Position numbers and translations under genes: made by a program. Positions 1 through 64,000 of a stretch of 64,000 bases of DNA are shown in pieces (positions within the stretch are counted from its first letter, which is position 1; each line of letters begins with the position of its first letter). The DNA is from Pholiota molesta (taxonomy: Eukaryota > Basidiomycota > Agaricomycetes > Agaricales > Strophariaceae). The notes beneath the pieces are model-generated. The model saw only the letters and a program-made list of their open reading frames with translations. It had not been told where the DNA came from and made no database searches. Location: the NCBI GenBank assembly GCA_014925825.1, contig JACGCK010000070.1:1-64000 (forward strand), in the 5' to 3' direction.

Positions 1-1118
1 AGGCGATGAGGTGATTAGGTGCTAGTAATGTGTATATTTGGGTTGGCTTTAAGTTTGCGATTTACCGGCATTTCAAACGTGCGTAGCCGATCTCTATCAG
101 GTCTGCATTACTGCATATCGATCGAATTCAGATCTATCCGTTGAGTTTTGTCGGTCACTTACTACAACGACGAGAACGAAATGCATGTTTTGAGTGAGGA
201 AAATAATTCTGTTCGAGGTTCCCATCTTCAGGACAGCTTTCATGAAAACATTAATACAACGAAGGCTGTTTGGAAGATGTCATCGCACACACAAGCGCCA
301 AGGATCTGGTTGTGCTAAAAATAGTGCTTACACCTGTGCCACCAATGACGAGGCGTATTTGGAGCGAACGTGCGTCCACACATCCTCAATCATTCCACGG
401 AAAGAATCTTTGCTATAAATACCTCTTCAACCATGATCGACTTCCTTGTCCTCGGTCTCTTGGGTAAAAACAGACTGCTCTATTATGATGACAGGATCTT
501 GTCACTGTTTTTAAGCTTGCTTATAGTTGACTGTTGGGCCGTGGGGGAACACAGCATCGCAAAGAATTCTCCGATCATTTTCACCTACGGTTGCACACCT
601 ATATCAAGCGCCGTCGAGTAGCGCTGATGATATATTAGCGCCTGGCTCGGAATTATCCAGTGTCCACTTGAACAGATGGTACACTGCCCGGAGTTTGAGA
701 AGCATTAAGTATGCACAGATATCAGATATGTCCGTATATCTGATAAGTTGTAATAATCATGCAAGTCCAAGTTACGAGGCGGTGAGATTTTAGCCCCAAT
801 ATTAATATGATGGCAGATACGTCCTGAAGGAGGCTTGAGCTTGAAGCTTGAACGTTTGCACCTGAGAGGGTAAGTCCTGTTTTTCAGTTATTACACCTTT
901 AAATTTCAACAGAGAACTGTTTGCGAAGAGATTGGGACCATGCTCTTTCCTAAATGTTGATTATCCGAAATCCCACACAGCCGAAAAGAAACAAATGCAC
1001 GGGGGTCTTCAAATATGAGGAAGATAATAATTGTGAACATTGACATTGACAGATAATAGTACAAAAGTAGGATACTTAATCGCGAACTGTCAATTTCCAA
1101 AGCTCGGATTGAAGCAGT
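1..1118. other. intergenic, no supported gene
   Basis: Only short open frames occur here on both strands. None shows a recognisable motif or a convincing exon chain. The segment lies downstream of the minus-strand GH1 gene and probably holds its 3' untranslated region near 1000-1118. Confidence 0.4.
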
Positions 1119-3441
<2,323 letters not shown>

Positions 3442-3953
3442 TGTCAATTGAATCTGGGTAATGTCTTGTAAAAGCTTGTCAAATCCTGCGTTGTACAAGA
3501 ATTCGGAGCGTTCTTATACGAAGTTTGGCCCAAGTATAGCCTCTTCCGTAGATATGCACTCGGTACTGACCAAGCAATTGGCTTCCGAAGTTCTTCCGAC
3601 AGTTGACTATCTGGGAAGCTATGCATATATTCGGCGAGTTTCTTGGGAATGAAATCTGTAAGTAGCCTGGAGTTCATTGAAACATTAGGCCGACAACCCT
3701 TTCAGGATGTGAACTGAATCATTATATGTGACCCGCTGACCCACAACTGCTAGCGCGTAACAAAAGAGCTGCTCACATGAATCAAAATAAGCATCCATCA
3801 TCGGAGAAGAAGCCGAAGAGTACAGAATAAGGGATTCGAAATGCAGAATGAGCGTATAGTCTGAACTTGAGTGTTGAAGGCGTTGAGTCAAGGACATACT
3901 TTCGTCGAATATTCGTCAGGTTCAGTCATAGAACGACGTCGAGCTTTTGTATT
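3442..3953. other. upstream region of the GH1 gene, no clear gene
   Basis: Two short minus-strand open frames (77 and 70 codons) lie here but show no family motif. The stretch probably includes the promoter of the GH1 gene, which reads leftwards from 3441. I could not pick out a convincing TATA box. Confidence 0.3.
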
Positions 3954-4139
3954 TTATCGAAGAATTAACAGTAAAAAGTCGAGAACTCGGCGTATAAGAA
4001 TGTTATGACAGACAATCTGAGGATCATGAAGTGAGCTCAGAGCCGCTGGGAAGCCGCAGTTGTATGGCAGTAAGAATGCAGATCCTGTGACAGCTGTGGA
4101 GAGCCGAAGCTGGAAGAAAGATCCCTGGTCGCGTGCCAT

Positions 4140-4147
4140 GCGTAAGT
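4140..4147. repeat. 8-bp target-site duplication, left of hAT copy 1
   Basis: GCGTAAGT stands directly before the element and again directly after it at 5529-5536. A duplication of 8 bp is the hallmark of hAT insertions. Confidence 0.8.
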
Positions 4148-5528
4148 CCCAGTGAAAACCGGCTCTGAGGCTGGATGAGTGGTTCTGCGCCACTCTGCTC
4201 GGCGCTGCGGCAAATATGCGCTGAGCTGCAAATTCTCAGAATGCCGCAGATCGCCTCAGATGTCGATTTTACGAATGTAAGTTGAGATTTTGGAAGTTCT
4301 GATTTGCCCACAGTCGATTCTGGGCACACTGAGCACAATTCTAACTTAGAAATTAGAATTATTTCTTGGCCTTTTTCATAATTTCGGCCTCCCATACTCA
4401 TGCTTCCAAATTCAGAGTCCGCCCCTCCGCGTCCCATCAATCCAATATGCGCGACCGCCTCTCGTGTACATCTTGCCTCCTGCCTCCATTTCCGCCACCC
4501 ACCCTCGCACCCCATTTCCAACGCCCACCGTGCCCCCTGCCCACCGTGGCCCGTGCGCTCCGCGCAGCCTTGCCTCCGCAGTGCCACACCGGATCGCCCG
4601 AGCGTTGTGTAATAACAGCTGTCACAGCTCCAGTTCCAGAGTCCAGGGTGCGGGAAGAGCGAGCTGCGGTGCCCAACGACGATCTCGACGACGGCGTGAT
4701 GGTAGCAGAGGTAGGACAGTTTCCCGGAGGACTATCAATCTAACTCCCATCCATCCAGCTGCATGACATCCCGCGACCCATGTTTTGGTAAGTAACTGGC
4801 CCGCTTTTCGAGCGCATATAATGATGATTTAGAATCATAGATTGGGTTTAAACGAGGTGTAGGTGAGTACCCTTACAGTATTTGTGTCAATATCAAATGA
4901 TTCTGACCGTGAAATACCGTAGTACGCGAATGACAATCCACCCATATCCTCTCATTTAAACTTTTGGGCGCATATATTCACTTTAAATCGTGGATACGAC
5001 TCGAAGGTGAGTCTCCTTGTAGTATGAGCGCCAATCTCGACAGTTCTTACCAATTATTGCCCTAGTATGCAACTGACGATCTACGCAAATGCTCGACTCC
5101 GCGGTGGCCGACATCCATAACCCATCAGACAAGCACCTTGCACGATGCCGCCAGCAATTCGGGAGGTCGGGAGGCTGGGGCAGGGACTTGGGCGATGTAA
5201 GGGTGTTAGGTACGGGGTCTAGGATGGGTGGGATTGCATTGCAGCGGGGCGCAGTAGGGCGCAGAGGGACGCATAGAAATAAATGCTAGGAAATGTATTA
5301 GTAGATACTATTTTAATGAAATCAGCCTCATTCTACCGCAGCAGACCATCGTTCGACGCAGAAATATAGCCTACAGACGCAGACATACCTAGAAATACTC
5401 ATGTAAAAACGGCAAAAAAATGCCGATTACCGCGTCTGTCTGTGTTTCTCGACTTTCGCAGTCACACGCAGATTTTACGCAGATTTCCGCATTTTTGCTC
5501 AGACAACCGCATTGTCGGTTTTCACTGG
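4148..5528 (+). mobile_element. hAT-like non-autonomous DNA transposon, copy 1
   Basis: The element is 1,381 bp. It begins CCCAGTGAAAACCG and ends CGGTTTTCACTGG, so the terminal inverted repeats are about 13-14 bp and contain the CAGTG tip typical of hAT elements. Both subterminal regions are rich in TGCG or CTGCG motifs, which resemble transposase binding sites. It contains open frames up to 187 codons, but none resembles a hAT transposase (no BED finger, no dimerisation-domain motif), so it probably needs a helper. A second copy of the same length lies inverted at 43559-44939, with the inner open frames identical as far as I compared. It sits inside a minus-strand open frame. Confidence 0.88.
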
Positions 5529-5536
5529 GCGTAAGT
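5529..5536. repeat. 8-bp target-site duplication, right of hAT copy 1
   Basis: GCGTAAGT, identical to 4140-4147. Confidence 0.8.
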
Positions 5537-6121
5537 CGTTATCATCCGCAAGAATAGACTGAAAAGGCGCAAAACCACTCCAGTCTGGTTGAAGAAACTG
5601 GAAATTTATTAGCGTCGAGCCTTCAACGAATAGACGTAACATTTTTTTTCTTCTTCCAACGTCAACAAACTGCAAAACTTGGCCCGGGTGGAGACAGACC
5701 TAAATAGGCAAATAGTGCTCCATTTCGAGCAACTTTCGGACGTCGTGTCGGAGCCCGTGAAGTATATATGACATGAGACGTCGCTGGTTTCCACATGGGT
5801 CGAAGCAGGGTCGAAGGCATACAACATAGAGTATGTAGGCAAGTCAAACGAAAAGTCGCGAAATGGCCGACTCAATCGTAGCACAGAGGTAATAGACTCT
5901 AGAGTCTAGAGAGCTTACAAACGAGACGAAATGTCAAAGGAATATCATGACGAGAGCAGAGAAGAATGAAAAGGGAAACAAGGGGCAAGAACCGTGCCGA
6001 GAGCCGAGACGCGGGTGGTTTCCAAACGCGCCCACGTGACCGTGTTTGTGTATCGTAAAGTGGCATTTACGAGGACACCTTAAAAATCAAACGAACACCT
6101 CCCTATTCGCCCACACATATC

Positions 6122-8191
6122 ATGGCCCGAAAGCGCTCCGCCGAAGACGACGACGCCGTGCCCCCTTCCTCCTCCTCTGTCCATAGCTCGCCGACCAAAC
6201 GCCGCAGACAGGACACGACGTCGTTCCCGCCCCAGACACCCGCCGCGTCGGCCGTGTCGAGCAAACACCCATTTGCGACACCCAAAACCCCATACACCCC
6301 CTACCCCCTCCACGCCTCCGACTCGCCCTCCAATCCGTTCGGGCGGAAGCGCAAAGAGCGGCTCATCCACTCTCTGCCCCCGGTGTCGTCCTTCAGCAAG
6401 CACATCGCGTTGCGCTTCCAGTTCGTGCGGCGCGGGATCTCGCCGCGGCAGGGTGGCGTCTACCGTGTCGTCCGCGTTCCCAAGAACTACACCTTCACCC
6501 ATCTTCGAGCCTTGATCGCGTGGCTGTTCGACACCCCGGCGCGGTACGCCAATGGTAAGGCGTGCGAGGAGGAGTTCTTGTTCGAAGTCAAGTCCAAGAC
6601 CATGTTCTACAGCCCGCTGTATAAGCCTAGCCAGATAAAATCGGGAACGACGACGGTGAAACTGTCCAATGTACGCGACCCAGGGAGGTGGCACTCTGGA
6701 CACGGGTTTGGAAGTGAGGAGGATGAGTTGAGCGAGGAAGAGGACGAGCTGGAAGAACTAGGGAGCCAGGTAGAAGGTGAAGAGAACGGCGATGAAGACT
6801 GGAAATGGGTTGACGAAGAAGATTTTACCCTTGCTCATGCGTGGCCTCAGGGTATTGACCCTCTAATAAGTATTATTTATGTGCGTCTGTCTGTCTCTCT
6901 TGAAGCCTAAAATCATACTAATGTTTTCTCATCATAGTATCATTCACCCGGCACTCAAATCCACATATCAGTGAATACAACTCAGCTTCCTCGCCAACGA
7001 GGGATCTCCAACACGCCCCATGTATTCAACGCTCGAGGGCGCGTGCACTTGTCTCCTCCGCCGCTTCCTCGACCATTATTCACGAAATCCATCCTGCACA
7101 CCCTTTCCTCTTCTCCTGTTGGCCCTGCCGCAAGTAATACCAACAATCGTTCAAATAACCACAGACCCACTCGCTCTGCCCCTCAAGCGAAAGCCAGCTC
7201 ACAGGCGCATGAAGACGATGAACTCACAGATGCGGATGCGGATGGAGACCCAGATCAGGAGACGCAGCCCTTCACATCCAATCATCCTTTCTTCCAATCG
7301 CAGCGGGATGTCTCTCCTTCGCCTTGCAAAAAGCGGCGGCGGGAAGACCCTGTCATTCTTGTAGAGGATTCGGACGCAGAGGACTCGGAGGAAGATACCA
7401 CGGAGGAGAATCTCGAAATCCAGCCTGATCCATCGCGGTGGAATGAGCCGAGACATGCATTCGCCCTTTATCTGCTGCAATTTATGGATCCGCTGGGGTT
7501 CCCATACGATGGCATTGACGAGTCGTTCTTCGAAGAGGACAAAGTGTACGATCCTTTTGAGGACGATGATTCGGACAGCGAAGTAGCCGCAGAGATTCGG
7601 GCGCCAGTAAGGAAAGAACAAGACCGAGAAGTGGAAGAGCAGGGGGAAGATTACGAGGAATACGAAGACGACCAACAAGAGGAAGAGGACGCGGAAGCGG
7701 ACATCGACCTCGCAGCGAGCGAGAAAGAAGACGAGGAAGGCGAGGACGACGAAGCGGAATACGACGACGACGAGGACGACGCGCACCAATACACGCTGGG
7801 CTCCACCCCGGGCCTCACGCACTGCGACTCCTCCTCGTCCCCGCGCGGGGCGCACCTCTCGCCCTCCCTCTTCCCCTTCGCCGCGTCGAGCCTCCCGGAC
7901 CCGTCGGACCTGAGCATCATCCTCGAAGCGCACTACCCGAACAAGAAGTATTCGCACACGCCCGCGCCCCCGAAGGCGCGCAAGCACCGGCTGCGGCTCT
8001 CGCGGGTGGAGAAGCGGTTCGCGAAGATCAAGAAGGCGGAGTTCCTGTGCAAGTACGACGAGGTGGAGGAGGAGCCGGCGGTGGTGGAGGTGGATGAGCT
8101 GGAGGAGGAGGGGGAGGACGAGAAGTGGACGATGCCGGTGCTGAAGGAGGGCGAGGTGTGGGATCCGTTTGGGGACGAGGTGGAGATATAG
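6122..8191 (+). CDS. acidic nuclear-type protein with a possible pRiA4b ORF3-like domain
   Basis: Two exons, 6122-6880 and 6938-8191, join in frame across a GT...AG intron of 57 bases and encode about 670 residues. The N-terminus has Arg/Lys clusters such as KRRRQD that look like nuclear localisation signals. Residues about 90-195 form the only folded-looking block (IALRFQFVRR ... VYRVVRVPKNYTFTHLRALI), which recalls the pRiA4b ORF-3-like fold; this is an inference from pattern only. The rest is low complexity, with several long Glu/Asp runs (about residues 200-240 and 430-530) and another basic patch KKRRRED. The C-terminal 100 residues are again better mixed. Function unknown; a role in chromatin or RNA is possible but not shown. 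Confidence 0.75.
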
Positions 8192-9337
8192 TGAGCTTTG
8201 CGTATATGGTTGCTCGAGTTCGGGTTTTGGTGGTTTTATTCTTTTCTGCGTTCGTTGTTGCATATTTTTATAGTAGTATTATTTTGGGTTTGAGAGTCCT
8301 TATAGATACAGAAGTCGTATTACATAGTAAAGGAAACAAGTAAATTTAAGTTCGACTACACAGGCGGGTTGTGGTATTGAGTACGATTGCATCACCTGAT
8401 GTTTAGATCAGACTTAATAGAGTTTAAGAATCCCTGAAAAAGGAAGGACTCCACCCCAGCTCAAGTCAGCGCGACTTATCCCGGACGCAAAATATTATGC
8501 ACCTCGCGCATAATTCCTAATCCACTTTGGGCATTGTCTATATATAACTTAGGAGATATCGGCGACACCAGGATGATTTCTGGTGATTCTCGGAATTCCT
8601 CGGGTCCCCAAAACAGAAACCACACCAGAAAAGTAATGAAAAAAAACATATTGTATTCTCTTCTAAGGGCCAAAAGGCATACATGGAGTCTATAACACCA
8701 ATATAACACCATAGGCTCCCAAAACTTACCTACACCCTGCTCTCCTGATCCATCCTATCCCCCAGCTGACTGTGAGTCTGTGAGACCGAGCTTTGAGTGT
8801 GTTTGTTTCTTCATACACCTATGGCCCATTAGAAGTGATCCATTTTAACAAAACTATCAGACATACCTGCGAGAAGAGTTCACCGCATCAAAGAAACATG
8901 GGAAAGGGAGAATGTTTGGGCAAAATACAGTGAGAATCCGCGCCATTCAACATGGTTCCCACAGGTCGGGAAATTGTTTGAACAATGCCAATCACGGATC
9001 TCATACATGAGCCTATGCTCATGCCACTACAGTGTGGACTTATTGGAGATAAAAACAAAGAAAAGAAAGGGAGCAGGAGGACTGAGCGGCCCAAGAGCGA
9101 CCGACAAACATGATGGAGAAAGACAACAGCCAAGATCACAATTTTCCCGAGAAGGGAAGGTATTGCCAAACATGCGCAAACTTCATCGCATGTACATCTC
9201 GATGGCCGTGTCGACGGTCTAACAGTTCAAGTACCTCCTCAACTTCAGTTCAATATGTCTTCCGACCTGTACAGTAGATTAAGCAAATAAAAAATATTCA
9301 ATAAAGTATAGATCAACACAGAGCAGTGGCTACGATG
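8192..9337. other. intergenic or weakly coding region
   Basis: On the minus strand there are two good donor-like sites (near 8735 and 8868) with an open stretch of about 30 codons between them, so a small spliced minus-strand gene is possible. I could not extend it to a start or a recognisable protein. This is where the left end of the mobile cassette should lie, but I saw no matching terminal repeat. Confidence 0.3.
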
Positions 9338-11011
9338 CTACATTCTAAATTGGTTTTGAGTAAAATTAGAAAGGAATGTGAGATCAAGTCCTGGAGCAGA
9401 CTGATGCACCGAAGATAAAGAATGGGATGAAGAGGATCCAGCAGATGCAGAAGAAGATGAGGTAGAATGAACTGCTGATGCTGAGGTACTTCGGGAATCC
9501 CATGATTGCTGGGAATATGCAAAGTCTGATGTATTAGCCATACTACCTGTATGGTTTCGTCCTTGTGATTTGAGGAAGGTGTCGTATCTTTTGTTATCTA
9601 GCTGAATTGACTCGTTGATGTAGCTGAAATGAATCTTTAATTGTAAGATATGATAAAAAAACATCAAAAACTCACGTTTTCCATGGCTCTGATGTAAATT
9701 CTTTCCCGCGAGTTTTAATCTCACTTTTGAACCAAGCATCAACCCTCGACCAGAAGTCCTCGCCATCTGGAATACGGCCTCGTGGTAGTGGTGGTGGTGG
9801 TGGTGGTCTCTTTCGCTTTCCTAACGAGTCAGGAGTCGTGTCCGTCGTATCTGCAATGTTGTTATCACTGTCCGAGGATTCTCCTAAAGTTCCTCGGTTT
9901 TCGAATGCAAAACGGTGCTACAAATGTGTTCAGTTAGTTACTCCATCATTGAGGTCATAGATACATACAAGAATGGCACTGCGAGCAAGGTAAGCTTGAA
10001 TACCTGCATTGACATTGTGTCGGTATTTCTCTATACAATCATAGGTGAACTTTTCGAGTGAAGTCTGATTGAGCCCTATAACACTGTTGCGGATCTATAT
10101 CAAGCTGCATCAGAAAGCGTCACATTGTGAGAATAAAGTGGACGTACATCCTGCCGGAAGGCATTGCGAACACTGGATGCAATGCGCTTCCCATCGGAGG
10201 CACATTTTGCCTCTCGTGCGGGTTTTCCAAACACATTGTCCAATCTGTATTGCTTGGCTCTAACACGCAACACTCGCTGTTGTTGGAAGTGCATCAGCAT
10301 TGACAAAGAATATCCCAAGTAATATACTCACATCCAGATCAATATGTAAACTTTTATATGATACGCGCATGGGTTTGTATATACACTCTTGACATGCTTG
10401 TCGAATATTTTTCTGTACAGATACGAAGCTGATAAGAAATGATAGGGTACAAATCAAAGCCAAGTAGACATACCGTTTGTTCAGAAGTGAGATGGAAGGT
10501 ATCATCGAGCCGGATGGCGAGCTCATCCAATATAGGTTTGAGCTCTTCCCCGCTGCTTCCACTGCTTCCACCCGAGCTGTGGATCGCATTTGCTAACCGT
10601 ATCTCTCCACTGAACTGGCAGGCAAGCATATACACCCTTGATAAAATATCTGCAGATGATAGCTTGCCATCCACGGAGGTACCAACCTTAGTTTCAATGA
10701 TATCAATTCACATAATGTTTCCTAAAAAAAGGATAATGGCACACCTGGTATAATCCTTGGAGATGGGATCGATGCACTGCATTAAGATTGAACTGCTGTG
10801 TTATCGTGTCGATAAAATGAAGGCCATCAACTGAGCCTGCTGAAGGAGGTACTGTGGCCGATGATGTTCTTGCGTCGAAATGTAGTGACCCTGGCTGAGA
10901 CATGAAAGAATCTGGGTCTGGGGAATAGCCGCTGGGTGAAATCGAACTAGGAGTGGACTGAGGAGACCCATAGGGGTCTGTAGGACCTGTAGAGAACTCG
11001 GAAACGCTCAT
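9338..11011 (-). CDS. companion protein of a basidiomycete mobile cassette
   Basis: A spliced gene with six or seven exons, from ATG at 11011 (MSVSEFSTGP) to the stop at 9338. Landmarks in order are: NAVHRSHLQGLYQ, a helical block SRVYMLACQ, a Ser/Gly linker, LDELAIRLDDTF, then YRLDNVFGKPARE, IASSVRNAFRQD, LEKFTYDCIEKYR, a Lys/Arg plus poly-Pro patch (GKRKRP followed by Pro codons made by a GGT repeat at 9787-9809), and GEDFWSRVDAWFKSEIK near the end. I remember proteins with this layout from many mushroom genomes, often beside the large transposase-like protein seen here, but I know no formal name. Function is unknown; the basic patch suggests a nuclear protein. The neighbouring small gene is divergent, and the large gene lies beyond it on the same strand. 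Confidence 0.65.
9780..9809. repeat. short GGT trinucleotide repeat
   Basis: A run of GGT units that reads as consecutive Pro codons in the minus-strand companion gene. Confidence 0.7.
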
Positions 11012-11251
11012 AAGCAGAGGAAAAGCAAGGAAATATGGGGACCGAAATGCACAAGTGCACTCTGTCCCGTCTCCTTTTATATCTCCCCAAAAAAGCTGTG
11101 CCGACTTTCTGTTCTGTTGATTTATTGCAAAACGACGCGTCGCGTCGCGTCGCTGGAGCCAGGAGAATGGAGAGAGGATCAACGAGGAATTTGTATAAAG
11201 AGCGGGAGACCAAACCAGGAAGGAAGTGCCTGAAGCCTGAATCCTTGAGCC

Positions 11252-12025
11252 ATGCCTTTCGCGCCGGAGTTTAAATCGCCTCATCCTCTTTCTGCTCCAT
11301 CATTCAAACGCAAGAGAGACACTTCACAAGAATCCCGCCCTCCTGCTGAGATTGCTACAACCAAAATTACAAGGTATTTACATTTGATACTACATTTATT
11401 ATTGTTCTCATCGATATTATTTTTGCTTAGTCTTTATGCGCCTGGAGGCAGCCTAGATTCACAGATATCTGACTCGCAGTGGGTTGAGCAGACTCTGTGT
11501 GGCTCACTTGCTCATGCCAATGGCAAACCTGGACTTGGATATCACAGCCCAACCGGCACACGGAGCCAACCCTATATTGTCGAAAGCCAGACGCAGACAC
11601 CAGATGATATGGACGATGGTGAACAAAGTCAAGCTTTAGTTTGGGGTACGTCTTTCAATTCGTGCATTGCATTTTTACAACTGGGCTCACAATTCAAATA
11701 TTTAATAGATGACGGAAGTCAGCCAGTTGATATTGAGAGTGATACAGGAAGCCAGGTTCTTCTGTCTTCGGACGAAACCCTGATAACCAACATCATGAAG
11801 ATTATCGATCTCTGCACCGAGCATTCCGCAAGCCTTTCGAAGAGTTCAGAGCAACAGCAGCTAGAGGCACGCTGTGTGGTTCTTGAGGCCCAGGTTACTG
11901 CAAGTACGGCACGTAACAATTTATTGGCTCAAGATTTGACTCGAGAACGGGAATGGATTCGGCGTTTAGAGGAATCATTACGCATGCGTGGCATTTCCTA
12001 TCCCACCTATCCACATAATTTGTAG
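11252..12025 (+). CDS. small coiled-coil protein of the mobile cassette
   Basis: Three exons, 11252-11373, 11431-11645 and 11709-12025, join in frame to give 217 residues. The start MPFAPEFKSPHPLSAP is Pro-rich and followed by FKRKRD, a likely nuclear signal. The C-terminal third, from about residue 140, is helical with heptad-like spacing (EQQQLEARCVVLEAQVTAS, then REREWIRRLEESLR) and should form a coiled coil. It is transcribed away from the companion gene, their starts being about 240 bp apart, so the two may share a promoter region at 11012-11251. It lies tail to tail with the large transposase-like gene, about 100 bp apart. No enzymatic motif is visible. It is probably an accessory protein of the element. 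Confidence 0.6.
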   Translation: MPFAPEFKSPHPLSAPSFKRKRDTSQESRPPAEIATTKITRYLHLILHLLLFSSILFLLSLYAPGGSLDSQISDSQWVEQTLCGSLAHANGKPGLGYHSPTGTRSQPYIVESQTQTPDDMDDGEQSQALVWGTSFNSCIAFLQLGSQFKYLIDDGSQPVDIESDTGSQVLLSSDETLITNIMKIIDLCTEHSASLSKSSEQQQLEARCVVLEAQVTASTARNNLLAQDLTREREWIRRLEESLRMRGISYPTYPHNL

Positions 12026-12129
12026 ATGACCTGCAATACACATTTTATCGACTTAATTGTCCATGCCCTGTCTATCTCGTAAAGCCTAAGATGTAAAGCC
12101 TAAGATCCTATTATAGTGGTAAGTCCTCC

Positions 12130-14404
12130 TCATCCACGTCCTCGAGTTACACTTGCATCTAAGACTATGCCCTGCCCATGACCACGGGCTCGAGGTACAC
12201 CTCTTGAACCACGGAGAGCTGCTCCTCTTGCTCCTCGACCTCGGCTGGTAGGTGCTTTGCGAGCATTGATTGTTGCCGCTACTGCGTCATGGATCATTCG
12301 TTCTTCTTCTGCCGCAGTAATTGGAGGCGATGGAATTCGAAAGTTTTGAACATGAACGGCATCTCGCATTTGCGCTGTGTTTAGAATTAAGTCATTTGGG
12401 TGAGCCTCATGCAAGACAATCGGCCGCCGGTGTGAAGTCTGTACTCGTTCTTGATAAATATATTGGAACCCGTTTGCAGTACAATGATTGCGATCACAAT
12501 TGTGCGGAGTGTTGACAGTGCATAGGATGTTCTGGAAATGGAGCGCCAGTCAAGCATCAGTTCGAGAATATCATAAAACAGAGAACTTACACTGATGGGT
12601 ACAAACGAAAACTTGTCTTGAATGGCGAGTTCGGGCATTTGGAATTTTTGTGATATAGTGGTTATCTGAGCTGACTGAATAAGAATTCCATCGGCTTGCT
12701 GATTTCGATGATTTTCGGAGCCAACACGCTGTAGAATCTCGCGTACACATGCAATGAATAAAGCACCAGAATGAGGCAACTGGGCAATAACATACTGCCC
12801 AACTGAGCATTTGTCTCCATTCATCAAATAGACGTATTCGCTTGTTTCATACTGAGCGCCGCCGTGAGATGTCGAGGCTGAAGGCAATCGAAGGCCCGTC
12901 AATGTTTGTGAAAAGAAATGAGGCCCTGTTTTGTCCCTTTTGCATTGGCCTAATACTTATTGATCAATCGAAGAGCGACTAAAAAGAAAACTAAAACTTA
13001 AACATACCGCTGCTACACAGGGAGGCCGGGATTCCTAAATATTTGGGCACTGTACTTCCAGCTGCTACCAGCTGGGTGGGGCCAATTCCGATGGACTTCC
13101 AATCTGATTCCTTGGTAAACAATGCGGATGGTGGGGTTTTGATATTAGGATTGTCAGGACTGGAAGTCGGCTCGAGAAAATATCCACCACTCAAAAGGTG
13201 TCGGATACGGTTTCCTTGTGCGAATCCTAATGCGATATCCCTGGAAGGCGCTTGCCGGTTACTGTGAATACTTTTGGCACGAATAACTGCATTGAACGAT
13301 TCGAAGGTCTCGGTGGCGTAAAGAACGGCTGGCCCAAATCATCGTATATGCTCCGGTAGATGAGTAATAAGATGAAACTTTGCCTTGTTGAACCAGCGAG
13401 TGGTCCATCGTGCTGTCGTCAACAAAAATGTCTTGATTTCGTGTGTCAACATCACCTAAAAATAGTTAGAACAGTAATAAATACTCCATTGAGTGAATAA
13501 ACGTACGATAAACCGATTGATGTCCTCAATCACAGGTTGGTAAATAAGAGGGACAAGTTTCGCCAATGAAAGCCATGCCTCGAAAACCCCAACCGGGACC
13601 AGATCATAGATGACAAACGGTGCTACTTGCGATATTGTACGGAAATCTCGTCCTGTGAGCGAGCCAGAGTAGTTTACAAGGGTATCGCCGCCGATTTGTG
13701 AAATCCCAAGGCCGTTGACATCGTAGCTATTGAGCCTCTGTATCAGGAGTGGTTTTTGTACATCCGTAATTTGGTTTGTGATGAGGTCGCGCCAGAAATA
13801 CTTGATAAAGCCAAGGAGGACAACATGAAGGACTTCAACGGGTGTATCTTGATGAGGATCAAGGCCTAAATGTTCTAATAAACATAACAGAGCGATCAAA
13901 CGTTTGTAATGACCTTACCTTTAAGCAGCCAGACCGGGCTGGTTATATCTTCCGGTAATTCTGCCACGGCTTTGTCTAGAGCGGCTTGCTTTGCATCCGG
14001 ACCTTGAGCATATTTATACGAATCAATGAGTTTTGTTATAAAAAATTCCTGAGTGGTGTCCTTGACGCCGCTGTTCATCCGTGCGGCTTTCAACTGCGTC
14101 TTGGCGCCAATTTTAGTTGCCATTGTACGAAAAGAGGCCAGGGTTTTCAACGTTCGTTCACGAGTCCGAGGTATCCCTGTCTGAAAAAGATAGATATAAA
14201 TAAGAATTTAGAAATCGCATAACTAGCAAAAAAAAAAGCGATGTACTTGAACGAAAGCCTTTACTCGAGTGAACATTGCTGACATCCCCTCTTGATATCG
14301 CCGGCGTGCCTTCGTAGGAGCCACAGACATGTTCAGGCTTTCTGCTGCAGATGGCGCAGTTGATGTGCATCCTTCTCGTCATTCTCGTTGACCGTCGGCT
14401 CTGC
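12130..14404 (-). pseudogene. C-terminal half of a transposase-like gene, cut by the LTR element
   Basis: This half of a large basidiomycete gene family begins, after the retroelement junction, with exons encoding APTKARRRYQEGMSAMFTRV, then GIPRTRERTLKTLASF. There follows a conserved core GLDPHQDTPVEVLHVVLLG, an exon with WFNKAKFHLITHLPEH, and ATETFESFNAVIRAKSIHSN. A Cys/His patch (PHNCDRNHC) and an Arg/Gly-rich tail follow, ending at the TGA at 12130. The layout, with helical core motifs like those of CMC/CACTA and Plavaka transposases, suggests a DDE-type transposase; that is inference. A TGA at 13339-13341 stands where relatives have an Arg codon (HIR-FGPA), so the gene is broken by a nonsense change as well as by the insertion. 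The N-terminal half is at 35075-37692. Confidence 0.7.
14328..14365. repeat. 38-bp direct repeat, left copy
   Basis: Matches 35332-35369 at 34 of 38 positions by eye. Both lie in the split transposase-like gene, on either side of the retroelement. Confidence 0.6.
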
Positions 14405-14408
14405 GCGG
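14405..14408. repeat. 4-bp target-site duplication, left of the LTR element
   Basis: GCGG before the 5' LTR is repeated directly after the 3' LTR at 35071-35074. Confidence 0.7.
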
Positions 14409-15828
14409 TGATAGGGCGCGGTTTTGGCTATACGTGAAACCCGCAATATTTTGCCTTTTTATCAGTAGAAATACCAGTCAGCTGGCGGAGGAGTTTAAGT
14501 CGTCCCGGACTGAGAACTCATTAGCGGCGCATAAAATCAATAAAGAGATTAAAGACAGCCGTCTGTGACAATGGTAGCGGACGATGTTACAGTAAATTGT
14601 AACTCAACTGCAAGCCGGGAGACAGTTTAACAAAAACAGCTATCCATTTGATACTCGAATATTACCTATGCGCGCGCTTAAACCACTACACGGGACAAGT
14701 ATTAAAAACGGAACGGACATTCCCTAGCGAGCCGAAGCACAGCATCATGCGCGGAACGCAGCTCCCCGAGCCGGGATTATAGCTAAAAGCTCTAAAAATA
14801 GACCTTGCATCTATATTCAGCTACTAAAGATAGAACGCAGATAGCTGTTAAAGCGTGAATAAGCGCTAAAGCGTCTAGCAAAGCTGCGAGTCAGGTGCAG
14901 CAAAGAGATCAATAAGCAGGGAGACAGAGATGACGAAGAATAATGGCCTGGTGACCTACAAACCAGGGTATTTCACATGGAAAAGGGAACATGGGCAGAG
15001 GGTATAGAGTCGCGAGGAATGCAGCTAAGGCCTGGGCCTATACCGCTGAGCAATCGCTACCCAAAAGGATAGGAATCGGAATCTAAGAATGCTGGACTGT
15101 TTGTGAACCGTTTGTATGTATTAATGTTGGAGCCTGGGACCATACACTTGTAGTAGTATAAATTACCAGTAGGTAGTGTAGTTAAGGACAAGCAATCAGT
15201 ACCCATTTTATTTGAACTATAAACGTTCGAGCACTAAGGGATAAAATACGGATTTGTTTCAGCGCCGAGTGCTATAACTCGTCGAGACTATCACAGCTTG
15301 AGGTCGGACTGAAAGCAGTTCCAGGCTAGTGATCCGCGGCCGCGTATATTGAGAGAGTGTTGCGAAGATTTCGAATAGCGACGAGCTATTTCCGCGTTTT
15401 TCGAGACACCAGGACTCATAGTACACGGTACTACGGCGATTGTAGCCAAGTGGAAGTCCACCTAGCGAACGAGAGCATCGACGAGAGTGATTAGCGAGTT
15501 ACCAGAGCATTTTACCGAGCAATAAAAACAACAATTCCAACACCCTAAAAACAACGATTACCTTTCCCGAGCCAGAATCAACAAAGTTACGGGATACTCA
15601 GCGATTGATCCTAAAAATAACTCCTTCCCTAAAAATATCGAACGAGCAAGGCAACTTACTGTCAAAAGTAGGACCACAGAAAAAGAAAATCATACCCAGA
15701 GCGACGCACACACAATTTATAAAAAGATCGAATAACTACGGAAGGGCGTCGCTCGACCTGAAGTTTAGGATCTCGCTCCGCTTTTGTGTTTTTCTGATTC
15801 AAGGTCTTGCCTGATAGCAAGCCTCTCA
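14409..15828 (+). repeat. 5' LTR
   Basis: 1,420 bp, nearly identical to the 3' LTR; it has one extra A in an A run near 14534 and one extra G near 14919. A TATAAAT box is at 15157, a likely start of the genomic transcript. Confidence 0.93.
15157..15163 (+). promoter_or_regulatory. TATA box of the 5' LTR
   Basis: TATAAAT in a mixed-composition context about 670 bp before the LTR end; the same box is at 34399 in the 3' LTR. No experimental support. Confidence 0.4.
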
Positions 15829-15830
15829 TC

Positions 15831-15846
15831 TGGAGCCCACCGCGAG
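15831..15846 (+). promoter_or_regulatory. primer-binding site
   Basis: TGGAGCCCACCGCGAG begins two bases after the 5' LTR. It starts with TGG, the complement of a tRNA CCA end, as expected. The matching tRNA end would be CTCGCGGTGGGCTCCA; it does not match either tRNA in this window. Confidence 0.7.
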
Positions 15847-16050
15847 GGGGGGATTTTATAATCAATCAAAGAGTTGATCTATACTTTCGAACGGAACAGC
15901 CTATTACTTTAAAAACAATTTTACAAACAACAAAGATTCAGCTTCACTCCCGTTAGCGATAGCGAGCGGTGATAAAGCCAGAATCTATAGAGACTAGTAG
16001 CAACGGCTCCTAAAACAAAGGAAGACCCTACCTATCAGTTTAGACCACAA

Positions 16051-17982
16051 GTGGGCGAACCTCGTACAACAGTACCGGCAAAGCCTAAAACAACTAGAAC
16101 AACCAGAAATTCAGGAGACGCGGGGCTTACACCACCGTACGAGAAGCCAGTTCAGAAAAGAGTTACTCGTAGAAGCGATACGTTAGCTATCAGTGAATCC
16201 AAAGGATCATCGCTAAGCATCGGAACTAGCAGCCAACGGTCAACGACACCCATACGGGAAGAAAGTCAGAGTCGGGGCCCACTCACTGAAGATATCACTG
16301 AAAGTGCTATTTCGGAATACCGGGACACTTTAGAAGGAACACCAACTTCTATTGGATCCAGTCAATTTCAAGAAAGTGATACTTTTAGCGGCATTGTGAA
16401 AAGCGAGGAAGAAGATTTATCTTTTGCTTTCGCTCAACCCCAATCGCTACCAGATACATTCCAACCCCCCGCAAAAGCTAAAACAATGTCTAAAGCAGAA
16501 ATGCCGACGAAGAGGTCCAAGGAGGCACCAGAGTTTGATGAAAAAGAGCCAGAAGGCTTACCTCGATTCTTCGAAGACCTGGAGGTACTCTTTAAAAGAT
16601 TTGGAGTAGATGAAGCGGACAAGAAAGGATATGTAGGGCGATATGTAAAGCCCAAGGTAGAAGAAGGATGGAAGACGTTAGATGGGTATCGCGGGAGTTA
16701 CCAGGAGTTTAAGAAAAGTATCCTGGATGATTATCCTGAAGTGATAGCCATGAGTCGGGGCTCTATTACCAAGTTAGAGCAGATATGCAAAGAATACCAA
16801 AGGCTTAGCGAACTCGATTTGCAGGAGATCCTTCAATTCAAAAGATGTTTCAGGGCAGAAGCATCCAAGTTAACGAGGGAACCAGCCCTGTTAGCTAACC
16901 ACACATTGGTTGAGAAATTCTCCAAGGCGTTAGTCCCTGAATTCCGAGATCGAGTATTCAGCCAGCTGGACTCAAACAGAAGGAATGATGAGCAGTTCCG
17001 AATGAACGTGAAGAAACTGGTGTTAGATCCAAATAATCTTCTGAAAGACCCTACGCATAACCGGCCAGAGGATAAGTTCACCCTCGATGAAGTCATAAGG
17101 ATGACAGAACAATTAGCTCGTGGTCGAAACCCAGGACAATCTTCGATTCTAGATGTTCCGGTAGCTACGGCCAGGACGGCAGAAACGCCAGTCCGAGTCA
17201 AAACAGAGAATATAGAGTTTACTCTAATGGAGGAGATTCGTAGCCAAATGGCAAATATGCGAGATGCGCAAGATGTGAGCCGGAAGGAGATGCAGGACAT
17301 ACGTCGGTTTGTGCAACAGACACAGTCGCAAAACCAGCAGCTAGCACAGATGGCGGCAGCGTCGTCGGCTCCACAGCAGCTAGAGGGCCCAGGGCTGTCA
17401 AGTTATCAACAGCAGCCTCAGTATAGGCCGAGCTATAACAGTAATCGCTTTCAAGGGTCGAACATGCAGTCTGGATGGAAATGCTTCTATTGTGGAAAGC
17501 TAGGGCATCAAATTAAGGATTGTCAATCCAAGGAAGCTCATTTAAAAATGGGTTACATTGAGAAACGGGAGGGAGATCACCGACACTATATAACAGGTGG
17601 CGGGGTCCTCAGATTCGACGAGGATAAACTACCTATTGAAAGAGTGGAAGAGTTTCATGTGAAACAAAAGTTAGCTTCAAACTTTTATGCCAAACCTCAA
17701 AGGGGAGTTCTACAGCTGGCACATGTTCTAGACCAGGCAAAACCCAGTTCATTATACACCAATAAACCAAGGGATCGCAGGGACAGACTATTAGAAAAGT
17801 TGGAGCAGCAGCTAGAGCAGATTCGTATGCAGCCACCTCAGGAAGAAGACGAGGAAGAACCAGATGAACTTGAGGCATACAGTCGCCAGTACCACGAGGT
17901 AGCTAACAGGGTACGACAAGAACGAATGGAGATGGAAACGGAGTTCTCTGATGAGGATTCGGGTTTCTACAACGTCCAATGA
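16051..17982 (+). CDS. Gag polyprotein
   Basis: The frame is open from 15991 to the TGA at 17980-17982. The first in-frame ATG is at 16486, giving about 498 residues that start MSKAEMPTKRSKEAPEFDEK, close to the usual start of the capsid core (GLPRFFEDLEVLFKRFGV). No ATG in any frame was seen between the 5' LTR and 16486, so upstream codons would need a non-AUG start; 16051 is GTG. Near the C-terminus is one CCHC zinc knuckle, CFYCGKLGHQIKDC, from 17482. Its stop overlaps the next start in ATGA. Gag packages the genomic RNA in the virus-like particle. The N-terminal boundary is uncertain. Confidence 0.85.
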   Translation: MGEPRTTVPAKPKTTRTTRNSGDAGLTPPYEKPVQKRVTRRSDTLAISESKGSSLSIGTSSQRSTTPIREESQSRGPLTEDITESAISEYRDTLEGTPTSIGSSQFQESDTFSGIVKSEEEDLSFAFAQPQSLPDTFQPPAKAKTMSKAEMPTKRSKEAPEFDEKEPEGLPRFFEDLEVLFKRFGVDEADKKGYVGRYVKPKVEEGWKTLDGYRGSYQEFKKSILDDYPEVIAMSRGSITKLEQICKEYQRLSELDLQEILQFKRCFRAEASKLTREPALLANHTLVEKFSKALVPEFRDRVFSQLDSNRRNDEQFRMNVKKLVLDPNNLLKDPTHNRPEDKFTLDEVIRMTEQLARGRNPGQSSILDVPVATARTAETPVRVKTENIEFTLMEEIRSQMANMRDAQDVSRKEMQDIRRFVQQTQSQNQQLAQMAAASSAPQQLEGPGLSSYQQQPQYRPSYNSNRFQGSNMQSGWKCFYCGKLGHQIKDCQSKEAHLKMGYIEKREGDHRHYITGGGVLRFDEDKLPIERVEEFHVKQKLASNFYAKPQRGVLQLAHVLDQAKPSSLYTNKPRDRRDRLLEKLEQQLEQIRMQPPQEEDEEEPDELEAYSRQYHEVANRVRQERMEMETEFSDEDSGFYNVQ

Positions 17983-19232
17983 AGGAGACTAAAGTACTAG
18001 CTCAGACCGCAAGGAAGAGTGCTTTTAAAAGACCGGAGGACGTTAATAACAGTAAAATCACGAAAATGAAGACAAGAAGCCGAGGCCAACACAAAGGATC
18101 AGACGATGGAGAGGACAGTGATAGCGATGACGAAGAACCGCGGTTTACGCCGCCAGTAAAACCCAAGAAAAAGAAAATGGAAACTCCCTATATCACGAGG
18201 GAAGCGCCGAAGAAAGTAGAGTTTGAGGAGATACCATTGGACCTGGAAAAAAGCAGGCGAAATGGAATGATACCCTACGTAGATGTCCCCAGAATGGACC
18301 CTGCGCTTAAAGCTAGGATAGCGCCGCGAACTGAGCCTATCCCGATCCTAGAAAAGAGAGAGCCGGCGTACACGCATAAAGCACCAGTGGAGATGGATGT
18401 CGACGTCCCAGCCATCTTTAATAGGATGAAAGAGACACCGATCACTCTAACTCAACGAGAGTTTTTGGGTGTTATCAGTCCGAGATGGAGGAAACAGTAT
18501 GCGGACGAGTTAGCTACGAAACGTATACCCACCATTCCTGGTAGCGAGCAGAAGGTCTCCATGATAGAAGAATTGGAGGGATGCAAAAATATAGATGGAG
18601 AGCCCTATGAGATATATCATCTTGGAAAAATAGAAACCCCCGTATTCAGGAGGTCTAGTGAACAAGATAAGGGTGTACCAGAAGGCTCTTTCATTATTGA
18701 AGATCCCGTTGAGCAATATCTCAACACCCTGGACCCTTCACAAAGAGCGAAGAAGGTGTTGGTAGCGAGAGAATCACACCCACTGAAAGTGATCTATCCA
18801 GTCATAAATGGGACGGGACAGGAGGAAGCCTTGCTCGATCCAGGCTCGCAGATCATCTCAATGGCAAAAGACGTAGCTATGAAATTGGGAGTCTCTTGGG
18901 ACCCTAACTTGATAGTTAACATGCAAAGTGCGAACAAGCAAGTTGAAAGTACCGAAGGGCTAGCCAGAAACGTACCATTTAGATTCGACGATTTAACGTT
19001 GTATCTACAAGTCCACGTCATGTCAAACCCCGCGTACCGAGTGCTACTAGGGAGACCCTTTGAAGTGTTAACAGAACAGGTCACTCAGAACTTTAGAGAC
19101 GGAACACAGCTGATAACTATAGCGGATCCTAACTCTGATCGAAAGAGTACAATGACGACGTACGATCGAGGGGAGAGGCCGAGGGTCATACGACGGGAAC
19201 CTGAGGATCCTTTTCAGACTTCGATGATTTGA
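17979..19232 (+). CDS. retroelement aspartic protease region
   Basis: A separate frame of 417 codons starting with ATG at 17979 in the ATGA overlap with gag. The first 130 residues are charged (KTRSRGQHKG, long acidic runs, KPKKKKM). The protease core is near residues 275-370, with the active-site motif LLDPGSQI (an Asp-Pro-Gly variant of the usual DTG/DSG) and the later hydrophobic-Gly motif YRVLLGRP. Retroviral-type proteases act as dimers and cut Gag and Pol. The stop TGA at 19230-19232 overlaps the ATG of the next frame in TGATG. Confidence 0.82.
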   Translation: MKETKVLAQTARKSAFKRPEDVNNSKITKMKTRSRGQHKGSDDGEDSDSDDEEPRFTPPVKPKKKKMETPYITREAPKKVEFEEIPLDLEKSRRNGMIPYVDVPRMDPALKARIAPRTEPIPILEKREPAYTHKAPVEMDVDVPAIFNRMKETPITLTQREFLGVISPRWRKQYADELATKRIPTIPGSEQKVSMIEELEGCKNIDGEPYEIYHLGKIETPVFRRSSEQDKGVPEGSFIIEDPVEQYLNTLDPSQRAKKVLVARESHPLKVIYPVINGTGQEEALLDPGSQIISMAKDVAMKLGVSWDPNLIVNMQSANKQVESTEGLARNVPFRFDDLTLYLQVHVMSNPAYRVLLGRPFEVLTEQVTQNFRDGTQLITIADPNSDRKSTMTTYDRGERPRVIRREPEDPFQTSMI

Positions 19233-20863
19233 TGAACAGTCAAGGAGATGTCGCATTAATAATAGAAAGGGATGACCAGACAGGGCAGTGTATGATTATT
19301 GGGGAGACGAAACCTCAAGATGGTTTGGCCTTTCAAGAAAAAGAGTTAAGAGATGTATATATGGAACAAGCAATTCCGGAACGAAGTCTAGAGGATGAGG
19401 ATAGGGAGAAATTGTATAAATATTTCTGTCAGACCTCTCATGTAAAGGATCGAGAAAAGTATTCCTTACAACCACGAGGAGTATTTGGACAAGTAGTAGA
19501 ATGGGAGCCGGAAGGGACGGTAGATCCCCAACCCGAAACAGTGTCAGTGTTAGCTACGAAGAAATATAAGAAAGTCGCGGACAAAGTGAGGCCTGTATAT
19601 CAGGACTTGCCAGAGAAATTTAGGATTGTTAGGAATATTACGGGAGACCCGTTAGCTAACATGCCCAAATTATCACCACGGCCCCCAGAGTTCACGCCTA
19701 CGGGAAGGTACACCCAAGAGCGGAAAGAGGCGTTTGACAAAGTCCATGAAGGAGATTTCTTGTGGCCTGAGGAACGGAAGTTAGTTCATCAGCTAGTTAT
19801 GCAACAAAACAAAGGTTTCGCATGGGATGATTCAGAAAAAGGAAGATTTAGATCTGACTTCTTCCCCCCTGTGGAAATTCCGGTTGTGGAGCATGTGCCA
19901 TGGGTGTTGAAGAATATACCAATTCCCCCAGGAATGCACCAAAGGGTGTGTGAGTTTATAAAAACCAAAATCGATGCGGGGACATATGAGCCGTCGAGCT
20001 CGTCGTACCGTTCGAGGTGGTTCACAGTGTTAAAGAAAGATCAAGTATCTTTTAGGATTGTACACAGTTTAGAACCATTAAACGCAGTAACTATCGCACA
20101 TTCCGGATTGCCACCAGTAATGGAAACATTGGCAGAGCACATAGCGGGCCGCGCTTGTGGAGCAATTTTGGATCTATATGTGGGATACGATGAACGACTA
20201 TTAGCAGAATCATCCAGAGATCTAACTACTTTCCAGACCCCGTACGGGGCCTTGCGGCTAGTAACATTACCAATGGGTTGGACTAATTCAGTGCCAATAT
20301 TTCATGAAGATGTCACGTATATCCTCCGTGAAGAAATACCTGAATATACAGAGCCCTACATTGATGATGTACCGGTCAGGGGTCCAGCGACGAGGTACGA
20401 ATTGGAAGGGGGAGGCTATGAAACTATCCCTGAAAATAGTGGTATCCGCAGATTCGTATGGGAACATTTAAATAATGTTAATCGGATAGTGCAACGAGTG
20501 AAATATAGCGGAGGAACCTTCTCTGGTTATAAATCAACTTTGTGCGCGGCGGATATCATGGTGGTAGGACACCTGTGCGGCTATGAGGGAAGGAAACCAA
20601 TGCCAGACAAAGTACATGTCATTCTTAATTGGGGAGACTGCAAAACGGTTAGCGACGTGAGGTCATTCATGGGAACGGTTGGATTGTTAAGAATCTATAT
20701 CGAGGACTACGCGACAAAAGCGGAGCACATACAAAAATTAATGAGGTCGAGCGTAACGTTCGAGTGGGGAGACAAACAGAGAGAGAGCATGGAGTTGTTA
20801 AAACAAGGAGTCAGGGATGCAAAGTGCATAATCCCTCTAGACTACTCAGCACCGGGGTTATAG
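19232..20863 (+). CDS. reverse transcriptase
   Basis: The frame starts with ATG at 19232 and encodes about 543 residues. The RT core follows a stretch with ENIPIPPGMH-like and FRIVHSLEPLN motifs. Palm motifs are AILDLYVGYDER, with the first catalytic Asp, LPMGWTNSVPIFHED, and YIDDV at about 20357, which is the Ty3-type catalytic box. The connection domain MGTVGLLRIYIEDYATKAEH and EWGDKQRESMELLK follow. The frame stops at TAG 20861-20863 just as the RNase H domain should begin, and RNase H continues in the -1 frame. The frame is otherwise intact and the copy is likely young. Confidence 0.9.
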   Translation: MNSQGDVALIIERDDQTGQCMIIGETKPQDGLAFQEKELRDVYMEQAIPERSLEDEDREKLYKYFCQTSHVKDREKYSLQPRGVFGQVVEWEPEGTVDPQPETVSVLATKKYKKVADKVRPVYQDLPEKFRIVRNITGDPLANMPKLSPRPPEFTPTGRYTQERKEAFDKVHEGDFLWPEERKLVHQLVMQQNKGFAWDDSEKGRFRSDFFPPVEIPVVEHVPWVLKNIPIPPGMHQRVCEFIKTKIDAGTYEPSSSSYRSRWFTVLKKDQVSFRIVHSLEPLNAVTIAHSGLPPVMETLAEHIAGRACGAILDLYVGYDERLLAESSRDLTTFQTPYGALRLVTLPMGWTNSVPIFHEDVTYILREEIPEYTEPYIDDVPVRGPATRYELEGGGYETIPENSGIRRFVWEHLNNVNRIVQRVKYSGGTFSGYKSTLCAADIMVVGHLCGYEGRKPMPDKVHVILNWGDCKTVSDVRSFMGTVGLLRIYIEDYATKAEHIQKLMRSSVTFEWGDKQRESMELLKQGVRDAKCIIPLDYSAPGL

Positions 20864-23121
20864 TGTTAGCTGTCGATACTTCGTGGAGAGCTATTGGATT
20901 TTATATCTACCAGGAAGATCCGGCAGATAAAAAGAAGAAGCGCTACGCGCGTTTTGGTTCAATACTCTTAAATGAGAGAGAAGCGAGGTTTTCACAACCG
21001 AAACGAGAGCTATTTGGTTTACTGAGGGCGTTAGAAGCTTGCATGTACTGGCTTCTAGGTTGCCGAAAACTAGTAGTAGAAACCGATGCTAAATACTTGA
21101 AAGGAATGCTGGATAATCCAGGAATGGGACCGAACGCTACCATCAACAGGTGGATAGACAAGATCCTAATGTTTCATTTCGAGTTAAGGCATGTACCAGG
21201 AAAAACCTTTGGACCTGATGGATTATCCCGAAGGGAAGGACAACCTGGTGACGAGGTCTTCTCAAATACCGAGGAATTCGAAGATGGGCCAGTAGGGCCA
21301 CCGGAATTCAGTAAATTAAATGAGGAGGACGAAGACCCGTGGGTGTTAGATAGGTTCAAAGACACCATCGACACCAGGGGAGGCTATCAACAGCAATTGC
21401 AACCGCAGATGAAAGACAACGAGCATCTGGCAACTAGTGTAAAATCCTTTGCAAAAGAATGTAGAAAGGCGCGCTCAGAATATGAGTTAGAAAAACAAGT
21501 AGTAAGACGTTTGATGGCCGCGAAACAAGTCCCCGAAGAGCAGGAGAAATTCTTGGAACAATATATGCTACGGCCTAGTCCACCGCTATATGACTTCGAA
21601 GAAGAAGGAGACCCTGAAGCGTACGATGAATCAAATAGGACCCCTGCAGGGCAAAGTACCGATGAGCGACTACCATTAGTTAAACTTTGGTTGAAAGACC
21701 CAACTAAAGGAATAGTGGGTATGAGCAGCCGGGAGTATCACAACTTTACGAGATTTGCAAGGCATTTCTTTATTGATGGGAAAGAGCGTTTGTACCGAAG
21801 AGCTATAGACGATACCCATAAACTTGTGATAGCTAAGGAAGATCGAACTAGAATGATGCGGTTGGCACATGACAATCTAGGACACAGAGGCTCATACGCA
21901 ACGCGGATGCTGTTGTCTGAGCGATTTTGGTGGCCAGAACTAGAAAGAGATGTCCATTGGCACGTCAAGACATGCCACCTGTGTCAAGAAAGACAAAAGA
22001 CCATGATTCAGATACCAAGGACAGAAACTCATACGCCATCAATATTCCAAGAACTACATATTGATACCATGCATATGTCACCAGAATCATATGGGTATAA
22101 ATACATAGTTCATGGAAGGTGTGCGCTAACGAGTTGGGCAGAAGGACGAGCACTAAGAAAGGAAAACGGCGAGACAATATCGGCCTGGCTGTTTGAAGAC
22201 ATAATTTGCCGGTGGGGTTGCCTTCGAGAAATCATAACCGATAATGGAGGTCCATTTGGCAGGGCGTTAGAGCACCTTAAAGCAAAATGGGGCATAGACT
22301 GGATCACCATCTCATCTTATAACTCGAAAGCGAATGGCAAGGTGGAAAGGCCACATTGGGATATACGCCAGATGCTCTATAAGGCGTGTGGAGGGGAACA
22401 TAAAGCCAAGAATTGGTTTAAATACTTCCATTATGTATTATGGGCAGACCGAGTATCCATCCGAAAAGGTTTAGGATGCTCGCCATTCTTCATGGTCACA
22501 GGAGCGCACCCCGTATTACCAATGGATATTGTGGAAGCTACGTGGTTGGTAGAACTACCTGATGAGATATTAAGTAGCGAAGACTTGATAGCTTACAGGG
22601 CCATCGCGCTAGCTAAGCATAAGGTCCATATAGATGATATGCGAAAGAGAATATCAAAAGCTAAAAGAGATTTGATACGGAAATTTGAAGAGAAATCAGC
22701 ATATAAAATTAAGAACTATACCTTTAAGAAAGGCGATTTAGTTCTAATGCGAAATTCACCGGTAGAAATGTCATTAAACCGTAAAATGAAACGACGATGG
22801 GAAGGCCCATATATCGTGATAGCTAGGAAAAGTGGGGGAGCCTATATCTTAGCGGACATGAGTGGAAAAGTGTTCAAAGATAAAGTAGCAGCGTTCCGGG
22901 TTATACCCTACTTCGCAAGAAGAGCTATCAAGTCTCCGGAGACGTTAGATGCGGCATTGGATCAGAGCCCAGAAAATATTAGAAAATTAATGGAAAAATC
23001 GGATGATGAAGGGGAAGACCATATAGAAAAAGAAATCTATGATGAGGAACCACTCAGGTCAGACGCTGAAGAAGACGAGGACGACGCGGAGGCATGGTGG
23101 GAAGACACACTATGGCCCTGA
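20764..23121 (+). CDS. RNase H and integrase
   Basis: The frame is open from 20764, but sense sequence begins near 20855, after RT slips by -1 on GGGG or through a mutation. RNase H shows VLAVDTSWRAIGFYI, KRELFGLLRALE and VVETDAKYL, with the expected acidic residues, then the tether NRWIDKILMFHFELRHVPG. The integrase zinc finger is HDNLGHRGSYATRMLL followed by CHLCQ. The catalytic triad is visible in ELHIDTMHM, IITDNGGPFG and NSKANGKVERPHW. The C-terminal GPY/F module is WEGPYIVIARKSGGAY. There is no chromodomain; the tail is very acidic and ends at 23121. Confidence 0.9.
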   Translation: MGRQTEREHGVVKTRSQGCKVHNPSRLLSTGVIVLAVDTSWRAIGFYIYQEDPADKKKKRYARFGSILLNEREARFSQPKRELFGLLRALEACMYWLLGCRKLVVETDAKYLKGMLDNPGMGPNATINRWIDKILMFHFELRHVPGKTFGPDGLSRREGQPGDEVFSNTEEFEDGPVGPPEFSKLNEEDEDPWVLDRFKDTIDTRGGYQQQLQPQMKDNEHLATSVKSFAKECRKARSEYELEKQVVRRLMAAKQVPEEQEKFLEQYMLRPSPPLYDFEEEGDPEAYDESNRTPAGQSTDERLPLVKLWLKDPTKGIVGMSSREYHNFTRFARHFFIDGKERLYRRAIDDTHKLVIAKEDRTRMMRLAHDNLGHRGSYATRMLLSERFWWPELERDVHWHVKTCHLCQERQKTMIQIPRTETHTPSIFQELHIDTMHMSPESYGYKYIVHGRCALTSWAEGRALRKENGETISAWLFEDIICRWGCLREIITDNGGPFGRALEHLKAKWGIDWITISSYNSKANGKVERPHWDIRQMLYKACGGEHKAKNWFKYFHYVLWADRVSIRKGLGCSPFFMVTGAHPVLPMDIVEATWLVELPDEILSSEDLIAYRAIALAKHKVHIDDMRKRISKAKRDLIRKFEEKSAYKIKNYTFKKGDLVLMRNSPVEMSLNRKMKRRWEGPYIVIARKSGGAYILADMSGKVFKDKVAAFRVIPYFARRAIKSPETLDAALDQSPENIRKLMEKSDDEGEDHIEKEIYDEEPLRSDAEEDEDDAEAWWEDTLWP

Positions 23122-23249
23122 GGCGACCAAATTTATTCAAGCATGGCAACGATGGCCTCAGGCATAAGAGAATACATGTTGGAACACAAGTACAACTAAC
23201 CCAGAAAAGGAGGAAAGTGGGTAGTAGAAAGGGGCTATTTAGGAAAGCC

Positions 23250-24544
23250 TTAAGCAGCTGCTATGTCAAGGGTGCTGTGGATTTTAGTAATGGAATGAAG
23301 GACGAGGTCGCGTTGCTTGAGCATGAAAGCAATCTGGTGCTGGATCCGGATTAATTCGGCTTTCAGGTCACCTTCAGCCTTGCGATAACCAAGTTCCGGC
23401 CCATCGTCCATATTCGCCTTTTCTAAAACATCATGCGCCTCTCTGATAAGAGCAGAAGTAGAGTCGTTATCCGCGGTAATGAGAGACGCTGCACCCAAAA
23501 CCAAAAATATTCATGGTTAGTGAATAGCCTTGGCGAGATCTATAAATAGCTAGGGACTTACCAGCGACAAGAGAACTGGAGTCGTTGAACGTATAATTAA
23601 GGCGTTGACGCTTGCCAGAGTCGCTACCGCGGTCGATTTCGGCCAGGGCCGAGGCTGTTAACAATCGAGTAGCCTTAAAATAGGCAGATGAGAGAATATC
23701 CATGCCAGGAACGTCAGCATACTCGAGGCGTACCGTTTCAGGACGCTTGGTGGACACCTGTAAAATTAAGATAAACAAGTCGTGCCACAGCCGGAAGACA
23801 TCACAAAAGACAAACCTGGTGGGCACCGGATCGCACAGGGGGATCGCGGCGCTTGCGAGAATTAAGAACCTCGCCATTGGAGACACCAGGATCAGTCATG
23901 GTGTCCAGACTGGGTGACTCGTCCACTGCGTTAGCATCGTCCACGGCCATCTGCTTGAATTTCAGCCAAAGATTAATTAAGTCATGAGCATCTTTCGGAT
24001 AGTCCACGGCTTAAAGGGAAAAGTTCAGTACCATATCGGGGGTGGGACAATCCTCGGAAAGGGACAAACTTGGCACGGGGAGATTTTGATTATTCTCGCC
24101 CAACGCTTTGTTCTTTCCAGAGCGTTGAGCACGCTAGAAAAAGAACAAAGTTAGTAAGAGAATGATCAACAAAAAGGAACAGTTAGCTACCGGGCCAGTA
24201 GGGGCGCTTTTAGCAGTAGCGTTCTCCTTGCCCGCTACGAGGCGCTGTTGACGCAAGAAGGAGACATGGAGTTCTCTAACATCCTTCCCAGCAGAGGAAA
24301 GAACGTAGTTGGGTCTCTTCTGAAGGACGTCTTCAAGGATTTGGTACACCTGAGAAACCATATCGCTAGCTTGGGTGTTCCCGACAACGGTTGGAATCAG
24401 CGAAGCCCAGCGGCGCAACAACACGCAAATGTCTTCAAGGTTCGAGGTATAATTATCGACCGAGATACCGGGGACATCGCGAAGACCTTTGACCGTAGCG
24501 AGCTTGGCCTTGAGTTCTTTGAAGCCAGGAAGATTGCCAGTCAT
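23250..24544 (-). CDS. antisense cargo protein A1 (spliced, 348 aa)
   Basis: Five exons on the strand opposite to gag-pol: 24544-24191, 24133-24070, 24009-23816, 23757-23562 and 23488-23250. All four introns have GT...AG ends and sizes of 57-73 bases. The exons sum to 1,047 bases and keep one frame from ATG (MTGNLPGFKELKAKLA) to the stop. The product is mostly helical; landmarks are YTSNLEDICVLLRRWASLIP, a basic patch near the middle (NSRKRRDPP), LEYADVPGMDILSSAYFK, and a C-terminal helix from IREAHDVLEKAN. I recognise no catalytic motif or named family. It could be a capsid-like or regulatory protein of the element; this is not shown. Confidence 0.65.
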
Positions 24545-24835
24545 TGAGCAGAAAGAAATGGAATGGCATTCATACAGAAGGAACTCGGTGTAATTTATAG
24601 AAAATAGGGCACCAAGAATTAAAAACAAGGCACCTTAAAAGAACAGAATAGCTATTAAAGATAAGCTAGGAGGAATGGTCAACTAAGGACGTCTAATAGT
24701 GGAAAATACTATTTACGGACAAAGTACAATCGCGACCACTGGATCTGAGGAGAAATAAACGATAAAATCATGTGATTAACAAACGAGAAAAGTGGATAGT
24801 GCCGGAGCGATGTCACGGACAAAGACCCAAAACGT

Positions 24836-25747
24836 TAGAATGTAGTATCTCCGTCAGCATTTGCTGGGGAATGGTTCCATCCCTACAAAGAAAAAAGGGA
24901 TTAATCATACCTCCCAATGCAGGATGAAGATCTACATACCACGGATGGTTGATAGTTGGTGATTAACGCCATAAGGATTTCCAGCGCAAGTATACCCTGG
25001 TTTACGCCTGGAAGGATAATCGAGTGAAAAGAGATCTCATCGTGATAGATCTGCCTGAGCAAAAGGAGAGACCGTTCAAGACCCACGACCCAGACGACAT
25101 CTTGAACCTCGACGGATATATGTCGCTGAAGGATAATGTCGTCTAAGTAAATGATGAAACAAAAAGGAAAGAAGTGAAGACAAAGGAAGCATACGAGGTC
25201 GTGGAGAATTCCTTGAATGGCATGAAGGGCGCGTTCGTTATGTGTCCCGTACACACTGTCAAAATTCTCGATAGTCTCCATAAGAATATAAATAGGGAAG
25301 CGGCGGGGGAAAGATTCCTCTTCCAAAGTACAGGAGCTGCGCAAGGCTGGAGCCAAGCCAAGGACGCGGTCTTCTAATTCTATCGCGTCGGTAGATAAAA
25401 CCAACGGAGGTTGACCATGTTGCCGGCACCAGTGGCGGGCGCATTCTCGATGAACAGCATAGAAGGAAATAATCGTGAAACATAACATGTGATCGCCACG
25501 AAGTTCTGCGGTGGTGAACCGATAGTTAAGCTATCATAGCCAGCGATTAGTTGGGATTTGGTCCATTAACTAGCGACCTCACCACGAGAAGTAGCAAGTG
25601 CCTGGTTAAAGGAAATGTTGGTTGAATTAAAGCAGCTGGTGGGGTCCGCAGGGTGTCCATAGAGATAACTATCTGTATAAACCATGCAATCCGAACACCT
25701 TCTACAAGGCTGCGAGGAAAAGCTGGAAGCGCAGGAGGAATACTCAT
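24836..25747 (-). CDS. antisense cargo protein A2 (spliced, unresolved ends)
   Basis: A likely start is ATG at 25747 (MSIPPALPAFPRSLVEGVRI). The best coding stretch is ELRGDHMLCFTIISFYAVHR, followed by RHWCRQHGQPPLVLSTDAIE and ENFDSVYGTHNERALHAIQG. A clear intron near 25142-25190 joins it to ILQRHISVEVQDVVWVVG and ITNYQPSV. A further donor (GTATGT) near 24937 leads to a last exon that may end between 24813 and 24838. The join between the first exon and the second did not close in frame in my reading, so the 5' part is unsure. No family recognised. It lies head to tail with A1. Confidence 0.5.
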
Positions 25748-25867
25748 CCTTATCGTTCGGATGATGATTTCTATGAATATTGAATAGCGATTGAATTTAT
25801 ACGATCCAATAAAGATGAATATTAAAACAACATTGATTCCAGTAACTACGCCCAATAAACAGCAGAC

Positions 25868-25908
25868 AACTGAGGACAGTTGATTTTATTTTTGCTGGGG
25901 GGGAGATG
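25868..25908 (+). promoter_or_regulatory. internal polypurine-tract-like motif
   Basis: TGAGGACAGT, then after 15-17 bases CTGGGGGGGAGATG, repeats the arrangement found just before the 3' LTR at 33619-33654. It may act as a central polypurine tract for second-strand priming, or mark the old 3' end of a shorter element. Confidence 0.55.
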
Positions 25909-26051
25909 GAATGGAATGAAAGGAGATGGCAACATCTATTGAAATATGGAGGTTAAATTTTTAGAATTTACTCGAAATATTCAGATAAAACAACACGGTA
26001 GAATGATGGTTAGGATACAGATAAAGATATTTATATCTTTAGAACGCCTAG

Positions 26052-26656
26052 CTATTCAGCCTGAAGAGCATGAAACAAAAGCATGGGCTTGGCAATGGCA
26101 GCCACAGAACCGCTAGCAAGAACGAGGAATCATTAGTTCTAAGTAAACACGGAACATATGAGAAAATCTCGTACAGGAATAGGTGAACGGGGTTGACGGT
26201 CAAAAGCATCCCGAAGGAGTCGCAAAGTATAGGCATCGTTGCAAGGAACGAGAGGCCCTGCGACTTCGATCCCTTGTAAAATAATAAGACGAAGGCAACG
26301 ACTTCGGCCTCAAGAGCGGTGTTGATATGGACTAGTAATTGAGGATGTCGGCGCAAGTCCTGTAGAGAAAGGTGCAAATCACACTACAAAGGGAAATACA
26401 GGATTAGAACCTTGGGACATCAGCAGACACAGTTTGAACGAACCAAAAACTCGAGATTGTCCCGAATATACTCGAAAGCGAGTATAGGGTCAAGGTCCAA
26501 ACAAGCTTGGATGTCCTCTTCGTACTTAAAAGATCGAAGGCGATTGTGGAGAACAGTGTACAATACAGTACGCGCCTCAATGCCGAAATCGGCGAAGCGA
26601 CCTTCGAGAAGTGGCGACACTATCATACTGGTAGGAGAGGGTGAGCGAGAACCCAT
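26052..26656 (-). CDS. antisense cargo protein A3 (spliced)
   Basis: ATG at 26656 gives MGSRSPSPTSMIVSPLLEGR and runs to RDNLEFLVRSN near 26420. An intron of about 60 bases leads to LHLSLQDLRRHPQLLVHINT and a hydrophobic helical block ending near EIFSYVP. A second, very short intron (about 38 bases, holding a CTAAT branch-like site) would join to GSVAAIAKPMLLFHALQAE and a TAG at 26052-26054. The product would be about 190 residues, all-helical in character. No known family. Exon borders are tentative. Confidence 0.5.
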
Positions 26657-26887
26657 AATAATCAGGACGGTTAGGTGAGGGAGAAAAGAAAATCCTTGGG
26701 AATTTATTGTCTTCCTTTCCAGCCGTCCTTGGATAAAACACAATTCAGTAGCTACGAAATAGGAAAGTTCAAAGGCGAGGATGGTAATTGGATAGCGAAG
26801 GAAATTACAAGCGGGTACTACATAAGTACGCAGAAAGAAAACCATCCAGGGAAAACACTGGGGAACAAACTCTATAAACAAAAGATG

Positions 26888-27489
26888 TCATCGGAGATTA
26901 GGAAATGTAGGTACGCTGGGAGAACCAAAGAGAATGTATGAAACGGATGCGGTTGAGATTCTAGAAGAAAAGAACTCAATTAAGCCTTTAAGCATAAGGA
27001 TTTTGAGGGGACAAACCCAGGTTGAGAAATCAATAGAGGCGGACAGTTTGGCAAATTCAAACAAGAAAGTGGGGTCAGGACGAGTAGCTAAGACAGCCAC
27101 GGAGTCGATTTGAGGTGGACAAAGGTTGAGCAAGATATACCGCTCAACCAGAAAAAGTTGAACAGCTACGAAAGCTAGCTCGGGATACTGAACGAACATG
27201 TCAAAACCAGGATTCATGGCTTCCTGCAATAGTTTTAAACTATAAAAAAGTTACAAACCAAATAAGCAGGAACTGCTCACCAATTGACTCAGCAAATTCC
27301 GTATTGCAGTCAACGTCCGTGGACGATCAGTCCGAAGCTGGTTAATGATCGAGGCAGGATAATAACAATCGAGCGCCTCGTGAAACAGGATTATAATGTC
27401 AGCTTTCGCGGCGTCGGAGAAAAAACGAAGCGAGGAATAAGGGGAAGCAAAATGGAGTGACGAGTAACGGGGAAGTCAGGATAAGCCAT
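26888..27489 (-). CDS. antisense cargo protein A4 (spliced)
   Basis: Two exons are clear. The first holds SDAAKADIIILFHEALDCYY and RPRTLTAIRNLLSQL, ending at a GTGAGC donor near 27280. After an intron of about 57 bases the second holds EAMNPGFDMFVQYPELAFVA and FLFEFAKLSASIDFSTW, ending at the TGA at 26888. An ATG at 27489 precedes them but is in another frame, so a small 5' intron or a different start is needed. It resembles A3 and A5 in size and helical, hydrophobic make-up, which hints at a repeated family, but I could not align them by eye. Confidence 0.5.
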
Positions 27490-27909
27490 AGTGCTGGAAA
27501 TGATGAGCAGCGAAGATAACCACTAAAACTGCGAAGCGAAATAAATAAGTTCGAGCAGGTGGGAATACTCAGACCTAAAAAGGAAATTTGATCTAAACTT
27601 AGTAAGGTGCGGACAAGCGCTGGAAAAGAGAATTGAATACAAAAGATTCATTTCGAGTGTTGCAAAAAAGAACTACATTCGCTAAGCGTTTAGAATGGAG
27701 TTTATCAAGTAACCATTGAAGTCCAGATAGCTAGGATTTTGAAATGGAACATCGAAAAGAAGGGTATAATGATGGAAATGCTCGGTATGGCTTTAGCCGT
27801 ACAATAAGGAAGGAGTCAGCAGGACTATTCATGCAATAGGCATGTGAGTAGTAAAAAGGATGTAGCAAAAAAGGGAAAGAGATAGGTGGATAGTGAAGAG
27901 ATGGTACGA

Positions 27910-28316
27910 CTAGGACAGGACGTTAGAGAACGGGAACAATATCTCTAAAACATTCTTGAAAAGGATAGCTAACTCTTGGGCGGACTGGACTTGCTGAACG
28001 AAAGCTTGACCGTCGGCGGAGAGAAAGGAATCCAGGTCGTCAGACAGAGCGGGCATTTGATTGATGAAACCCTCATTCCAAGCGGCGTTGATTAAGATGC
28101 TACGGATGTCGGGATAAATAATGAGATGTTCCTGAGAGAACTTGGCCGATACCTGACAAACAGAGGAAATGGGTTAGAGTGGTAGCTAGCGATAAAACAA
28201 TGAGCGGCTAACCAGAATATCAATAATGGACGAATCTCGACGATGAGCTCTTCGCGAGGAACTTCAATCCGCTCGAAGATTTGTGGTGGGGAGCAGCGTT
28301 GAAGCCGGGAGGACAT
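27910..28316 (-). CDS. antisense cargo protein A5 (spliced)
   Basis: ATG at 28316 gives MSSRLQRCSPPQIFERIEVP and EELIVEIRPLLIF. An intron near 28155-28210 leads to a second exon with VSAKFSQEHLIIYPDIRSIL, NAAWNEGFINQMPALSDDLD and FVQQVQSAQELAILFKNVLE, ending at TAG 27910-27912. My junction is off by one phase, so either the donor is elsewhere or the gene carries a small lesion. Helical, no named family. Confidence 0.45.
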
Positions 28317-28578
28317 GAATTTAGGAAGATGGATCGGCCAAACACGTTCAAAGACGCGAAGCCAGTACTATCAGCAGCGAACGGGCCATCGAAGAACATG
28401 GCGGGATGAGGAATAGACATTAAAGAAATGAAACCACGAGGATTTATTATATAGCTATCCAAGATAAAGTTATTTATAGGCTGTTGGACTTAGTCCAGTT
28501 CACAGCTAATTAAGTCACTCAAAGAAAACCAATAGCGCAGAGAGGAACCATCTATAAAATTCGCAAACTATTTAAAAC

Positions 28579-28593
28579 TATATATATATATAT
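28579..28593. repeat. short TA dinucleotide repeat
   Basis: About seven TA units just past the end of antisense gene A6. Confidence 0.7.
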
Positions 28594-28596
28594 GAT

Positions 28597-29476
28597 TTAA
28601 ATAGTAAAAAGTTCGTCATCCTCGAGCTGCTGAGGCCCCCCAGAGTAATGAACGCCTCCTTCCCACTAGCTGGCAAGTTCGAGAAAAAGCTCTGGGTCTC
28701 AGGATGGCGTAAATCAAAAGAGTGGACAATGTCCACGGTGGCCTGCAACCGAGGCTTAATATCGGCCAAAATACCTCTACACATCGTCATGAGTTGGAGA
28801 TCGAGGTAGGAGGTAGCAAGATCAGGCCGGCCATGGGCATCATAACGGACGTAATTCAGTGCTGGAGAGCAAAAACCGAGAAATTAGAGCCTTATAAAAA
28901 GAATTAAAAATAAAGGACGAACGCACTGCGTGTAGGCGCATTATAAGGGGCAGAACAAAAGAGCACGGCAGGCGGGAGCTGAGGACCGATGCCCGCGTCG
29001 CCTAGACAGGGGATGCAAAGTTTGCCATATCCAATGAACGGGCGTGAGGTGAGCAAGGAAGACGGGGTCGGATGATGGCACCCGGCGCAAGGAGGGCCAA
29101 TGGGAGAAAACAGGGGCACAGGTGGACGAGAAGTACTCTCACGCGGTGGTGGAAGCAAGGGAGTGTCGAAATGGATAGGCGAGCTGATATAGGCGGGTCG
29201 CCGCAGAGGAGATGAATTGAAGAGAGGCCCCAAGGCCGCAAGATCCAATTCAGGGGGTGGAGATGCACTTCGTCCTCGTCCTCCTCCTCGGAAATTCGGT
29301 CAGGGGCTCCGGGGGGATCGACTCTGCTGACTTGAAGGGGTATAGATGGGACCAGTGACCGACGACGACGGGAAGTGGGGTAGTCGCAGGTTGCTACAAA
29401 AACAGTGAGCCAGGCGAACTTAACGGGATGTAGGAAAGAGGCACGTACGAAGGGAGCAGTCAGAGTTGGCAGCCAT
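28597..29476 (-). CDS. antisense cargo protein A6 with paired CxxC motifs
   Basis: ATG at 29476 gives MAANSDCSLP, joined by a typical intron (GTACGT...TAG) to TCDYPTSRRRRSLVPS and an acidic run. A frame change, perhaps an unseen intron, leads to a Pro-rich block and then to PPCAGCHHPTPSSLL and GYGKLCIPCLGD, a CxxC...CxxC pair about 25 residues apart that may bind zinc. Another intron near 28870-28920 joins to LNYVRYDAHGRPDLATSYLD and a helical end closing near 28597. I recall similar Pro-rich, CxxC-bearing hypothetical proteins in mushroom genomes but no name. Nucleic-acid binding is a guess. Confidence 0.45.
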
Positions 29477-30539
29477 GGCGTAAACAACAAAGGGAAAGAA
29501 GAGAGTCTAAACCAACTCAATACCGACATGGGCTCTTTATAACATGATAAACATGGGGTCTATAACGTAATGACAGCGGCAAAGAATTACGACCTCTTTT
29601 GACGAAACGTAATGCGTCCATGCTACTCAAGTAAATAGAAACTGCGCGCCGAAATCGGCAGTAGCAAAGAGTATCAGATATGGACCAGAGAAAGATCTCA
29701 TGGGAGATCAAAGCCAGAGGAGGGGATTTGCAAGAATAACAAAATATATTAAATCTTCAATACGATTTATTTGTTAAGCAAAAATAACAAAGAAAGACTG
29801 GATGGCGCTACTATATTCGGGGTATTACAAAAGATACATCAAAAATACAGTTACAGAGTTTAGGTCTCCGGGCGACTATATCAGCAGTAACACTGAGTTG
29901 TGGGTAGAACAGTCTCCGTCAAACAGGGAATGACCGCCGGGTGGGACAAAATATTTGATATAGTTCTTATATAAGTCGAACCGAAGGCGCATCATGATGC
30001 CAACTCGGACACTGGATGATGACGGCATGCACGCTAGGGGACTAATTAGTGGGCGCGGCGGTAACGAAGAAAGTGCCTAGATAATTACCAAGCAATGGCA
30101 CCGTAGAGATATGGCAGGGATAGCGAAGATACCGAACGGATGATTGTCGTGATGCGAAGGAAGTGCCCGGGTACTATACGCAGAGCACGATGTCAATGGT
30201 TGGGTACTTTGTGAGAAAAGGGATCCCAACGTACCGCGAGTAATGGGAAATTTGCTGAGAAAGGCGGAGTCTCTGATCTCGATGGATAAGTTATCATAAC
30301 CTAAACGGGGATCAGCGGTGACAAACCATATGTCAAATAGAAAGAGCGAAATTGTCCCTGAAAGTCCAAGGAGAAATAAAGACTATGGTTCATTGGAATC
30401 AATGTCGATATTTCTAAGTATTTCTTTGTAAAAATCATAGCGTTAGGTGGATATTCTTAAAGAGTTCACACCTTGGAGAGAGAGTCACAAGAGAAATTTT
30501 ATATAAAAAGTAACAAAGCTATCTACCAAAGATAGATAG
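29477..30539. other. internal region of the retroelement without clear gene
   Basis: No open frame above about 60 codons with protein-like content. It separates antisense units A6 and A7 and may hold their promoter and 3' sequences. Confidence 0.35.
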
Positions 30540-32932
30540 CTACCAGAAACCGCGGGCACAAAAAATGTCTACAAATAAAAATGTATATACATATATATAC
30601 ATAAAAGATGGGCGTCCGCCAACGAATCCACCAAGCACGCGACCAAGAAAACCATGGCAAAGTGAGACTAGCGCGGCGAACAAGGAGATGCGGGGAACCG
30701 AAACTAGGCGCAGGGGGGCGTCACTTTCGTCAGACTCATCCTCTTTGTCTTCGTCGCTACCGCTGCCCTCCTCAGAGGAACCGTCGCTATCAGACTCGCT
30801 AACAGCAGGCTGAGCCTGGGGGCGGATTGTGGGCTTGGACGATACGTCATCCACACTCGAAGTTCCATCGTGGAGCCGTCGCCAGCGTCGTCGCCGGAAG
30901 CAGCCGGACCGTCATTTGATGCGGGGAAAGGGCCGGAAACTTCGATGTCGGACGAAGATGTGAGGGCTCGGCGTGATCAAAAGGATGAGCCTGCAAAATG
31001 AAATAAGAAGTTAGAATAAAGTGTAAAAACGAAGAAAAGACTTACGAGCGGGCTCAGCATTGAATAGCTGCGAAAAGTCGCAGCAATCCGTTGAGCCTCC
31101 GAAGGACCGCGTGCGAGCCGTTGCTCAATCAAGTCCAAATCCAGGGAATCCGCCTGGGCGAGCGCAAGCATGTCAGCCTGTGAAAGTGCCATGATATGGG
31201 CGGGTGGGACTGTAGCGCACATGCGCTCCACCGTCTTGATGGCCGTCTTGAACTCGCGAGCCGCCTCGAGTGACGCTTCGTCAGCAAGCGACAGCAGGTT
31301 GATTGAACACTGCAAGGCTTGATGACCGCGCGCGAGCGGCAAGGCGATAGCTAAAGACAAGCAATAGAGAAAAGTTAAAACAAACAAAAAGGGAGAAGCG
31401 GAAAAACTTACACCCAGGGCTCAAATCCGACCAAGGTTCAATAGCTTGCGCGATTTGGGCCAGCGCTTTAGGATGGGCGGAGAAAGTACAACCCGGGCGA
31501 TTAGCCGAGGTGCATAGTTTGCAGGGACATCCCAGCCAACGAATTCGCACTCGACCATTCCTGTTGATCGCGATAGTAAGCACAGTTAGTGCAACAAGCG
31601 GGGGCCTAAGGAAGGTTAGCCAAAAAATTATCAAATACACGACATATTTAATAAAAACTTACCGAAAGATGCGCCGTCGCGTTTAGAGCAGCGGGCAGGC
31701 GTTCGGAGAATTCCTCGAGAGATCCCAAGGGCTCGGAAATCTGATGCAGATAGGCCATGGAGAAACCCCGAATAGGGACGTCCTTCATGGCAATCTGACC
31801 TCTTGGAATCGGCTGCGCAGGTTCTCCTAAGCCTGGAGGAGGCGAGGCCTCGAGAGCTAGGACAGAAATAAAATGGTTAGTAAGAATAAAAGGAGGAACA
31901 CTGAAAGCATACCTCTTTGCGCTTGTAGCGCCGAGCGGTGCGCCGAGCGCAGAGTCGATTTACGGGCACCCGCTAGAGGGCCGTCCTCCACCACTTCCTC
32001 GGACGCAGCCCGTCGCTGACGCTTGGGAGAGGGAGCGGCTTTTGACTTGGCTTTGGTAGCCTTCGTTTTGCCACTCTCTAAACAACCAGGAGAGAGCATT
32101 AGTTGAATAAAAATATGGTTTAAAACAAAATGAGGGCTTACTGGTCGCCGTGCGGGCCGCGCCACGTTTGCGCTTACCCTTCTGCGCGGTCTCAACGGGC
32201 TCTCTGATTCCTCGACCGACGATTCGCTAGGCGAAGGAGGGGATGTTTGGATATTTGGGCTTCTTGATGCCCTTGACGCCGGCCGTGGCGCCGCTACGGG
32301 AAGAGCTAGCCTTAGAAGGTCGGACAGGCGAAACGAGCACCGCCGCACCCCCGTCAGGTGGTTGGGGTGTCGAGGCGCGTGAGGAAGAAGGAACCACAGG
32401 AGCCGAGAAGAGGTTGGAAGTCGAAGAGTCGTCGACAGCGGGCATCCACCAAAAGGCGTTGGTCTCTCCAGGACGAGGGGCAGGCGCAACTTCGGGCAGC
32501 TTGTCCGAGATATGCCAACTAGCGAAGCGGTGTTTCTAAATAAATAAGAAAGTAAAAAGTCAGTAAAAATGAAGACTAGCTACCAAAAGGATAAACTTAC
32601 GATTTCGTTGGTGAACCGAGGCAAGAACCACCTCGTGTGCCCAGTTATAATTTGACCTTCTGGGCGGTCTTCGTACAAGCGGGAAATGGAATAAACGAGG
32701 CGACAAATCTCGGGGCTGTCGAAGGGAGCCCGGGGATTGGTGAGAAGAAAAGCGTTCTAAAAAGCCAAGTCAGTTAAGAATAAAAATCAGCGGGGCACGG
32801 GGAAAAACTTACCAAGTCAGCGGCGATGGTCTGCAAGATACGGTTGGAGTAGGCACCACCAAGATCGGTGGAGAAGAACGCCTTCAATAGCGAAGGCAGT
32901 TGGAGACGAAGGCGAGCAGCGTAAGCGACCAT
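30540..32932 (-). CDS. antisense cargo protein A7 (multi-exon)
   Basis: ATG at 32932 gives MVAYAARLRLQLPSLLKAFF. Clean GT...AG introns join it to NAFLLTNPRAPFDSPEICRL (exon near 32758-32599), then to KHRFASWHISDKLPEVAP and NAFWWMPAVDDSS. A Ser/Pro-rich block and basic patches (KGKRKRGAAR; PSPKRQRRAA) follow. A later exon (about 31875-31663) has GFSMAYLHQISEPLGSLEEF, another (31630-31430) a Cys cluster CPCKLCTSANRPGC, and another (31350-31047) a helix LLSLADEASLEAAREFKTAI. The tail is acidic (SDSDGSSEEGSGSDEDKEDE). A TAG near 32230 falls exactly at an AG and is probably spliced out. In the Cys exon two frames compete, so a small lesion is possible. It looks like a nuclear, zinc-binding protein; function unknown. 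Confidence 0.55.
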
Positions 32933-33618
32933 GTTTTAGAGGAGCGAGAGTAGAAGAGGGAGAAAGGAAGAAAGAGGCGGTGAAGATGAGTAGCTGAGGG
33001 TGAAGCAGACCATCTTAAATATCAGAGAGAGAGGCGCACGGGCCTCTGAGGATTACTATGCAAATTCAATGGAGTAGCGAGGCAGACATACCGGCGTTAG
33101 CGAACAGAGTAGGACTTGATCCAAATCTGGTAGAATAACGACCAAATGGAGGTGATCTCCTTGAGACACATACTGCAATTGTCCGGCCTGGATAGCTACG
33201 AGTCATAGCGAACCAAAGAAGCATGAAGCTAAAAGCTAAGAAGAAGAAGAAGCGCGAGTTTAAAAATAGCAGCAACGAAGCGCGAGGCGCTAATCAGGGC
33301 GCTAACAGGTACTGGACATAGCTGTCCGGGCCGAGAATCGGGAAGAACAAGTGAAATCCTGAAAAATGACACCCATATTGTCTAAGGATAGCGGAGGGAT
33401 GCAGGCTATAGGGCGTCGAACACTGGGTTGCTACGATAAGCAATAAGCTTTCGAAGCCCGGGTGGACACGGAATAGCTAAGAAAATGGGTCAGAAAAGAA
33501 GATTCAATGTTGTAAAGTCAGCTCGCAGCGAGAGCCTCGTGTTGCGCAACCGAATATGCAAAATCGAAGCAGGGCTTGGGAAATGTCCGAAGGAATAAAC
33601 CTATGGGGCCAGAAAATG
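32933..33618. other. 3' non-coding part of the retroelement
   Basis: No convincing gene. It would contain the promoter of antisense gene A7 and leads to the polypurine tract. Confidence 0.4.
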
Positions 33619-33652
33619 ACTGAGGACAGTCAAGATTTCACTGGGGGGGAGA
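33619..33652 (+). promoter_or_regulatory. polypurine tract before the 3' LTR
   Basis: TGAGGACAGT followed by CTGGGGGGGAGA directly before the LTR tip TGATAGGG. The purine run primes plus-strand synthesis in LTR elements. Confidence 0.75.
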
Positions 33653-35070
33653 TGATAGGGCGCGGTTTTGGCTATACGTGAAACCCGCAATATTTTGCCT
33701 TTTTATCAGTAGAAATACCAGTCAGCTGGCGGAGGAGTTTAAGTCGTCCCGGACTGAGAACTCATTAGCGGCGCATAAATCAATAAAGAGATTAAAGACA
33801 GCCGTCTGTGACAATGGTAGCGGACGATGTTACAGTAAATTGTAACTCAACTGCAAGCCGGGAGACAGTTTAACAAAAACAGCTATCCATTTGATACTCG
33901 AATATTACCTATGCGCGCGCTTAAACCACTACACGGGACAAGTATTAAAAACGGAACGGACATTCCCTAGCGAGCCGAAGCACAGCATCATGCGCGGAAC
34001 GCAGCTCCCCGAGCCGGGATTATAGCTAAAAGCTCTAAAAATAGACCTTGCATCTATATTCAGCTACTAAAGATAGAACGCAGATAGCTGTTAAAGCGTG
34101 AATAAGCGCTAAAGCGTCTAGCAAAGCTGCGAGTCAGGTGCAGCAAAGAGATCAATAAGCAGGAGACAGAGATGACGAAGAATAATGGCCTGGTGACCTA
34201 CAAACCAGGGTATTTCACATGGAAAAGGGAACATGGGCAGAGGGTATAGAGTCGCGAGGAATGCAGCTAAGGCCTGGGCCTATACCGCTGAGCAATCGCT
34301 ACCCAAAAGGATAGGAATCGGAATCTAAGAATGCTGGACTGTTTGTGAACCGTTTGTATGTATTAATGTTGGAGCCTGGGACCATACACTTGTAGTAGTA
34401 TAAATTACCAGTAGGTAGTGTAGTTAAGGACAAGCAATCAGTACCCATTTTATTTGAACTATAAACGTTCGAGCACTAAGGGATAAAATACGGATTTGTT
34501 TCAGCGCCGAGTGCTATAACTCGTCGAGACTATCACAGCTTGAGGTCGGACTGAAAGCAGTTCCAGGCTAGTGATCCGCGGCCGCGTATATTGAGAGAGT
34601 GTTGCGAAGATTTCGAATAGCGACGAGCTATTTCCGCGTTTTTCGAGACACCAGGACTCATAGTACACGGTACTACGGCGATTGTAGCCAAGTGGAAGTC
34701 CACCTAGCGAACGAGAGCATCGACGAGAGTGATTAGCGAGTTACCAGAGCATTTTACCGAGCAATAAAAACAACAATTCCAACACCCTAAAAACAACGAT
34801 TACCTTTCCCGAGCCAGAATCAACAAAGTTACGGGATACTCAGCGATTGATCCTAAAAATAACTCCTTCCCTAAAAATATCGAACGAGCAAGGCAACTTA
34901 CTGTCAAAAGTAGGACCACAGAAAAAGAAAATCATACCCAGAGCGACGCACACACAATTTATAAAAAGATCGAATAACTACGGAAGGGCGTCGCTCGACC
35001 TGAAGTTTAGGATCTCGCTCCGCTTTTGTGTTTTTCTGATTCAAGGTCTTGCCTGATAGCAAGCCTCTCA
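33653..35070 (+). repeat. 3' LTR
   Basis: 1,418 bp, ending CTCTCA, nearly identical to 14409-15828. TATA box at 34399. Confidence 0.93.
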
Positions 35071-35074
35071 GCGG
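35071..35074. repeat. 4-bp target-site duplication, right of the LTR element
   Basis: GCGG, matching 14405-14408. Confidence 0.7.
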
Positions 35075-37692
35075 TGGATCCGTTGATCGCGTGTGATCGC
35101 CATCCAGTTCCGGGTGTGAAACTTGGGTGGTGCTCGTGCTGCCTAGCCACCGAGGCTGCGGATTTGTGGTCGGGTCGCAAGGGCGGTCGGTGCGGACGCC
35201 GCTTGTTGTCGCGAATTCTAGCAAAAACAATTGAAAAAGTTAGTAAAATGCTGGTGGAAGAAGAGAGACGCGCGACGAGCCCAGGCGTGAGCTCAAGTCG
35301 CGCGTAAATAAGCCAACTCACCTTCGCTGGGCATGTTTAGGTTTTCTGCTGCAGATGGCGTAGTTAATGCAGCCGCAGCTGTCGCAGATGGCGACTGGAG
35401 CCTGACCATGGGATCCTCGTTTGATGCTGCCATGCCTGTGGCAGATGGCGGCTGGGGCACGGCTACGGGATCAGCCAAAGAGTCAGCAGAGTCGTGGTCA
35501 TCACTTCCAGCAACTGAAGGCGAGGGGCTATTCTCCGAATTCGTATCGTCGTTAGGAATAGGGATGTCTCCAGCGTCGGCCGCGTCAGTGCCTTTGACAT
35601 CGCAAATACGGCAAAAGTACTTGCCACGCAGACCAATGTGGCAAGCAAATTCACTGTGCATGGGATTGTCACCGAGAAGTGCGTGGACGGTCGGAAATAT
35701 TAGCACAGGCTCTTTGTGAATACAATCCCATGCCCATATCCCTTCCTTTTGGGCATGCCTGGACACGGATTGATGTGAAATTATATTCAATAAACAAATA
35801 AGGAAAGCGGCTTACTTGATTTGGTCAACAACGCCCTCCATCATTTCGAGTGGTGGAGCAAGATTGGAGGTAGACAGAAAATGCACATTGTATTCCTTTT
35901 GCGAGTGCTCGAGTGGTAGGCCAGCGAGGGTACACAGGAACGAGTTGTGTTCATTCCATTTCTTGGATGTATTTCCTGACGTGTCATCGCAGTACAACCA
36001 CAGCGGCAGACAAAGTGTACGATGTCCCTGAGCCCGCGCCCGCCATGGGTTCCCAAGTACTGGGTTTGTGTATGTCCAACGCCGCAATTCTGGTGATTCG
36101 GCGGTTACGGTATTGGTATGAACACCTGAAATCAAATTTGAGTTAATAATCATGAAAAAGGGTCAAAAGAATTTGAGTTAGGACAGACCAATTATGAACG
36201 AGGGGTCAGGAATACCGTACGAACGAAAATCTTCGGCCAATTGGCGGAAATTCTTGAGAAATTGGCTCGCAGACACTTCAATGTTACGATCTTCGTGGAC
36301 TACCCAGCCAGGTGTATTAGCTTCTCCTAACCGTTCTTCTAACATCCAAACCATTGCATAAAATTGACCATCCCGAGTGAACCATCTGTGCGGAATGCAA
36401 ATAGAACGGTTATTGAGCATTGCGGGCTCAAATACATAATAATCGTGCTGTTGGATACGAATCATGGGCGTCAAATCTTCAGGCCGAACCTCTTTGAGCC
36501 ATCGATCAGCCTGTCGAGTTTCCGAAACGTGCGGCGCCGAGTCTTCGGGATAAAAGTGAAGGTGGGATCGTGTCTTCGGGTTACACATTTCCTAGGATTA
36601 TTGGTCAATAACAGTTTGGCGGAGTCGAAGACATAACATACCTGCGCTAATATCTGGCCTAGATTGTTGACGTGGTAGCGGTGGCCTAGTCGTCCATTGT
36701 AGGCAACCGTGTCAATACCGCAGACACCTTGCATAATTTTGTTCAAGGTATTCATTGATTTCACTGACGGGACGGAGTCGACTTTATTGACACGTAACAG
36801 CCAAAGAAAAAGATCTAATTGCTGCCGCGAGAATACAGAACGAGGGAGATGCATCAGAATATCTAAAGAACAGGTCTGGTAATTATGAGTAAGGTAGTTC
36901 AAACTGCATGTAAATGGACTCACAATACGATCCTGCCATGGGTACCATTCTTTATTAGATAGCAAATTCTTTTTGTCCAAACGAGCGCGTTTATTGGGGG
37001 CAGCAGCCTCTGGCATTGGGCGATTTTCTTCATCGCTAGAATCGTCGCTCCCTAGAACATGTAAGCACGAAATCGAGTGATAAGAGAATCAATATCGATC
37101 CTTCGTCCGACATACCAGAATACCAGTTACCAGTGTCAACTGGGTCACAAAAATCCTCGCCATTCAAGAAATCAAGAGTTTTCTCTGCGACATAATTTCG
37201 GAAGTCTTCGTATGGTGTATTTTCTGCCGTTGAGTCCTCAAGCGCAGAAAAGCCGAGCCAATTTATGCCGGTACGAGATGAAATTGAAGATTCTTCAGCA
37301 GCATAGGGGAAGTTGGGTTCTCCATAGCAAGTATCTCGTGAAGTAGGTGGATAGAGGTGCTGATTCGGATTTGCAGTGAGAGAGGCAAGGAGGTGGCGAA
37401 TAGCATCGTCGCTGAGAACTCTATCAGCACTGGCCTGTTCTGAGGTTGACGGCGTGGGAGTCGAAGTGTCAAGTTCGTTGAATGCGCGAAGTGCGGATTG
37501 ATGGGTTTTGCTGGCTTCATGCCTTTTAACATTGTACAGCTCTCTTTCATGGCCGTCTCGACAGACGATGCAATAATATAGAAACTTCTTGTTGGGCTGT
37601 TGGCGTGCCTCCCAGTCTGTAATCGTTGAACGGTGAAGCAATGGCTGGGGTCTAAGAATAGACTTACATATAGGGTCCGGAAGCGACGGCAT
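35075..37692 (-). pseudogene. N-terminal half of the split transposase-like gene
   Basis: ATG at 37692 gives MPSLPDPICKSILRPQP. Near residues 35-60 is a zinc-finger-like pattern, CIVCRDGHERELYNVKRHE ending in H, of BED or C2H2 type. Later exons encode LDILMHLPRSVFSRQQLDLF, MCNPKTRSHLHFYPEDSAPH, RRWTYTNPVLGNPWRARAQG, LPLWLYCDDTSGNTSKKWNE, YNVHFLSTSN and LLGDNPMHSEFACHIGLRGK followed by FCRICDVKG. I know this succession from many mushroom hypothetical proteins. The CDDTSGN box with a conserved Asp pair, and the GDNPMHSE box, recall the catalytic region of CMC/Plavaka-type transposases; this is inference. The gene then runs into the 3' LTR at 35070; its other half lies at 12130-14404. At least five introns. 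Confidence 0.7.
35332..35369. repeat. 38-bp direct repeat, right copy
   Basis: Pairs with 14328-14365; the four differences are all transitions, with T or A in this copy. Confidence 0.6.
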
Positions 37693-38647
37693 CTCGGTGC
37701 CTGCTCTAGGAGGACCTTCGGAGGGAGGGTGTCAATGTGCGTCGATGAGCTGAGCACAAATGCTCGAGAAATTGAGTGGTGGTGAAAGTTTTATCTGAAG
37801 TCTGGTGCATTTCAAATTTCTATTGAGTCTGACTGAAGTCCCGGCTCATGCCTATCTCATCGATCAATTCTTCAGTTTACTTCCGCCCGTGCTCAAGTTT
37901 ATCTCAAATTTGAAACTCAACCCCGGCCGAGTTTTTGAATCTTAAGCCAGTTCTATCTGAACGTCCGGCTGTGTACACAACGACCACAGCTCTGAGCTCT
38001 GGAGATTTCTTTCCAAGTGTGTTCATGTGCGGTCTAGCCCTCGGACGGGCTGGGACAGAAATTCTTGGCATTTCCGCATATGGTAATATCGGAAGCAATT
38101 GCAGTCATCAGCGTACGATGACATCATATATTTTGCCACCATGTCCTCTTCGGGTCCTTCCTCCCAAAAAACGCATATCGTCACGTACAAACTCTATAAA
38201 CCTTGTCATCGAACAAGAAATAGCTCTAAAGATAGTGGACTTGCCTAAAACGACTTGGTTCTCCTTATCAATCCCCGCTTTCAGTGGCTTTACGAGTTCA
38301 TGTTGAGCAGGAAGAACGAATCGGCGGAGCGCGTTTTGACATAAAGAAGGTTTGAACTGTGGAGCGTTCCAAATCTAATGACAGTTTTCATCTGATTTCC
38401 TTGTTGTTCTGTCTCTATGTAGCTCTATGTATAGCATCTGAAAGCATACATCATCGTACACTTCCACGCTCGCGATTATTTACCCAGCGGAAGGTGGGCG
38501 GGGAACCACGTGAAGTGGAGCCTCTCAAGAGGATAAAATCTAGACGCATTGCACTGCCGCTCTTCCCGCCTTTTAACCCTTTTATACCCCACATCTTGCT
38601 CTTTATCCAGCTATATATCTCCCCGCCTAAGCGCCTAAACTGCAAAC
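37693..38647. other. intergenic, between cassette and dehydrogenase gene
   Basis: No gene supported. Contains the upstream region of the transposase-like gene and the dehydrogenase promoter, with AT-rich boxes (TTTTATACC near 38579, CTATATATC near 38610) shortly before the ATG at 38648. Confidence 0.4.
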
Positions 38648-40299
38648 ATGAAGGGAATGATGAAAGCCCTCTGGTATAACAAGGTGATTACACGCTTTGT
38701 GCCATTGATGGCCGTTATCTGTTATCTGTCATCTAAATCAGCTTTAGCCTAGAGATTTTGAGATAAAGCAAGTACCTATTCCCCAGATTGGCGACGATGA
38801 AGTCCTTCTGAAAGGTAAATTCGCGTGCCACTATTGGGCGAGATGCATACTGACCTTCGAATAACAGTACATTGCTGCGGTGAATACACTTGAGTCCATC
38901 CGTGGTTACATTTTTCTGAAGATGGGCGTTTTATTTCAGGAATATGCGGCACCGACGGCCACATCGACCAGGTAACATTTATTCTACCACCGCCTTTACT
39001 GACAATCGTGCTGATAGTTACCGATGTCAGGGCGAGTTCATCTCGCAGTTCCCCGTAAGTTGAATGACCTAGTATTTCTTCAAGCCGCTCAACATTTATA
39101 CCTAGCTTATTCCCGGCCACGAAGCCATTGGCAGCGTCGTCGAAATGGGCAAGAATGTGAAGGGTTTCGCTCTCGGCGACCGCTGCGTCGCGGACGTTGG
39201 CATCACTGTCAGTTTTCCAAGGCGCTTCTCAGCACAGCCACCAGGCACTAACTGATTTCATGATCCCCTCCATTATCCATAATGCATTAATGCCTGATCT
39301 ACGATTACGATGACGCCATCCTACTGACAGTGCGAGAACTGCTTCTATTGCCGTCGAGGACAATCGCTGCTGTGCGAGAATTTCCACGCATGCGGCGTTA
39401 CGCAGGATGGCGGCTTCGCCGAGTACATCAAATAGTGAGTGCTGTCTGTCGCATGAGTTGCATGTCAGGAACCCAGTCATGACGCCTCGGATCGGGGGGA
39501 TTCATAGCCACCAGAAGAAACTGTACAAGATCCACAATCTTACAGATGAGGAATCGACCCTCCTGGAACCGGCCGCGTGTGCGATCCACGGGCTGGACAA
39601 GCTCAACCCGCCCGTTGGGATCGAGGTGCTGCTCCTCGGCGCTGGCCCGACGGGCCTGATCCTGGCGCAGCTGCTCAAGCTGAATGGGGCATCGCGTGTC
39701 GTCATCGCTGCGAATAAGGGCATCAAGATGGAGATTGCGAAGAAGCTCAATGCGGCGGACGAGTATATTGAGTTGGACAGAAAGGAGCCCGAGCCGCAGT
39801 GGAAGAAGCTCAAGGAGGATAATCCGTATGGGTTTGATGTGGTCGTTGAGGCTACTGGGGTGGAGAAGCTTGCCAATGACTCTATCAACTACGTGCGTCG
39901 CGGAGGCACGCTGATGATCTATGGTGTTTATGAAGACAAGGCCTTGGTCCATTGGCCACCGTCGAAGGTGCGTTTTCGTCTTTTTGATTACCTCATTATC
40001 GATCTGCGATTGATTGCTATTTTCTTCGGTGTAGATTTTTGGCGATGAGATTAAGGTGAGATCAGCTGGTTTACCCCATTCCCATTCCGCATTCACCTAA
40101 TTATGTTATCCGTCTGCCCCAGATCATTGGCTCGTTCTCGCAGACCTTCTGCTTCCCTCGCGCCGTCGCCTATCTCGATAGTGGCAAGATCAACGTCAAG
40201 GGTATGGTCACCGATGTGTTCAAGCTGGACGATTATCAGGCCGCTCTCGACAAGATGAACAGTCGGACGGCGCTCAAGATTGTCGTCACCCCTAACTAG
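38648..40299 (+). CDS. zinc-dependent medium-chain alcohol/polyol dehydrogenase
   Basis: An NAD(P)-linked dehydrogenase of the sorbitol/arabinitol/threonine dehydrogenase type. Ten exons join in frame: 38648-38683, 38748-38814, 38868-38879, 38940-38971, 39031-39054, 39106-39207, 39331-39434, 39508-39967, 40035-40055 and 40123-40299. The catalytic zinc site is in GICGTDGH and PGHEAIG, the structural zinc loop is [15 protein letters not shown], and the nucleotide-binding Gly motif is [10 protein letters not shown]. It starts [12 protein letters not shown] and ends KIVVTPN, about 344 residues, normal for the family. The acidic region after the Rossmann strand (VVIAANKG) lacks the Asp typical of strict NAD use, so NADP use is possible. 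Three exons are only 12, 24 and 21 bases. Confidence 0.9.
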
Positions 40300-40914
40300 A
40301 GGACCCGGCGGACAGCAGATATCCTGGATATGCTGGCACATAAACTAGGGAAGATCAGTAAAGATCTATGTACTATACCCACTGGAATCATGAATTATAA
40401 CAATTTATTCGTTTGAAATTGGGATGTAAAATGAGAATAGAAAACCAGCCGCATGCGACTGTCACATACTTTTGACATTGCCACTAAAAATCATTACTGG
40501 ACAAATCTTCGGTGGTTCGTTGCCCAGATGTATGTACACATGCTCTCGTATGTCGGCCTCTAGATCAGCAAAACAATCCAGACGCTGTCACCTTCAAGTT
40601 CCTTTTTGACAATCGGACATTCGAGTCCTGCGGCCAGCCACCGCCATCGCGTGACGTCACTGTTCACGTGTACAACCTGCCGTTTGCGGAATTCAAATTT
40701 TGTGCCGGTCGGATGACTGTCGAGTCTGTCCAGCCCGGCCCATATACTTCGTACCTACTCCAAACCCACTCATACCTGCCATGGCGCTTCGAGAAACTTG
40801 ATACCCAACAGATTCACTCTATAGCGATAGCTATTTTACCACTACACCACGACGTAGAAAGTCTCCATTTACACAAGACCGTTCATAGAAGATAGAAGAA
40901 TTAATCAGCACGAG
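40300..40914. other. intergenic between two plus-strand genes
   Basis: Holds the 3' end of the dehydrogenase and the promoter of the carrier gene. A 127-codon open frame (40512-40895) shows no motif and I do not count it as a gene. Confidence 0.4.
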
Positions 40915-42296
40915 ATGGCAAGCTTTCAAGCCGGCGAGGTCACCACGTCGTCTGCAGTTGGAGGAATGCATCCGGACGACCCGTCGACGATGACGGCGAA
41001 GAAGGCGGCGCAAGATATTATGTTTGGGAGTGTACGTCTGCCGTTTTTTCCCGGTGGTCATTGGCCACATTAGTATCTTCTCAAGTTGAATTGCAATTAA
41101 AGATTGCGGGCATGGTGGCTGAAGTCTTCGAATACCCTTTCGACTTGGCGAAGGTGCGATTGCAGTCGCAGGTGTTGGCGCCTGCATCTCCGAATACGGT
41201 GCATTTCGAGGGACCGATGCACTGTCTGATTCACACATGGAAGACGGAAGGGGTCCAAGGTCTTTATCGGGTGTGTTGCATTTGACTTTCCTCGAGGCGT
41301 GCATTGAACATTGGCCTCAAAGGGCTTACCAGCTCCCATTGTGGGTTCCATGGCGGAGACAGCAGCGCTATTTGTTGCATATTCAGCATTCCAGAATTTG
41401 ATCAGGACATACTCACCGACTGCGTCGGGGCACCCGCCACCTCCACTTTCAATACCTCAATTAACATTAGCGGCCGGTGGTGCAGGATTCGTGACAAGTT
41501 TCGTGCTGTAGGAAATCTTTTCTTCCTGACTTCGTTTTTGGTCGTTAAGTCTGCTTCCAGAACACCCATCGAACTCGTGAAATGCAAGATGCAGGTCCAA
41601 ATGCTCAACTTCCACCCTCCCACAGCCCCAGGCCGGATACCTCGGCGGGCTGTTCCCGCAATCCCCTCATCCTCACCCACTTCCCATAAATCTCTTCCTA
41701 CCGGGCGCGCGTCCTTACACCATAGCGCTGCGTCAAGATCCGCCGCCGTCGAAACTCTTCGACCGCCAGGACCCATTGCCCTTATTCGCTCCATTGTCGA
41801 TTCATATGGCGTACGCGGGCTGTGGCTTGGCCATACCGGTACCCTCGTCCGCGAGACAGGCGGCACCGCCGCGTGGTTCGTCGCGAAGGAGTGGGTCGCG
41901 CGTCAGCTCATCGCGCGCCGGATACACCAGTCGCCCTACTTAACGACAAGTGACGGCACCAAGATCCCGCGGACGGCGGCGAACACGGAGCTCCTCCCCT
42001 GGGAGTCGGCGTTCTCTGGTGCGATAGCGGGTGCGTTTGGCGCGCTGGTGTTCTATCCGGCGGATACTGTGAAGAGCGCGATACAGACGGAGGAGGAGCT
42101 GCGGCCCCGGATGGGACCTGCGTCGGGTGCTTATAGGGCGCCTTCGAGCTCTTTTCTTGGGACTTTTAAGTTGATGTGGGTGAAGCATGGACTCAAGGGG
42201 CTGTATGCTGGCTGTGGGATGACGGTGGCGCGCGCGGTGCCTAGTAGTGGGATCATCTTCGTTGTGTATGATGGGTTGACTGCGTACTTTTCTTAG
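40915..42296 (+). CDS. mitochondrial carrier, ornithine/basic amino acid type (ORT1-like)
   Basis: Four exons, 40915-41031, 41103-41270, 41323-41507 and 41561-42296, give 401 residues. The three carrier signatures are present in order: YPFDLAKVRLQ, TPIELVKCKMQ and YPADTVKSAIQ, one per repeat, each with the PxD/ExxK/R pattern that forms the matrix gate. The family moves solutes across the inner mitochondrial membrane. The short first loop and the signatures fit the ornithine carrier group (yeast Ort1, Neurospora arg-13), which exports ornithine for arginine synthesis. A Ser/Pro-rich insertion of about 60 residues follows the second signature; it enlarges the protein from the usual 300. The close of each repeat (GLYR, GLWLGH, GLYAGC) is also seen. 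Substrate is inferred. Confidence 0.82.
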
Positions 42297-42674
42297 GATT
42301 TCAATTGGGTGAGGGTGGTCCCAGAAATTTTATTTCTGATCTGTATTATAATCACAAACTCTAGACACATTACACACTTAGTATTGACTCTCGCTCATTT
42401 GCACTCCCCTCTCTCTTCCTGCGTTTGCAGTGCATAATGTACATTTAATTGTCTATTCTGTAAAGCTTGACAGTGGCAAGACATATGAATTTTCTTCGCA
42501 ATCTTGCCGGAGGGCTTCACCAGCTTCACTGGAGCCTGAACTCAGAACACCAGCCTCATTTTTTTGTCAATCTCTGGGTGTGTTTTGTATCTATGGCTTG
42601 ATTGACAGTTGAAAAAAAAAGAGATGGAGATTCGCAAAATGGTCGATTCCGAAATAATTTACAGATGTCAATGT
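42297..42674. other. intergenic downstream of the carrier gene
   Basis: No gene seen; AT-rich and includes the likely polyadenylation region of the carrier. Confidence 0.4.
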
Positions 42675-43550
42675 TATTGCAATTTTCATAAATGATGACA
42701 CTTGAAAATAAAAAAGTTGAAAGAAGGCAGTCGGTTACGTGACAGGTTACGTCATCAAGAAAGTCACTCATACACTGTCAATGGCATATCCAGTCTCACT
42801 GGCAGGTTCAACGCACGACTGCGCGACCGACGACGCTAGTAATCCGCACAGTGTCATCGATGGCCGCCATATATATGCCACTGCCACCTTGTCCACCCCT
42901 GCCTCTTGCCGCGGCTCTCAAGAGGGTCCCATGATGTCCACGCGCCTGGTTTTTGCCTCCCCAATCTGCACCTGCCACCCACATCTGCATCCACACTCGC
43001 CACAGCTCCCACAGCCTATTTTCTCACTGGTATATCTCATATACTGGTACAGAGCACTGTGGGATGCCAGCGAGCAGCTGGATGCATCACCGTGTGGTCC
43101 ACCGCACAAGCGCCATCAGGCTTGATATCAATATCGACATTTGTTGGGGTCGTGGAACACTGGGTTGAGATGCGGGAGACAGCAGAGGCAGGGCGGGGCA
43201 CAGATGCGGCCTCACGGGCAACATAGCCTGTCCCATCGAGCATTCACCCTCCAAGTTGTTGCAATCCACACCGTCTGTGCATACAATTGTGCCGCAATTT
43301 TGCGGCACCTGCGGTGTGCAGACGTTATTGGGCATGCATTTATATATATTTCAGTGGCATAGTAGCTCATGGACATTAAAATCAACGGAGGATTGGGACG
43401 GGAAGCCAGGGACTCCATCGTTTACTGTATCTGCGCTTCGGACGCGACGCGCGCGCGGTGCAGGACTGCGGCGACGGGATGGGGTCACAAATAGTCACAT
43501 AATTCACACGGCCTTTGGCAGCTACGGACTTGAAAACTTTTCTTTTTAGA

Positions 43551-43558
43551 GTGTCATC
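43551..43558. repeat. 8-bp target-site duplication, left of hAT copy 2
   Basis: GTGTCATC, repeated at 44940-44947. It lies in the right terminal repeat of the outer MITE. Confidence 0.8.
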
Positions 43559-44939
43559 CCCAGTGAAAACCGACAATGCGGTTGTCTGAGCAAAAATGCG
43601 GAAATCTGCGTAAAATCTGCGTGTGACTGCGAAAGTCGAGAAACACAGACAGACGCGGTAATCGGCATTTTTTTGCCGTTTTTACATGAGTATTTCTAGG
43701 TATGTCTGCGTCTGTAGGCTATATTTCTGCGTCGAACGATGGTCTGCTGCGGTAGAATGAGGCTGATTTCATTAAAATAGTATCTACTAATACATTTCCT
43801 AGCATTTATTTCTATGCGTCCCTCTGCGCCCTACTGCGCCCCGCTGCAATGCAATCCCACCCATCCTAGACCCCGTACCTAACACCCTTACATCGCCCAA
43901 GTCCCTGCCCCAGCCTCCCGACCTCCCGAATTGCTGGCGGCATCGTGCAAGGTGCTTGTCTGATGGGTTATGGATGTCGGCCACCGCGGAGTCGAGCATT
44001 TGCGTAGATCGTCAGTTGCATACTAGGGCAATAATTGGTAAGAACTGTCGAGATTGGCGCTCATACTACAAGGAGACTCACCTTCGAGTCGTATCCACGA
44101 TTTAAAGTGAATATATGCGCCCAAAAGTTTAAATGAGAGGATATGGGTGGATTGTCATTCGCGTACTACGGTATTTCACGGTCAGAATCATTTGATATTG
44201 ACACAAATACTGTAAGGGTACTCACCTACACCTCGTTTAAACCCAATCTATGATTCTAAATCATCATTATATGCGCTCGAAAAGCGGGCCAGTTACTTAC
44301 CAAAACATGGGTCGCGGGATGTCATGCAGCTGGATGGATGGGAGTTAGATTGATAGTCCTCCGGGAAACTGTCCTACCTCTGCTACCATCACGCCGTCGT
44401 CGAGATCGTCGTTGGGCACCGCAGCTCGCTCTTCCCGCACCCTGGACTCTGGAACTGGAGCTGTGACAGCTGTTATTACACAACGCTCGGGCGATCCGGT
44501 GTGGCACTGCGGAGGCAAGGCTGCGCGGAGCGCACGGGCCACGGTGGGCAGGGGGCACGGTGGGCGTTGGAAATGGGGTGCGAGGGTGGGTGGCGGAAAT
44601 GGAGGCAGGAGGCAAGATGTACACGAGAGGCGGTCGCGCATATTGGATTGATGGGACGCGGAGGGGCGGACTCTGAATTTGGAAGCATGAGTATGGGAGG
44701 CCGAAATTATGAAAAAGGCCAAGAAATAATTCTAATTTCTAAGTTAGAATTGTGCTCAGTGTGCCCAGAATCGACTGTGGGCAAATCAGAACTTCCAAAA
44801 TCTCAACTTACATTCGTAAAATCGACATCTGAGGCGATCTGCGGCATTCTGAGAATTTGCAGCTCAGCGCATATTTGCCGCAGCGCCGAGCAGAGTGGCG
44901 CAGAACCACTCATCCAGCCTCAGAGCCGGTTTTCACTGG
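43559..44939 (-). mobile_element. hAT-like non-autonomous DNA transposon, copy 2
   Basis: 1,381 bp, the same length as copy 1 but inverted, with the same CCCAGTGAAAACCG tips and its own different 8-bp duplication. The internal 125-codon open frame is identical in both copies, showing recent movement. No transposase is encoded. The right end lies 48 bases before a tRNA gene. Confidence 0.88.
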
Positions 44940-44947
44940 GTGTCATC
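44940..44947. repeat. 8-bp target-site duplication, right of hAT copy 2
   Basis: GTGTCATC, as at 43551-43558. Confidence 0.8.
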
Positions 44948-44987
44948 ATTTATGAAAATTGCAATAATCCGTTTAAATAATGATTAG

Positions 44988-45075
44988 GCCGTCGTAGCAC
45001 AATGGTAGTGCGTTGCTTTCCTAAGCGCTTGCTTACGTAAGGCAGAGGCTGTGGGTTCGATCCCCACCGTCGGTT
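44988..45075 (+). tRNA. tRNA-Arg(CCT) with a short intron
   Basis: The sequence folds with acceptor GCCGTCG, a D arm GCACAATGGTAGTGC, anticodon loop TTCCTAA and T arm GTGGGTTCGATCCCCAC, which holds a perfect B box. An intron of about 16 bases sits one base after the anticodon CCT, the standard place. One acceptor position is a T-T mismatch and the first pair is G-T, so a slightly decayed copy is possible. A T-rich run follows as terminator. Confidence 0.75.
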
Positions 45076-45386
45076 GTTTTTGCTTTTATTTTGTGCCCCG
45101 GTAATAGGTATGGAGGTAGTACGCCACACAAGCGCTCAAAGCGAGGGGAATATACATTTTATGGTTACTTCAGATTCCTGAAATAAAGCAATGCAGCAGT
45201 GTGCTGTTCCATGCCTAGTCTAAGAGCCTATCATTTCAGAAAAAGCATGTCATCCATGAAGACAGTTCGAAGCTATGTATCAAGTAGTTAGGGTCTAGTG
45301 CGAACACAGATTTAGCGCCCAAGGCACACGCGTGGCTAGATTTCAGGTGGCTATGGGGGTCAGACTGAAGTCCATATCACCAACAG

Positions 45387-45458
45387 TCTTTGCTAGTATA
45401 TCGGTTAGTACACGCGCCTGTCACGCGCGTAAGCTGGGTTCGACTCCCAGGCAGAGAG
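45387..45458 (+). tRNA. tRNA-Asp(GTC)
   Basis: 72 bases without intron. Acceptor TCTTTGC pairs with GCAGAGA, the anticodon stem CGCGC/GCGCG encloses loop CTGTCAC with anticodon GTC, and the T arm contains GGTTCGACTCC. Discriminator G, and the TTATTCTTTTTT run after it fits RNA polymerase III termination. Confidence 0.92.
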
Positions 45459-45990
45459 TTATTCTTTTTTCTCCTACACAATAAAATGTCCCTCTCCAAA
45501 ATCCCTTTTTCACCGCAGGAGCTGAAAAGACTAAATGTCGAAGATAACGGACACGACGCCAACATTTTATACTTGATGATAATCCTGATTCCGTGACTAA
45601 CTCCTAAATGTTCTGGCCACGGAGATGGTAAAGTTGCTCGTTCTCTACGTAGTACTTCTAGATACCTGCCATGTAAAGAGTGGGTTGAATCAGAACCAGA
45701 ACATAACATATACAGTGAATACGTGTGTACATAAGGCAAAGCGAAGAAAAGTGTGTAGTTGTATAAATAACATAACAAACAAGATGCGATATGTGTTTGG
45801 TATAAAGTACATGTATAAATACTGAGAAAAAAAATTATACGAAACCTGTAATGCCCGCCGGCGTAGTGCTGGCAATAAAATTACACTAGTAGTCCAGAAC
45901 ATAGAAAGGACAAGCATAAGCAAAAGAGAGAATAAAAGGGTTAAGATGTAGTTGATGCGTCCACCGGATACATCAGAGGCGACGCGAGCG
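45459..45990. other. region between tRNA-Asp and the deubiquitinase
   Basis: No gene supported. The right part should be the 3' untranslated region of the minus-strand deubiquitinase gene. Confidence 0.4.
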
Positions 45991-48900
45991 TTAACATCGC
46001 TCGTACATGCAAATGTACGCTTTTGCACGAAGGACTTCCTCTAGTGTCGTCAATCGCACAGTCGTGTCGCTGATATGAGCCCACTGTCGTTCTGCCGATT
46101 TTGCACTCTGCACAAGCTCCGAGGCTTTGCTGGCAGCCGAAGCATTGCTTAAAGGGTTAGAAGAAGTGGCAGATTCTAGAGGTCCGTCAGCAGTTGAGGC
46201 TAACGACAAAGGAGGCTCGGAAGGAAGGGCAGTGTATGCAACGTAATGGCCACCAAGCTAGAAAGATAAGATAAAACAGTGCTATATCAGCATTCGCTAT
46301 AAAAGGATCGCCGCTCAAAAAGAAGACCTACCATATTCCCGATATGCACTACCACGGCGTACAGCCGATACATGCATCGGTCCTCCTTCTTGCTTTTCCG
46401 CTCCTTCTCCTTGCCCTTCTTTCCAAGCCCATAGTCCTCCTTCCTAGGAGCGAGGAACGGCAGCAAATCGAGATATTCAGGAAACGAGATGTAGTCATCT
46501 AGCTTCTTGAATCCATGCGAGAAGGACATAAACGGGGTCTTAGAGGTTTGTTGAAACCTCTTGAGATGGATGACCAGTACCGGGGGAGGTGTTGCAATGA
46601 GATAGCGCTTGTATGCGGGACGCATAATCACAGGTTTAGGCTTGGAAGGCTTCTTCTGCGACGTAGGCGCTGTGTTTAGAGGTTGCTGCTGGGCTGTAGA
46701 AGGCTGGGTAGAGGTTGTCGTGGTACCCTTTGTCGATGCTTCCCGTCCTCCATTTACACCATTTGGCAGCTTGGAACTGGATTCTGCTGACACTGACGAC
46801 GTATCGCTCTCGTCTTCAGAGCTTTCATTATCAGTGGTTGTCGTATCTGAGCAAACGGACCCGCCCTTGCGTGATCTCGACGTCGGTATGGCCAGCGAAT
46901 CTTTGGACACGGAATTGGTATTGGATCCATATACTGCTCGTGGCAACTGCGGCTTTGAACTGTCTTTTGGGTGCTTTGTCGCAAGGGACGAGGTACGCGA
47001 GGAAATAGATATTGTCGATTCCGTAGGTGTGTCTGGAGGCGCAGTGGTTGAGATCTTTGGAATTGGCATGCCGCCCGGCCCCGCTGATCTGGATTGGTCA
47101 CTGCTATCCGAGATGATGGACAGCGACAGAGGAGAGTCGTCACTGCTCTGTGTGCTTTCATCAAGAGACACAGACGTGGCTTCGGTAGGAAGAGACGATA
47201 CAGATCGCGTGTCGCTCCTATCGTCAACAGATGCATAGGATGATACCGTGGGCGTAGAGAGTGATGTTGGGATGTGCGTAGTAGGCGTTGGAGGTTGTAC
47301 CTTTAAGGACGGCCGGTTCTTCCCTGGTGGCTCCTTGAGATTGGCGACCCCATTGACGTTCAGTTTTTCCTCCGTCGGTGGTATTGGTGGCTTTGAAGAT
47401 ACCGTATGTTGACTTGGCTCTTGAGGCTCTTCATCCTCGTCATCATGGTCCGAGTCTTTGCCTTTCGATGTATGCAGCATTCCATTTTGGATCTTCCAGC
47501 ACCGTCGACAGCCAACCATGTTGTCCCCATCGAGCACCTCAACCGCCGTAAACAGCCTCATACATTCCTCAATACCGGTCAAGTTACGGCCCATGCCTAG
47601 CCAAGCAGCGCCTGTACTCTTTTCCTTCTCCTTCTCTCCAGGCCCGGCTGTGGATAGAATCCCGCCTGATACCGAGCGTGAACTGTGATGGCCCGAATGC
47701 CCGTGCAATAGTGGCGGTTTGAACATTGCGAAAGGATTCGATGATGTGGGTGCCGTCGAGACATCCGCCAGAATCTTGCGAAGATATTCGACCTCGGCTG
47801 GGCTGGATTTGGGAGGTTTAGGGGATTTAGAACGTTGGACGGTGGGGAAAATAGAGGCAGGAGAAAATGTAGATGAGGCATTGAAATTCAACAGATTCGA
47901 TAGCGGTTGTGATGAAGATGGTCGGGGTGAGGGTGATCTGGTATTCGTTGAAGATGTGGCATGGACTGGAATGGGTTTGATCGGCTTGTTTGGAGGTGGT
48001 GATGTGCTGGTCGAAGTATTTGCGGGTTCGGATTCGTTGATCCTGGAAGATGGAACGGCACCATCAGATACAGCCCGATTTCTGATAGTAGAATCGTCCA
48101 CCGCCGACGGAGTGCCAATGACACTTGCAGACTGTGACTTTTGGATACCCAAATCAGCAGATACGTCTTCCTGGATCGCGCCTGGTACCCCGAGGCTATG
48201 ACGATCCATGGATCGACTCTTCCTATCCCTTTCTTTTCGATCCTTCTCCTTCTCAGCGCTTTTCGACCGACCTAGTCCAACTGAAAGACTAATCCGCCTC
48301 CCAATTTTGGCCCAGCTCGTGTCATCGTTTCTTTGCATTTGCGCCTTCTCCTTCTCCATTTCCTTGTCCGCAGCAGCCGGCAATGAGGTTCCTTCAGGTC
48401 CTGCCTTCTTATCCGCTGGCTCCGCAAATTCGATATGCCTCTCTTCAGGCTCCGTTACCTGCACGATAGGATTGGGACTGTCACTCTCCAGGGCATCGTT
48501 CCGCGATGTCTTCTCCAATTGTGGCTCGGCCTGTGGAGGTGCTTCGAGGATCTCCTTTACCGATGGCGTCGGTTCTGGCGCAGGTACCTCGGATTCCGAT
48601 ACCAGTCCCCCGACGGATACGTCCAAACTCCTCCGTCTCGGCGACTCCGCTCTGGGATGCTCTGCAAGGAGCTGCGCAGCGTCCCTCTCTGTGCGTGGAC
48701 TGGGCGGTACGGACGACGCGCGCAGCATCTCCACTGCGTGCGCAGAGTCAATTGGCGGAGGACTCGGCTTTGCTGTACCCGGGAACTGCGTCAGCCGTCC
48801 GACGATCTTCTTGAATCGGTCGCGCTTGCGATTATGGGGTAGGTAATCCTCGGCCTTGATGCTGAGGCTGATGTCGTTGAAGTCTTCATATGTCTGTGAT

Positions 48901-49848
48901 ACATGTTTGCACTTTTGGCATACGAGAATGCTTGTCAGCTCGCCGCCAAATATCATGTCAACGAACGAGTGTAGTGGAGGTTCCGCGTCCGGATCTGCCG
49001 TTGGGTCCGTTGTAGGTGTTTCGAGAGTATCAGGCGTAAGTGTGGTCCGTCGCCGCTTCTTGGGGTGGGGTGGGGGTTGGCGCTTCTTAATGATCTGTCC
49101 CCAAATCAGATGTTGAAAGGTCGGAGAAACACATGTGCTTACATCTTGCTCCTCCATGCGCATTGCATCGAGCAATATTCGCAGAAATTCATGAGCATCT
49201 TGTTGCGCGAAGTCTAAATACTGATCATATTTCTGACCGAGGGCAGAAAGAATAGGTCTGAATGTGTCAGTACAACCAAACCCGCAAGAATGATCATGCG
49301 TACTTTGGACTGAGGATGTCTCTCCTCCTTGCAGCCTGGCTATCCCAGGCTTTGTACATCACGGTCAGAAACATGTCTCCAATTGGCATGCTGTTCACCC
49401 ATGGCTGCTCGTATTTCCCTGCCAGATTATGGCCGTTTGTAAGTTGCGGCGATCTTCTCGAGACAATCTGCGTGGTTGCTGTCATTTGAATTTCTGGTGG
49501 TATTGGGTTGAAATGGACAAGATCGGAGAGCAACCGAGTTGCTATAAGCTATCGCATTGTCAGTACGACGTAACTTGGAAATTGTAGACGACATACACCC
49601 TGCAAAACCGAGTTCATGAAACAGGTATTGCCATGATTGATCAACCCAGGCGGCAAGTAGGCCGTTTTCTCGTTCTCTTCGCGCTGCCGTCTTTGCTTGT
49701 AGATCTCCTGGGGTGTCAGAGCCTTCTGCTTGGCCATTGGAGAAATCCCAGCCACAGAATGGAATGAGCGCTGTTGCTCGTTAAGTACTGAGGGGCGTCG
49801 CGCCGCAGCGGTAGCCCGCGCAGAACTCGTGTTGATCGTTATTTGCAT
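45991..49848 (-). CDS. ubiquitin carboxyl-terminal hydrolase (USP family, C19)
   Basis: A deubiquitinating cysteine protease. ATG at 49848 gives MQITINTSSARATAAARR. The Cys box is GLINHGNTCFMNSVLQG (near 49600), followed by an exon with VNSMPIGDMFLTVMYKAWDS and one with FAQQDAHEFLRILLDAM. A long exon from about 49090 to 46330 starts IIKKRQPPPHPKKRR and holds the zinc pair CQKC and the second pair CRRC that brace the USP fingers. Between them lies an inserted, Ser/Pro-rich, probably disordered stretch of more than 450 residues. The box PPVLVIHLKRFQQ and the His box LGGHYVAYTA, reached by the last intron near 46265-46330, complete the active site. It ends at 45991. About 1,200 residues; which yeast UBP it matches I cannot say. 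Confidence 0.9.
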
Positions 49849-50371
49849 CGGGCGCTCTTTGAAATCACACCCGAGTCACCAGCAAATGCGTAGCAAGCCG
49901 CGTAGTCAATAACATTGACCGTAGCAAAACTGCGCAGAAAACAAGGAGAATCAAGATATAATCTCACGAATCTGTATTAGTTTTTATAAATAAAAGGAAG
50001 AGGAGGTACATAGCAGTGTAAGTAACTGGGATAACCTTTCGGCATCTCCCGATAGCTGATGGCGGAAGGCGGGCCGCTAGAATTCAGCCTTGACAGGGGC
50101 TTTCTGCCTCTTTGCGCTTTCGCTTGGTTACTTCCATCAATGACTTTTCTTTACTGTCTGAACGGATGGTTATCAGATGAAAATATGCAGTGCGTGACCT
50201 TCAATACGCACCCAATTATCATTCAAGTCTGACTTCAAACCAATTTCGCTGATTAGGGGTTCAGAAGCCCCACATGACACAATTGCAGCTCATGTGAACG
50301 AAGTGTGAACGTAACCACCACTTCAAAACGAAATACAGAGTGATTCCGGTTAGCTCTGCTTCATATTCTTC
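49849..50371. other. divergent promoter region
   Basis: The deubiquitinase reads left and the acyl-CoA synthetase reads right from this 0.5-kb stretch, so it probably holds both promoters. No gene or clear TATA box seen. Confidence 0.45.
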
Positions 50372-52991
50372 ATGTCTCTTGCTCGAAGTTCTGTGCGACG
50401 TGTCTCCCAATTTTCTGTGCCAGCAACGCAGTTCAGAAGATGTCTAACGAAATCAGCAGTGCAAGGACCACTGGAACCGCCTCTATCCACGAAGACCTTC
50501 CCAGAGTACTTCAGCACCGAGATCTTGAGCAAGCATTCCATTCGGCCAGCCCTCATCTGCAGGAAAGAAGCCCCTCGATCTCATGGAGGGCCTCCGTCGC
50601 GTAATCTCGGCGTCACAACTCACCTTGCATGGGATTTTGCAGAGTTCGACAAGCACATCAACACATTGGCCAGAGGCCTTTTGGCGATGGGCGTACAGAA
50701 AGGGGACCGGGTTGGAGTGATAATGGGAAACAACAGGTGCGTCGCAATGCGATTTATTTTGTGCCCGTTGATTGAATAATCGATTAGCGCATACGCCATG
50801 CTGCAGTGGGCATGTGCGAGTATTGGGGCCATTTTGGTGACGCTCAACCCAGCTTATCGTCTAACCGAATTAGTAGGTTTCTCGAGCTTATGTCCTTGCA
50901 CTCGGCTTATTTAGAAATATAGGCTGCCACTTTAAATCTGGCGGGCGTCAAGCATCTATTCCTAGTACCACGTTTGCGATCCTCAACATACGTACGTATG
51001 TTTGCTGAAGCCTTCCCTGAGATTCGCGGTCAGCATCCGGGAGAACTACAAATTGAAGACCTTCCGACTTTGCGTAACATTGTTGTCGTAGATAACGCCG
51101 AACAGGATCTCGCAGATTTAGCCCAACTCCATATTAAAGGCACAGCGGACTGGAGGGAAATTTTGATTTGGCGTGAAGACACACGCGAGGCTAAGTTACA
51201 AAAGGAAATTACTGCTGGCCTCAATAAGGATGAAGTTATCAATCTACAATTTACTAGGTAATTACTATAACGCGTCTTTTCAATTTATACTCAAGACGGT
51301 TCAACAGTGGAACAACGGGACTGCCGAAAGCCGTTTCTGTACGACCCACTTATCCTTTCTGCCGCCCCATGTTCCTCATACTGTCAATTAGCTCACCCAT
51401 TTCAATCTTCTCAACAACGGGATATCAATAGGTCGATGTATGCGCTTGACCGAGCAAGATATTCTCTGTATGTAATTTCCCTCTTCGCTAATAAGGCGAT
51501 CCAGTCTTATCTAATTCTGTAGGCAATGTCCCGCCTTTATTTCACTGCTTTGATAAGTTTTCATACTCCATTCCCCCTCTACAATCAGCTTATTTGATAT
51601 TATCAAATACGCCTTGTCTTAGGAAATCTCGCTGCATGGTCACACGGATCTTGTATTGTATATCCTTCCGACACTTTTGACCCGCCTGCTATCGTCGACG
51701 CTGTAGTAGAGGAAAGGTGTACTGCATTGCATGGTGTACCTACTCATTTTCTCGGAGTTTTGTCCGAGGTCGAGAAGCGCAGAGACTCTGGCGCCCCTGC
51801 AGATATGCGTTCTCTAAGGTATTTTTTTGATGTTGCTCTCGAGGCCATTCACTAATTGCATTGCTGTACACTAGAACCGGAATTGCTGCTGGTTCTCCTA
51901 TTCCCATCGATCTCATGAAGAACCTAATCGGAAGGATGAATTTGCGTGATTTGACGAACGCCTATGGAATGAGTAAGTCGTGCAGAATGTTCAAACCTGT
52001 TTGTGCGATTTTTGTATGAAACATCTAATTTTACTACCCTCAGCCGAAACTAGTCCTGTATCATTTCAAACGACTCCCGACGACCCTATTATCAAGCGTG
52101 TGGAAACAGTGGGAAAAGTTCAGCCTCATGTCAAGGCGAAGATTATCGATTTGGATGGTAAAGTTGTAGACATTGGGAAGCCCGGCGAAATTTGCATAGC
52201 GGGATATCTATTACAGAAAGGGTATGCTATGCAATCATGGAAAATGGTACATCTAAATTCCTCAAACTAATGTTCATTATTTTAGGTATTGGGAAGATGA
52301 AGAACAAACTAAGCGCGTGATGAAAACTGACGCAGAAGGAACGCTTTGGATGCACACTGGTGACGAAGGTATTTTAGACGAAGAAGGTTATCTTCGAGGT
52401 ACGATCTTTGCCTTCTCAAAACGTCAAGGTTTATTGACTTGTTCCGTCAGTGGTTGGCAGGATCAAAGTATGAATCATTCTTCGCTTCTCAATTTAATTA
52501 ACTTACTTACGGCGCTATGATTTATAGGATCTCATTATTCGGGGTGGTGAAGTAAGTTAATCTCCGATTCATTCTGAATGATCCTGACACTATCTCTTTT
52601 GATCATTCAGAATCTATTCCCGGTCCAAATTGAGAATGCGATGACGGCGCACCCCGAAATACGGGAGGCAGCAGCTATCGCCGTCCCTGATGATACCTAC
52701 GGCGAGGTAGTAGGCGCCTGGATTGTTCGCGAGCCGCATACAAATATGACGAGAGCGCAAGTACGTGAGAGTGTAACGTCAGCAATGAACCCTCAGGTAT
52801 GTTTCTTCACTGCCAAAAATGGTATTTATTTACTTTTTGGGTGTTTTTAGAATGCCCCTACATGGGTATGGTTCGTCGACGAAGATGGGTGCCCTGTAGA
52901 ACTTCCGAAGACCGCCAGTGGTAAAGTCATGAAACATGTGTTGCGAAACTGGAGTCGCGACCTCGTCGCAACAGGCGCCGGGCGTGTGTAG
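50372..52991 (+). CDS. acyl-CoA synthetase (AMP-binding, ACSF2-like), probably mitochondrial
   Basis: An adenylate-forming enzyme that activates fatty acids with ATP and CoA. The start MSLARSSVRRVSQFSVPATQ is rich in Arg and Ser and looks like a mitochondrial presequence. Motifs in order are: P-loop TSGTTGLPKAVS, then LFHCFGLVLGNLAAWSHG, VPTHFLGVL, YGMTETSPVSFQ, WMHTGDEG, VGRIKDLIIRGGENLFPVQI, and the C-terminal catalytic Lys in PKTASGKVMKH. About 600 residues from more than ten exons, ending at TAG 52989-52991. All introns I traced are GT...AG, except that at 51553-51610, which begins ATAAGT and ends AC. The ACSF2-like group prefers medium-chain acids; substrate here is inferred. Confidence 0.88.
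51553..51610 (+). other. apparent AT-AC intron in the acyl-CoA synthetase gene
   Basis: The exon before ends ...CACTGCTTTG at 51552; the exon after starts GCCTTGTC at 51611. Joining these gives HCFGLVLGN, which matches the family. The 58-base intron starts ATAAGT and ends AATAC, the pattern of rare U2-type AT-AC introns. Using the next AG instead would delete LVL from a conserved block. Confidence 0.65.
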
Positions 52992-54047
52992 AAGGAATAA
53001 TGATAATCGAAACACGGACTCGGAAGGTCTATGGATCTGCTTGAACTCTGATTCGTCACTTGAAGGCGTCTGGACTCTGTCCGCCTACCCGAGCGCGCAA
53101 GGGATCTGCTACTAATGCGATTTCAATATGGGCATTCTCCTATTCCACCAATAGTTTCATCGCCAACAACCCCAGTGCAAATTTCAAGATGATTATGAAG
53201 CTGCGTGGTTGAGTGTACGTTCGTGATCTAACCTTCTGATTATTTATGAGGCATGCTATTTATTCTTGATCAATTGGGAGGGACAAAATTGGATGCAGTC
53301 AATATAAAAGCGTTGGTTGCAGTTGAGGTCGGGAAATCGGTCGTGTGTCGAGTGAACGCCAATCGCAGTTTGCAAATTTATTACCGAGATCTGACAAATT
53401 CTACCCCATGAGAGCCTAGTTCTCAAGATCTCAAGGTTAACTGCGCTTTTCACTCTGGCCGCAGATACTAGAACTTCGAAGACTTAGCAAACCTTTCTTC
53501 TTGGATCTGGGATGCCTCTTGAGCCCATACGAAACTTTAATCCGTGGAAAATGGGGTCCTTGGTCAAATTCTAGTCTATCTGATCGAATTCTAGAGTTAG
53601 CCCAGAAACGACTGGATGTGTCGACTCAGACTCGACTAGTAGAAAGCCTAAAGGACAGATTTCGATTTCGATGATGTTCGTGATTCTTGTGGGGAATATT
53701 TGGGGTGGGATATGCCAGGTTAATGTTTGAATATTCCAGGACGACATCTGCGATCTCTGGCTTTCACTGTGCTGCATAATATATTTTTGACGCCAACTTG
53801 AATTTAGCGCCGGAGTCTTCAGGAGATGCCTGCCAAGTCTTTTTGAAGTCTGGGTTCGGAAGTATTAGTACACGCACGTGATATCCGCTAGGGGCCGCTT
53901 AGAATATACTGATTCGTAAAAAAAGTCGTGAGACTCGAACATTACACATGAAAGCCTTGCTCCCCGGCGGCCACCTCGACCTTCAATAATACCTCAATCC
54001 TCCAAGGAATTCATCAAGGGTTGAGCACTCGACTTTTCTTCTCCACG
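52992..54047. other. intergenic, no clear gene
   Basis: Only short open frames with no motif. Includes the 3' end of the synthetase gene and the promoter of the hydroxylase gene. Confidence 0.4.
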
Positions 54048-55534
54048 ATGTCGAAACGTATCCGCATTTACACAGCAGAAGACCTGGCTAGTCATACCGA
54101 TGCATCCAGCTGTTGGATATCACGAGAAGGCAAAGTTTACGACGTTACGAAGTTCCTCAACGACCATCCGGGAGGAGACGACCTGATTCTGCAACATGCC
54201 GGGAAGGATGTCGGCGAAATTATGAATGACAAGCTGGAACACGAGCACTCAGACTCGGCATACAGTATGCTGGACGAGTATATTATTGGGAGAGTGGGCA
54301 CCGGGGAGTCGCTCGTTAGTGATGGTGCGAGCCAAACTATCTTGCGAAGAAGTTGCTTTTGACTTATCTGCATTACACCTAGACTGGGAGGCCCCAGATG
54401 ATTTTCATCCAGATACGACGGATTCGGCGAAGGATTATGAGAAGAACGCGTTTTTAGACCTTCGCAAACCTCTTCTTCGACAGGTCTGGGGAGCAAATTT
54501 CAGGTGTGTTGCTTCAATAGCATTATGCTTAATCGCTGTATCTAACTCTCATGTAGCAAATCCTACTATCTTCAACAAGTACATCAACCCCGTCACTTGC
54601 AGGAGTCCGCGCGGTTGTTCGGACCAGATATTCTTGAGGTGCGTTTCTAGGCCCCATTATCTATCCGCAGTAATCTAATGTTCTCTTCTTTGAAAGATCT
54701 GCACCCGAACTGAGTGGTATGTTGTGCCCATTGTCTGGGCGCCCATTACAATATATCTGTTCCTTCGATCCCTCTTCCAATTCACGGGACCACTGCCTTC
54801 CTTCTTCGAGAACCCTTCCCTCCCCCTATCCAGCCTCGCACTCATCCCCACGGTGTCCATTGCGAAATTGGCAGTCTGTTTCCTCCTCGGAAACATTATC
54901 TGGACATTACTGGAATACTTCTTGCACCGGTTCTTGTTCCACATTGATCGTTGGCTTCCAGACACTCCAGCCTTCCTCACGCTTCACTTCCTGATGCACG
55001 GAATTCACCACTATCTCCCCATGGATCGGTATGTGATTTGTCCCACATTTTGAGCTATGATTAACATTTCATTAGGCTAAGGCTGGTTATGCCTCCACCG
55101 CTATTCTTTGCGCTACAGCTTCCATTTACACAACTGGCTTACGTTCTTTTCCCGGTGGCCGTAGCTAATGGGATCATTTCTGGAGCATTCGCATTCTGTG
55201 AGTAGTCTCTTATATGTTGCGAAGTGGTCAAATTTACATCTACGTTAGATATCGGTTATGACTGCATGCACTATGCGTGAGTGTCACAGACTTTTTGTGG
55301 TTTCACAGCCCAGAAGCGTAACTGACACCGATTATTAACAGCCTTCATCACTCGAGGCTTCCAGAATATATGAGGATGATGAAAAAGTATCATCTTGCCC
55401 ATCATTACAAAAACTTCGAACTTGGATATGGTGTTACCAGTATGTGCTTCCTAACTTGCCCAATTTCGAAATCCTGACTATCACTGTTAGGTAAAATCTG
55501 GGATGTTGTATTTAACACGGTCCTTCAAGTTTGA
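54048..55534 (+). CDS. SCS7: fatty acid 2-hydroxylase (inositolphosphorylceramide hydroxylase, Scs7-like)
   Basis: An endoplasmic-reticulum enzyme that adds the 2-hydroxyl group to the very long fatty acid of ceramide. The N-terminal cytochrome b5 domain shows CWISREGKVYDVTKFLNDHPGG-type sequence with the haem ligand HPGG and a second His in HEHSDSAY. The hydroxylase domain has the histidine clusters HRFLFH, LMHGIHHYLPMD, LHHSRLPEY and YHLAHHYKN that hold two iron atoms. Hydrophobic spans (YVVPIVWAPITIYLFLRS; VCFLLGNIIWTLLEYFL; LPFTQLAYVLFPVAVANG) are membrane segments. It starts MSKRIRIYTAED at 54048 and ends VLQV at 55534 after about seven introns, roughly 370 residues, the normal size. Confidence 0.92.
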
Positions 55535-56093
55535 TTCCTTCTCTCTCGCTGCCTGGACTTTTTGGAATACTTACCCCCACTTCTTTACTCGTAATGCCTT
55601 ACCTTCCTTGCCCTTATGTTATGCTTAATATTGGAAGTTTTGATGTTTGAGTTGTCATAACCAGTAGATATAGTCACGTTTTACGATCTGGATAATTTTT
55701 AGATTAAGATAGTATCTTGATATGTGAACCAAATGCGAACAATATGTGAACGCACATTCCACGTACATGGTTCAAGATGGTTCAGGGGAGTACGATTAAG
55801 TCGAGCCCAAAGGCATAGTCTTCCAAACATAGCAAGCACAAACAACGATATTGATTTCCATGTACAACTTGAACCAGACTTGAACTGACCGTGCCATCTT
55901 GGAAACAATCACTGACGACAACAAGCCCTATATCCAGTTACTGAACGTTATACCCTCACTGTCTACCGCGGATTTACGTGCATAATCTATAACGCTTTCC
56001 ATACCCCGAAATCTGATTTCAGCAACGCTAACAGCTGCTATACATTGCTACACAAATTATAACACGGATCTATTTATTACACTTACGACAGAA
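55535..56093. other. intergenic between SCS7-like gene and SEC5
   Basis: No gene seen. Contains the upstream region of SEC5. Confidence 0.4.
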
Positions 56094-59000
56094 ATGACAA
56101 GGCTGAATTTCAACGTTGACGAGGCGGCCCTGCTACAGGTCTACAAGATCGGGACCATGGTACCTACGTAGGTGGCACTACTGTGGGATGTGTTCTCGCG
56201 AATGACAATGGCGCCGTCACAGCAAGTGGGAGGAAATCGATCACGAACTCGAAGACTCTGTTGCCGGCGCGCTCCTGAGTCCTACCAGCGCGGGAGATTC
56301 TGAAGGAGATCCTTTGGGCTTGGGAACGCCCGTGAGGTAAGTCCGCCCTGCCCGTTGTAGAACCTGATACTAACTCACCTATGAATAGGGTGAAGGACTT
56401 AGAGATGGACGCAAGTACGCCTTCTTGGTCTTGCGTTAATTTCGGTTTCATTGAATCTTGTCTTTCACTGCGTCTATAGAGGCTTCTTGTCTCATTACGT
56501 CTAAATCTTTCGATGCTAAGGCTTTTCTCTCGACCGTGCATCCTGATGCAACCTACCAAGACCTAGCAAGAGGAATTGCATTTCTCCAGAATTCCATAGA
56601 GGCACGGTCCGAGGCACTTCGTATCCTAGTCGAGGATAATTTTGACCGTTTTGTCGCCGTGAAATCCTCCACAGATGGTGAGAGCGGATTCGGGTTATTC
56701 TTGACTATTATCCGGTAGATGAAATTTCGTCGATTTAGCGCTTTATGCCGAGATGAGAGAGGGTATCTTGAATCCGGAGACGGCATATGCATCCCGCCCT
56801 CTCCGTGACCATCTGAAAAGTGAGTCCACCGTGTCCTTGCAATCTCAACCGTTTCTAATTATTGTCATCTTTGCTTACAGATGGTACACAGAAGGCTAAC
56901 CAAGTTTTCTTACCTGTGCTCGAGAATGCTTCTAAGGCCCACCGACTACAAACGACTCTCAGCGTGTTTGAAAGATCCAAATTCTTTTTCAACTTACCCA
57001 ACTTCATCGCGGAATCCATTGAAGCGGTTAGCTTCCTAATCTCGCCCTGCTGTGATCTATATTCTTATTTGTCAGTTTATAGGGGCGTTACGAGATGGCC
57101 TTGCGTGATTACAAGAAAGGAAAATACCTTCTGGAAAATCGTCCAGGCCAATTGCTGCCAATCGGAAACACGAAAGACAGCGCTGAATCCGAGATCGCCG
57201 AACAGCACCAGCGGCGCGTCCTTGACAAAGTCTGGAGTACTGTGGAGAAAGCTATGGGTGAGATGCGGAACATACTCATCTCACAGCTGCAGGATTCTAG
57301 CCGGAGCGTGGAAGAACAAGAGAAAACCCTTGAGTATGCCTTCCTTTGTCTCATGGGTTTCTCATTAATGTATGCGCATATTTTAGGGTCCTTTTGGAAC
57401 TGCAATCCAATGACGATCCTGTCTGGACGTATTTTGACAGCCACCATCGAAACATACTCGATCGTATGGATAAATCTTACCAGTCTTCTGTGAACACCGT
57501 CGAAGGTACGCCTGAGGGAGAAAAGTTTTCCCATCTTCGACTGTCGGCTAACCATCACCACGATAGCGCATATTCAAAGGGCCAAAATTGATACCACGGT
57601 CTCCGACACTCTGGCGGCATCGCTCCAATCGCAAATTCGAACTGCCATGGCTGATCTAGAAGGGCAAAAGCCCGAGTCTAAGATTGGTGCGTACCCCTCT
57701 CTAACTTACGCAATTATTCTTATCATTCATTTGCATCCCCATCTCCGACATGTAGCCCAATCCCCGGGGAACCAGTGTGGCAAGCCATTCACGACATGGT
57801 GAAAAATATTTCTGAGGCAATGATGTCTTCACTTCCCACCTTCTGGAAGATCTCGAAAAGTTTCATGGATGGGAAACTGAAAAAGGTTTATTCTGTGATT
57901 CTACCGCCATAAACACTTTTGGCTTATTTCTGTTTTAGTCCTCAAATCCGTCGAACGGCACTCGACGAAGCTCGTCACAATGCCGAACGATGGCATTAGA
58001 TATTATCAAGCTTTACATCTCCCTTATATCACAATTCTTTAAGCTGTCAGACGTAACTGTCATGTCACTGCCCGGACCTCATCAGAGCCCACCCCCTCTC
58101 CTCCCTGAAAACGCTCACTCCCTGTGCACTGCTCATTATCTCCTCAAAATTCTTTCTGACGTGCAGGAAACCGTAACGGAACTCAATGGAATGGACATTT
58201 CGTCCGATACAGGTCTTAAAAGCCTTTTGGAAAGTGTCAAATGGCGTTTTGAAGATATTCTCATACACACATGGCTTAGAGGCAAGTTCATTCTGCAAGT
58301 TCGGTTCTCTTTTCTTCTACTGATCTTCCCATAGATGCAAATTTCTTCTATTACACAGAGACCTGGTTAGCGAGCCCCACAGAATCATTCACCACCCACT
58401 ACCTTGCACAGATTGAGCTGTACCAACGACATATGACTACCGCCGCATTCAAACTCGCCGGTGGCGTTGAATTAGCAACCTCGCTTGCGAAAGCTTCCAA
58501 ACAGAACTCTGTCCCTCAAATCTTTGTATCAAAAATCACGAAAGCTTTCTTGGATGCGTTATACTCACTGCTTGACGGGATGGTACTTCTTGCTTCCGAT
58601 GAATCTCCGGTACTGAGCGGGACACTGCCTGATACCTCTAACATGGCGGTGGAAGAGCTGAATCCTTTACAACTACTTGATTTGAAAGACGGCGTACGTC
58701 AATGCACGGTCTTTTTTCCTTTCTACATTTGTCTAATTGTTTTGCTCTTTAGGACACCCGTTTACTACTTGTTATTTCTAACTTCGGCCATCTGTCGAAG
58801 GCAGTTATTCCTAGCATGCTGACTCAACTTGAGAGCGCGTTTGGAGTAATTCTCACAGAGGATAGAAAGGTGAGAACGACCGTCATCAGCGGTATTGTTG
58901 TCTCGATGGGCTTTTGATGTTTATTATTGTCTAGATGTTATCAACCGTCGTGGCAGAACTAGATAAAACCCTGTTTGAGGGTTATGTGAAAACGAAGAGC

Positions 59001-59674
59001 GATAAATTGAAATCTATTATCTCTGGCGGGATTCTGGACAGTCGGATTGACTGGTATGAGACCCCGCAGCCCACAGGCGCGTGCTTTCTATGCCTATCTT
59101 TCGGTTAACTTACTTCTTCATCATGGGGCCCTCTTTATAGACATCCGACCCTACATGTATGAGGCGCTGATGACCCTTGTTGGAGTGCACGCTCAAGTTT
59201 GCAACGTTGCCGAATCTCTCCTAGATCGAACTCTAAATTCACTGGTAGAGGAGCTTGCGAATGAGGCTCTCCGATGTTTTCGACAAGTCAAACGTTTTGG
59301 CATGGGAGGCATGCTACGAGTACGTATATCAGCCATCACATGTCCGATATCCACGTTGACATTTTCTGCAGGCCACCCTTGAGATTGAGTTTATGCATCA
59401 GACGTTGGGCCGCTACGTGACCCCTGCTGCGGCGAAGATTCTGTCGGAGCTATATAATCGGATCTCTCAGGCCTATGCACGGCGGCCCGGTGATGAAAGT
59501 TTGCAGGCCAACTTGGATGGCGTAAAGAAAATTCTCGCTGAAACGCGCCGTGCTACTGGCATCGAATTCTTATGTTTCAGGCAGACGAAGACAACTTCAT
59601 CATCAACGAGCCGGAGCGGCGCCCCGGTGGGTAGATCACGAGATAAAGAGGCTTCACGCAATGAAAGGATGTAA
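56094..59674 (+). CDS. SEC5: exocyst complex subunit Sec5
   Basis: Sec5 is one of eight exocyst subunits, which tether secretory vesicles to the plasma membrane. The start [20 protein letters not shown] joins across a GTAGGT...CAG intron to [20 protein letters not shown]. The conserved N-terminal block follows: [40 protein letters not shown] and [18 protein letters not shown], then [20 protein letters not shown] and [17 protein letters not shown]. The C-terminal exon reads [20 protein letters not shown] and [15 protein letters not shown], ending at 59674. About 850-900 residues in at least ten exons, helical throughout, as expected. Exon borders in the middle (57.7-59.0 kb) were not all checked. 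Confidence 0.9.
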
Positions 59675-60099
59675 AGCACCGCAAGTGCTTATGACTTTTG
59701 GCTGGCGCTAATGGGGGATTGAATATTTAGGGTAATGTCGATGTAATATATGATGCTGGAAGTATATAAACTTGGTAGCGGAAGCCCGTGCGCGTATCCG
59801 CCGGTATAGGAATACGCTCCCGAGGTGTACTATTTTGTTACCATCCTATTCTTAGCTGTCCAGAATAACTTTTAGTCTAAATTTGCACCTCATGAGGATG
59901 AAATAGAGTGAATTGTAGTAAACAACAGGGATTGCCGCCTGCTTAATTTCCACTGAATCGATAGTTTAAATTTGAACGACGGAGGATTCAAACGGCAGTA
60001 GATAACCCCATGAATGAATCGTGATGGTTGAGATAGGATATGGTAATTATAAATACAACGTTAACGTAGCCATCTTACATTGGCGGGCCGCTCTGGGCA
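59675..60099. other. convergent intergenic region
   Basis: SEC5 ends on the left and the DUF155 gene ends on the right, so both 3' regions meet here. Nothing else seen. Confidence 0.45.
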
Positions 60100-62095
60100 T
60101 CATCCTGCAGCCATTAGATCAACGAGAATTGTAATTATACCAAGGACTGGAGGAGAACAGGATGAGACCAATGTTCCGAAGAGTTGCAAAACGGGAAGCA
60201 TACCAATTTCGATTCCGATTAGGAAGATGACGATCTGCTCCAAGCGTTCTGCATGTTTACTAGAAACAGACTCCTTTAAAAGTTGCAGCATATCCTGCAG
60301 AACCTGTAATCGCGTAATAGTCAATGGCGTTTCTTGAGAAAAAATTCATTAGAATATGAAGGCATACTTCTACGCGTGTATTCAGCAAGTTGATTCGCTG
60401 AGGAATCTCCAGGTAACTCCGAGCAGCATCGTAAAGTGGCTGTAAATCTGGGAAGCTCTGTTTTGATAATCAAAAGCTGCCAAAAGATTCAAGCTCGAAT
60501 CTTCTTACCCAGAATATTTCCTAGAGAGTGGAAAGACGCACGATAAGTTGGAAGACTGCGCAGTGCATAAAATGGTTACGTACGGGGGAGTCGAGAACCG
60601 AACCAACGGAGTTGATATTTGTCCGAAGAAGGAACAGCTGTCCAATCTTCTGCATAATCTCTATGTGAGGTGGTTTAATAAAAATACCCCAAACATAACG
60701 AGCAGTAAAGAACCTTTGTGAGGCATGCCAATTTTTCCCGTCTCACTTATCACTTCTGGGATATCTTTGGTCTCTTCAATTTTTGACGAAATAAGCTCTT
60801 CGAACTAAAGAGCTGTCAGCTCTTATGATAGACGATAGGCGAAGCATCCAAAATCATACCAACGATATTTTCACTGACTGGGAGAGGGCGTGGGACAAGG
60901 AAAGCTTTGTCCTGCCACGTTTTATTTTAGTTTGCTAGAAGTCGGACGTGAAGCGGCTTACATATAGCTCGAGCCCTTTCGAAGAGTTATCACATCGTTG
61001 TAAATCCTGTGGTGATATCAATCTATCTCTAGTTTGCTGAAAGAAAGAGCCTGCAAGCTTACCGGCTGTAATTCGCATAGTAGTAATTTAGATCCTCCAT
61101 TTCGATATCTTCGGGAGCTGAAGATCCATGAGGAGATTATGAAGACAAACATGTCGTCAGACTGACCTAGCTTGTCGATTTCAAAACGTTTTCTGTCCAG
61201 AGATAGCCATATTAAAAAACGTGTCCGAGGAATGTGGATGTCAAATAACTCAAACCCACATGGAAGACAAGAATCTCCTTTCTTGCGCCTCTGTCATGCC
61301 CCAGATGACAACTGTGCCATAGTCGAACAAAAATATTTCGGCTTCCGTCGCGGTCGTATCAAATTTACTTGACTTCCTCTTCTTCTTAGTGTCTTCGTTG
61401 TCGGTTTCCACTTCTTGCCTAAGCTCCGGAATACCCAACAGATCGCCTGTAGGTGCATGAGAAGTCCCCTGAGAATGGTGACTGTCGTGGGTGTTGGGCG
61501 GGGGGTCGTACAGATATGGGGTATAAATCACGTCGTCAATAAGTTTAGGATCTGTGTGGTATGCGTTTCTTCTGGCTTGGAAGAATTTCATTAAATCATT
61601 CATCCTATATGAACTGAGAAACCAGGTTCAATTAGATACTTATTAGGGGTCAAAAGGCGTACTCACTTTGCTGTGGCATATGCAGTTACTCGAGGCAGCG
61701 ACTTCGCCTTCTTTTTCGTCAATTTCAAGGCATCCCTACGTGCAGTACCTTCTGGGATGAGAGAAATCTGGTTATATACCTGAAAAGATTTCAGTACAGC
61801 TGAATCAAGCAAACGAAAAGTACCCAAAATCATTTCCAAGTACCTCGACGTCGTACTCTTGGAAATCATCATTCTCTTCAACGTCGCCATCGTCGCTATC
61901 TCCAGTAGTCCCAGCGCTTTCTGCGTGGTCTTTGGGCGGTTTGAAGACGTGTGGGGGGGATTTCAAAATTGTCAAGTCTTCAGGTTGTTCTGGCAAGACT
62001 TTGAGCTTCCCGGCGACCTTCGTTGACCTATTTGCGCCCCTAGGCTTAGCATCTAGCAGGGCTTTTGGGTTATCCTTTGGATTTGGAGGAGCCAT
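60100..62095 (-). CDS. DUF155 / RMD1-RMND1 family protein
   Basis: The family includes yeast Rmd1 and Rmd8 and human RMND1, membrane-anchored proteins, several in mitochondria, needed for mitochondrial translation in animals. ATG at 62095 gives MAPPNPKDNPKALLDAKPRG with an acidic linker. Conserved blocks follow over eight or more exons: VTAYATAK, AEIFLFDYGTVVIWGMTEAQ, EDIEMEDLNYYYANYS, IYNDVITLRKG, SLSHALAQSVKISLFEELIS, ISETGKIGMPHKEIMQKIGQ, NINSVGSVLDSPEIFW, ARSYLEIPQRINLLNTRVEV and LQDMLQLLKESVSSKHAERL. The last intron (60124-60200 region) joins to a single C-terminal membrane helix, VIFLIGIEIVLGIITILVDL. No frame break seen. Confidence 0.88.
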
Positions 62096-64000
62096 CTCAG
62101 GGCATACTCATAGAAATGAGGATGAAGAGGTGTTAATATTTCTATGACGTTCATTGACCAGCAACTTAACGATGATGTAATATACGTATTAGGTAAATAA
62201 TCAAGTCCAGCAAGTCCATGTAACTCCGACAGCTGACGCCTCTTGGCGAACTCCAGCCAAACTCCCAACAAACTCTTTCTTCCTCTAACGTCCATCATCT
62301 ATCGCGCTTTAATGTCTCTATGCCCTCTATCCACTCTCGGATGTGTTAAACTGCTGCTATACTCTACAGGCGTGCCTCAGGCCATAAATGTTCGCACTTG
62401 TTCCTCGCCGAATCCTCGGTCGCTGCGATTTCAGTTACTCTGGCTCAAACCCATGTTTGTGTTGTGCCATATAAGCTTTCGTTCATGTTTCGAGCTGCGC
62501 ATTTACACATGGGAAGGATTTCGTAAATTATGCAAAAACCAGGTCAGCAGGGAACGATAGAGCGTTTATTCATGGGCTACGTGGCTAGTTATCCAGGGGC
62601 TGATCCACTTCTTGCAATAACTTCGCAAGCTCGACATTGTTCGTATATTGGCTTTCGTAATGTCTTCGAAAACGTGTTCGGCTTACACACTGGGTCTTCT
62701 CTGGTCAATAGTCACTTCTGGGATTTTATGAATGTAGCCGACCCATTTGCTTTTTAATCCCGACATTACAGTTACTTATCCGTGTCGGGAATGAGGAATA
62801 CGTTGACACAGAAAAGGCGTCTTATTCTCACATGTAGGTGCTTGAGTTGTCGCATAGGGTGCAACACGAATACTTATCTGGAAACTCTTTGACAATTCCT
62901 TTACCGGTGCATTAACCTTCTCGACGATAAGGAATTACACACTGCCCATCAAGCTCTCGGCTCCGTGCTCCCATGAAATACAAGTACATTTCGTAATAAC
63001 AGTGAGAAAGCACTAACAGGCCCTACATAGATAAGTGAACTTTTTACCGCTTATACCTTCGGGGAATCTACGCCCTGATAACAGATGATCTGATATTTCG
63101 CAATGCGAAAGTATACTTGCATATCCTTCCCAACCCTCTCAACGGATTAATCAAGTACTGCTTATGAATAGGGCATCCGAATTCAAATTGATTCACAACT
63201 GAATTGCATTGCCAAGGCATTTCTGTTCGGCCACAGGATTTCCGGAAGAAAGCGATATACCTACGCAGTATTGTGAGTATATGTTCTATAATAAACGTGC
63301 TCAATAATAGACGTGTAAATACTAAAGCCTTCGAGTTCGTTCCGAGAAGTTCTAGGAACATTCAGATGTCAATCAGCATATATCTGAGATACAAGTGGCC
63401 GATTGATGAATCAACACTGTCTGCTGGTGCGACTCTTCCGGCGATCTGATTTCCCATGGAATAAGCCAGCGTAAGTTGTTGATATGCTGTCGACCTCCTA
63501 CGAAGTATATTCCCGAACAAGAATATTGTTCACCCAACTGTATCACGCTTTCAATGCAAGTGATGTCGTTTTTACAGTTGATACTTTTACCCACCTTGCC
63601 CAAGTCCCATGGTGCAGAATAAAGATATGGGAAGGTTTGATGTCGCGCCTGCGAAAGGAGTGCAAAGCTCTGAGTCTCGAGGGGCTCAATCGAATCAATC
63701 GATCAACTTGTTCTACAGGGCAGAACTCCAAATTAGGACGGAGCCAATGGCTTTAATTATTCCATTGGAGACATGTCGAGAGACTAGCTGAGATGGTTGC
63801 GTGTCGTTGAGTTGTGTGCAGCCAAACCCACTTGAAAGGCACGGCCACACGCTTCTTGCCTGCGCAGTAAACACCACATAACATAATAGCTTCTCGCACA
63901 ACAGCATTCTGAGTAGCAGGCAATGACTCGGATCCAAAATTGGCCATTTCGTTATGGGGAGATAGCGTACTTTAATATGTTCAATATCATGTATTGACCC
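62096..64000. other. unassigned right end, no convincing gene
   Basis: Short open frames of up to about 105 codons occur on both strands but none has a family motif or linked exons. The part near 62096-62300 is the upstream region of the DUF155 gene. Confidence 0.35.

What the first reader, a model, noticed from the sequence alone, without database searches (positions are those of the whole stretch)
14409..35070. Giant LTR retroelement with a block of spliced genes on the opposite strand
Seen: gag-pol ends at 23121, but the 3' LTR begins only at 33653. The roughly 10 kb between holds at least seven minus-strand coding units with GT...AG introns (23250-32932). Known: Ty3/Gypsy elements are usually 5-8 kb, and genes added after pol are mostly in sense. 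Inference: because the genomic RNA is the plus strand, introns of antisense genes would not be spliced out during reverse transcription, so the cargo can keep its introns through each jump. This could be a selfish or symbiotic gene set carried by a retroelement.
Basis: partly seen in the sequence, partly recalled or inferred. Interest (0 to 1): 0.88.

Follow-up and report, generated by a model that had tools for sequence, protein, structure and literature searches.

The report
Fungal retroelement carrying spliced antisense genes
A 20.7-kb retrotransposon in a mushroom genome carries, on the strand opposite to its own genes, several intron-containing genes that natural selection has preserved, and they seem to keep their introns because the element copies itself through RNA of the other strand.

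Summary
The window, from a Pholiota molesta genome judging by names of matching proteins, has an LTR element at 14409-35070. Its LTRs have no mismatch, with a 4-bp target duplication, PBS, PPT and gag-pol ending at 23121. The 10.5 kb between pol and PPT holds minus-strand, multi-intron genes.

Four units have support. U4 (24544-23250), U3 and U1 (32932 to about 30383) show purifying selection in the predicted frame (dN/dS 0.12-0.27; shifted frames mostly near or above 1). U2 is weaker. "At least seven" is not established.

It is not a one-off insertion. Of five loci with this family's pol, three reach the end of pol and all three carry the block, same place and orientation; two stop inside pol. 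U4 matches occur at four places in the genome, all inverted beside pol. One is a second family, 38% identical in U4, sharing two intron positions and phases. Introns have thus lasted through RNA-mediated copying. U1 and its upstream DNA also occur where I found no retroelement, suggesting capture as DNA.

Antisense genes after pol are known (plants, Botrytis, HTLV). Several multi-intron ones in a fungal element are a new variant. Expression and function are untested.

The parts
14409..35070 (+). whole LTR retrotransposon (family A), 20.7 kb
   Evidence: LTR pair without mismatch, TSD GCGG, PBS, PPT
14409..15828 (+). 5' LTR
15829..15850 (+). primer-binding site region; a 15-nt core recurs at 33 places in the genome (backwards control 0)
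15991..17982 (+). gag frame, 663 codons, CCHC zinc knuckle
17955..23121 (+). pol in three overlapping frames: protease, RT, RNase H and integrase; the frame breaks lie at other places in copy C35
23250..24544 (-). U4, antisense gene, 5-6 exons, 328-348 codons by model; database model P0002 (321 aa) on the same contig
   Evidence: dN/dS 0.12 and 0.27
24835..25460 (-). U3, antisense gene, about 5 exons; ends uncertain
   Evidence: dN/dS 0.19 against C75
26052..28941 (-). U2, antisense multi-exon gene or genes; limits uncertain
   Evidence: gene finder; weak selection evidence
30383..32932 (-). U1, antisense gene, 13-14 exons as modelled (C-terminal part uncertain, could be two genes)
   Evidence: dN/dS 0.17 against C75; two core introns shared with three other loci
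32933..33563 (-). conserved upstream region of U1, probable antisense promoter: TATTTAAG at 33014-33021 and a 23-nt string at 33148-33170 present in all five loci compared
33643..33652 (+). polypurine tract
   Evidence: same tract in C75 and in family B
33653..35070 (+). 3' LTR

Best explanation
A Ty3/Gypsy-type LTR retrotransposon whose pol-to-3'LTR region is a second, antisense coding compartment of several intron-bearing accessory genes of the element. Sense genomic RNA from the 5' LTR runs through the block; antisense splice signals are not read on that RNA, so reverse transcription copies the introns (their persistence is shown, the reason inferred). After integration, antisense promoters, for U1 probably the conserved TATA-like region at 32933-33563, give transcripts that the host splices (inferred). 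The proteins are kept by selection (shown) because they help the element, most likely as nuclear regulators of its transcription, RNA export or integration (inferred from basic patches read by eye and by analogy with maize Grande GENE23 and HTLV HBZ). U4 is the older part, present in two families. U1 was probably gained as DNA with its promoter and introns.
For: LTR pair without mismatch around an intact block. Block in 3 of 3 family-A copies that reach the end of pol. U4 matches at four places genome-wide, all inverted beside pol. dN/dS in the predicted frame 0.12 (U4 against C35), 0.27 (U4 against C75), 0.19 (U3 against C75), 0.17 (U1 against C75); gag-pol 0.05-0.13. Two of four U4 introns at the same column and phase in a family 38% identical in U4; two of two core U1 introns in 4 of 4 loci. 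U4 splice sites kept in 8 of 8 cases in C35 and C75. Conserved TATA-like upstream region of U1.
Against: No RNA evidence of antisense transcription or splicing. The gene finder is home-made. C35 is cut by its contig end, C615 and C179 stop inside pol, so only three copies are informative. Of 15 family-B-like LTR ends, U4 was found beside pol at one element only (C11); no integrase match lies beside the others. C75 is decayed: 5 stops in the pol part compared and only three of seven U1 introns keep both splice sites. No fold or domain for U4: model mean pLDDT 49.7, no solved-structure match at E <= 0.001. The nuclear role is analogy.
Confidence: 0.8

Rival explanations
1. Host cargo: the block is a set of ordinary host genes picked up and carried, with no role for the element.
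For: U1 relatives with the same upstream DNA sit at C168, C173 and C533/C363/C505, where I found no pol, PBS or repeated flank, and are under selection there (C173 against C363, dN/dS 0.31, p 3e-4).
Against: U4 was found nowhere but beside pol and in two element families. Selection on U4 against C35 (0.12) is like that on gag (0.11). No Pfam domain.
Confidence: 0.12
2. One-off nested insertion of another mobile element or gene cluster into an ordinary Gypsy element.
For: U1 with its upstream DNA exists outside the element, so at least that part was joined at some time.
Against: The same block in the same place in three copies at different sites, and U4 in a second family.
Confidence: 0.03
3. 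Chance frames or a non-coding antisense transcript region.
For: The stretch 28.4-30.4 kb has only a weak coding signal. Shifted frames are not uniformly neutral: U3 against C75 gives 0.54 in one of them.
Against: Score 238 against a shuffle maximum of 39; dN/dS with p 1e-10 (U4) and 5e-25 (U1) against C75; shared intron positions; independent database gene models.
Confidence: 0.01

Closest known systems
Plant Gypsy elements with antisense additional ORFs between pol and 3' LTR (Retand, Grande, RIRE2)
   Same: Long pol-3'LTR region with antisense coding units present across copies and families; products of unknown role, GENE23 nuclear and transcribed from its own promoter (PMC7264820, parts 1 and 2 of 3; PMC11963269, passages)
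   Different: pol-3'LTR there is 2.9-6.6 kb with ORFs, 97% of clusters with the TRP28 domain; here 10.5 kb, several genes broken by many introns, no TRP28 hit
Boty / BcGypsy1 of Botrytis with the antisense gene brtn
   Same: Fungal LTR element with an antisense gene (PMC7264820; PMC8365987, passages; Zhao 2011 itself not seen)
   Different: One gene named there; here at least three supported, with introns; homology to brtn not tested
HTLV hbz and APH antisense genes
   Same: Antisense gene of a retroelement made from a spliced transcript, acting in the nucleus (PMC10186651, passages)
   Different: Promoter in the 3' LTR and a bZIP domain in HBZ; here a conserved upstream region inside the element and no bZIP hit
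Reverse-oriented beta-globin lentiviral vectors
   Same: Same logic: a reverse-oriented gene keeps its intron through the viral RNA (PMC6775231, passages)
   Different: Engineered vector; no relationship by descent

Membership tests
Ty3/Gypsy LTR retrotransposon | LTR pair, target duplication, PBS and PPT | tested here: met
Ty3/Gypsy LTR retrotransposon | gag CCHC, then protease, RT, RNase H, integrase in that order | tested here: met
   RT seen by match to Ty3 Gag-Pol (E 5e-11) and only weakly by Pfam (RVT_1, E 0.003); integrase by its zinc-binding domain, core not hit
Ty3/Gypsy LTR retrotransposon | RT falls within the Gypsy clade on a tree | not tested
   no tree was built
[quoted passage not shown]
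   3 of 3 family-A copies reaching the end of pol, and C11 in family B
Plant Retand-type antisense-ORF elements | TRP28 (PF04195) antisense protein | tested here: not met
   no such Pfam hit at E <= 1 for the antisense products given
Boty-type elements (brtn) | antisense product homologous to BRTN | not tested
   the BRTN sequence was not at hand
HTLV hbz-type antisense gene | bZIP domain in the product | tested here: not met
   no bZIP hit at E <= 1
HTLV hbz-type antisense gene | spliced antisense transcript | not testable with these tools
   no RNA data

The most novel reading that the evidence does not exclude
A fungal Gypsy lineage uses antisense orientation as a standing way to carry whole eukaryotic genes, with promoter and introns, through an RNA genome. 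On top of an older antisense accessory gene (U4) it has built up a larger block by capture at the DNA level (U1 with an upstream region shared with loci outside elements). Such elements could move intact, intron-bearing genes within a genome and, if transferred, between species.
Probability: 0.35. Interest if true: 0.82.

Novelty: new variant of a known kind. Interest (0 to 1): 0.66.

Why it matters
Genes that pass through an RNA copy normally lose their introns. This element appears to escape that by choice of strand, a trick that vector designers use on purpose. Two diverged families in one genome give a natural case where intron persistence through reverse transcription can be measured. Its antisense genes are under purifying selection, for U4 against the closest copy about as strong as on gag. 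If U1 was captured with promoter and introns, this is a route by which intact eukaryotic genes can travel by retrotransposition.

Tried and rejected
Rejected: one-off nested insertion (block in 3 of 3 copies reaching the end of pol); chance frames. Considered and dropped: that C533, C363 and C505 are three recent copies of a third element family. Matches on C533 and C363 keep one constant offset (253,214), and no second, LTR-like copy of their 3' side was found, so they look like one region on duplicate contigs; I count them once. Also dropped: the low score of the gag-pol minus strand as a negative control, because the finder, with background taken from the same stretch, does not score gag-pol on its plus strand either (15.5 and 20.9).

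Led nowhere: relatives in other named species (five proteins in all, four named Pholiota molesta, one from an unnamed JGI contig of 17,833 bases; two of the three searches scored only the 8000 candidates sharing most words); Pfam for the antisense products; the primer tRNA (two of the 33 PBS-like places looked at); the fold of U4 (three sequences, mean pLDDT 49.7; residues 1-106 helical at mostly 70-85, middle disordered, C-terminal helix of low confidence; no solved-structure match at E <= 0.001); Pfam for frames flanking the element and in the C75 insert. I could not read the pol-to-3'LTR regions of the other related pol families (C195, C484, C201, C603 and others), so whether they carry antisense genes is unknown.

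Full report
What is there. The window element runs from 14409 to 35070. Its LTRs (14409-15828 and 33653-35070) have no mismatch and differ by 2 gap positions. GCGG flanks both sides and the PPT GGGGGGGAGA stands directly before the 3' LTR. A primer-binding site follows the 5' LTR; its 15-nt core occurs at 33 places in the genome (pattern read backwards: 0), and by my count 14 of the 33 lie within 8 kb upstream of a related pol on the same strand. gag has a CCHC knuckle; pol gives protease, RNase H and integrase zinc-binding hits, and the RT region matches the Ty3 Gag-Pol structure (E 5e-11; Pfam RVT_1 only E 0.003). The sense frames end at 23121. The host is most likely Pholiota molesta: the four named proteins that match the antisense units bear that name and lie on contigs with exactly the lengths of the window contig (236,975), C75 (97,501) and C168 (437,235).

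The antisense genes. A simple gene finder of my own (ATG, stop, GT-AG introns of 42-140 nt with a branch-point score, codon model) gives 238 on the minus strand of 23122-33652, against 17+-9 (max 39) for 30 random sequences of the same dinucleotide make-up, and 64 on the plus strand. By sub-region the minus strand stands out at U2 (31.7 against 3.4+-3.5) and U3 (20.9 against 1.5+-1.4) and only weakly at 28.4-30.4 kb (10.9 against 3.3+-2.7, max 9.1; 20 shuffles each). With background taken from the same stretch it does not score gag-pol on the plus strand (15.5), so its silence there is no negative control. The database holds independent U4 models on the window contig (P0002, 321 aa) and on C75 (P0003, 348 aa), with the same ends as mine and partly different splicing in the middle.

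Selection. Against copy C35 (2-3% different here), U4 has 8 synonymous and 3 non-synonymous changes (348 codons, dN/dS 0.12, p 8e-4); gag and pol pieces give 0.05-0.13. Against C75, U4 gives 0.27 (347 codons, p 1e-10), U3 0.19 (94 codons, p 4e-5) and U1 0.17 (319 codons, p 5e-25); the last 425 codons of pol give 0.09. Shifted frames give 0.88-1.58 for U4 (one without synonymous change), 1.28-1.37 for U1 and 0.54-5.4 for U3. U3 against C35 gives 0.19 with p 0.08. For U2, 133 codons are identical to C35 and say nothing; 66 codons against C75 give 0.27 (p 0.03), in a frame shifted by one from the exon pair as I entered it, the only one without stops in the window. P-values treat sites as independent. 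In C75, 48 of 144 substitutions in the U4 stretch lie at window CpG sites, which make up 12% of it.

Splice sites in the copies. U4: 8 of 8 intron-copy cases keep GT and AG. U3: 4 of 4 in C35; 2 of 3 testable in C75. U1 in C75: 3 of 7 introns keep both sites, one donor could not be tested. C75 is a decayed copy, with 5 stops in the pol part compared.

Copies. LTR searches find seven full-length LTRs of this family: two in the window and one each on C35, C236, C615, C198 and C75. C198 and C236 show LTR only within the 1.5 kb read on each side; C198 has a matching 4-bp flank, C236 one with a mismatch. The block is on C35, cut by the contig end at window position 26636, and on C75, where 25344-27400 is missing and 28210-31434 is replaced by about 7 kb of other DNA. 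C615 stops matching inside pol at 21646, and a pol fragment on C179 matches only residues 1-100 of the 473-residue query. So 3 of 5 loci with this family's pol reach its end, and all 3 have the block. The 5' flank of the window copy does not match the flanks of C35, C615 or C75: separate insertions.

A second family. C11:135356-148530 has LTRs 99.8% identical over 1419 nt, the same PBS and PPT, CCGC on both sides and an integrase region 71% identical. Its pol-to-3'LTR region is 3.0 kb; the minus strand carries a U4 homologue, 38% identical, and perhaps one short gene (score 97 against shuffles 8+-6, max 21, n 30; plus strand 10.6). U4-like matches occur at four places genome-wide (C594, C35, C75, C11), all inverted beside pol. 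The first and last U4 introns lie at the same alignment column and phase in both families; the middle ones (two in my window model, three in C11) do not coincide. One search lists 15 family-B-like LTR ends, three of them on C11; U4 was found at C11 alone, and none of the other loci shows a nearby integrase match. Many lie near contig ends and were not read further.

U1 beyond the element. U1-like proteins (25-43% identical) are also on C168, C173 and C533/C363/C505. Both core introns are at the same column and phase in 4 of 4 loci compared (window, C173, C363, C168). Upstream DNA is shared with C363: window 33144-33269 at 75% and 33442-33563 at 70%. A 23-nt string (33148-33170) occurs unchanged in all five loci compared (with C75), and a TATTTAAG or TATTTAAA box lies shortly before the start, in the window 81 nt from the ATG. 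I found no pol, PBS or repeated flank (C363 side only) there, though only parts of these regions could be read. U1 is under selection there too (C173 against C363, 162 codons, dN/dS 0.31, p 3e-4; shifted frames 0.99 and 1.87). Either the element captured this module as DNA, or these loci are remains of related elements; I favour capture.

How it works. Shown: the block with its introns lies between LTRs without mismatch, so it was in the RNA that made this copy; the introns are old; the proteins are selected. Inferred: introns persist because antisense splice signals are not read on the sense RNA, the reason why beta-globin lentiviral vectors carry their gene reversed (PMC6775231, passages); antisense transcription starts from internal promoters; the proteins act in the nucleus. 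The last rests on basic patches in U1 and U4 read by eye, and on Grande GENE23 (PMC7264820, parts 1 and 2 of 3) and HTLV HBZ (PMC10186651, passages). Structure prediction of U4 gave only a helical N-terminal part with fair confidence and no match.

Relation to what is known. [quoted passage not shown] PMC11963269, passages; PMC8365987, passages). HTLV has spliced antisense genes. In eight paper searches on this subject (listings seen) I found no report of a multi-gene, multi-intron antisense block in a fungal LTR element; that library lacks most subscription papers, and Zhao 2011 on brtn was not seen. Verdict: a real feature, a new variant of a known kind.

Noticed in passing
window 12294-14123 and 35143-37834, minus strand: Gene-like minus-strand frames on both flanks suggest that the element sits inside another gene or repeat; the three frames tried have no Pfam hit.
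   Followed up: partly
window 14405-14408 and 35071-35074; L014; C11 element: The 4-bp target duplications are GCGG (window), CCGT (C198) and CCGC (C11); the C35 flank is ACGG. All fit RCGG read on one strand or the other, a possible target preference.
   Followed up: partly
window 17955-20863; L004:4848-6789: The sense pol frames are broken at different places in the window copy and in C35; C11 has a longer open frame (1298 codons) at its integrase.
   Followed up: no
C75:71177-78277 (L006, L007): About 7 kb of other DNA with frames of up to 374 codons replaces window 28210-31434 in this copy; probably a nested insertion.
   Followed up: partly
window 33148-33170; L058, L042, L043, L015: A 23-nt string upstream of U1, with a near-palindromic core GGAGGTGATCTCC, is unchanged in five loci whose proteins are down to 25% identical; it looks like a regulator's binding site.
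   Followed up: partly
C363, C505, C533 (L040-L042): These contigs look like duplicate assemblies of one region (constant offset between C363 and C533), so copy counts in this genome may be inflated.
   Followed up: partly
33 places in G000: One primer-binding-site core is shared by many related pol families; two places looked at gave no tRNA gene, so the primer tRNA is unidentified.
   Followed up: partly
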